From a virus, in the IMG/VR virus record IMGVR_UViG_3300034030_000032, positions 1 through 32,210 of that record: a stretch of 32,210 bases of DNA; one strand, written 5' to 3'. Under the pieces are notes generated by a model. That model searched no databases. It was given only the letters and a program-made list of their open reading frames with translations, and had not been told where the DNA came from. This document shows positions 1 to 32,210 of this stretch, in pieces. The first letter of the stretch is position 1. Each line of letters starts with the position of its first letter. Position numbers and translations under genes: made by a program.

Positions 1-207
1 TTATTCCAGTTCCTGATAAATCGGCTTCCCATCGACGAACCAGTTCTTCCCCGTCTGCGTCTGGATCGTGCCTGTCCAGATTTTTCCCTTGCGCCGACAT
101 TCCACAGATTCGACCAGTTCCCCGCCGATGATCGTTCTGTTCATCGCCGTCAGCATTTTCATCAGCTTCAGCCCGTCAGCTTCGTTCGCTTTGATTTCGA
201 TTGTCAT
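1..207 (-). CDS. hypothetical protein, 68 aa
   Basis: I do not recognise this 68-residue protein. It is a mixed alpha/beta sequence with an N-terminal MTIEIKANEADG stretch, a helix-like KLMKMLTAMN segment and a basic middle (CRRKGKIW). The ATG at 207 follows a GGGGA ribosome site eight or so bases upstream and overlaps the stop of the preceding 51-residue gene as ATGA, which suggests translational coupling. It is the last gene of the leftward run before the window edge and is complete, ending in TAA at base 1. Confidence 0.7.
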   Translation of the reverse strand: MTIEIKANEADGLKLMKMLTAMNRTIIGGELVESVECRRKGKIWTGTIQTQTGKNWFVDGKPIYQELE

Positions 208-359
208 TCGTTCCCCTTCGTAGGTTTGTTTTTCCCGCGCTTGTCCCCCAGACCTTTTCGAGCCTTCGACGCAGGCTTCCCGAACACCCGTTCCCAGTTC
301 GCAGCCAGTTCAGCATCGCTGATGCTCGACGGCCGTCGCTGTGATCCCTTCCCCGCCAT
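204..359 (-). CDS. small basic phage protein, 51 aa
   Basis: This 51-codon gene reads MAGKGSQRRPSSISDAEL at its start and ends KPTKGNE. Small proteins opening with MAGKG(D/S)xxRP and holding a W/Y-x-R-(V/I)-F-G-K core are common in phages, and here the core is NWERVFGK at residues 21-28; their function is not known. The start is well fixed: GGGGGA lies just upstream of the ATG at 359. It sits directly after the HNH-AP2 gene and its TGA overlaps the ATG of the next gene. The protein is very basic and rich in Gly and Lys at its C-terminus. Confidence is high that it is translated and low for any role. Confidence 0.82.
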   Translation of the reverse strand: MAGKGSQRRPSSISDAELAANWERVFGKPASKARKGLGDKRGKNKPTKGNE

Positions 360-369
360 TAGTCCCCCT

Positions 370-855
370 TTAAGCAGCAGCCTTCACGACTGGAAGATTC
401 AGATTCGCGAACGCGCCGAAGTATTCAATCGCCGCGATGTCGTAAGCCTGTGCTGCTGCGATTTCATCAGAGAAGGTGCCCAGATGGACCTTCTTTCCGT
501 GCCGCTTTATCTGCGCTTTCCACTTCTTCGTACGCTTATTGAAGCAGACGCCTTTGAATCGGGATGAAGCTGGTTTTAGTTTTCGCCGATTTCCCTGATT
601 CTGATGACCCGTAGCAATACGAAGATTTTCTTTTCGATTATTCAGGCCGTCGCCGTCCAGATGATCGACCTGAATCTTCGGATCAGTCACGCCCATTATT
701 AGACGATGTAACTTGACGGCCTTCCGATTGATCCGCGTATAAGCGTAGTTTGTGGCAAGGTCGCGGATGACGAACCATTTCAGATCACGCAGCCGATCCC
801 AGTCTTCGTCATCGACGACTGCAACATCGCCGCTGAACAGTTCAATTTGTTTCAT
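370..855 (-). CDS. HNH endonuclease with AP2 DNA-binding domain
   Basis: This 161-residue protein has the layout of phage HNH-AP2 homing-type endonucleases. An HNH motif covers about residues 50-80: His50 in KLHRLI, the catalytic Asp64-His65 pair in QVDHLDGDG, and the NNRKENL segment that ends the metal-binding fold. An AP2/ERF-like DNA-binding domain follows at about residues 97-150, with SRFKGVCFNKRTKKW, a LGTFSDEIAAAQAYD strand-helix unit and the closing IEYFGAFANLN. All key residues are present, so it should nick or cut DNA. The ATG at 855 follows GGGGA. It resembles the gene at 6613-7260 and the degraded relative at 2076-2573. It may be a free-standing mobile gene, as no intron was seen. 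Confidence 0.93.
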   Translation of the reverse strand: MKQIELFSGDVAVVDDEDWDRLRDLKWFVIRDLATNYAYTRINRKAVKLHRLIMGVTDPKIQVDHLDGDGLNNRKENLRIATGHQNQGNRRKLKPASSRFKGVCFNKRTKKWKAQIKRHGKKVHLGTFSDEIAAAQAYDIAAIEYFGAFANLNLPVVKAAA

Positions 856-867
856 TCGATTCCCCGT

Positions 868-1047
868 TCATGCTGCTGCCCCCCTTCGATGTCCTGCGTG
901 AAAGCCGTCGCAGATCAGGCATCGATAGGACACGACGCCGACTTCGCCGATCTTCGTCAGGTGCCTGACGTGCCTGTCCGCCTTTGCCTTCGTCGCGTGC
1001 CTGTGTTTCCTGCGACACGTCGCGAACAGCTTCACGCTGCTTGTCAT
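868..1047 (-). CDS. small putative zinc-binding protein, 59 aa
   Basis: This short gene encodes 59 residues. The protein has CRRKHRH near residue 11 and YRCLICDGFHAGH near residues 44-56, so it offers two or three Cys and several His that could bind one zinc ion in a treble-clef or ribbon-like fold. The sequence between is rich in His, Lys and Arg, which would suit nucleic acid binding. The ATG at 1047 lies close behind a G-rich stretch holding GGGGA, and the TGA is 12 bases before the HNH gene start. The zinc and nucleic acid roles are inferred from composition only. Confidence 0.7.
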   Translation of the reverse strand: MTSSVKLFATCRRKHRHATKAKADRHVRHLTKIGEVGVVSYRCLICDGFHAGHRRGAAA

Positions 1048-1060
1048 CCCCCGTCCCCTG

Positions 1061-1342
1061 TCAGTCTTCCAGCGCCCGCATGATTCGCGCGAACGCGTTC
1101 ATCCCCAGCGGCTGCTTCTTCGTCTGCTCGACGATCTTCTTCCGCTTCTTCCTGACGGCCTTCCGCTTCGCTTTAGATCGCTTCTGCTGCGTCGGACGTT
1201 CGATCCCCAGTATTGCGTCCAGTTCCGTCTGATCGTCCGCATACAGGACGGAAGGCGTGACAGTGATGACGCGACCGTCAGTCAGCGTCAGTTCCATCAG
1301 AATCTGTCCGTCGAGCCGTCGCGATCTGATCAGATCGATCAC
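1061..1342 (-). CDS. hypothetical protein with very basic segment, 93 aa
   Basis: I do not recognise this protein. Its N-terminal half looks like a small beta unit (ILMELTLTDGRVITVTPSVLY), followed by QTELDAILGIERP and then a strongly basic stretch, KRSKAKRKAVRKKRKK, at about residues 54-69, typical of nucleic acid contact. The GTG at 1342 has GGGGA immediately upstream and gives a 65-base overlap with the preceding gene. The next in-frame start, the ATG at 1297, has no visible ribosome site, so the GTG is preferred. The true start remains uncertain; the body of the frame is likely real because its codon use matches its neighbours. Confidence 0.62.
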   Translation of the reverse strand: MIDLIRSRRLDGQILMELTLTDGRVITVTPSVLYADDQTELDAILGIERPTQQKRSKAKRKAVRKKRKKIVEQTKKQPLGMNAFARIMRALED

Positions 1343-1529
1343 GATCCCCGCCTTCCTGCTGCTGATCGCGGATCACTTCGGCCGCGATGTCGAGTCCCTT
1401 CAGGACTTCATCGGCTGCTTGGTTTTCCTGCGCGCTTTTCTTCGCCTGTTCGATCCGATCCAGATCGTCCCCGCCGAAGACTTCCTTCAGCCCGTTCCAG
1501 TCGATCCAGCATTCGCGACGGTCGTTCAT
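1278..1529 (-). CDS. hypothetical acidic protein, 83 aa
   Basis: I do not recognise this 83-residue protein. The first 55 residues look folded and helical (RRECWIDWNGLKEVFGGDDLDRIEQAKKSAQ), while the C-terminal 30 residues are polar and repetitive in Asp, Arg and Gln. That tail is the part that overlaps the following gene in another frame, so its composition may be a by-product of the overlap. The ATG at 1529 forms an ATGA overlap with the stop of the 66-residue gene upstream and has GGAAG as ribosome site. Confidence 0.68.
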   Translation of the reverse strand: MNDRRECWIDWNGLKEVFGGDDLDRIEQAKKSAQENQAADEVLKGLDIAAEVIRDQQQEGGDRDRSDQIATARRTDSDGTDAD

Positions 1530-1726
1530 GCTGCTTCCTTCGGCCGTGCCTGTCCGACTTCGCCTTCTTTCAGGTTCAGGCTGCGAACGTGATTCAGGTC
1601 AGCGACCAGTTCGTTCTTCTTCTTTTCGAGTTCTGCGAACTGCTGTTGAAGAAGCGACTGCTGTTCAATCACGTCGAACAGCGCCAGCTTCAGATCGATT
1701 TCAGTTCCGTAAGTCACTTGCGACAT
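1526..1726 (-). CDS. small coiled-coil protein, 66 aa
   Basis: This 66-residue protein begins MSQVTYGTEIDLKLAL and then carries a long helix-forming stretch, residues about 20-52, with the heptad-like run QSLLQQQFAELEKKKNELVA. It is probably a small coiled-coil protein; such proteins are common in phage early regions as adaptors or inhibitors, but no family is recognised. The ATG at 1726 follows GGGGA and overlaps the previous stop, and its own stop overlaps the next ATG, so the three genes form a tightly coupled set. Confidence 0.78.
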   Translation of the reverse strand: MSQVTYGTEIDLKLALFDVIEQQSLLQQQFAELEKKKNELVADLNHVRSLNLKEGEVGQARPKEAA

Positions 1727-2079
1727 CAGCGTTCCCCTTCGTTGTTTAAGTCGTCCAGCGTCAGATCGACCTGACGCAGTGTGTATGTTTTCCGCTTCCC
1801 CTTCGCCCCAGTCTTCCCCCAGCCGAAGACGCTGAACTTCCCCCCAGCCTTCAGCCAGACCTTCAGTCGTTCTTCGGCCTTCGCCTTCGCGATCCGTGCT
1901 GACACGTTCGATCTGGATGTCGCCTGAATCCCGATGATCCCGTCATCCCCGACAGCGATCAGATCGATGATCCCGAACAGGTCGTGACGCTTCCGCGTGA
2001 AGCTGTTGAATCTTTCGACGACATCGGCCGTCAGTCCCTGTTCGCGAAGATGCTTCAGGCTGCGTGCTGTCGGCGTCAC
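1726..2079 (-). CDS. VRR-NUC / Holliday-junction-resolvase-like PD-(D/E)XK protein
   Basis: The 117-residue protein matches the layout of small phage PD-(D/E)XK nuclease-like proteins. It has an N-terminal helix (RSLKHLREQGLTADVVERFN), then the core KRHDLFGIIDLIAVGDDGIIGIQATS at about residues 30-55. The Asp of HDLFG and of IIDL fit the first acidic motif and IQATS sits where (D/E)xK or QxTS is found; the QxTS form is seen in related phage proteins and may still bind metal. A basic tail (TGAKGKRKTY) follows. The start is GTG at 2079 with GGGGGAAGAA just before it, overlapping the upstream stop as GTGA. It would act in DNA repair, recombination or junction cutting; the activity is inferred. 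Confidence 0.8.
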   Translation of the reverse strand: MTPTARSLKHLREQGLTADVVERFNSFTRKRHDLFGIIDLIAVGDDGIIGIQATSRSNVSARIAKAKAEERLKVWLKAGGKFSVFGWGKTGAKGKRKTYTLRQVDLTLDDLNNEGER

Positions 2080-2573
2080 TTCTTCCCCCGCTTCGCCTTC
2101 GCGATCCGCTGGTCATCCGCGATCTTCCACGCGTTCAGCGCTTTGTCCCGATCCTGAAAGCGTCCCAGATAAACCTTCCGCCCGTCGTCGAACAGGTAAG
2201 CGCGATAGCCGTCCTGCTGCCTGCTGATGTAGCACGATCCGTCAGGCTTCAGCGTCAGCTTCTTCCCCCGCTTCATCGTGACCAGATTCGAACGCCTGAC
2301 ATCCAGCGTGTCGCCGTTCTGATAGCTGATCTGCGTCTTCGTCGGATCAGTCTTCAGGATGAAGTGTGCGAGCGCTTCGCCTTCAGTGTTGAAGCCGTAG
2401 AAGTAGCCGCCCCGAGCCGAATTGATTCGCCAGACTTCCCGGTTCAGCCGCTGGAAGTCAGCAGCGTCGAAGGTCACGACGACAGGCGTCCCGTCCCTGC
2501 GAACGACCGTCAGCTTCCCGACGTTCCCTTTGACTGTGTACTGATTACGCGCTGCGATGATCTGTTCGTTCAT
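2076..2573 (-). CDS. HNH-AP2-like protein with degraded catalytic site
   Basis: This 165-residue protein lines up with the two HNH-AP2 endonucleases in the window but has lost the catalytic pair. His70 (AHFIL) matches the LHRFIL position. The segment QISYQNGDTLDVRRSNL at residues 81-97 matches VDHANGDGLDNRRSNL in the 215-residue copy, with Ser83-Tyr84 in place of Asp-His. The C-terminal AP2-like unit remains (CYISRQQDGYRAYLF, then VYLGRFQDRDKALNAW). It is therefore likely a DNA-binding protein that no longer cuts, or a decaying gene; the intact frame and the GGGGGA site before ATG 2573 argue for continued use. Confidence 0.82.
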   Translation of the reverse strand: MNEQIIAARNQYTVKGNVGKLTVVRRDGTPVVVTFDAADFQRLNREVWRINSARGGYFYGFNTEGEALAHFILKTDPTKTQISYQNGDTLDVRRSNLVTMKRGKKLTLKPDGSCYISRQQDGYRAYLFDDGRKVYLGRFQDRDKALNAWKIADDQRIAKAKRGKK

Positions 2574-2685
2574 CCCCGTCCCCCTTTGCGGCCTTCACTG
2601 CTTCAGCGACTTCCTTCTTCACGTCCAGTGCAACAGCCAGCCCGAGCAGCAGACCGAACGCGATCCCCGATAAGAATGACATCAT
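2545..2685 (-). CDS. tiny single-pass membrane protein, 46 aa
   Basis: This 46-codon gene is unusually small. It starts MMSFLSGIAFGLLLGLAVAL, a clean hydrophobic segment of about 18 residues, and continues with a charged helix (DVKKEVAEAVKAAKGDGDER). It is expected to sit in the host inner membrane with a short cytoplasmic tail. GGGGGACAA precedes the ATG at 2685, so the start is strong. The ATG overlaps the TGA of the Clp N-domain gene, so the two are made together. It overlaps the following gene by 29 bases. Its function is unknown; an accessory to the Clp N-domain protein is possible. Confidence 0.78.
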   Translation of the reverse strand: MMSFLSGIAFGLLLGLAVALDVKKEVAEAVKAAKGDGDERTDHRSA

Positions 2686-3071
2686 TTGTCCCCCGGCTGC
2701 GTCGTCGGCTTGAATGTCCCCGTCAGCTTCAATCCGTTTTCCAGCGTGATCGTGACTGTCTGTTCCGTCAGCTTCGGTTCCAGCAGGTCCAGAACATCCT
2801 TCACGCTGATTCCCTTTTCCCCGAGCATTGTTGCAGCGCGACCGCTGCCTTCCTTCAGCATCCCGAGCAGCAGATGTTCAGTCCCGATCCAGTTGTGTCC
2901 CATCTGTTCGGCCGTTTGCTTCGCCAGTGCGACAGCCTTCCGCGCCCGATCCGTGAACCGTTCGAACGTCGGCTTCGATAGCATCTTCTGCGATTCGGCA
3001 ATGGCGAACAGATGCTTCAGTTCGTTCTTCCACGCGTCAATTTTCTTCTTGTCGTCTTCGTTCATTTTCAT
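2682..3071 (-). CDS. orphan Clp N-terminal domain protein
   Basis: The 129-residue protein contains a Clp N-domain repeat at about residues 36-98: FERFTDRARKAVALAKQTAEQMGHNWIG..., then TEHLLLGMLKEGSGRAA and MLGEKGISVKDVLDLL. This is the signature of the N-domain of ClpA/ClpB/ClpC, which binds adaptors and substrates. The AAA+ modules that normally follow are missing, and the protein ends with about 30 unrelated residues rich in beta-formers (TVTITLENGLKLTGTF). Residues 1-35 form a charged helix. It could act as a decoy or adaptor for host Clp machinery, which is inference. The ATG at 3071 overlaps the upstream stop, and its stop overlaps the start of a tiny membrane protein. Confidence 0.9.
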   Translation of the reverse strand: MKMNEDDKKKIDAWKNELKHLFAIAESQKMLSKPTFERFTDRARKAVALAKQTAEQMGHNWIGTEHLLLGMLKEGSGRAATMLGEKGISVKDVLDLLEPKLTEQTVTITLENGLKLTGTFKPTTQPGDK

Positions 3072-3493
3072 TTTCCTTCGACTGTGACAGTCGCTGTGAT
3101 TTTCATAATGCGAGCCAGATGAAGAACGTCGGATCGCGTCAGCGGTCCAGCGATCTTCAGCGTGACTGCTGCCTGCGACTGATCAGGTAGGCCGTGAAGC
3201 AGTTCGCGGCTGCTGATGGTCAGCGGATCGTCCCCTGATTCCCGAGCAGGATGAAGCTGATCTTCCCCCATCCAGCCGACATCCCGTTCTTCTTCCCTGA
3301 CAATGTTTTCGATGAACAGCTTTTGTCTGTTGATCGCTGGTGTGCCTTGTTTGTTTCGCATGGTGTCCAGTTCCCGCCTGATTTCCTGACGCTGACTGTA
3401 TTCAGCGATCAGCTTCTTCATCTCGCCCTTCGACACGCCGATCAGACGTGTCGCCTTCTTCTTCTTCAGCTTCTTCTGTTCTTCAGCGGTCAT
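3068..3493 (-). CDS. hypothetical protein, 141 aa
   Basis: I do not recognise this 141-residue protein. The N-terminal third is lysine-rich and helical (EEQKKLKKKKATRLIGVSKGEMKKLIAEY), the middle (RNKQGTPAINRQKLFIENIVREEERDVGW) is mixed, and the C-terminal 35 residues look like a small beta/alpha unit (AAVTLKIAGPLTRSDVLHLARIMKITATVTV). GGAAG precedes the ATG at 3493. The 46-base gap to the primase gene holds only a small hairpin around the primase stop. It may be part of the replication operon, because it follows the primase directly and is coupled to the Clp N-domain gene. Confidence 0.75.
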   Translation of the reverse strand: MTAEEQKKLKKKKATRLIGVSKGEMKKLIAEYSQRQEIRRELDTMRNKQGTPAINRQKLFIENIVREEERDVGWMGEDQLHPARESGDDPLTISSRELLHGLPDQSQAAVTLKIAGPLTRSDVLHLARIMKITATVTVEGK

Positions 3494-3539
3494 GCGAATC
3501 TTCCTTCTATTTTCTTTTCGACCTGATCGGATTTTCTGA

Positions 3540-5051
3540 TCAGGCTGCGACGGCTTCGAACGACAGGGATCGAAGGCGCTGACGTTGTTTGTGTTCGTTG
3601 TAGATGCTGATCCATTTCTGCTTCAGGTCAGGGAAGGCGTCCCCCGGTCCGATCAGGCGCGGCTTCCCCTTGCCGATCTTCCGCCCCGAGTGATCCAGCG
3701 ACGGCCGCTGGAAGTCTTCATAGATGGTCAGGAAGCCGTGACGGACAGCGATGTCGAGCAGGCGCTTATAGGTGCTGTTGTTCAGCGTCCAGTCGATCAG
3801 CCCCTTCGCCTTCATCGCGCGGCTGTTGCGGATGGTCACGTCACGCGCAGCCCGTGCGAACCATTCGTCAGAGTTCTTCACGAAGAAGGCGTCCTGAAGT
3901 TTGATGCTGATGAAGTCGGACAGTCTGCGATGGTTCAGCAGTTCCCGTCGGTTCCAGTCGAAGTCAGCGGCTGGGACAGCCTGTTCGATCTGCTTCAGAT
4001 GTTCGTCCCGTTGGAAGGTGCCCTGATGCTTCTGCGCGGGAATGAACGTCTTCAGTCTCTTCGTCAGCAGTTTCGCGAGCAGCTTCCGTCGGTTCCGTCG
4101 ATCAGCTTCTGTGTCGCCGTCGGTGGATGGATTCCAGTTCGTCAGGTAGTCATCCAGAACGTCGTCCACAGACGCCGTTCCGTTCGTCCGCTGAAGCATC
4201 TGATCGACACAGCGATACTTCTTCGTCAGAGCGTCCCCAGATCGCTTCAGGTCATCGGGATCGCCCTTAGTCTTCCCCTGTGTCCCTTCATCCCCAGAAG
4301 TCCCCCTATGGATCAAGGCTATATGTGTATGACAATACTCTTTTGAAGGTAAAAACTGATCAGGAAGCAGGACTGGAAGACTGGAAAGCCGATCCAGATC
4401 AGCCTGTCCGTTGTCGAGATACGGAAGCCGAAGACAGTCCCCACGCCGACGAAGCGTCCAGACCTTCTTCCCCTGATCCCAGTCCCAGACTGACGGAAGG
4501 CCGTAGAAGACATTGTCGAACTTCACGCCGAACCGTTCGAAGGCTTCATCTGACCTGATCCGATCAGCCAGCAGATGAACACGATCACAGAAGGCTGATC
4601 GCGGGATGTTCCCCACCCGAGCGAAGAAGTAGACGTGACGGCCTTTGCCACCAGTCGAAGCTTCGATCAGCGTGTTCCCCTTCAGATAGGTCCGTGACAG
4701 GTAGTCTGCTGCGCCTGCTGCGTCCCCGGTGCCGTGTTTGTCGTCGATGTCAGCCAGCATCAGAAGCGTCTTCTTCCGATCATCGTTCGTGATCCAGATC
4801 GTCTTCTGTCCCTGCTGGACCAGATGCGCAGCGAAGGCGTCATAGGTAGGCGCGTGACGCGAGCGATAGACACGAACCGTGCGGCCGTTCTGGAACATCT
4901 CGACGAACGGTCCGCCTTCATTCCGAAGCCGTTCCAGTTCGTAGTCATCGAACCGATAGCGCCCGCCGTTGTCCCCGATATAGGTGACATCCAGCAGATC
5001 GCTGACCTTCGTCAGTGTCGCTTTGAATTGCTTTATGAATTTGTTGTCCAT
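3540..5051 (-). CDS. archaeo-eukaryotic-type primase (AEP superfamily)
   Basis: This 503-residue protein has the three marks of an AEP/PrimPol catalytic domain in order: a DxD motif in LLMLADIDDKHG (Asp101, Asp103), an STGGKGRHVYFF segment with His139, and the R-L-P signature in DCLRLPYLDNG (residues 206-214), with VKFDNVFYG as the likely third acidic strand near Asp179. It should make primers, and perhaps extend them, for phage replication. Residues after about 260 are helical and charged, and no Walker A motif is visible, so there is no fused helicase. A notably AT-rich patch lies in the coding region at about 4315-4375. The ATG at 5051 follows GGGGGA, about 40 bases downstream of a terminator-like hairpin. 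Confidence 0.85.
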   Translation of the reverse strand: MDNKFIKQFKATLTKVSDLLDVTYIGDNGGRYRFDDYELERLRNEGGPFVEMFQNGRTVRVYRSRHAPTYDAFAAHLVQQGQKTIWITNDDRKKTLLMLADIDDKHGTGDAAGAADYLSRTYLKGNTLIEASTGGKGRHVYFFARVGNIPRSAFCDRVHLLADRIRSDEAFERFGVKFDNVFYGLPSVWDWDQGKKVWTLRRRGDCLRLPYLDNGQADLDRLSSLPVLLPDQFLPSKEYCHTHIALIHRGTSGDEGTQGKTKGDPDDLKRSGDALTKKYRCVDQMLQRTNGTASVDDVLDDYLTNWNPSTDGDTEADRRNRRKLLAKLLTKRLKTFIPAQKHQGTFQRDEHLKQIEQAVPAADFDWNRRELLNHRRLSDFISIKLQDAFFVKNSDEWFARAARDVTIRNSRAMKAKGLIDWTLNNSTYKRLLDIAVRHGFLTIYEDFQRPSLDHSGRKIGKGKPRLIGPGDAFPDLKQKWISIYNEHKQRQRLRSLSFEAVAA

Positions 5052-5091
5052 CGATCCCCCTTCACAGGAATGACTTCACGTTGAAATAAGA

Positions 5092-5126
5092 AGACGCGAC
5101 CAGCAGTGAAGGTGCTGATCGCGTCT
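5092..5126 (-). terminator. rho-independent terminator or attenuator before the primase gene
   Basis: Arms at 5092-5105 and 5113-5126 pair over 14 positions with one mismatch (AGACGCGA, then CAGCA, against TGCTG and TCGCGTCT) around a seven-base loop. Read leftwards the hairpin is followed by TCTTATTT, the T-rich stretch expected of an intrinsic terminator. It stands about 40 bases before the primase ATG, so it may work as an attenuator rather than as an operon end. Confidence 0.6.
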
Positions 5127-5155
5127 GAGATACACAGACAGCGTGATCGCGTCTG
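5116..5155. repeat. 12-base direct repeat pair
   Basis: TGATCGCGTCTG occurs at 5116-5127 and again at 5144-5155. The first copy forms the right arm of the terminator-like hairpin, and the second can form its own weaker hairpin with CAGAC at 5136-5140. The pair could provide alternative RNA structures or two protein-binding sites; both ideas are inference. Confidence 0.55.
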
Positions 5156-5275
5156 TCAGATAGGTTCGTTCGGTTCCAGCCCCTTCACGGCCGTCATCTG
5201 TGTTCTTCCGAACCAGACGATCCCGATCCTTCCTGTATCGCCACAAAATGACGAACAGGTTCAGCAGGTCACAAC

Positions 5276-5782
5276 TTATCCCCCGTTCAGCTTCTTCATC
5301 ATCAGTTCGAATTCGTCGTGAATTCCTTCGGTCACTTTCGCCTTCGCAGGTGCGGCCGTCGAGCTTCGGCCCTGTAGAGCTTCAGCAGGTGCCGAGCGTC
5401 CTGATAGCTGGAACATGAACTTCGTGAAGTCCAGTTCCGACATCCGCTGATGTTCGCTGACGATCTGACACGCGATCCCGTTCACAGGCGTCACAGCGAA
5501 CCAGATCGGATCAGCCGAGTAATAGACGACGAAGAACGGAAGCTTCGCCCGATCTGCCAGCCGACGCTGACATTCGATGTTCGCTTCACTGGTCGCGTGA
5601 ACGTGACCTTCAGCCCGTGCCTGCTTCCAGTCGATGATCGCGACCGGTTCCTTCTGGTCATAGGTCACGCCTATGAAGTCCAGATCGACGAACGGACAGT
5701 CTTTCAGTGTCCTGATCCAGCCGCTGATCCATTGATCGCGCCAGCCGCTGCGTTCGTCCTGTCCCCCTTTAAGTGTGTTCAT
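5276..5782 (-). CDS. PD-(D/E)XK nuclease-like protein
   Basis: The 168-residue protein has a PD-(D/E)XK-type core: CPFVDLDFIGVTYDQKEPVAIIDWKQ, with Asp33 and Asp35 as candidate first acidic residues and Asp51-Trp-Lys53 as the (D/E)xK motif. A helix with SEANIECQRRLADRAKLPFFVVYYS follows, as in Cas4/RecB-like or restriction-like folds. The C-terminal 50 residues are low-complexity (SAPAEALQGRSSTAAPAKAK). It probably cuts or trims DNA during recombination, repair or host DNA breakdown. The ATG at 5782 follows GGGGGA and overlaps the stop of the gene before it. Confidence 0.72.
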   Translation of the reverse strand: MNTLKGGQDERSGWRDQWISGWIRTLKDCPFVDLDFIGVTYDQKEPVAIIDWKQARAEGHVHATSEANIECQRRLADRAKLPFFVVYYSADPIWFAVTPVNGIACQIVSEHQRMSELDFTKFMFQLSGRSAPAEALQGRSSTAAPAKAKVTEGIHDEFELMMKKLNGG

Positions 5783-5988
5783 CGCTGATCCCCCAGATGA
5801 CGGACGACATCTTCGACGGCCTTTTCAGCCGAGTAGCTTCCGCGATTGATCCAGCCCGACAGGATCGCTGATCCCGTGAAGCGATTCGGATTCCCCACGA
5901 CTTCAACTGATAGGCTGTAAACCATCAGATGAAGGCCGCGATCACGCAGCATCCCGCGAACCATTTCCGTTCGTTCCTGTTTGTTCAT
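5779..5988 (-). CDS. hypothetical protein, 69 aa; paralogue of the next gene upstream
   Basis: The function is not recognised. The C-terminal part, LSGWINRGSYSAEKAVEDVV with RHLGDQR at the end, matches the end of the 90-residue protein encoded just upstream (RGWIERGRYSAEAAVGEVV, FHLGDQR), so the two arose by tandem duplication. The conserved unit is about 65 residues, a helix, a beta hairpin and a helix. Both stop codons lie in the next gene's start (ATGA), and both starts follow GGGGGA. This copy lacks the lysine-rich N-terminus of its neighbour. Confidence 0.8.
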   Translation of the reverse strand: MNKQERTEMVRGMLRDRGLHLMVYSLSVEVVGNPNRFTGSAILSGWINRGSYSAEKAVEDVVRHLGDQR

Positions 5989-6257
5989 CGCTGGTCCCCC
6001 AGATGGAAGCGAACGACTTCGCCGACGGCTGCTTCTGCGCTGTAGCGCCCGCGTTCGATCCAGCCGCGAAGCTTCCCGCTGACGATCACGGCATGTCGAT
6101 CCACGGTCCGCGCGACAGGATCGTTCCCGAGCAGCAGAAGATAGCCTTCTGCGAGCAGTAGCGCCCGAGCATCAGCGATCCGCTGCTTCTTCGGCTTTAG
6201 CTTCTTCGGTTTCTTCATCATTTCCGCGATTCCCTTCCAGTCGTGCCTGTGTTTCAT
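5985..6257 (-). CDS. hypothetical protein, 90 aa; paralogue of its downstream neighbour
   Basis: The function is not recognised. The chosen ATG at 6257 follows GGGGGA and gives a protein that starts MKHRHDWKGIAEMM, whereas the frame is open upstream to 6326 without a ribosome site. The N-terminus is strongly basic (KKPKKLKPKKQR), and residues 27-90 match the 69-residue protein encoded next, including the shared ending HLGDQR. The basic extension suggests contact with nucleic acid. A long inverted repeat lies just upstream, at 6292-6367. Confidence 0.8.
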   Translation of the reverse strand: MKHRHDWKGIAEMMKKPKKLKPKKQRIADARALLLAEGYLLLLGNDPVARTVDRHAVIVSGKLRGWIERGRYSAEAAVGEVVRFHLGDQR

Positions 6258-6384
6258 TTCCGATCCCCCAAAAGAAGAACGCGACCGAAGTGTCAGGACC
6301 AGTGACAGCGACGGCCGCGTTCCCAAGTTTGTTCATCCATCTGAAGACGGTCGTCACTGGTCCTGACGAGCCGTCGATATTCAC
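6172..6384 (-). CDS. possible overlapping small protein, 70 aa (doubtful)
   Basis: A frame from GTG 6384 to 6172 fills the gap between two confident genes and overlaps the 90-residue gene by 86 bases. It would encode a hydrophobic middle (AAVAVTGPDTSVAFFFWGIG) and an acidic tail. No ribosome site of the usual type precedes the GTG, or the internal ATG at 6336. The two arms of a perfect 15-base inverted repeat lie inside the frame, which suggests a regulatory role for the DNA or RNA instead. Confidence 0.22.
   Translation of the reverse strand: MNIDGSSGPVTTVFRWMNKLGNAAVAVTGPDTSVAFFFWGIGNETQARLEGNRGNDEETEEAKAEEAADR
6292..6367. repeat. perfect 15-base inverted repeat with 46-base spacer
   Basis: GTCAGGACCAGTGAC at 6292-6306 is matched by GTCACTGGTCCTGAC at 6353-6367. 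The arms are perfect complements and lie in the space between the 70-residue gene and the 90-residue gene. No T-run follows on either strand, so this is not a standard terminator. An operator for a dimeric protein, an RNA structure, or a recombination site are all possible. Confidence 0.75.
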
Positions 6385-6412
6385 TTCTTCAGGAAGGTGC
6401 TTTTCCTTCCCT

Positions 6413-6625
6413 TTAAAAATCTTTCAGCAGGTCATCGACCAGCGGATCAGCCGTCTGTCGCGGACATTGCTTTGCGTGTTCGACGAGAACTTCCAGCAGG
6501 CGTCGAGCCTGATCAGTGTCGAGAGAACGAACCAGAAGCTTCAGGTCATCCCTGCTGACCAGCAGGAAGCGATAGATCGAGCGTCTTTGCGCGGCCGTCG
6601 CTTGTGGTGTTTTCACGCCGTCCAT
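6413..6625 (-). CDS. hypothetical helical protein, 70 aa
   Basis: I do not recognise this 70-residue, mainly helical protein (QRRSIYRFLLVSRDDLKLLVRSL, then QARRLLEVLVEHAKQ). The frame is open further upstream, but the ATG at 6625 is preferred: GGAAG lies about eight bases before it, and it overlaps the HNH-AP2 stop by only 13 bases. The sequence ends with DPLVDDLLKDF and TAA, so it is complete. Its place directly behind an endonuclease gene may reflect co-transfer, but nothing else links them. Confidence 0.7.
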   Translation of the reverse strand: MDGVKTPQATAAQRRSIYRFLLVSRDDLKLLVRSLDTDQARRLLEVLVEHAKQCPRQTADPLVDDLLKDF

Positions 6626-7260
6626 TTGATCCGCTTCCCGTCCTGATCGACTTTGAACTTGTAGCCCTTTTGCGGTCCCCGCTTCCGTCTTCTGGTCAGA
6701 TCGGCTTCCGTCATCTGCCCAGCGTCGAGCCGACACGCGAACTGCGCATCAGTGACCAGCGGTCCGAACTTCTGCGTGTTCGTCTGCGCGAAGTCGCCGA
6801 AGTAGAACATCGCCGCGATGTCATAGGCTGTCGCTGCTTCTTCTTCTGTGACGTAGGTTCCCAGCCGTTTTATCTTCCCCTTCACGCCGATCTGTGACAT
6901 CCAAACATGATGGAATCTTTTGTTCATCAGCGTGACGCCTTTGAATCGGGACGACTTCGGCTTCCCGTTGTGTTGCGTCCGGATGCGCTGGTTCGAACAG
7001 TTTTCCTGATTCGAGCAGACGCGAAGGTTCGACCTTCGATTGTCTAAGCCGTCGCCGTTCGCGTGATCGACTATCACGCTGTCATCTGTGATCCCGAGAA
7101 TGAACCGATGAAGCACGGGACATCCGATCCGCTTCGATCTGTTGCGGACATAGGTCGTGTTCCTGCTTTCGAAGGATGACCAGTTGAACTGGCTGACGCG
7201 TTCGACATCGATGTCGTCGATCAGTGCTGTCCCGCCGTTCTTAAGCTGAAGCCGTGCCAT
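6613..7260 (-). CDS. HNH endonuclease with AP2 DNA-binding domain
   Basis: This 215-residue protein is the larger of the two intact HNH-AP2 endonucleases. The HNH part spans about residues 49-82: LHRFILGI, catalytic Asp65-His66 in VIVDHANGDG, then GLDNRRSNLR. The AP2-like DNA-binding domain spans about residues 103-158 (SRFKGVTLMNKRFHHVW, RLGTYVTEEEAATAYD, FYFGDFAQTN). A further 55 residues at the C-terminus (TRRRKRGPQKGYKFKV) are basic and may add target contacts. The ATG at 7260 follows a GGAAT site rather than GGGGGA. It stands first after a terminator-like hairpin, so it may have its own promoter. Confidence 0.93.
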   Translation of the reverse strand: MARLQLKNGGTALIDDIDVERVSQFNWSSFESRNTTYVRNRSKRIGCPVLHRFILGITDDSVIVDHANGDGLDNRRSNLRVCSNQENCSNQRIRTQHNGKPKSSRFKGVTLMNKRFHHVWMSQIGVKGKIKRLGTYVTEEEAATAYDIAAMFYFGDFAQTNTQKFGPLVTDAQFACRLDAGQMTEADLTRRRKRGPQKGYKFKVDQDGKRIKWTA

Positions 7261-7333
7261 GATTCCAGATCGGCCTAAAGGGACAAACGCCTTGCGGACT
7301 TCACTTTAATTCCCGAGCAGTCAGCCAATAGAA

Positions 7334-7363
7334 GAAGGCCGTGACTGACGGATCACGGCCTTC
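7334..7363 (-). terminator. intrinsic terminator after the 90-residue gene
   Basis: An 11-base-pair perfect stem (GAAGGCCGTGA at 7334-7344 with TCACGGCCTTC at 7353-7363) encloses an eight-base loop. Read leftwards it is followed by TTCTATTGG, a weak T-rich tract. It separates the gene at 7397-7669 from the HNH-AP2 gene at 6613-7260 and probably ends the upstream transcript. Confidence 0.6.
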
Positions 7364-7371
7364 AGGCCACA

Positions 7372-7390
7372 GCGACGGAACGTCCGTCGC
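7372..7390. repeat. short perfect hairpin next to the terminator
   Basis: GCGACGGA at 7372-7379 pairs with TCCGTCGC at 7383-7390 around a three-base loop. It lies seven bases past the stop of the gene at 7397-7669 and just ahead of the terminator hairpin. No T-run follows it. It may protect the 3' end of the message. Confidence 0.55.
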
Positions 7391-7396
7391 CGCTCT

Positions 7397-7669
7397 TCAA
7401 TTGTCTTCATCGGGATCATCTGGATTCAGTCGAGCATCTTCCATCGAGTCCTGAATTTTGCGCGACAGTTCGCGGAAGGTGCTGGTGTCGATCTGCTTCA
7501 CTTTGTCGAGCAGCGCCCGGATGATCGGCTTCCAGTGATCAGGCGCTGTCGGGATGTCGGCGCTGATCGCGTCGATCAGCATCTTCAGCGTCGGCGCGCC
7601 TTCATACATGCGAAGCAGCCTGAAGTCCCGTCGAGTGAAGTGAATCGGCTTTGTCGGTGCCTGTCCCAT
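7397..7669 (-). CDS. hypothetical protein, 90 aa
   Basis: I do not recognise this 90-residue protein. It looks all-helical, with THFTRR-like basic segments near the start (IHFTRRDFRLLRMYEG), a middle helix (APTLKMLIDAISADI) and an acidic, disordered tail (DARLNPDDPDEDN). Its GGGA site and ATG at 7669 are preceded by a small GC hairpin shared with the leaders of the next three genes upstream. It is followed by two hairpins, so it probably ends a transcript. Confidence 0.75.
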   Translation of the reverse strand: MGQAPTKPIHFTRRDFRLLRMYEGAPTLKMLIDAISADIPTAPDHWKPIIRALLDKVKQIDTSTFRELSRKIQDSMEDARLNPDDPDEDN

Positions 7670-7692
7670 CTGTCTGTCCCTTCGCCGCTGGA

Positions 7693-8109
7693 TCAGCGGC
7701 TGTTCGATTTCCGCTTCGTCCGCTTCGGCTTCGTCAGTTGTGTAGGTCCGTCCAGATCGAGCAGACCCGCTGCGCGCAGTCCGAAGATTCGATTCCGTAG
7801 AAGCGCCGCTGGAACTTTCGCCTTCTTCCGTTTGCTCTTCATCGCTGGACTGCGACCGTCGATCTTCGCGAACCGTTCGCGGATGTTGTTCACCAGTTCG
7901 TCAGCGGTGCCGTCGCCGTGATCGACGAATCGAGCGATCCGCCGGTTCCCGTCTTTGATCATCTTCCCATCGCTGGTGCGGATGACTTTGAAGTTCCCGC
8001 TTTTCGCGTACCAGTCGAGCCGAAGCCCTTCCTTTTCCAGTCGCTGCCATAGCGTTCTTTGACGAACACTGGAAGGCTTCGCTTTAGTCATGGTCGTCTG
8101 CGTCATCAT
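7693..8109 (-). CDS. hypothetical basic protein, 138 aa
   Basis: I do not recognise this protein. It has an N-terminal helical unit (SSVRQRTLWQRLEKEGLRLDWYAK), a central part with GNFKVIRTSDGKMIKDG that looks like a beta hairpin, and a long basic C-terminus (MKSKRKKAKVPAALLRNRIFG; KPKRTKRKSNSR). The charge suggests binding to DNA or RNA. Two ATG codons stand side by side at 8109 and 8106, after GGGA. The opening residues MTQTT resemble the MTQTIE start of the neighbouring 115-residue protein. Confidence 0.72.
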   Translation of the reverse strand: MMTQTTMTKAKPSSVRQRTLWQRLEKEGLRLDWYAKSGNFKVIRTSDGKMIKDGNRRIARFVDHGDGTADELVNNIRERFAKIDGRSPAMKSKRKKAKVPAALLRNRIFGLRAAGLLDLDGPTQLTKPKRTKRKSNSR

Positions 8110-8119
8110 CTGTCCCTTC

Positions 8120-8133
8120 GCCGCTGGTGCGGC
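8120..8133 (-). repeat. GC hairpin in a gene leader, one of four alike
   Basis: GCCGC and GCGGC pair around TGGT just upstream of the ribosome site of the gene at 7693-8109. Comparable hairpins stand before three other genes of this block, at 7685-7699, 8528-8542 and about 8895-8910. On the minus strand three of the four end in CAGCGG and the fourth in the close variant GCGGGC; most are followed by GAAGG. Confidence 0.6.
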
Positions 8134-8163
8134 CGTCGAGCCTTCGCCCCTCTTCGAGCAGGA

Positions 8164-8511
8164 TCAGTCGCTGTTCAGCTTCGACTGTTCAGCCGCTGAC
8201 ATCCCGACCCAGCGGCAGTCACGGCCGCTGATTCTCTTCAGCATCAGGATCAGTTCTTCTGCGGTTGCAGCCGCAATGTGATCGGTCATCCATTCAACGG
8301 TCTGGATCGATTCATCCGTGATCAGTTCAGTCATCTTCACGATCTTCAGCCGACCGATTCGAAAGTGACTGACTTTGCTGGGAACGATCACCAGATAGGG
8401 AAGCAGATCGCGAACAGCGACGGGATCATTCGGGAAGTTCGACGCATACTTCTTCACGTATTCAATCGCCTGCTTCTTCTGCTGCTGGTTCTGTTCAATG
8501 GTCTGTGTCAT
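8164..8511 (-). CDS. hypothetical protein, 115 aa
   Basis: I do not recognise this protein. The frame is open to a GTG at 8565, but the ATG at 8511 is preferred because it follows a GAAGAG site and a leader hairpin like those of the neighbouring genes, and because the resulting MTQTIEQN start resembles that of the 138-residue protein. The N-terminal 30 residues form a Gln/Lys helix, the middle is a beta/alpha mix (LLPYLVIVPSKVSHFRIGRLKIV), and the end holds helical segments and WVGMSAAEQSK. A start at 8565 would add 18 residues. Confidence 0.66.
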   Translation of the reverse strand: MTQTIEQNQQQKKQAIEYVKKYASNFPNDPVAVRDLLPYLVIVPSKVSHFRIGRLKIVKMTELITDESIQTVEWMTDHIAAATAEELILMLKRISGRDCRWVGMSAAEQSKLNSD

Positions 8512-8605
8512 CTCTTCATTCCGATCTGCCGCTGGTCGCGGCTGTAAAATTTGCGACAGCTTCACCTACTGCCGCTGAAGTGCTGTGGCTACACAGCGCT
8601 AAGTC

Positions 8606-8648
8606 GTCGCCGAAGTTCGGATACTGTGATCCGCGTTGAATCGGCGAC
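8606..8648. repeat. 8-base inverted repeat at the end of the 77-residue gene
   Basis: GTCGCCGA at 8606-8613 pairs with TCGGCGAC at 8641-8648, overlapping the TAG stop. A tighter hairpin (GCTGTG with CACAGC around GCTA) lies at 8583-8598. The 136 bases between this gene and the next hold these structures, and no gene could be supported there. No T-run marks a terminator. Confidence 0.45.
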
Positions 8649-8881
8649 TATTCAATTCGTCCCAGAACATCCGATCCCCGTTCGCGATCCGCGACCATAT
8701 CGGCCAGCGTCCCTGTCACTTGTGCGCCGTCGATGGTCCAGAACCTGATCGTCACGGTGTCGGCTTCGCGAGCCTGATCGATAGGTAAAGAACTTGGTTC
8801 CGTCCGTCGTCCCCGGAATCGGATGTCATCATCGGCTGACGCAAGTTCGTCGAGCCGTTCGATTGCTTCATGTACTGTCAT
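8648..8881 (-). CDS. hypothetical acidic protein, 77 aa
   Basis: I do not recognise this 77-residue protein. It starts with a helix (MTVHEAIERLDELASADDD), has a central beta region (DTVTIRFWTIDGAQVTGTLAD) and ends GSDVLGRIE, with a TAG stop that is rare among its neighbours. GGAA precedes the ATG at 8881, and a leader hairpin and a terminator-like structure lie just upstream. It is the first confident gene after the gene-poor region and so may be the first gene of the early block. Confidence 0.7.
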   Translation of the reverse strand: MTVHEAIERLDELASADDDIRFRGRRTEPSSLPIDQAREADTVTIRFWTIDGAQVTGTLADMVADRERGSDVLGRIE

Positions 8882-8921
8882 CGCTTCGTTCCTTCGCCCG
8901 CTGTGCGAGCCGTAAACAAAC

Positions 8922-8965
8922 GCAGCAGGTCACAGCCGATCCTGACAATCGACTGCGCCTGCTGC
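8922..8965 (-). terminator. possible branched terminator before the early block
   Basis: GCAGCAGG at 8922-8929 pairs with CCTGCTGC at 8958-8965. The 28-base loop can itself fold (CGAT with ATCG). Read leftwards the structure is followed by GTTTGTTTA, which is T-rich. It stands about 40 bases before the ATG at 8881. The long loop makes this less certain than the other terminators. Confidence 0.42.
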
Positions 8966-9186
8966 TTGGGACAGATCATCCGTGATGGTCTGACTGACGC
9001 GTCCTGCGTGTTTGTGTGCGGATCGATCCGTCGATCCCCAGCTTCGCCAGTGTCAGGCTGACGAGCCGATTCAGCGTGAACAGACCTTCAGCGGGACAGT
9101 TCAGGACAGACCCGAACCGTCTGCTAACAAACGGAACTGGATTAGCTGCGTCCCGTCGAGCCGTCACCAGCCCCACAGGACAGCCC

Positions 9187-9216
9187 ATAGCTTAGGGATT
9201 CCAGCCCCCCAGTCAA
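9187..9216 (-). promoter_or_regulatory. possible leftward promoter
   Basis: The minus strand carries TTGACT at 9216-9211, close to a sigma-70 -35 box, with TAAGCT about 16 bases further on as a poor -10 box. It follows an AT-rich stretch and points at the early block. The -10 match is weak, and nothing is known of the host's promoters, so this is only a candidate. Confidence 0.28.
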
Positions 9217-9251
9217 TAGGGAAAGCAAAATATTTTTACCTAAAGCCTGAT

Positions 9252-9290
9252 ATTCACTCGACTTCTGTTCGAGAGGCGCGAGTGAATATT
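9252..9290. repeat. AT-rich inverted repeat, likely operator or origin element
   Basis: ATATTCACTCG and CGAGTGAATAT pair perfectly over 11 bases with an 18-base spacer, at about 9250-9290. They lie in the most AT-rich part of the gene-poor region, beside a run of A and T (AAAATATTTTTA). This could be the operator of a dimeric regulator or part of an origin where strands open. Confidence 0.6.
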
Positions 9291-9331
9291 CGTTCATAAT
9301 CTGTTAGGGTAGAGCAGCAAGTTGTAAAGAA

Positions 9332-9408
9332 CCTGTTGCCGATTTCAACAGGCTGTTGAAGTGACCTGTTGCGACCTGTTGAAGTGACCTGTTGAAGCTT
9401 TCAACAGG
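9332..9408. repeat. iteron-like array of CCTGTTG words
   Basis: Six exact copies of CCTGTTG or its complement CAACAGG lie at 9332-9338, 9346-9352, 9365-9371, 9375-9381, 9388-9394 and 9402-9408, with a partial copy at 9353-9358. An 18-base direct repeat runs over 9354-9371 and 9377-9394. The last two copies form a 9-10 base-pair hairpin around GCT. Such arrays bind replication initiators or repressors; neither has been identified here. Confidence 0.7.
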
Positions 9409-9420
9409 TTGCCCGCTGAC

Positions 9421-9445
9421 GGCCTTCCTGTTCGTTCTGCTGCGT
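9421..9445. repeat. interspersed 24-base repeat, copy 1
   Basis: This copy is GCCTTCCTGTTCGTTCTGCT followed by GCGT. It recurs exactly at 9616-9639 and with one change (T to C at the eighth base) at 26322-26345. All three copies lie outside confident genes. The origin and role are unknown. Confidence 0.7.
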
Positions 9446-9468
9446 TGTAGAGCCGAAGACGATCCGAC

Positions 9469-9513
9469 GGCCGTCGCTGCTCGACGACGCCTTAGAAGCG
9501 ATCAGCGACGGCC
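9469..9513. repeat. 11-base inverted repeat downstream of the late operon
   Basis: GGCCGTCGCTG at 9469-9479 pairs with CAGCGACGGCC at 9503-9513. It is flanked by two copies of CGAAGACGATCC, at 9454-9465 and 9521-9532. A terminator for the late operon would be expected near here, but no T-run follows the stem on the minus strand. Confidence 0.5.
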
Positions 9514-9615
9514 TTCGCGTCGAAGACGATCCAGCCAGTCCTGATGACGCTTCCGCTGCTCTTCAGCGGTCAGCCGTCGAGCGCGCGAGCAGTCCCCACA
9601 GGAAGCCTTCCCATT

Positions 9616-9640
9616 GCCTTCCTGTTCGTTCTGCTGCGTC
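9616..9640. repeat. interspersed 24-base repeat, copy 2
   Basis: This copy lies 32 bases past the end of the last late gene and is identical to copy 1 over 24 bases. A hairpin with arms CAGGAAG and CTTCCTG overlaps its left end. Confidence 0.7.
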
Positions 9641-9671
9641 GGATGATCTGAAGGCGACTGTGACATCGGAA

Positions 9672-10037
9672 TCAGTCTTCGACGATCCAGACTTCACAGT
9701 CGCAGGCCGAGCCGTTCGCCTTCCCCTGAAGTGTGATGGAAGCAGCGGATCGGAACATCGCCACTTCACCAGCGCGGACCAGCGCGAACGGCTGCCAAGT
9801 CGCGGAAATGGTTCGACCGATTTCGACATAGTTCGAAGCGTCCGTGTTCCTGACGTAGATCATTCCCGGTGTCGCGACATCCCCGAGCGACAGCGCTTCA
9901 GCGGTCGTCCCGATGTTCTGGACCGTGTAGTTAAAATGCGTCCCCGTCATATCGATAGACTTCGTGCGCGTGACCGTCTGATCGAAGCCTGACTTCGCGA
10001 CACGCAAAGTCGCCGTCGCAGTGATTTCATTCGCCAT
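9672..10037 (-). CDS. small virion-type protein of the MANEI family, 121 aa
   Basis: This 121-residue protein starts MANEITATATLRVAKSGF and looks all-beta. It contains YVRNTDASNYVEIGRTISA and FALVRAGEVAMFRSAASI, a pattern shared with the 128-residue protein at 26704-27090 (FRNLEPEDGNFVDVGVRDG, IRLMPGEFTVGRLKPSATI). The two are paralogues at opposite ends of the structural block. The pattern suits a beta-sandwich virion or decoration protein, but no role has been shown. GGGGGA precedes the ATG at 10037. It is the last gene of the late block. Confidence 0.8.
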   Translation of the reverse strand: MANEITATATLRVAKSGFDQTVTRTKSIDMTGTHFNYTVQNIGTTAEALSLGDVATPGMIYVRNTDASNYVEIGRTISATWQPFALVRAGEVAMFRSAASITLQGKANGSACDCEVWIVED

Positions 10038-10083
10038 AAGTTCCCCCTGTAAGTTCTTCGACCTTCGCGGCCGTTGTCCCTGC

Positions 10084-13000
10084 TTAGACGTAGGACATCG
10101 ACCACTTCTTCACGACGATCTGATTCCCGATGATGTAGCCTTCTTCCCAGTTGTGATGAACCGTGCAGCCGTCAGTCGCCGTGATCGTCGGCGACGGTTC
10201 AGGCGGCTGCGTGAACGTCCCGAGCATCGATGAAGTATCGACAGTCGCGTCAGTGTTCGCGCCCGTGCTGGTCCAGTTCGTCCAGCGGTGCCACGCGACC
10301 GGATCGCCCATCGCGTTAAACCGTCGATGACGTTCGATGGAATTGATGCCCGCACAAAGCGGACTTTGAACAGGATCGTAGGGACTTTCAGACACGTCTT
10401 CGGATTCGATGTCGCCAGCGTCGATCAGGCTGTATCGCCCGTAGTTGTAGAAGTCCATCGAAGCAGCGACCAGCGTCGTCTTCGTCGCGCGACCATAAGC
10501 AGAATTGCGGGACAGTCCGACACTGTTTTCCCCGCCGTTCGTGCTGTCGATGAACGCCGCCGACGATGCTGACGGTGGACCTGATCCTGTTCCTTCCTGA
10601 ACGGGATCAGCGTTCGTGTCACAGAAGACAATCGGATTACAGACGCTGATCGGTGGACAGCCGTCAGGTCCGCCGTAATTGACCGCGATCTGATATTCGT
10701 TCTTCGCGCCACACTTGTAGATGTCGGTGCCATCGCAGCGGAACAGGAATCCGCCGTTCAGGATTGTGTCGAAGCTGTGCTGTGGCGATTCCCCCTGTCC
10801 TTCTGAACAGAAGGCTTCACCAGTGAACGCGCCGTCGCTTCCTGTAGCGTATTTGTGCCTGACCCACGAATAGCCGTCCTGTGTCCATTGAAGCGCGCTG
10901 ATCGCCGCCTTCACTTCCGCGACCTGATCAGCATCAGGCGAATAGTCGTTCTTCATCGCCCGTCCGTATTGAACACGAACATCAGGTCGGCCGACGCAGA
11001 CCTTCACGCCGTTCGGGAACGTCGCCGTCTGACTGGTCATCCCAGTCGGTTTGATCCATTGTCCCGACGAGCGTTCCCAGATTGTCCCGTGAAGCGGTTC
11101 GTCGATGACGTAGCTGTCGCCAGCTTCGACGGTCACGCCTTCGCTGACGGACCAGAACAGCGTCGTCCCATCATTCGCGATGATCGTGACTTCGTGATCC
11201 GTCTGATCCGACGCCTTCCTGATCTGAAGCTTCCGCCCTTTGAACCTGTTCAGGATGTTGCGCGGTTCGCTGATGCTGTAGGTCGTCGAGTTATCGACCG
11301 TGATTCCACAGGCGACGAAGGTCAGCGTCGTCCCGCTGAAGCCTGTGATCAGTGTCTTCTTCGTGATCCCGCCCTTCGTCAGTGTCAGCGTCCAGCCGAT
11401 CCAGCGTCCAGTCGCTGCGTCCCAGCGGCCGTCAGAAGCCTTCGATGTATCGGTCAGCGTCGTCGAGCTTCCCGACGTAGCTGTCCCCGTCGCGGCCGTG
11501 TAGCTGCCGAACTGTTCCCAGTTCCCCGCGCTGTCAGTCAGGAAGAAGTTCCCGCCGTCAGTCGCAGCGCCGCGAAGTCGCGGTTCCCATCTGCGCGTAT
11601 GACCGTCGAACGTCCCTTTGTCTGCTTCGATTGTTTCTTCCGTCAGCGAAGGCGCATCAGGACTGAAGCTGTCCGTCAGTGTCGTGTCTGCGAAGTTAGC
11701 GCCGACGAAGCGTCCCGTGTCGCCGTTCTGAATCGGGAAGCGACTGCTGTCGATCACTTCGCCGTAGGTCGAAGACTTCAGTCCCCCGAGCGAATCGACT
11801 GATCCCAGTGATTCATCCTTCGATTCACGATAGGCCGTCGAAGCTGATCGCGTGATCCAGCTTCCCGGTGTGTCGGATGTCGGCGTCGTGATCAGAACGT
11901 CGTCTTCGTCATAGCCTGCTTCAAAGTAGGTTCGCGGGAACAGGTGCCTGAATTCGTTCGGGACTTTTCGAGTCCAGCCGTAGCTGAAGACGACGGTTCG
12001 TCCGACATCTTCTTCGGTCATCCCGTAGCCGTTCACGACGACTTCGCCGTCCCCCTGCGCGACCAGATAACCTGATCCCAGAACAGCGTTCCCTTCCCCG
12101 ATGATCGCCCAATAAATCCCGATAGGCGTGTAAGGATGCGCGCCGAGATTCAACGTAGCGTAGTAGTCGAACGATCCCCCGCTGTAGACGGCTTCCCAGC
12201 CCGTGACAGAACCTGTCCCCGAGTTGATCCCGAGCGCATGAAACAACGTCGCAGGAACATAATTCTGGAACGCCTGCGTCCCGCCGTAGCCGATCATCGG
12301 AAGCCAGTTCGAACAGTTCGCTTCAATGTAGGTCTGAACTGCGCGCCACGTCTTCCAGTAGTCAGGCGTTTTGATGCTGTCGCCGTTCGCGCGTGTCTGT
12401 CCTGTTTCGGGAATCTGCGTGATCTTTTCGACTGGTTCCGTGATGACATCCCTGTCGAACAGATATTCCGTCGTGATTTCAGGTTCCCCGATGACGCCGA
12501 TTTCCGGATAGCGAATCCACGTCACCGAGTTCTTCGCGATCCCTTCAGCGCCCCACAGAACCTGACTGGACAGATCATCCGCTGTGACGTGCGACCAGTT
12601 CGCGGACTGCGGTCCGCGTGTCCACTTGTCCGCCTGATCCGGCTGATGTCCCAGAATGTAATCAGCGCCGCCTGCGATGAAGATCGCATAGGCCGAAGGT
12701 CGCGAGCGTGAAGCGACATAATCCCCAGCCAGCGTCAGCGTCTTCGCAGTGTTCGACGTGATCGTCCCTGTCCGTGTTCGGCCGTTCACGTAGAAGGCGA
12801 CGGACTTCCCCGCCCATTCGTTCGCGGTCCAGTTCTGCTGATCATCCTGAAGGATCGTGATCGAATTGAATTTGAAGCTGACCTGACGACCGATGTCGGC
12901 TGCGCTGGTCGCTGCGTCCGTGAACGTGATCGTCGGCGTCGGCGTCGTCGCCGTCGTCGTTCCCGTGAAGCTGGTCCCCGCGATCCTGAACGTGACGCTG

Positions 13001-13596
13001 ATGCTGCTCGACGGAATCTGCTTCAGGTCAATCGTCAGCGTGTCCGTGTCTTCATCGTAAGCAGTGACGACGCCGTTCGTGATCCATTCTGATTCGCCTG
13101 ATTCGATGAACGTCTTCGGATTCGGCCATTGCGGAATTCGTTCTGTCCACCACATCCCGAACTGACGGATGATCGCATATCGCTTTCCTTCGAACGTCGT
13201 CAGGTCAGACGCGTCCAGACCGATGTCGCTGAAGTGAATCGTGTTCGAGTCGTTCGACGTGATGAAAGCTTTGACCGTCTTCCACGGTGTCAGGTAGGCG
13301 TCGGCATAGATGACGACTTCATAATATTCAGGGACGCGCTGATCTTCGCCGTTCCCGTCGTGATACGCGTTCCAGCGATTACTGTCCCAAGTCTTCGACG
13401 TGTCCGTGATCGATGTCGTCGTCATCGAGCCGATGACGCCTTCGTCATGGATGACGTTCGGCGTCGGCCAATAGCGACGGCCCAGCGCCTGTTCGCGTTG
13501 CATGATCGCCAGATAGAAGTCATAACGACCTGACCACAGGTCGAAGTCTTTCGAGCCTGACGCGTAGCTGTTCCAGCTTCCTGTGATTAGCGGCAT
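10084..13596 (-). CDS. large tail tip or baseplate protein, 1170 aa
   Basis: At 1170 residues this is the largest protein in the window. It follows the tape measure and two other tail genes, the place where tail tip, hub or receptor-binding proteins are encoded. It contains repeated short beta modules such as TSITDTSKTWDSNRWNA near residue 60 and TLTDTSKASDGRWDAATGRW near residue 700, each followed by strands and turns. The region near residues 980-1030 has several Cys (FRCDGTDIYKCG, GGPDGCPPISVCNPIVFCD) that may form disulfides or bind metal. No enzyme motif was recognised. The ATG at 13596 follows GGGGGA. The assignment rests mainly on size and position. Confidence 0.72.
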   Translation of the reverse strand: MPLITGSWNSYASGSKDFDLWSGRYDFYLAIMQREQALGRRYWPTPNVIHDEGVIGSMTTTSITDTSKTWDSNRWNAYHDGNGEDQRVPEYYEVVIYADAYLTPWKTVKAFITSNDSNTIHFSDIGLDASDLTTFEGKRYAIIRQFGMWWTERIPQWPNPKTFIESGESEWITNGVVTAYDEDTDTLTIDLKQIPSSSISVTFRIAGTSFTGTTTATTPTPTITFTDAATSAADIGRQVSFKFNSITILQDDQQNWTANEWAGKSVAFYVNGRTRTGTITSNTAKTLTLAGDYVASRSRPSAYAIFIAGGADYILGHQPDQADKWTRGPQSANWSHVTADDLSSQVLWGAEGIAKNSVTWIRYPEIGVIGEPEITTEYLFDRDVITEPVEKITQIPETGQTRANGDSIKTPDYWKTWRAVQTYIEANCSNWLPMIGYGGTQAFQNYVPATLFHALGINSGTGSVTGWEAVYSGGSFDYYATLNLGAHPYTPIGIYWAIIGEGNAVLGSGYLVAQGDGEVVVNGYGMTEEDVGRTVVFSYGWTRKVPNEFRHLFPRTYFEAGYDEDDVLITTPTSDTPGSWITRSASTAYRESKDESLGSVDSLGGLKSSTYGEVIDSSRFPIQNGDTGRFVGANFADTTLTDSFSPDAPSLTEETIEADKGTFDGHTRRWEPRLRGAATDGGNFFLTDSAGNWEQFGSYTAATGTATSGSSTTLTDTSKASDGRWDAATGRWIGWTLTLTKGGITKKTLITGFSGTTLTFVACGITVDNSTTYSISEPRNILNRFKGRKLQIRKASDQTDHEVTIIANDGTTLFWSVSEGVTVEAGDSYVIDEPLHGTIWERSSGQWIKPTGMTSQTATFPNGVKVCVGRPDVRVQYGRAMKNDYSPDADQVAEVKAAISALQWTQDGYSWVRHKYATGSDGAFTGEAFCSEGQGESPQHSFDTILNGGFLFRCDGTDIYKCGAKNEYQIAVNYGGPDGCPPISVCNPIVFCDTNADPVQEGTGSGPPSASSAAFIDSTNGGENSVGLSRNSAYGRATKTTLVAASMDFYNYGRYSLIDAGDIESEDVSESPYDPVQSPLCAGINSIERHRRFNAMGDPVAWHRWTNWTSTGANTDATVDTSSMLGTFTQPPEPSPTITATDGCTVHHNWEEGYIIGNQIVVKKWSMSYV

Positions 13597-13621
13597 TCAT
13601 TCCCCCGAGCGTCGGACGCTT

Positions 13622-14296
13622 TTAATGTAGAGACGTGAAGTCCACGCCCCAGACGCCCTGACTGACAGCCTTCAGGACCGTGTGTTGATCGCCTGCGTCG
13701 GGAAGTCCTTCGCCGCCTGATCCGCCCCCGCCGATCCGAATGATCGCAAGCTGTTCACCAGTTTCATCGGCCGTCTGTGTTCCGTCTTCCCAGCCAGCAG
13801 CCCAGATGATCGACGCTGTTCCTTCCGTCCCTGATGTCGGAATCGTCTGACCGTCAGCGACTTCGACGTGTGTGTCATCCGTGTCCAGAATGTTCACGAC
13901 ACAATGCGTCATCCCCAGAACGACGGCTGTTCCGAATGCGCCGTTCGCTTCGCTTCCTGTCGGTCCCTTTGCCAGCGGCTGCTGGATCACAGCCCATAGA
14001 CCAGCCGACGCGTCATCAGGCGTCACGACCTTGAACGCGATCCGTCGCGTGAATTCGCCTTCGTTGTCGTCAGGAAGGATTACAGGTGCGTCGAGCTTCA
14101 CAGCCGCGAACCGATCCAGATCATCGCCCGTCGTGTTCTGAACAGTGATGATCGTGCTGTTCTGCGGAATAGTCTGTCGAGCAGCAGGCGCAGTCGATCC
14201 GCCTTCACGGTTCGCGACGGCTGCGTCGATCATCGCGCCGAAGGTGGACGCGTAGAATTCAACCGGCTGACCTTTGATCGGCTTCTTCAGATTCAT
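13622..14296 (-). CDS. tail-associated structural protein, 224 aa
   Basis: I do not recognise a family. The 224-residue protein has an N-terminal helix (VEFYASTFGAMIDAAVANREGG), then a mostly beta body (STIITVQNTTGDDLDRFAAVKLD; AFKVVTPDDASAGLWAVIQQPL), and ends in a glycine-rich linker (GGGGSGGEGLPDAG) followed by a short tail. It lies between the 302-residue protein and the large tail tip protein, so it is probably part of the tail tip or a fibre attachment. GGGGGA precedes the ATG at 14296. Confidence 0.68.
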   Translation of the reverse strand: MNLKKPIKGQPVEFYASTFGAMIDAAVANREGGSTAPAARQTIPQNSTIITVQNTTGDDLDRFAAVKLDAPVILPDDNEGEFTRRIAFKVVTPDDASAGLWAVIQQPLAKGPTGSEANGAFGTAVVLGMTHCVVNILDTDDTHVEVADGQTIPTSGTEGTASIIWAAGWEDGTQTADETGEQLAIIRIGGGGSGGEGLPDAGDQHTVLKAVSQGVWGVDFTSLH

Positions 14297-14305
14297 CCGT
14301 CCCCC

Positions 14306-15214
14306 TTATGCGCCGTCCGTGAATTCGATTCCGATTGTTTCATCCAGCGCGATCGTGTCACGCCGATCATCCCCGCCGATTTTCAACAGGCCGTAGTTCG
14401 CCTGCGGATAGACACGTTCGACATAGCAATAGGTCGGGACTTGTCTGATGACGTGATTCGTGTCATCGACCTGATCTTCGTAGTAGCACCACAGATAGGA
14501 CCAGCCGACTTTTTTGATCCCAGCGCCGACCGCGACCTGATCCAGCGAAGCCAGTTTGTTCACGTCGCCGATGCTGGTGATTGTTTCAGTCAGGCTGACG
14601 CCGAAGCCGAACGACAAGTCCCATTTCCCGTCTTCGCGCTGCTGACCGCTGACGCGTGTCAGAAGCAGTTCATCGACAGTGAAGTTCATGAAGGTCGCGT
14701 TGTTCGTCTTCCCGACGACGGAACAGAGTTCCCGATAGGTAGGAAGATCAGCGTCTTCGAACGTGTGATTCACAGTGAACACGGGAACAGGAACGATGAT
14801 GTCGCAGCCTTCGACGGTCCCGTCTGCGTTCACGCCGATTGCCTGCTTAAAGTCTTTGTAGTTCGGATCGGTCTGACGCTTGTAAATCCCGAGCGTTTCG
14901 CGCGATTGTTTGACGCGAATGTTCTGACCGCTGATGTCGAAGCTGATGCTGAACGTGTTCGCAGGTGCTGGCGCTTCGTAGGAAGGCGAAGCATAAACAG
15001 CCGTCCCGACGAACAGGTTCGTCGCGATCTCTTCGACTGAACAGTCTTCGTTCACGCGAACCATTCCGCTGATGGATGTCGGGACGTTCGCGCTGGTCAG
15101 AAGATTGTTCCGCGCGTCGGCTTCGGACGATGCGCCCGTGATCGTGAACCTGCGTTCCGCCGAGCGTCCCGACTTGCGACGGCCGCTGAATTGTTCTTCT
15201 ACTTTGACAGGCAT
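14306..15214 (-). CDS. distal tail-type structural protein, 302 aa
   Basis: The 302-residue protein directly follows the tape measure gene, the usual place of the distal tail protein or tail hub. It is largely beta, with a basic start (FSGRRKSGRSAERRFTITG), a stretch VNHTFEDADLPTYREL in the middle, and DGKWDLSFGFGVSLTETI near residue 190. No specific family is recognised, so the call rests on position, size and composition. GGGGGA precedes the ATG at 15214. Confidence 0.66.
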   Translation of the reverse strand: MPVKVEEQFSGRRKSGRSAERRFTITGASSEADARNNLLTSANVPTSISGMVRVNEDCSVEEIATNLFVGTAVYASPSYEAPAPANTFSISFDISGQNIRVKQSRETLGIYKRQTDPNYKDFKQAIGVNADGTVEGCDIIVPVPVFTVNHTFEDADLPTYRELCSVVGKTNNATFMNFTVDELLLTRVSGQQREDGKWDLSFGFGVSLTETITSIGDVNKLASLDQVAVGAGIKKVGWSYLWCYYEDQVDDTNHVIRQVPTYCYVERVYPQANYGLLKIGGDDRRDTIALDETIGIEFTDGA

Positions 15215-15235
15215 TTGTTCCCCCGAGTTCCCCGA

Positions 15236-17188
15236 TTATTTGAAGCGGTTCCCGCTGCGACTGCGTTCGATGCGATCCAGCGTCGTCGCCATCTTCGCCG
15301 TGTTCTTTTCGATTCTGTCATGAACAGGCGCTGTCTGAAGTCCAGCGACCGCGAAGGCGCTGAACGTCCCCATCGACTTCGCAGACGAACGGCTTCCGAC
15401 GACATCATCCAGATCACGCTGCGTTCGCGGATCGATCCACTTCGGCGCTTCAGGTCCGGACGCCTGCTGCTTTTCTTCAGCCGCCTTCTTCCGCATCCCC
15501 TGAAGCTGACGTTCCAGTTCTTCCTTCCGCTTCTGGATGTTCTCGACTTCCTGACGCGCGTTTTCATCAGCGCCGTCTTTGATCGCGTTCTTCCGATCTT
15601 CCAGCGCTTTGATCATCTGCTGACGTTCAGCTTCGACAGCCGCCAGCGCGTCAGCCTTTTCTTTGTCGCGTGCTGATTTCTTTTCCATCTCTTCGCGCGC
15701 CCGAGCCTGACGACGCGCTTCGATTTCATCTTCCAGTTGTTTGTTCGCAGCGTCGGCGCTGAACGATCCGTCCCCGAAGGCGCTGTCCCAAGCTTCACGA
15801 ATCCAGTTCACTGTCTTCATCACGCCGCTGATCGCCGTGTTCCAGACTTCCATCATCGTTCCGACCACGCCATCCCACAGATCGCCGAAGACGGACGTGA
15901 CCTTCTGCCAGCCTGCGATCAGATTCGCGTTCACGTTCACTGCGATCTTCTGAACGCCGAACAGCGCATCCATCGCGACCCCGATGACAGACGCCTTCCA
16001 GTCTTCCCAGCCTGCTTGTATTTCCTGCGTCCCCTTCAGGAAGGCGAGCTTCAGACCTGTCCAGCCGATCTGCGCAGCCAGTGCCAGATCACCAGCAGAC
16101 AGTGCATCAGCGATCCCGCCGAAGGCCGTCGTCGCTGTCTTCGACAGTTCCCCGAACTTCGCCCCCAGATAATCCAGCGCCTTCCCGCCGTTGTCTGAAG
16201 CATAAATGAAGTAAGCGCCCAGCCCGACGAGTGCAGCGCCGACGAGAACAATCGGATTCAGCAGAAGTCCGATCGCGCTTGCTGCGAAGCTGAAGGTCGC
16301 AGTCAGACCGCTGATCGCCAAGCCGACGCCTTTGATCGCGAAGCCGAGTCCGACGACAGCGCCGCCAGCCGTGATCAGTCCAGCAGCTACGGTCCCGACC
16401 GTGATGATCAGCGACCTGTGTTCCTTCGCGAACTGGATGACCTGCGACATCGCCTGCGTCAGCGAATGCGCGAACGGCTGAATCGCTTGTGCGACAGCAG
16501 CGCCGACGTGAAACACAAGCGCCCGGAACTGAAGCGTCAGGTCGTCGAGCGTGTCCCCGAACTGGTCAGCCCGTGCGATGTCTTCGGCGCTGAAGGTCGC
16601 GTTCAGTGATTGATAGTGTTCGGTTAGTTCGTTCAGGTCAGCCAGCATCGGGATCAGCTTCGTCCCTGACTTGCCCAGAAGTTCCATCGCGACGGCTGCG
16701 CGTGCTGAAGGATCGCTGATGCTCGACAGACCAGCAGCGATCTTCCTGAACTGTGCTTCTGGTGATAGGCCGCGAAGGTCGGCGATAGTCAGACCGATTG
16801 AAGCCAGCGACTGCTTCGCTGCTTTGCTTCCTGTTTCAGCTTCGAAGATCGCCTTCGCCATTTTCTTCAGACCGACTTCGACATCTTCCAGCGAAGCGCC
16901 TGTCTGATCGGCCGCATATTTGAATTGCTGAAGCGCTTCGACGCCTGCGCCTGTACGCGCTGCGACATCGTTCAGCGTCGATCCCATCGAAGCGAATTGC
17001 TGCGCAGCGATCAGCAGCGGTGCCGTGATCGCAGTGCCTGCGATCAGCATCGCCTTCCCGATCCCGACGACCTTATCGCCGAATTCTTTTAACTGCTTCG
17101 CCGTCTGATCCAGCGTCTTCCCGATGTCGCCTTTAACAAACAATTCGACATAAGCTTGACCCGCGCGAATTTCCCCTGATCCCGCCAT
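15236..17188 (-). CDS. tail tape measure protein
   Basis: The 650-residue protein has the usual tape measure make-up: a helical N-terminus (TLDQTAKQLKEFGDKVVGIG), long hydrophobic stretches (AMLIAGTAITAPLLIAAQQF near residue 45; ITVGTVAAGLITAGGAVVGL near 255; a third block up to about 330), and a long charged coiled coil from about 480 to 590 (EIEARRQARAREEMEKKSAR). The ALQQFKYAADQTGASLEDVE region matches the TP901-type core. It sets tail length and is ejected with the DNA. GGGGGA precedes the ATG at 17188. Its position after the chaperone pair and the gp10-like gene fits a long-tailed phage. Confidence 0.92.
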   Translation of the reverse strand: MAGSGEIRAGQAYVELFVKGDIGKTLDQTAKQLKEFGDKVVGIGKAMLIAGTAITAPLLIAAQQFASMGSTLNDVAARTGAGVEALQQFKYAADQTGASLEDVEVGLKKMAKAIFEAETGSKAAKQSLASIGLTIADLRGLSPEAQFRKIAAGLSSISDPSARAAVAMELLGKSGTKLIPMLADLNELTEHYQSLNATFSAEDIARADQFGDTLDDLTLQFRALVFHVGAAVAQAIQPFAHSLTQAMSQVIQFAKEHRSLIITVGTVAAGLITAGGAVVGLGFAIKGVGLAISGLTATFSFAASAIGLLLNPIVLVGAALVGLGAYFIYASDNGGKALDYLGAKFGELSKTATTAFGGIADALSAGDLALAAQIGWTGLKLAFLKGTQEIQAGWEDWKASVIGVAMDALFGVQKIAVNVNANLIAGWQKVTSVFGDLWDGVVGTMMEVWNTAISGVMKTVNWIREAWDSAFGDGSFSADAANKQLEDEIEARRQARAREEMEKKSARDKEKADALAAVEAERQQMIKALEDRKNAIKDGADENARQEVENIQKRKEELERQLQGMRKKAAEEKQQASGPEAPKWIDPRTQRDLDDVVGSRSSAKSMGTFSAFAVAGLQTAPVHDRIEKNTAKMATTLDRIERSRSGNRFK

Positions 17189-17198
17189 TGCTTCCCCC

Positions 17199-17618
17199 TT
17201 ACTTCACGACGCCCGAGAACAGGCCGACGAACTTTTCTGATTCAGCCGACAGCGCCGGTTCCATAAACGGGAAGGCGCGATAGACAGCAGGCTTCCCCGT
17301 CTTCCAGTGTGTCAGCGTTCCCCCCTTTTCCAGAACGTTCGGGATCGTCGGATTCGTCTGCTGCTTCATCAGCGCAGGTCCGACGACGACGGAATCCGTT
17401 CTGTCGTCATAGCCGAAGAAGATGAAGTCACGAAGAAGGCGTGTGTGTGATGAAGGCGGACTTCCCGGCTGCGCTGACTTCTTCCGCTGACGGATCGACC
17501 GTCGCGCCCGAGTCCGAACGTATGAACCGAACTTCGCCAGCGACGACTTCGTTCCGTCCTTCACTTTGCGAAGAACAGTGTCGCGGTCGAAGAAGGAATT
17601 GAAATTGATCTGAATCAT
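17199..17618 (-). CDS. HK97 gp10-like neck or head-tail completion protein
   Basis: This 139-residue protein begins MIQINFNSFFDRDTVLRKV and continues with GSYVRTRARRSIRQRKKS and PGSPPSSHTRLLRDFIFFGYD, a pattern typical of HK97 gp10-like/minor tail proteins in prophages. The C-terminal KPAVYRAFPFMEPALSAESEKFV is also typical. It joins the tail to the head or helps finish the tail. Unlike in many phages, the gene comes after the chaperone pair rather than before the tail tube. A GGGGGCG site precedes the ATG at 17618. Confidence 0.75.
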   Translation of the reverse strand: MIQINFNSFFDRDTVLRKVKDGTKSSLAKFGSYVRTRARRSIRQRKKSAQPGSPPSSHTRLLRDFIFFGYDDRTDSVVVGPALMKQQTNPTIPNVLEKGGTLTHWKTGKPAVYRAFPFMEPALSAESEKFVGLFSGVVK

Positions 17619-17630
17619 CGCGCCCCCGCG

Positions 17631-18017
17631 TCACTTCGTGAAGTGTGACATCGCTTCAATTTCCGCCTTCTCTTCAGGCGTGAACTTCCGCTTCTTCTGC
17701 GACGGCTGCTGCGACTTCTTCATCGGACAGACCTGATGGAACTTGTCGCTGTCCGTCATCGCCAGCGCGTTCAGTGACGCCTGATTCCAGATGTCCTGCT
17801 GATGTCCGTCGAACATCATGAACAGATCACGAAGCGTCATCCGTGACGGATCGATCTTCAGCGCGCCTGCTAATTCGTAGGCGATTCCGATTGCGTCGGC
17901 TGCTTCGCCTTCATCTGCTCGACGACCTTCGTCGGATCGATCTGCTTCGCGTGTTCCAGAACCTGCGTCAGTGCCGCTGTTCGAATCGCTTCGTCCTTCG
18001 CCAGCAGTTCGCGACAC
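17631..18017 (-). CDS. second frame of the tail assembly chaperone (GT-like)
   Basis: This frame overlaps the end of the 151-residue chaperone gene and is shifted by -1. The part upstream of about 17930 is low-complexity and is probably not translated in this frame. From AIGIAYELAGALKIDPSRMTLRDL onwards it looks like a true protein, as seen in the T part of phage G/GT pairs: xxAGxLxIDPxxxTLRDL then FDGHQQDIWNQASLNALAM and a basic tail ending in FTPEEKAEIEAMSHF. It is most likely made as a fusion with the first frame. No classical slippery heptamer was found, so re-initiation remains possible. The boundary is uncertain. Confidence 0.66.
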   Translation of the reverse strand: MSRTAGEGRSDSNSGTDAGSGTREADRSDEGRRADEGEAADAIGIAYELAGALKIDPSRMTLRDLFMMFDGHQQDIWNQASLNALAMTDSDKFHQVCPMKKSQQPSQKKRKFTPEEKAEIEAMSHFTK

Positions 18018-18325
18018 GGTGCCTGCTGGTCTGACGGGAAAAAATCGATGACCGCATCGGCCAGCGCCTTTCCTGCGAGCTTCAACGAATCGCCCCCGAG
18101 CGAACGACCGAAGTCGATGTCGGACAGCTTCCGCCCTTCACACTGATCCCGACACAGAACGAACAGAACGTCCACGAGCAGACACGGATCGCCGAAGACC
18201 TTCTTCGCTTCCGATTCGAACAGCTTCGCCAGATCGACTGACAAAGCTGATCGAACCTGTTTGATCGCGACGACATCGACGACGACATCCCAGTCGCGTC
18301 CCTGAACATCTTTGAAACGTGCCAA
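17870..18325 (-). CDS. tail assembly chaperone, first frame (G-like)
   Basis: This 151-residue protein lies between the tail tube gene and the tape measure gene, the normal place for the G protein of a G/GT chaperone pair. Its body is mixed (DWDVVVDVVAIKQVRSALSVD, then a helical C-terminal half with LLAKDEAIRTAALTQVLEHA). The start is TTG at 18325 behind GGGGGAAAC. It ends with TAG at 17870 inside the second frame, whose downstream part has a conserved look. It should keep the tape measure soluble and help the tube assemble on it. The exact family is not recognised, so position carries much of the call. Confidence 0.72.
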   Translation of the reverse strand: MARFKDVQGRDWDVVVDVVAIKQVRSALSVDLAKLFESEAKKVFGDPCLLVDVLFVLCRDQCEGRKLSDIDFGRSLGGDSLKLAGKALADAVIDFFPSDQQAPCRELLAKDEAIRTAALTQVLEHAKQIDPTKVVEQMKAKQPTQSESPTN

Positions 18326-18339
18326 AGTTTCCCCCAGAC

Positions 18340-18804
18340 TTACGAACCCGTCGCGGTGTGGAAGCCGTTGAACGTCGAAGGCTTCAGTTCGACCTTCTTG
18401 AACTGAACTTCGCCGACGTTCTGTCCAGCGCTGAAGTCAGTGACAACGAAGTTCCCCGCTGGTCCCCAAGCGCCAGCAGTATCCTTGTCATCGTCCAGTG
18501 CATAGATCGCGATGTCAGCGCCGGTCGTGTAGGCCGTGCGGAAGGCGCTGTAAGCAGCGTCAGTCGCGCCGACGCCCGGCACAAGAATTTCGAAGCTGAT
18601 CGTCATGTCTTTCAGACTGGACGCGTGCTGTTTGATCCCAGCGTTCGCGCGAGTCGTGTATTCAGGCGAATCAGTCTTCAGGCTGATCTGCGCGTTCTTG
18701 ATGTTGTCTGCCTTCGTCGAAGCGACGGTGTAGGTCGTCGAAGTCACAGGCGTCGCGCTGTAGTACAGAACAGCGATGTCCCCGAGCTTGTAAGGTGTAG
18801 CCAT
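18340..18804 (-). CDS. major tail tube protein
   Basis: The 154-residue protein lies just before the chaperone pair and has the make-up of a tail tube protein: a short N-terminus (MATPYKLGDIAVLYYSATP), a beta-rich body with DMTISFEILVPG and AYSAFRTAYTTGADIAIYALDD, and NFVVTDFSAGQNVGEVQFKKVELKPS near the end, which resembles the closing strands of tube proteins. Many copies would form the tube around the tape measure. GGGGGA precedes the ATG at 18804. Confidence 0.82.
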   Translation of the reverse strand: MATPYKLGDIAVLYYSATPVTSTTYTVASTKADNIKNAQISLKTDSPEYTTRANAGIKQHASSLKDMTISFEILVPGVGATDAAYSAFRTAYTTGADIAIYALDDDKDTAGAWGPAGNFVVTDFSAGQNVGEVQFKKVELKPSTFNGFHTATGS

Positions 18805-18825
18805 CTAATCCCCCTAAAATGACTG

Positions 18826-19290
18826 CTATCGAAGCAGTCGGTAATTCACTGTGATGACCGAATAGAAGATTCCATCCGTCATCAGTCTTTCCACGTCATA
18901 GACCGGTTCGTTCAGGATCGGTTCGGCCAATCGCGCCGCCGGATAATCCGTCAATGTTTTCTTCGACCGAATCAGGTCCAGAACCTGCTCGACAAAATAG
19001 AGCGCGTCATCGACTTCGGTCGTGATGATGTCGCCGTCTTCGCGGCCGATCTTCTTATAGATCGCGATCCTGATCTGATACGTGTGAAGGTCCGCTGATC
19101 GGATTGAATCGTCGTGATTGATCCCGATCCCCAGACCTGCGACGACAACCGTGAAGGCCGTTCCGAGTTCTTCCAGTTTGAAGGCCGGAACATAGATTCG
19201 CGTGACGCCGTATTCGACAGACGGAATCGCGCCGTTCCCGATTTCCGATACGACCGCATCTGCGATAGTTGTGATTTCTGCTGTCGGCAT
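18826..19290 (-). CDS. tail terminator-like protein
   Basis: The 154-residue protein is encoded directly before the tail tube gene, where gpU-like tail terminators are found. It has an alpha/beta layout: an N-terminal helix (EITTIADAVVSEIG), strands (FTVVVAGLGIGINHDD; YQIRIAIYKKIG), a helix (VEQVLDLIRSKKTL) and final strands (IFYSVITVNYRLL), which fits that fold. It would cap the tail tube at the proper length. GGGGGA precedes the ATG at 19290. Confidence 0.72.
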   Translation of the reverse strand: MPTAEITTIADAVVSEIGNGAIPSVEYGVTRIYVPAFKLEELGTAFTVVVAGLGIGINHDDSIRSADLHTYQIRIAIYKKIGREDGDIITTEVDDALYFVEQVLDLIRSKKTLTDYPAARLAEPILNEPVYDVERLMTDGIFYSVITVNYRLLR

Positions 19291-19300
19291 CGATCCCCCG

Positions 19301-19672
19301 TCAGACGATCTGCTTCCGCTTTGTGTGAACGCGAAGCTGACTTCTTCCCGTGTCGCTGTATCGGAAGACCTGATCGTTCCCGTCTGGTCGTCCGACTTCG
19401 TGAACGTGCGTCTGTCCGTCGATCACTTCTTTCACGAAGTCGCCTGCTTTCGGTTCGACAGGTCCGTCGCCGAAGTCGAGTTCACAGGCGCTGATCAGAT
19501 AGTCGCGGCTGACCAGCGCGATCAGCGCTGCGCCGTTGTCTACTTCGAAGCGCGTTTCAGTCGCAGCAGCCGTCAGACGAATCCAGTTCGATCCCCTGTG
19601 ATAAGTGACCGAAGTCCCCATCACGTCACGGACAGTCCCGAGCGCGTCTGCGATGATCTGATCCAGCGACAT
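19301..19672 (-). CDS. head completion or connector protein, 123 aa
   Basis: The ATG at 19672 is chosen because GGGGGA lies just upstream; a frame that is open to 19711 runs into the capsid terminator hairpin. The protein starts MSLDQIIADALGTVRDVMG, with a beta body (TSVTYHRGSNWIRLTAAATET; DYLISACELDFGDGPVEPKAGD) and a C-terminus KQIV. Its place between capsid and tail terminator, and the GPVEPKAGDFV segment, fit a small head-tail joining protein of the FII/neck type. The family is not certain. Confidence 0.68.
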   Translation of the reverse strand: MSLDQIIADALGTVRDVMGTSVTYHRGSNWIRLTAAATETRFEVDNGAALIALVSRDYLISACELDFGDGPVEPKAGDFVKEVIDGQTHVHEVGRPDGNDQVFRYSDTGRSQLRVHTKRKQIV

Positions 19673-19696
19673 CCCCTGTTCCCCCTGATCCCGAAA

Positions 19697-19729
19697 AGGC
19701 CGACCGCCCATTGTGTGAACGGTCGGCCT
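19697..19729 (-). terminator. intrinsic terminator after the capsid gene
   Basis: A perfect 10-base-pair stem (AGGCCGACCG at 19697-19706 with CGGTCGGCCT at 19720-19729) is followed leftwards by TTTTCGG. It is 28 bases beyond the end of the capsid gene. Such terminators give more capsid message than tail message by partial read-through. Confidence 0.82.
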
Positions 19730-19757
19730 AAGTTCTTCAGGATGCTGTCAGCCCTGT

Positions 19758-20684
19758 TTAGGCGACGAGCGCTTCGGTGTTCACGATTGCATCGGTCACG
19801 ATGATCGGAACGCCATGCGATTCAGTCGGGAACGGTGCAGGCGCGCCCGAGCTATTTACGGCAGTGCGGGAAGCCTGAAGCTGTCCCAGCGACTGACGGT
19901 TCATCACCAGATGCGTAGGACCGCGACCGGCTGGGAACTTGTTGATCAGCGAAGCGATCAGGATGTCCGTCAGCCCCTTGCCAGCTTGCGTGGTCAAATT
20001 GCAGATTCGGCCAAGGCTGTAGGCGCTTCCGACCTGAACGGTCAGCCACGAACCGATAGGCGTGACATAGGCCGCGTAGGTGTTCCCGCTGACATCAGCC
20101 AAGAACTGCGTACCGGTTTCCTTCACGCTGATCACGCCGTCATTGCCGATAACAGCAGCGACATCCAATTCGTCAGGCGTGCTGCGAACTGCGTAGACGC
20201 TGGTTGCGCCGCCGACAGTGGTGCCAGTCGCGTTGACGACCATCGCGTTCGACAGTGCGTTCAGCGCCTGTTTGAAGCCATCGAAGCCCGAGCCGCCGCC
20301 GTTGATCAGTTGCTGTTCGAAAGTGAACAGGGACTGACCGATGTTGCGCGGAAGCTTGCGAGCGATGAAGCCCTGTGCGCCGCCGATGTAGGCGTCAGCA
20401 GTTGCCACGTCCACGATATGCGAGCCGTCCATGTACTTCAGATCGACAGTGACAACAGTGTCACCAGAAGGCGTCCGAGCGATACCGCTGTTCGGTGCGC
20501 GGAAGCCGACCGAAGGTGCGGTCGTTTCCTTAATGTACTTGTGCTGCGTTCCAGCAGAAGCAGGAACAGTGTGAAGTGCCTTCAGCAAAGGTGCATCGCG
20601 AAGGATGTCAGACATCCCCAGATCGCGAGCGTTTTTGTCGTTGATCTTCAGAAGATCAGCGAGAGTGTAGAGCGTGTCAGCCAT
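19758..20684 (-). CDS. major capsid protein
   Basis: The 308-residue protein follows the protease/scaffold gene and is followed by a strong terminator, both typical of the major capsid gene. It starts MADTLYTLADLLKINDKNAR and contains GFRAPNSGIARTPSGDTVVT and FEQQLINGGGSGFDGF, in the manner of HK97-fold capsids that bind early with an E-loop-like region. The C-terminus (HGVPIIVTDAIVNTEALVA) is also of capsid type, with the closing PIIVTDA strand. The codon use differs slightly from its neighbours, with more GCC, ATC and CTG in context, as expected for high expression. GGGGGA precedes the ATG at 20684. There is no decoration protein gene between protease and capsid. Confidence 0.86.
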   Translation of the reverse strand: MADTLYTLADLLKINDKNARDLGMSDILRDAPLLKALHTVPASAGTQHKYIKETTAPSVGFRAPNSGIARTPSGDTVVTVDLKYMDGSHIVDVATADAYIGGAQGFIARKLPRNIGQSLFTFEQQLINGGGSGFDGFKQALNALSNAMVVNATGTTVGGATSVYAVRSTPDELDVAAVIGNDGVISVKETGTQFLADVSGNTYAAYVTPIGSWLTVQVGSAYSLGRICNLTTQAGKGLTDILIASLINKFPAGRGPTHLVMNRQSLGQLQASRTAVNSSGAPAPFPTESHGVPIIVTDAIVNTEALVA

Positions 20685-20709
20685 TTTGGATTCCCCCTAA
20701 GGCGTGTTG

Positions 20710-21255
20710 TTATTTTTGACCTGCGAACCGGATCACGTCTTTGATCGATCCGATCTTCTTTTCAGAAGCGTCGGAACGGTCGCTGAACTTCACCGGCTTG
20801 TCTGCGCCGCGATCAATCGCGGTCAGACGCTTCGTCAGTTCGACGTTCTGCTGGGACAGGAACTTCAGATGTTCGTCCTTCGCAGCGTCAAACGACTTCC
20901 CTTCCGAGAAATAAACAGCAGCCTTTTCAGCGCCGAACAATTCGACGAACTGCTTGAATTCACTTCGCGGATCGACCGGCTTCGACAGCGCCGACATCGC
21001 GACAGCGACAGGATCGGCTGATGCTTCAACAGCTTCAGCGACTTGTTCCATCACGGCTTCGACGGTCTGTTCAGTCTTCACGGCTTCGACAGCTTCGACG
21101 ACTTCAGTCGTCACGGCTTCCGCCTTCACTTCGTCAGTCACGGTCTGTTCGGCCTTCACGTCTGCTTCGACAGCTTCGACCTTCACGGCTTCAGCTTCCG
21201 CTTTCGTTTCGACAGCCTGCGATTCAATCGCGACCGGCTTCTGATCTTCATTCAT
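20710..21255 (-). CDS. possible nested scaffold protein (Nu3-like)
   Basis: Within the protease gene, an in-frame ATG at 21255 follows GGGGGC at a suitable distance, in a part that links the protease to the scaffold. The 181-residue product would start MNEDQKPVAIESQAV and hold only the Glu/Ala/Val-rich scaffold. Lambda makes its Nu3 scaffold this way from the C gene. The ribosome site is the evidence, and the rest is analogy. Confidence 0.5.
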   Translation of the reverse strand: MNEDQKPVAIESQAVETKAEAEAVKVEAVEADVKAEQTVTDEVKAEAVTTEVVEAVEAVKTEQTVEAVMEQVAEAVEASADPVAVAMSALSKPVDPRSEFKQFVELFGAEKAAVYFSEGKSFDAAKDEHLKFLSQQNVELTKRLTAIDRGADKPVKFSDRSDASEKKIGSIKDVIRFAGQK

Positions 21256-21858
21256 TGGAATTGCCCCCATACATGGACTCTTCGCGAATCGCACGAAGAA
21301 CCCCTTCCCCGAATTTTTGTTATCGACTTTCCGTTCGCTGAAGAATACTTCTGCCGACGTGTTCCGATCCTTCCCGAACTTCACAATCGCGACGGCCTTC
21401 AGCGACCATTCGCGAACGACGGTCACAGGACCAGCGATGTCGCGGCCGTTCACGTTCACGCTGAAGCCTTCAGGAACGAATTCCATCAGACAGTCTTCGT
21501 TGAACTGGATCGACGCTTCGAACGGAACGCCCGCCGTCATCTTCGTCACCAGTGCGGCTGTCTGTTCATCCGCGATCACAATCGCGCCCGAGCAGACCAG
21601 ATCACCGGATGACGTGTCGAATTTATTCAGCCAGCCGTTCGAATCAGACTGATCGTGTTCCCAGTCCAGCGGAATCTTCGCTTTGTGCGACATCCCGCTG
21701 AAGTCGTGAACGACGCGTCCCCAGCCTTTGATTTCGACAGCATCACCAGACCGCGCGATTAGCGTGACCTTCGCAGACTTCGCCCCTGCGCCGTTGCTGG
21801 TCAGCGATAGTTCAGCGGACATCATCAGGTCCGACGGATTAAGCAGCGCGTTTGTCAT
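20710..21858 (-). CDS. prohead protease with scaffold domain (gpC-like)
   Basis: The 382-residue protein joins a serine protease and a scaffold. The N-terminal 200 residues have the features of S78/ClpP-like prohead proteases: IKGWGRVVHDF, a likely catalytic His68 in LDWEHDQSD and Ser116 in GVPFEASIQF. From about residue 215 to 300 the sequence is repeated Glu/Ala/Val (AVKVEAVEADVKAEQTVTD), then a helical C-terminus (FKQFVELFGAEKAAVYFSEG). The ATG at 21858 is chosen because GGGGGA lies just before it, and it overlaps the portal stop by 20 bases; the frame is open to 21870. A second in-frame start inside it may give scaffold alone. Confidence 0.85.
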   Translation of the reverse strand: MTNALLNPSDLMMSAELSLTSNGAGAKSAKVTLIARSGDAVEIKGWGRVVHDFSGMSHKAKIPLDWEHDQSDSNGWLNKFDTSSGDLVCSGAIVIADEQTAALVTKMTAGVPFEASIQFNEDCLMEFVPEGFSVNVNGRDIAGPVTVVREWSLKAVAIVKFGKDRNTSAEVFFSERKVDNKNSGKGFFVRFAKSPCMGAIPMNEDQKPVAIESQAVETKAEAEAVKVEAVEADVKAEQTVTDEVKAEAVTTEVVEAVEAVKTEQTVEAVMEQVAEAVEASADPVAVAMSALSKPVDPRSEFKQFVELFGAEKAAVYFSEGKSFDAAKDEHLKFLSQQNVELTKRLTAIDRGADKPVKFSDRSDASEKKIGSIKDVIRFAGQK

Positions 21859-23341
21859 TCTTTCCCCCATTCGATTTCACAGTCTGTTCTTCCTGCGTCT
21901 GCTGTTCGATCAGATTGCTGACGACCTTCGCGTTCCCGCCGACAGGGAACGGAATCCCGAGTTCTTCACACTTCTTCTTCGCGTCTGCGATTTCCTGAAT
22001 GATCGTGTTCCAGTCCTGTCCAGATTCCTTCGCCAGACGCTGCGGACTGGTCAGAAGATTTTCCATCGCCATCGCGTTGGCGCTGACTTCCTTCAGCGGA
22101 TCGATCCACGGAAGCGGTGCCGCGATCCATTCGAACGAGATGTCATCCATCCCGAACGGTGTCCCGTCGTCGTGATTCGGAAGCGTCAGATGACCATCAG
22201 CGATGAACAGCTTCAGTCGCCAGACGGTCAGACCGTTCAGCAGTGCGATCAGGTTCTGTCGTTTGTGTTCGGCCGATTGTTCGTACATAAGCAGCGCCTG
22301 ACGTGCGCCGCTGTAGTTCGTGTGACTTTCGTCGAAGAACGAATAGGGAAGATCAGCAGCGCCTTTGATTGCGTTCGCTGTGACCGTGTTCCCGAACTGC
22401 TGGAATTCGACCGAAGGCGTCTTCGATTCCAGAAATTCCAGATCGTCTTCAGGATCGAGTTCGGCAAATTGCGGACCTTCGTTCAGATCGACGTTGTAGC
22501 TTCCAGCCGTGTCAGTCCCGTTGTCAGTAGCATCAGCATCACCAGCGACCGCCGCCCGTCTGTACTTCGCGAGAAACAGCGAAGCAGCTTTCATTTTGTT
22601 CAGCGCGTAGTCCTGCGCTTCGTACAGATCGACGAACGTGTTCATCGCTGACGACAAAGGCGACACGCCCCTGATCTGGTCATAGCGGTCGATGTAGGCG
22701 TGATGAAAAACGTTCCGAGCATCGACGACTTCCTTCAGTGCGAAGCCGCCTGATCCCTGTGCGCCGGTTCGTTCACACAGCGCGTAGCTGATCGCGCGTC
22801 CAGCGTCATCGACCTGAACGCCGTGAACGAAGTCTTCGACTTTGTAATCTGTCCCGTGTTCGGTGTTGTACTTCTTCAGGTCATTCGGTGTCCTGACGCG
22901 ATCAGCTTCGATGATCTGGATCGTCCCGTCGCTGATCTTCATCACGAAGCAGTCGCCTTCTAAGAAGGCTAATCCTTCGATCATCCGGACCATTCGCAGG
23001 AAGCCGAAGCGTCCAGACGCGTCACAGTTCAGCGGTCGCATCCACCACGTCATCAGCGCTTCGACCAGATTGTTCAGTTCTTCAGACTTCGAACGACACT
23101 GGAAGGAAAAGGCCGCGACATAATCCAGATGCTTCCTGACCATCCACGCAGCGACAGGACTGTTCCGTCGCAGGCTGCGCGCATTGCTGATCATCTGGTC
23201 ACGGTCCAGCGGCTGGAACAAACCGTCTTCCGCGCGTGTATCAATCGGCGTCGTTTGACGACGCTTGCGACCTGTCAGCGCGTGATAAGCCTTCGCTGCG
23301 CCAGCCAGAATATTCGTGACTGCTGATAGATTGTTCGACAC
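21839..23341 (-). CDS. portal protein, lambda gpB type
   Basis: The 500-residue protein fits the lambda-type portal family: RSLRRNSPVAAWMVRKHLDYVAAFSF near residue 55, LVEALMTWWMRPLNCDASGRF, LEGDCFVMKISDGTIQIIEADRVRTP, and VFHHAYIDRYDQIRGVSPLSSAMNT. It forms the twelve-part ring through which DNA enters and leaves the head. The start is GTG at 23341 behind GGGGGAATCT. It follows the gpW-like gene and overlaps the protease gene, exactly as in lambda. Confidence 0.93.
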   Translation of the reverse strand: MSNNLSAVTNILAGAAKAYHALTGRKRRQTTPIDTRAEDGLFQPLDRDQMISNARSLRRNSPVAAWMVRKHLDYVAAFSFQCRSKSEELNNLVEALMTWWMRPLNCDASGRFGFLRMVRMIEGLAFLEGDCFVMKISDGTIQIIEADRVRTPNDLKKYNTEHGTDYKVEDFVHGVQVDDAGRAISYALCERTGAQGSGGFALKEVVDARNVFHHAYIDRYDQIRGVSPLSSAMNTFVDLYEAQDYALNKMKAASLFLAKYRRAAVAGDADATDNGTDTAGSYNVDLNEGPQFAELDPEDDLEFLESKTPSVEFQQFGNTVTANAIKGAADLPYSFFDESHTNYSGARQALLMYEQSAEHKRQNLIALLNGLTVWRLKLFIADGHLTLPNHDDGTPFGMDDISFEWIAAPLPWIDPLKEVSANAMAMENLLTSPQRLAKESGQDWNTIIQEIADAKKKCEELGIPFPVGGNAKVVSNLIEQQTQEEQTVKSNGGKNDKRAA

Positions 23342-23365
23342 AGATTCCCCCGAACGTCGTCCGCG

Positions 23366-23572
23366 TTAGCAGATTCCGCCGCCCATGTTTAGACCTTTGA
23401 ACGGCTTCCGCTTCCCCGATTCCTTCGCGGCCTTCCGCTGCCAGTAGTCGAGTTCAGCCAATAGCTGCGCGCGATTGAACTGGATCGTCGTTCCGTCAGT
23501 GCTGACGGACTGGACGCCTGCGTTCTTCGACAGCGCTTCTTCGATCCGCGCGACTTGTTCCGATGCTTTCAT
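23366..23572 (-). CDS. gpW-like head-tail connector protein
   Basis: This 68-residue protein has the gpW pattern: an N-terminal helix (SEQVARIEEALSKNAGVQSV), a hairpin (STDGTTIQFNRAQL) and a second helix (LLAELDYWQRKAAKESGKRK). In lambda, gpW sits between terminase and portal genes, as here. It joins the portal to the tail. A GGGGGATAT site precedes the ATG at 23572. The Gly/Cys end (GLNMGGGIC) is unusual. Confidence 0.78.
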   Translation of the reverse strand: MKASEQVARIEEALSKNAGVQSVSTDGTTIQFNRAQLLAELDYWQRKAAKESGKRKPFKGLNMGGGIC

Positions 23573-23598
23573 ATATCCCCCTTCAGCGATTGTGCGAC

Positions 23599-23814
23599 CT
23601 AATCCTTCCAGTAAGTCGCGACGGATCGCTGACCACAGGAACAGGTGACAGGCTGCTTCGCGTAGCTGTTGAAGACACGACCGTTCGGCGCTGTCCCCCC
23701 GTAGCTGATCCAGTTCATCGCCAGCGTGTCAGCCGCGAGTTCGACCCCACAGGACGGACAGGTGTGATTCGTCCAGACTTCCGCGTTCGACTGCTGCTTC
23801 TTCGTTGTCTTCAT
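23599..23814 (-). CDS. small zinc-ribbon protein, 71 aa
   Basis: This 71-residue protein contains TCPSCGVELAAD and, after about 35 residues, VTCSCGQRSVATYWKD. The CPSC and CSC pairs would bind a zinc ion as a ribbon. It stands between terminase and gpW, a place where small accessory genes may sit, and its role is unknown; an aid to packaging or DNA binding is possible. GGGGGA precedes the ATG at 23814. Confidence 0.78.
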   Translation of the reverse strand: MKTTKKQQSNAEVWTNHTCPSCGVELAADTLAMNWISYGGTAPNGRVFNSYAKQPVTCSCGQRSVATYWKD

Positions 23815-23822
23815 CCGTCCCC

Positions 23823-25868
23823 CTAAAAACTTAGCTTCAGCTTCGGACGCCTTCGCTTCGGCTGATCCGCCGTAGGATGTCCGACGGCCGCGATCCCCTG
23901 TTCTGACGCTGCGACATAGCAGCCGATCACACAGTCCAGCCAGTGATTTTCCCTATTAGGCTTTACGCGCCAGACGTTCACAGTCCTTCCATTCGCTTCG
24001 ACTGGTGTCGCCGATTCGCTGGTCAGATGTTCGCTGAACATCTTGTGTCGCGCCCGATTCGCTGCTTCATTCGGATCAGCTTCGAACAGCGACAGATTCC
24101 CCTGTTCCCCTGCTGACATCATCAGCCGCTGCGCGATTAACGTCTTCCATGCGTTCGCGTCGAACAGAACGTGACCTTCGTCCCTGTTGAAGAGCCACGA
24201 CCAGCCGCGCCTTCCCCCGGCCTTCAGCATCCATTCGTCCAGCGGCTTTCGATCCGCCTGAAAACCGTATCCCTTCGACGCGAGCAGGATCGACCGATTC
24301 GGCGATTCACGGATGAACTGCTTCACGACATCATCGCGATAGCCTGCGTCGATCATCACGCGACTGATCCGAAGGCTGTCCCCGCCGTCGATCTGATAGT
24401 TCGTCCCTATTAGCTTCTTCGTCAGTTTGTCGAGTCCGTCATAAAGCTGACCTTCGAACGCAGCGCCCGGCTTCAGGTCAGCCAGCGTCGGCTTCACTTC
24501 GCGAAGGAAGAAATAGTTCCGAGCCTGTTCAGGATAGCAGCCATAATCGACGACGTGTGACGTGAAGTCTGGACCGAACGCGCCGACGGAATAGAACAGA
24601 ACTGATCCCTGAACGTCGATCATCGCCGTCAGCTTCGTCGCATAGCTGGGAACGATCAGTCGCTTCGTCGCGACCGTCTTCCCGATGACCTGATCAGGCG
24701 TGATCGCCAGAACCGAACCAGCATCCAGCGACAGCGGCTGATTCTGATATTCGGCCGCGAAGGTCGCTTCGTCCCTGAACTTCAGGTTCATCGCGTGCTG
24801 AATCGCTGACGCTTCGTCGCTGTTGAATCGAGCAGGCCACGAAGCTTCAGCGCCTTCGTCCAGTTCCTGCTGATGTTCCAGATAGAAGGCCGTTGCTGGT
24901 GTCAGACCTTCGCCCGTTCGCAGTCCCTGCGCGCGGATTTCTGAATACTGTTCCCATAGCTTCACGTTCGTCGGCATCGACTTCATCAGCCCGAACTTCA
25001 GACCTTGCCAGTCGGGACAGCGCTTCCGATCCAGAACGACATCAGCCAGATCGCCCCGCGCGATGACGGTCACAGGCATCACGCCTGCGATCTTCTGACC
25101 CGGACCAGACAGGCCAAGGATCGCGCCGTTCACAGTGTTCAGTCGGCGCTGGACCTGCATAGGCGAAGCAGCCGATTCGTCAGTCTGCGGATCGTCGATC
25201 ATCACAAAGTCAGGTCGAACGGTCGCGCCGTCAGACGGCCGCTGGATCATCATCCCGCGAACACGACCAGTGATCCCCGCGACCTTCACACAAGCGCCGC
25301 TGGACGCCGATCCCGTGACCGTCGGAAGGATCAGTTCCTTCTGTGTGATATGAATCTGCGTCCGTTCCCCGTCGAGCAGTTGACCAGCCTGACGGCTGAC
25401 GATCCCTTCCAGCTTCCTGATCGGGAAGCAGACTTCAGGGAAGTCTTCGTTCAGCAGGTCGTTTGATTCGAGACTGGAACGCAGATGATCCAGCAGATCG
25501 ACGGCTGCGTCTTCGGAAGCGCCGATCAGGACGACGAAGCGTCTGTGACCGTAGAGCAGCGCCCAGATCGCAGCAGCCAGCGTCAGCGACGTTTTCCCGC
25601 TTCCGCGCGGCATTGCCACAGCGAAGAGTCCCCCGCCTGTAATCGCCTGCTGGATGGTCTGGATGACAGCCAGATGATCGACTGACCAGACCAGATTGAA
25701 GACGGCTGGGAAGTAGGTTTCGCAGAAGTCGCGGAAGTCGAGCCGACAGCGATCCCGTCGAGCAGGATCGACGACGGCTGGAAGCGGACCGATGTCCCGA
25801 CCTTCCTTCGACTGTTCGCGAAGGATGTTCGCGACCTGCTGCTTCCGCTCTTCGTAGTTCTTCGCCAC
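23823..25868 (-). CDS. terminase large subunit, gpA type
   Basis: The 681-residue protein has an ATPase domain with Walker A MPRGSGKT at residues 86-93 and Walker B FVMIDDPQ at 221-228 (Asp-Asp instead of the usual Asp-Glu). The nuclease domain has Asp418 (AMIDVQG) and Asp507 (VMIDAGYRDD) as metal-binding candidates. The C-terminal NHWLDCVIGCYVAA matches the gpA family. It cuts and packs the DNA into the head. The start is GTG at 25868 behind GGGGGACT. A small subunit was not clearly identified; the 90-residue gene upstream is a candidate by position. Confidence 0.94.
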   Translation of the reverse strand: MAKNYEERKQQVANILREQSKEGRDIGPLPAVVDPARRDRCRLDFRDFCETYFPAVFNLVWSVDHLAVIQTIQQAITGGGLFAVAMPRGSGKTSLTLAAAIWALLYGHRRFVVLIGASEDAAVDLLDHLRSSLESNDLLNEDFPEVCFPIRKLEGIVSRQAGQLLDGERTQIHITQKELILPTVTGSASSGACVKVAGITGRVRGMMIQRPSDGATVRPDFVMIDDPQTDESAASPMQVQRRLNTVNGAILGLSGPGQKIAGVMPVTVIARGDLADVVLDRKRCPDWQGLKFGLMKSMPTNVKLWEQYSEIRAQGLRTGEGLTPATAFYLEHQQELDEGAEASWPARFNSDEASAIQHAMNLKFRDEATFAAEYQNQPLSLDAGSVLAITPDQVIGKTVATKRLIVPSYATKLTAMIDVQGSVLFYSVGAFGPDFTSHVVDYGCYPEQARNYFFLREVKPTLADLKPGAAFEGQLYDGLDKLTKKLIGTNYQIDGGDSLRISRVMIDAGYRDDVVKQFIRESPNRSILLASKGYGFQADRKPLDEWMLKAGGRRGWSWLFNRDEGHVLFDANAWKTLIAQRLMMSAGEQGNLSLFEADPNEAANRARHKMFSEHLTSESATPVEANGRTVNVWRVKPNRENHWLDCVIGCYVAASEQGIAAVGHPTADQPKRRRPKLKLSF

Positions 25869-25887
25869 AGTCCCCCGTGTCCCCTGA

Positions 25888-26160
25888 TCAGTCTTTCACG
25901 ACCAGCTTCCAGCCTTCTAAGGCGTCAGCGTTTTCTTCCATCATCGCCGTGATCTGATCAGCCATCGGTCGAACTTCACGCGCAATTCCGCCGATGCTGT
26001 CGCGTCTGCGACCTGCTGCGTCGAACAGCGTGACCGTGATCCAGTTCAGCCCCAGTTCCTTCTTCGTCCCCGCGATCAGCCCCAGTTCCTTCTTCGAAGG
26101 TGCGAACACGAATCTGATCATCGCTTCCTTCAGCCGTCGTTCGAATTCCAGACTGTTCAT
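25888..26160 (-). CDS. hypothetical protein before terminase, 90 aa
   Basis: This 90-residue protein lies just upstream of the terminase gene, where a small terminase subunit would be expected, but I see no helix-turn-helix. It begins MNSLEFERRLKEAMIRFVFA and holds a 10-residue duplication, KKELGLIAGTKKELGLNW. The rest is a beta strand (WITVTLFDAAG), a linker and a helix (MADQITAMMEENADALEGW). The ATG at 26160 is chosen because GGGGA lies upstream; the frame is open to 26220. The repeat appears in the DNA as two 21-base copies at 26046-26066 and 26076-26096. Confidence 0.72.
   Translation of the reverse strand: MNSLEFERRLKEAMIRFVFAPSKKELGLIAGTKKELGLNWITVTLFDAAGRRRDSIGGIAREVRPMADQITAMMEENADALEGWKLVVKD
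26046..26096. repeat. tandem 30-base duplication inside a gene
   Basis: TCAGCCCCAGTTCCTTCTTC is found at 26046 and again at 26076, 30 bases apart, so a 10-codon block has been partly duplicated in frame. It probably arose by slippage and codes for the two KKELGL units. Confidence 0.7.
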
Positions 26161-26391
26161 TCCCGAGTCCCCGCGATTGCTTGCTAAATTTGCGAGCCGA
26201 TTCGGCAGTTCCCTTTGCACGGGAAGTTTTTAACCGCTGGGAAGAACCTATCGGATCGGCCGATTCATCTTCAGCTTCTGACATTCACGTTCTGACACAG
26301 ATTCCAGCTTCGTCAGCAGCGGCCTTCCCGTTCGTTCTGCTGCGTCCTGCTGCTTCAGCCCGAGCTTCACAGCGTCCAGCTTCTGCGTTGC
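26161..26391 (-). other. gene-poor gap with one weak small frame
   Basis: I see no confident gene in these 231 bases. One frame from GTG 26370 to TAG 26248 would encode 40 residues, starting KLGLKQQDAAERTGRP, without a good ribosome site. The third copy of the interspersed 24-base repeat falls inside it. The stretch next to the 90-residue gene is AT-richer and holds no clear promoter. Confidence 0.4.
26322..26346. repeat. interspersed 24-base repeat, copy 3
   Basis: This copy lies almost 17 kb from the other two, in the gap upstream of the terminase gene, and has a single base change. It is the only link seen between this gap and the control region near 9400-9640. Confidence 0.68.
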
Positions 26392-26610
26392 TTAAACGGC
26401 TTTCAGTCGCGGACTGATCACGCCTTCGATCCCTGCTGCTTCCAACAGGTTCGCGAGCGCGTCGAATGCTGGACCTGCTTTGTCGGCGTCAGCGACAGTC
26501 AGGATGAATCGCGTGAACACTTCCGCCGATTCGGGATCGCGATCACGTTCGATTGTGATAGTCGAACCGATCAGCGATTCGTCGAGCAGCTTCAGTGTGT
26601 CAGTGTTCAT
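26392..26610 (-). CDS. hypothetical protein, 72 aa
   Basis: I do not recognise this 72-residue protein. It starts MNTDTLKLLDESLIGSTITIE, with strands (STITIERDRD; EVFTRFILTVADADK) and a C-terminal helix (FDALANLLEAAG) followed by GVISPRLKAV. GGGGA precedes the ATG at 26610. It lies between the microprotein and the gap before the terminase genes, so it could belong with either the virion genes or packaging. Confidence 0.7.
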   Translation of the reverse strand: MNTDTLKLLDESLIGSTITIERDRDPESAEVFTRFILTVADADKAGPAFDALANLLEAAGIEGVISPRLKAV

Positions 26611-26621
26611 TCGTTCCCCTT

Positions 26622-26675
26622 TTACGGATCGAAGATCGGTTCCAGATCAGGTTCGATGATGTCATCGTCATCCAT
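26622..26675 (-). CDS. acidic microprotein, 17 aa
   Basis: GGGGGACAG precedes an ATG at 26675, with a reading frame of only 17 codons: MDDDDIIEPDLEPIFDP. The ribosome site is as good as any in the window, and the 92-base gap between two virion-type genes otherwise lacks a use. The peptide is strongly acidic with hydrophobic II, L and IF positions, so it could bind a basic groove. Translation is likely from the site; function is unknown. Confidence 0.6.
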   Translation of the reverse strand: MDDDDIIEPDLEPIFDP

Positions 26676-26703
26676 CTGTCCCCCTTCGTCCGTGTGTGAT
26701 GAC

Positions 26704-27090
26704 TTAGGCTTCGATCACGCGATGTTCGAGCAGAACAGCGGCTGTGTCTGCGAGCGCGTAGATAGTGGCGGAAGGCTTCAGCCGTCCGACTGTGAATTCC
26801 CCCGGCATCAGTCGAATCATCCCGATGAAGTTCGATGATCCATCACGGACGCCGACATCGACGAAGTTCCCGTCTTCAGGTTCCAGATTGCGGAAGAAGA
26901 AGATTCCCTTCGACGTGATCCCCGAGTTCACAGCCAGTGCTGTTCCCCCTGCTGTCGTCGGGATCGACTGCGTGATCTTAGAATCCTGATCGCCCGCCAT
27001 TGTGATCTGAAAGCCGCTGACGCCGAAGCTGTCTTTCAGATAGCCCTTTTCATAGCGACCGCTGACCGTGATGCTGATTTCGTTAGCCAA
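26704..27090 (-). CDS. small virion-type protein of the MANEI family, 128 aa
   Basis: This 128-residue protein is a paralogue of the one at 9672-10037. It starts MANEISITVSGRYEKGYLKD and shares the central pattern of a strand with FFRNLEPEDGNFVDVGVRDG followed by GMIRLMPGEFTVGRL and a closing IYALADTAAVLLEHRVIEA. The start is TTG at 27090 behind GGGGGAAAC. It lies between the lysis-like block and packaging genes. A virion role, such as decoration, is possible but unproven. Confidence 0.78.
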   Translation of the reverse strand: MANEISITVSGRYEKGYLKDSFGVSGFQITMAGDQDSKITQSIPTTAGGTALAVNSGITSKGIFFFRNLEPEDGNFVDVGVRDGSSNFIGMIRLMPGEFTVGRLKPSATIYALADTAAVLLEHRVIEA

Positions 27091-27107
27091 GTTTCCCCCT
27101 TGCGCGC

Positions 27108-27503
27108 TTATTTTGCGTTGATGGTCCAGACCGCGACTTGTGTGTTCCCGCTGGTCAGTGTGATTGTGATCCGGACTTCATAGCTGACATCCCGAGTCGG
27201 GACAGCCATCGCATAGGCGAAGTTGTATCCCGTGCTGTCTTTCGTCCAGCGGCTGTCCGTCTGATAGGTGTCGAAGACGACATCGGCTTCGTCTGGTTCG
27301 CTGTAGGCTGATCCGTCCGTGATTTCCGTTCCCGTTGAATCGACAGGCGTCGGATCGGATGGATCGGTCATGTCGAGCAGATCGACACGGATCGAATCGA
27401 CATCAGCCTGAAGGATCGGATCGTCATCGACATCGACGACGCGCGCCATCAGGACGCCTGTGTTCCCAGCGATCCAGCAGATTGATTGATTGCAACAGGA
27501 CAT
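27108..27503 (-). CDS. beta-rich structural-type protein, 131 aa
   Basis: I do not recognise the family. The 131-residue protein starts MSCCNQSICWIAGNTGVLMA, has several Cys near the N-terminus, and then reads like an immunoglobulin-like beta sandwich: SIRVDLLDMTDPSDPTPVDS in the middle and YEVRITITLTSGNTQVAVWT as closing strands. It may attach to the tail or head. GGGGGA precedes the ATG at 27503. Confidence 0.72.
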   Translation of the reverse strand: MSCCNQSICWIAGNTGVLMARVVDVDDDPILQADVDSIRVDLLDMTDPSDPTPVDSTGTEITDGSAYSEPDEADVVFDTYQTDSRWTKDSTGYNFAYAMAVPTRDVSYEVRITITLTSGNTQVAVWTINAK

Positions 27504-27532
27504 ATAAACGATCCCCCTTCAGTGTCTTTCGA

Positions 27533-28627
27533 CTATTCGGCCGTCTGATCCTGCTTCTGTGATCCAGCCGCGAACGTCTGCTGTTCGACGCTTCCTGCTT
27601 CGAAGCTGTCAGCCTTCTTCGCGCCTGCTTTAAATGCTTCCTGCTCGACGATGCGAGCCTTCACGGGATCAGACAGGAACGTGTTCCAGCCGTAGCTGTC
27701 GAAGGCGTCCCAGTGATCCGCCGTCAGTGTTTTCCACGCGTAGCGTTTAGACGCTGACACAGTGTCGAAGCCTGACAGGTCAGCCCGTGTCAGCGTGTAT
27801 CCGCCGTTATTCGGGAACAGCGCGATCGCTGCGTTCACGCGATCTTCGTGATGCTGAAGACTGGGATCGATAGGCTGACTGGGATCAGCGAACAGATAAG
27901 CGCGATTCCCCGAGTCCCCGCCGATCAGCGCCTTATAGGTCGCGAGCCTTTGCGCTTGTGTCGGTGCGCCCCAGTTCGGGAAGAAGCTGTTCAGTGTGTT
28001 CGTGTTCGCGACGTGTGCCTGTTTCGAATCGTGATAGATTCCGTCAGAAGGTGCGCCGACGCCGAAGGTCGTTTCATCTGCGACTGTTCGCGCTGCATTC
28101 GTTTTGATGACTGGGACGCCTGCGCCGTAGTTGTCGAACCAGTCCGCATAGTCAGGCGGAAGAATCTGAACAGGCTTAATCCCTGACGCGACGACGCGAT
28201 CCAGTTGAACGATGGTGATGTCGAAGCCGAAGCTGGTTCCCCCTGCTGGCTGATAGTCCACAGGATAAGGATTCCCCGATGGATCGATCCTGACGAAGTG
28301 TTCGATTGTGTACCAACTTCCGACGCCTGCTGCGTCCTGAAGCCAGAGCAGCAGCCCGATCCCCGCGAGACTGTAGTGTGTCGCTGTCAGCAGATGCTTC
28401 GGCGTGATCAGCGTCCCCGCCTTCTGATTGCCTGCGCTGTTGTTATAAAGGCTGACACAGGTCAGATCGAAGTTCTTCGCCCAGAACGACGGATTCGGCG
28501 TGAAGGTCATCGCTGACGGATTCGACACGTCGATCGCGCTGAACATATTCACGTCAGGCGTCGGCTGCGCATCGTCCAGCGCTGTGTCGATCAGGTCCGC
28601 GATATGGTCATCCAGTCTGTATCCCAT
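27533..28627 (-). CDS. trypsin-like (chymotrypsin-fold) serine protease
   Basis: The 364-residue protein carries the catalytic triad of trypsin-like proteases in the right order: His84 in HLLTATHYS, Asp136 in FGFDITIVQLD, and Ser239 in LIGGDSGNRAYLF. The strand AGTLITPKHLL before the His and the GGDSGN loop are typical. An N-terminal 50 residues precede the domain. The C-terminus, after about residue 325, holds three similar units: EAFKAGAKK, DSFEAGSVEQ and QTFAAGSQK. It lies between beta-rich virion-type genes and a membrane block. It may cut virion proteins or host surface proteins, or assist lysis. GGGGA precedes the ATG at 28627. No signal peptide is seen. Confidence 0.87.
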   Translation of the reverse strand: MGYRLDDHIADLIDTALDDAQPTPDVNMFSAIDVSNPSAMTFTPNPSFWAKNFDLTCVSLYNNSAGNQKAGTLITPKHLLTATHYSLAGIGLLLWLQDAAGVGSWYTIEHFVRIDPSGNPYPVDYQPAGGTSFGFDITIVQLDRVVASGIKPVQILPPDYADWFDNYGAGVPVIKTNAARTVADETTFGVGAPSDGIYHDSKQAHVANTNTLNSFFPNWGAPTQAQRLATYKALIGGDSGNRAYLFADPSQPIDPSLQHHEDRVNAAIALFPNNGGYTLTRADLSGFDTVSASKRYAWKTLTADHWDAFDSYGWNTFLSDPVKARIVEQEAFKAGAKKADSFEAGSVEQQTFAAGSQKQDQTAE

Positions 28628-29143
28628 TTATTCCCCTTGCGCGCTTTTCTTCTTGAACAGTCCGAAGACCCACTTCACGAATCCGATTCCCTTTTCGAAG
28701 ATCGACATCGCCGGGAAGTTCTTTGTCACGACAGTCGCGAGTCCGCCCGTTCCCACAGCCCCATATATTCCGCCTGCGATGTAGAGACCGACGACAGCAA
28801 TCGATCCCCATTTGATCCAGAAAATCCAGTTCCAGATGATCCGTTCGACCTTCACGCCGACGCTGCCTTCCAGCTTCATCAGCGCGTCGTGATCCTTCTG
28901 ACACGCCTTCGCTTTCGCTGCCATTGCCTTCTGTATCTGCTTTGCGTCTTCGATGATCTGTTCGGCCTTCTGGTCAGCGCGATCCATGTGCTGCTGTCCC
29001 TGCTGGTCCGCGTGTGGACGTGCGGCCTTCAGGTCGTCCCTGATCCCCTGTGCGCCGTTCTGGATTCGCCCGACGAACTGGGAAGGATTTTGGACAGCGC
29101 AGCCGACGACCAGAAGGAAGATGATGATCCCGAGCTTCTTCAC
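28628..29143 (-). CDS. lipoprotein with coiled coil and membrane segment, lysis-like
   Basis: The 171-residue protein has a lipoprotein signal: MKKLGIIIFLLVVGC, with Cys15 as the likely lipid site. A coiled coil follows (HMDRADQKAEQIIEDAKQIQ), then a second hydrophobic region at about residues 102-130 (WGSIAVVGLYIAGGIYGAVG) and a basic end. Such a mix recalls spanin-like or other envelope proteins that help lysis. The start is GTG at 29143 behind GGGGGACAAA, overlapping the stop of the 138-residue gene as GTGA. The lysis role is inferred from position and make-up, and no endolysin gene was recognised in the window. Confidence 0.7.
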   Translation of the reverse strand: MKKLGIIIFLLVVGCAVQNPSQFVGRIQNGAQGIRDDLKAARPHADQQGQQHMDRADQKAEQIIEDAKQIQKAMAAKAKACQKDHDALMKLEGSVGVKVERIIWNWIFWIKWGSIAVVGLYIAGGIYGAVGTGGLATVVTKNFPAMSIFEKGIGFVKWVFGLFKKKSAQGE

Positions 29144-29556
29144 TTTGTCCCCCGATTCGCCTGAAGGTCGTTCACAGTCTTTTCGATCCTGACCAGAATC
29201 GCAGTCTGGACATCGACCTTCCGATTCAGGTCGTCGATGTTTTTGTCGCTGTTGTCTGCGCGTGCTTCCATCTTCGTCAGCCGACGTTCGTGATCCGGAT
29301 GTCCGAAGGTGTCCAGTTGGTCGATCTTCGCTTCGTTCTTCGCGATCTTCTTTTCGGTTTCCGTCATCCGATATTCGACCATCGATTTGTTGACCAAATA
29401 TCCCCCGACCGTGCTGCTTAAGAACGTCAGGATCGCGATGACGCCGATCACGGCCTTCTGGATCGCGTCGAGCTTCAGAATGCGCGGTTCCAGCTTTCCG
29501 GCTTCGCGGCCTTCGTCGAATAGTCCCTGATCGTGTTCGTTCCGTTCTGGTTCCAT
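29140..29556 (-). CDS. membrane-anchored coiled-coil protein, holin-like or XhlA-like
   Basis: The 138-residue protein has a charged N-terminus (MEPERNEHDQGLFDEG), one membrane segment at about residues 34-55 (AVIGVIAILTFLSSTVGGYL) and a long coiled coil thereafter (ETEKKIAKNEAKIDQL; RLTKMEARADNSDKNIDDLN). This resembles small phage membrane proteins near lysis genes (for example XhlA-like), though with the membrane segment ahead of the coiled coil. It is coupled to the lipoprotein gene by overlap. It could help permeabilise the membrane or anchor other proteins. Confidence 0.66.
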   Translation of the reverse strand: MEPERNEHDQGLFDEGREAGKLEPRILKLDAIQKAVIGVIAILTFLSSTVGGYLVNKSMVEYRMTETEKKIAKNEAKIDQLDTFGHPDHERRLTKMEARADNSDKNIDDLNRKVDVQTAILVRIEKTVNDLQANRGTK

Positions 29557-29566
29557 TTGCTTCCCC

Positions 29567-31792
29567 TTAGAACCCTGTAGATTGTGGCGGTGTCGTGATA
29601 TGGATCGCGGTCCGCGCTGCGTGATAAAAGCCTTCCAGATAAACGATCTTCCCAGCGCCGACAGTGAACGTCGTCGCGCCTGAATCCAGCTTCCAGAATG
29701 AAGACAGCGTGACCGTGATCGCGCTGACTGAAGTGTTCGCGATGCGAACTGTGATCCGCTGAAAATCCTGCGGATTGCTGACCGTTCCCATCGTGAACGA
29801 TCCAGTCGCGTTAATCGTGATATTGTTCGCGTTCGAAGCGTTGCCTGCTGACGTGTCGCCAGCGCCGACAGCGATGACCTGCTGTCCGATGATCAGCGAT
29901 TTTCCGACAGTCATCGCGCCTGCGATGTTCGCGAGTCCAGACGCCGACACGTCGCCAGATTTGTTCACGCTGAAGACGGCTTCGGCTGCGTCCCCGTTGT
30001 AGACGCTGATCGGACTGCCTGTCGTTCCGTCTGTGCAGACGACTTCGACGCCGTGATCTGACAGGTCCGTGATGTCCGTCTGAACACGACCAGACAGTCG
30101 AGTCGCCGTCAGGTGATACAGGGACAGCGTGACATCATTATTCCAGCCGTCCCCGGATTCGTTCACGTTGCGCAGCCATAGGATCGAATCGTCGCCGCTG
30201 CCGCCGCCGAAGGCTTCGAGCGCAGTAGCTTCGCTGATCAAATAAGGTCCATCTTGTTCCTTCGTCAGCGAAAAGAAGTCCGAACAGGTCGTCCCAGCGA
30301 AGACGGTTCCGACTGAACAGGCAAGGCCGTTATATTGTCCCGTGATCGTCACGTCGCCCGCTGTCGTCACGTCGCCGTTCTGCGCGACTGCGAACTTCTG
30401 AACGTCCGATCCATCGACGATCTTCAGCGAAGCAGCCGATCCCGCGTTCTTCAGATTCAGACCGATCTGCGAAGCGGTCACGATGTCCAGCTTCGCCGTC
30501 GGCGCTGTGTTGCTGATCCCGACGCAGCCAGTCGAGCGAAGCGACATCAGTTCCGTCCCTGCTGTCAGCGCCAGACGATATTCGCTGTTCGTGCTGGTCG
30601 ATGCGACAGATCGAATCGTCGCCGCTGTCAGAACAGCCGCCGATCCATTCCATAGCGACATCCCGAGTGAAATCGAAGGCGACGACTGCTGTGATCCCGT
30701 GCTGGTCGCGGCCGTGTTCTGCAACATCACGAAGTTCTTCGCGCTTAGATCGCCGAATCCCGTCGAACCGTTCGTCACGCGCACCACGCCAGCCGCTGAC
30801 CGAACCAGTCCTGTGTCCTTCGTTGCAGTCGGATCAGTCGAACTGGATGACCACAGAAGCGAAGTCCCGCTTACGAATTGCGTGTTCCCCGTGTTCTGGA
30901 TTCCCGTCGTCTTCAGCGTCCCGATGTCGAGCGTGACATCATTCAGCCAGCCGTCGCCAGTCCCGTTCACGTTCCTGATCCAGATCGTCGAATCGCTTCC
31001 GCCTGATCCGCCGAATGTTTCATTCCCCGTCTTTTCCGTGATGACGAACGGACCCGCGTTTTCCTTCGTCAGCGACAGATAATCCGTGATCGTGCTTCCA
31101 GCACTGACAGTCGCGAAGTGTGCGTCTGTTGTCGCTGCCGACAGCGTTCCGGTCATCGTCAGCGCTGCGAGCGTCGTCAGTCCCGTGACGTTCAGCGTCG
31201 AACCTATTGCCTGCGCAGCCGTGAAGCTGTTCGCAGCGTTCTTCAGCGCGACGTTCGATCCAGCGATTCCGCTGTCAGCGATCCCGCCCGATCCGTCAGT
31301 CGTCAGAAGCCGTCCAGTCGTGACTGTCGCCTTCGTGACCTTCGCGTCGATTGCGGCCGTCAGTGTCGTGTTCAGCGCGTTGACAGTGCTGGTGTCAGCC
31401 TTCGCCGCGATGTCCGCCTGAAGGTCCGTCAGCATGATCCCCGAGTCCACAGGACGACCGAAGTCGTCTGCTGTCAGGATGTCCCCATCAGTCGGACTTG
31501 CGATCACTGACATCTTCCCGTTCAGCGCCGCCTGAAGTCCTGTGACGCCTGTGATTGCGATAGCAGGGATGTCAGCAGCAGTCAGAAGGCGATAGGAAGG
31601 CGCAGCAGCCGAACCAGACGCAGGTCCAGCCAGAACCTTATTCGCTGCCTGCGTCGATCCGCCCGATCCTGCTTCCAGTGCTTCCAGATGATCGGCGATG
31701 TACTTCAGATCGAACTGAAGCTTCTGTCCCCCGAGTCCCGTAGGATCAGGCGTCAGAACGTAGAGTCCCTTATAGAGCGTGAATGAAGACAA
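29567..31792 (-). CDS. tail fibre protein with duplicated modules
   Basis: The 741-residue protein is rich in Thr, Ser, Gly and Ala, as tail fibres are. It starts SSFTLYKGLYVLTPDPTG, has coiled-coil-like runs (TVNALNTTLTAAIDAKVTKA) and repeated strands (LNVTGLTTLAALTMTGTLSA). One module appears twice: DYLSLTKENAGPFVITEKTG with TIWIRNVNGTGDGWLNDVTL at about 30900-31090, and DFFSLTKEQDGPYLISEATA with ILWLRNVNESGDGWNNDVTL at about 30090-30285. It likely trimerises and binds the host surface. The start is TTG at 31792 behind GGGGGA. There is no obvious chaperone or cleavage domain at its end. Confidence 0.82.
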   Translation of the reverse strand: MSSFTLYKGLYVLTPDPTGLGGQKLQFDLKYIADHLEALEAGSGGSTQAANKVLAGPASGSAAAPSYRLLTAADIPAIAITGVTGLQAALNGKMSVIASPTDGDILTADDFGRPVDSGIMLTDLQADIAAKADTSTVNALNTTLTAAIDAKVTKATVTTGRLLTTDGSGGIADSGIAGSNVALKNAANSFTAAQAIGSTLNVTGLTTLAALTMTGTLSAATTDAHFATVSAGSTITDYLSLTKENAGPFVITEKTGNETFGGSGGSDSTIWIRNVNGTGDGWLNDVTLDIGTLKTTGIQNTGNTQFVSGTSLLWSSSSTDPTATKDTGLVRSAAGVVRVTNGSTGFGDLSAKNFVMLQNTAATSTGSQQSSPSISLGMSLWNGSAAVLTAATIRSVASTSTNSEYRLALTAGTELMSLRSTGCVGISNTAPTAKLDIVTASQIGLNLKNAGSAASLKIVDGSDVQKFAVAQNGDVTTAGDVTITGQYNGLACSVGTVFAGTTCSDFFSLTKEQDGPYLISEATALEAFGGGSGDDSILWLRNVNESGDGWNNDVTLSLYHLTATRLSGRVQTDITDLSDHGVEVVCTDGTTGSPISVYNGDAAEAVFSVNKSGDVSASGLANIAGAMTVGKSLIIGQQVIAVGAGDTSAGNASNANNITINATGSFTMGTVSNPQDFQRITVRIANTSVSAITVTLSSFWKLDSGATTFTVGAGKIVYLEGFYHAARTAIHITTPPQSTGF

Positions 31793-31844
31793 AGTGATCC
31801 CCCGTGAAGCTGTTCGCTTCCTTCTTCTTCGACCAGTTCAGCCT

Positions 31845-32210
31845 TCAGTCCTGCGTCCCTGTTTCGTCGTCGTGATCGGCTTCCTGATCTGCTTCCAGTT
31901 CAGCCTTCAGTTCTTCGAACGGAACGAATTCAGCGACGTTCGTGTCTTTCATCAGCTTCAAAACTGTTCCCGCCTTTTCCAGCAGCCAGTCGAGCCGATG
32001 AACGTCATCGAAGCTTCGCCACTTTGCGCGCGTGATTCTGACCTTCAGCGAACCGTCGAGCAGTTCAGACTGAAGCGCCGTCAGGCTGTCGGCTGTGATT
32101 TCATCGCAGAAGTTCCAGATAGGCTGAATCGATTGATCCAGATGAAAGTCGATTGCCTTCCAGAGTCTGTCCCCGTCGAACGTGATGAACTGTGTCGGAC
32201 GTGTTTCCAT
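31845..32210 (-). CDS. hypothetical protein, 121 aa
   Basis: The frame starts with ATG at the last base of the window, so the protein is complete if that is its true start, but it could extend further. It begins METRPTQFITFDGDRLWKAID and has WNFCDEITADSLTALQSELL, LKVRITRAKWRSFDDVHRLD and an acidic tail (ELEADQEADHDDETGTQD). The family is not recognised. It lies directly upstream of the tail fibre gene and may belong to the same structural block. Confidence 0.62.
   Translation of the reverse strand: METRPTQFITFDGDRLWKAIDFHLDQSIQPIWNFCDEITADSLTALQSELLDGSLKVRITRAKWRSFDDVHRLDWLLEKAGTVLKLMKDTNVAEFVPFEELKAELEADQEADHDDETGTQD

What the first reader, a model, noticed from the sequence alone, without database searches (positions are those of the whole stretch)
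1..32210. GGAG/CTCC appears to be absent, and ribosome sites are recoded to GGGGGA
Reading the whole window, I found no GGAG or CTCC on either strand; CCTC/GAGG was noted only twice (near 8149 and 9273), both outside genes. The start sites use GGGGGA, GGGGA or GGAA where GGAGG is expected. GGGGG still pairs with the CCUCC of 16S rRNA through one G-U wobble, so the site is kept while GGAG is removed. Glu is written GAA and Gly-Glu is written GGGGAA or GGCGAA. This fits strong selection against a GGAG-containing target, such as that of a restriction, BREX-like or other defence system, extending into the Shine-Dalgarno sequences.
Basis: partly seen in the sequence, partly recalled or inferred. 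Interest (0 to 1): 0.82.

Follow-up and report, generated by a model that had tools for sequence, protein, structure and literature searches.

The report
Phage purged of GGAG, ribosome sites recoded
A 32-kb phage genome has lost every copy of the four-letter DNA word GGAG on both strands, even from its ribosome-binding sites, which it rewrote as GGGGGA; this fits extreme evolution to escape host restriction enzymes, but the host and its enzymes are not yet known.

Summary
Confirmed. GGAG/CTCC occur 0 times in 32,210 b; about 308 are expected from dinucleotides, and about 238 in coding DNA alone from the codon usage of relatives. TGAG/CTCA (1) and GAGG/CCTC (2, both outside genes) are almost as absent. 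The trinucleotide GAG itself is at 12% of expectation; tolerated copies are mostly CGAG read on the template strand. Twenty-four of 41 genes have a GGGGGA ribosome site, whose predicted pairing with CCUCC is about as strong as that of GGAGG. None of about 150 related or host-side stretches shows this. The genome also lacks exact Type II restriction patterns: RGATCY and CCWGG are 0 while RGATCR and CCSGG are normal, and CTAG, GTCGAC, GACGTC, CAGCTG, GGCGCC, CACGTG and CCGCGG are all 0. So the phage lives under heavy restriction pressure, and the GAG words are best read as targets of asymmetric-site (Type IIS-like, HpyAVI/MnlI-like) systems. That last step is inferred: the host (probably Planctomycetota or Lentisphaerota) and the enzymes were not found. 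A strand bias (coding CGAG 12, template 142) is not explained by a plain Type II enzyme. New variant of a known kind.

The parts
1..32210 (.). Whole phage record: GGAG/CTCC 0, TGAG/CTCA 1, GAGG/CCTC 2; GAG+CTC 189 against about 1579 expected on the two strands together
13601..13606 (-). GGGGGA ribosome site of the 1170-aa gene 10084-13596
17193..17198 (-). GGGGGA ribosome site of the tape measure gene 15236-17188
   Evidence: gene identity
20692..20697 (-). GGGGGA ribosome site of the major head protein gene 19758-20684
   Evidence: gene identity
25871..25876 (-). GGGGGA ribosome site of the terminase large subunit gene 23823-25868
   Evidence: gene identity
8149..8152 (-). The only GAGG read on the coding (minus) strand; + strand CCTC at 8149, between genes
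9273..9276 (+). The only GAGG read on the + strand, in a non-coding stretch inside an inverted repeat (GAATATTCACTCG...CGAGTGAATATC on the minus strand)
7395..9561 (-). Cluster of tolerated GAG on the coding strand (8 of 25 in 7% of the genome); partly non-coding, with AACAGGT repeats around 9320-9410
19758..20684 (-). Major head protein (PHROG 212)
21839..23341 (-). Portal protein (PHROG 21)
23823..25868 (-). Terminase large subunit; nearest relatives about 50% identical (up to 53% over part of the length), in Lentisphaerota and Planctomycetota genomes and viral contigs
370..855 (-). HNH-AP2 homing-type endonuclease, also free of GGAG
6613..7260 (-). Second HNH endonuclease (AP2 weak), also free of GGAG

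Best explanation
The genome of a tailed phage, probably of a planctomycete or lentisphaerote host, has been purged over a long time of the targets of many host restriction systems. Shown: complete absence of GGAG/CTCC and near absence of TGAG and GAGG on both strands; synonymous recoding in every frame; ribosome sites of GGGGGA type where relatives have GGAG-type sites, with predicted pairing kept; absence of exact Type II palindromes. Inferred: the GAG-type words are cut by one or more enzymes with short asymmetric sites (Type IIS-like, of the CCTC/GAGG kind known from MnlI and HpyAVI), so that any unmodified copy costs the phage; every copy is then replaced by a nearby tolerated word (GAG to GAA, CTC to CTG or CTT, xxG|AG to xxC|AG, GGAGG to GGGGG).
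For: Zero counts against 308 and 238 expected. Avoidance in all frames: NGA before G 0 of 410 fourfold codons; third base G before AG 3 of 119, but 471 of 546 before AA. Loss holds on both strands for GGAG, TGAG and GAGG, so it is not only a codon or mRNA effect. Type II fingerprints: RGATCY 0 (114 expected over two strands) with RGATCR at 1.5 times expectation, CCWGG 0 (175) with CCSGG normal, and CTAG, GTCGAC, GACGTC, CAGCTG, GGCGCC, CACGTG, CCGCGG, AGGCCT 0 while TCGCGA, TTCGAA, CGGCCG and ATCGAT are normal. Ribosome sites: 24 of 41 GGGGGA; GGGGGA -8.4 against GGAGG -8.7 kcal/mol with CCUCC of a Victivallis 16S end. Relatives use AGGAG, GGAG and GGAGG. A related locus, L103, is depleted of the asymmetric words GGATC and GCAGC, targets of known Type IIS enzymes (enzymes from my knowledge).
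Against: Host and enzymes are not identified. The set of lost words (GGAG, TGAG, GAGG, mostly AGAG) matches no single enzyme known to me. CGAG is avoided on the coding strand (12) but much less on the template strand (142), which a simple double-strand cutter does not explain. Third codon bases depend on context far beyond these words. Rusinov et al. 2018 (PMC6286503) found avoidance mainly for orthodox Type II sites and none for Type IIG.
Confidence: 0.62

Rival explanations
1. One defence system recognises the 3-bp asymmetric word GAG with context-dependent efficiency (GGAG, TGAG > AGAG > CGAG) and partly in a strand-dependent way, in the manner of Type III (head-to-head sites) or a one-strand-marking system. 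The phage removes the strong contexts everywhere and keeps weak CGAG mostly in one orientation.
For: CGAG 12 on the coding strand against 142 on the other; 23 of the 25 coding-strand GAG follow GTC or GAA. Strand-asymmetric avoidance of Type III sites is discussed in PMC6286503.
Against: Tolerated GTCGAG occurs on both strands. Other words are equally lopsided (CCCC 0: GGGG 237; GTGC 9: GCAC 105), so the strand bias may be coding-related. A 3-bp target would be unusual.
Confidence: 0.2
2. The host itself avoids GAG and GGAG and has an altered anti-Shine-Dalgarno (such as CCCCC), and the phage merely matches its host's composition.
For: Ribosome sites are mostly GGGGGA (24 of 41), and the host is unknown.
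Against: Stretches of related host genomes show GGAG near or above expectation, e.g. 259 against 220 and 226 against 179; the Victivallis 16S ends in CCTCC. A changed anti-Shine-Dalgarno does not explain zero CTCC and CTCA on the coding strand.
Confidence: 0.06
3. Translation or mRNA-level selection (avoidance of internal Shine-Dalgarno-like words, or a GAG-cutting RNase) removes GAG from transcripts.
For: GAG is scarcer on the coding strand (25) than on the other (164); out-of-frame GAG is avoided.
Against: CTCC, CTCA and CCTC on the coding strand are also zero, which mRNA selection does not predict. AGGA is not eliminated. The ribosome sites themselves lost GGAG.
Confidence: 0.07
4. Extreme context-dependent mutation (deaminase or biased polymerase) produced the pattern.
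For: Third codon bases carry 0.47 bits about their context against a median of 0.12 in 92 loci.
Against: GAG and CTC are replaced by several different words, CAG and CTG (transversions) as well as GAA and TTC being over-represented. The exact degenerate palindromes (RGATCY but not RGATCR) are not a mutational signature.
Confidence: 0.05

Closest known systems
Restriction-site avoidance in phages (Rusinov et al. 2018, PMC6286503)
   Same: Elimination of short words recognised by Type II restriction systems; several palindromes at zero with their degenerate siblings untouched.
   Different: Here non-palindromic 4-mers, each pair expected about 160-310 times, are eliminated, and the pressure reaches the ribosome-binding sites.
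Helicobacter pylori HpyAVI (CCTC/GAGG) and Hpy99V systems (PMC3936762); MnlI (CCTC, from memory)
   Same: Asymmetric 4-bp target GAGG/CCTC, one of the three eliminated word pairs.
   Different: They do not cover TGAG; the GGAG in that paper appears to be GAGG written 3' to 5'. No such enzyme has been found for this phage's host.
PAM depletion in phages (PMC4246573)
   Same: Depletion of a short asymmetric word in a phage.
   Different: Reported depletions are statistical shifts between groups of phages; here the loss is total and on both strands.
Strand-biased Type III sites of phage T7 (EcoP15I; from memory)
   Same: A non-palindromic word kept in one orientation only, as largely for CGAG here.
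   Different: T7 removes one orientation of one longer word; here shorter words are removed in both orientations.

Membership tests
Restriction-site avoidance (Type II, palindromic) | Exact recognition pattern absent while sibling words of similar composition are normal | tested here: met
   RGATCY 0 against 114, RGATCR 330 against 216; CCWGG 0 against 175, CCSGG 34 against 38; both strands counted
Restriction-site avoidance (Type II, palindromic) | Host carries the matching restriction system | not testable with these tools
   Host unknown; terminase relatives only about 50% identical (up to 53% over part of the length) in any genome searched
Avoidance of an asymmetric Type IIS-like target (GAGG/GGAG/TGAG) | Word lost on both strands, in all frames, coding and non-coding | tested here: met
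   two GAGG copies and one TGAG copy remain in the whole record
Avoidance of an asymmetric Type IIS-like target (GAGG/GGAG/TGAG) | One recognisable target explains all lost words | tested here: not met
   GGAG, TGAG, GAGG zero or nearly so, AGAG about 10%, CGAG strand-dependent
Type III strand-biased avoidance | Target present in one orientation only | tested here: inconclusive
   CGAG 12: 142, but the exceptions GTCGAG occur on both strands
BREX | Longer (6-bp) asymmetric target with PglX methylase in the host | not testable with these tools
   Host unknown; loss of a 4-mer in every context does not look like a 6-bp target

The most novel reading that the evidence does not exclude
A defence system with an asymmetric, GAG-centred target of only 3-4 bp, partly strand-dependent, exerts such selection that a phage purged hundreds of sites and rewrote its Shine-Dalgarno sequences in a G-U-wobble form.
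Probability: 0.2. Interest if true: 0.82.

Novelty: new variant of a known kind. Interest (0 to 1): 0.66.

Why it matters
It shows word avoidance strong enough to override the most conserved translation signal of bacteria, and how a phage can solve that conflict (GGGGG pairs with CCUCC through one wobble). The purged word list is a readable record of the restriction systems that its unknown host population probably carries, including asymmetric targets that large surveys rarely find avoided. It also predicts testable enzyme specificities in little-studied Planctomycetota and Lentisphaerota.

Tried and rejected
Looked for closer relatives with seven scans of viral contigs (terminase also in genome contigs) and with the terminase in 681 genomes of two phyla: nothing above 53%, so conservation of the avoidance in near relatives could not be tested. 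Megablast against named phages: no match. No methylase was seen among the 20 proteins scanned with Pfam and the subsets scanned with PHROGs and PADLOC; only HNH homing-type nucleases. Not every small gene was scanned. Whether the composition mimics a known host was tested by correlating context preferences: no locus matched well (best r 0.44). Simple codon bias is rejected because out-of-frame and both-strand copies are gone. A changed genetic code is rejected because GAG is still used where Glu fits (e.g. the terminase start MAKNYEER) and the loss is frame-independent. A phage-encoded cutter of host DNA was considered; the two HNH-AP2 proteins look like homing endonucleases, which normally have long targets.

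Full report
The observation. The window is a virus record of 32,210 bases, of unknown completeness, a tailed phage with nearly all genes on the minus strand: terminase, portal, major head protein and tape measure were recognised. From dinucleotide frequencies 308 GGAG/CTCC are expected. Writing the same proteins with the codon usage of 61 related loci of similar GC gives 126 GGAG and 112 CTCC in coding DNA, and never fewer than 88 of either in 200 trials. The phage's own codon usage, shuffled, still gives 75 and 41. The finding is exact and far from chance.

What exactly is avoided. The trinucleotide GAG/CTC is at 189 against 1579. By left neighbour, both strands together: GGAG 0, TGAG 1, AGAG 34, CGAG 154; GAGG 2. 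Synonymous choices show it in every frame: fourfold codons NGA are never followed by G (0 of 410), third base G before AG is 3 of 119 but before AA 471 of 546; Glu is GAA in 382 of 392; Leu CTC is used 0 of about 325 times before A or C but 47 of about 170 before G. Of 25 GAG on the coding strand, 23 follow GTC or GAA, and 8 lie in the short stretch 7.4-9.6 kb, part of which is non-coding and repeat-rich (p = 1.6e-4, but the stretch was chosen after seeing the data).

Ribosome sites. On the minus strand 24 of 41 genes have GGGGGA and 5 GGGGA, usually 4-7 nt from the start (starts were partly chosen by having a purine-rich upstream stretch, so the exact fraction is approximate). Duplex energies with the 16S end of Victivallis (GGATCACCTCCTTTCT) are -8.4 for GGGGGA and -8.7 for GGAGG, and the mean for the phage's starts is -8.9 against -4.3 at random places. 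In relatives AGGAG, GGAG, GGAGG and GAGG are the common sites and GGGGG is rare (39 of about 1390 genes; window 16 of 38 by the same rough method).

Uniqueness. Among about 145 related viral and genomic loci the next lowest GAG ratio is 0.66; the window is 0.12. Its most depleted non-palindromic tetramer is about 30 times more depleted than that of any other of 99 loci. Host-side stretches of related bacteria have normal GGAG.

Why restriction. The same genome lacks exact Type II recognition patterns while their closest siblings are normal: RGATCY 0 of 114 with RGATCR 330; CCWGG 0 of 175 with CCSGG 34 of 38; CTAG, GTCGAC, GACGTC, CAGCTG, GGCGCC, CACGTG and CCGCGG zero, whereas TCGCGA, TTCGAA, CGGCCG, ATCGAT and CGCGCG are near normal (two-strand counts for the degenerate patterns). 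This all-or-none pattern is what restriction-site avoidance looks like (Rusinov et al., PMC6286503). Relatives show the same habit with other words (GGCC, CATG and GGACC at zero in single loci; GGATC and GCAGC strongly reduced). Hence the asymmetric words are best read as further restriction targets. GAGG/CCTC is a known target (HpyAVI, PMC3936762; MnlI, from memory); GGAG and TGAG are not covered by a single enzyme known to me.

What does not fit. CGAG is avoided on the coding strand (12) but much less on the template strand (142), and other words share this lopsidedness (CCCC 0: GGGG 237; GTGC 9: GCAC 105). Third codon bases are tied to their context more strongly than in any of 92 loci (0.47 bits against a median of 0.12). 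Either an orientation-sensitive system or additional coding-level selection acts as well. The host is unknown: terminase relatives of about 50% identity are spread over Planctomycetota and Lentisphaerota, so no enzyme could be matched.

Verdict. New variant of a known kind: complete loss of a non-palindromic tetramer and near-complete loss of two more, extending to a wobble rewrite of the Shine-Dalgarno sites.

Noticed in passing
window 1-32210: Strong strand bias of several words on the coding strand: CCCC 0 against GGGG 237, GCCC 0 against GGGC 101, GTGC 9 against GCAC 105; CCC is preceded by T in 64 of 65 cases.
   Followed up: partly
window 1-32210: RGATCY completely absent although GATC is over-represented (477 sites); CGATCG 4 against 55 expected.
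   Followed up: yes
window 9320-9410: Cluster of AACAGGT-type repeats in a non-coding stretch, possibly a replication origin or regulator region, next to an inverted repeat GAATATTCACTCG...CGAGTGAATATC.
   Followed up: no
window 370-855 and 6613-7260: Two HNH endonucleases with AP2 domains, likely mobile, that share the avoidance, so they are probably not recent arrivals from an ordinary genome.
   Followed up: partly
window 2682-3071: Small protein with a Clp amino-terminal domain (Pfam PF02861), unusual in a phage.
   Followed up: no
L098 1-22010: Prophage-like locus in a Fibrobacter MAG with CATG 0 of 35, GGACC 0 of 40, and several 6-mers including the asymmetric GAGCCC and CCCGAG at 0: another heavily purged phage of this terminase group.
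   Followed up: no
L162 1-20000: Host contig of a rumen Thermoguttaceae MAG with unusually strong context dependence of third codon bases (0.35 bits).
   Followed up: no
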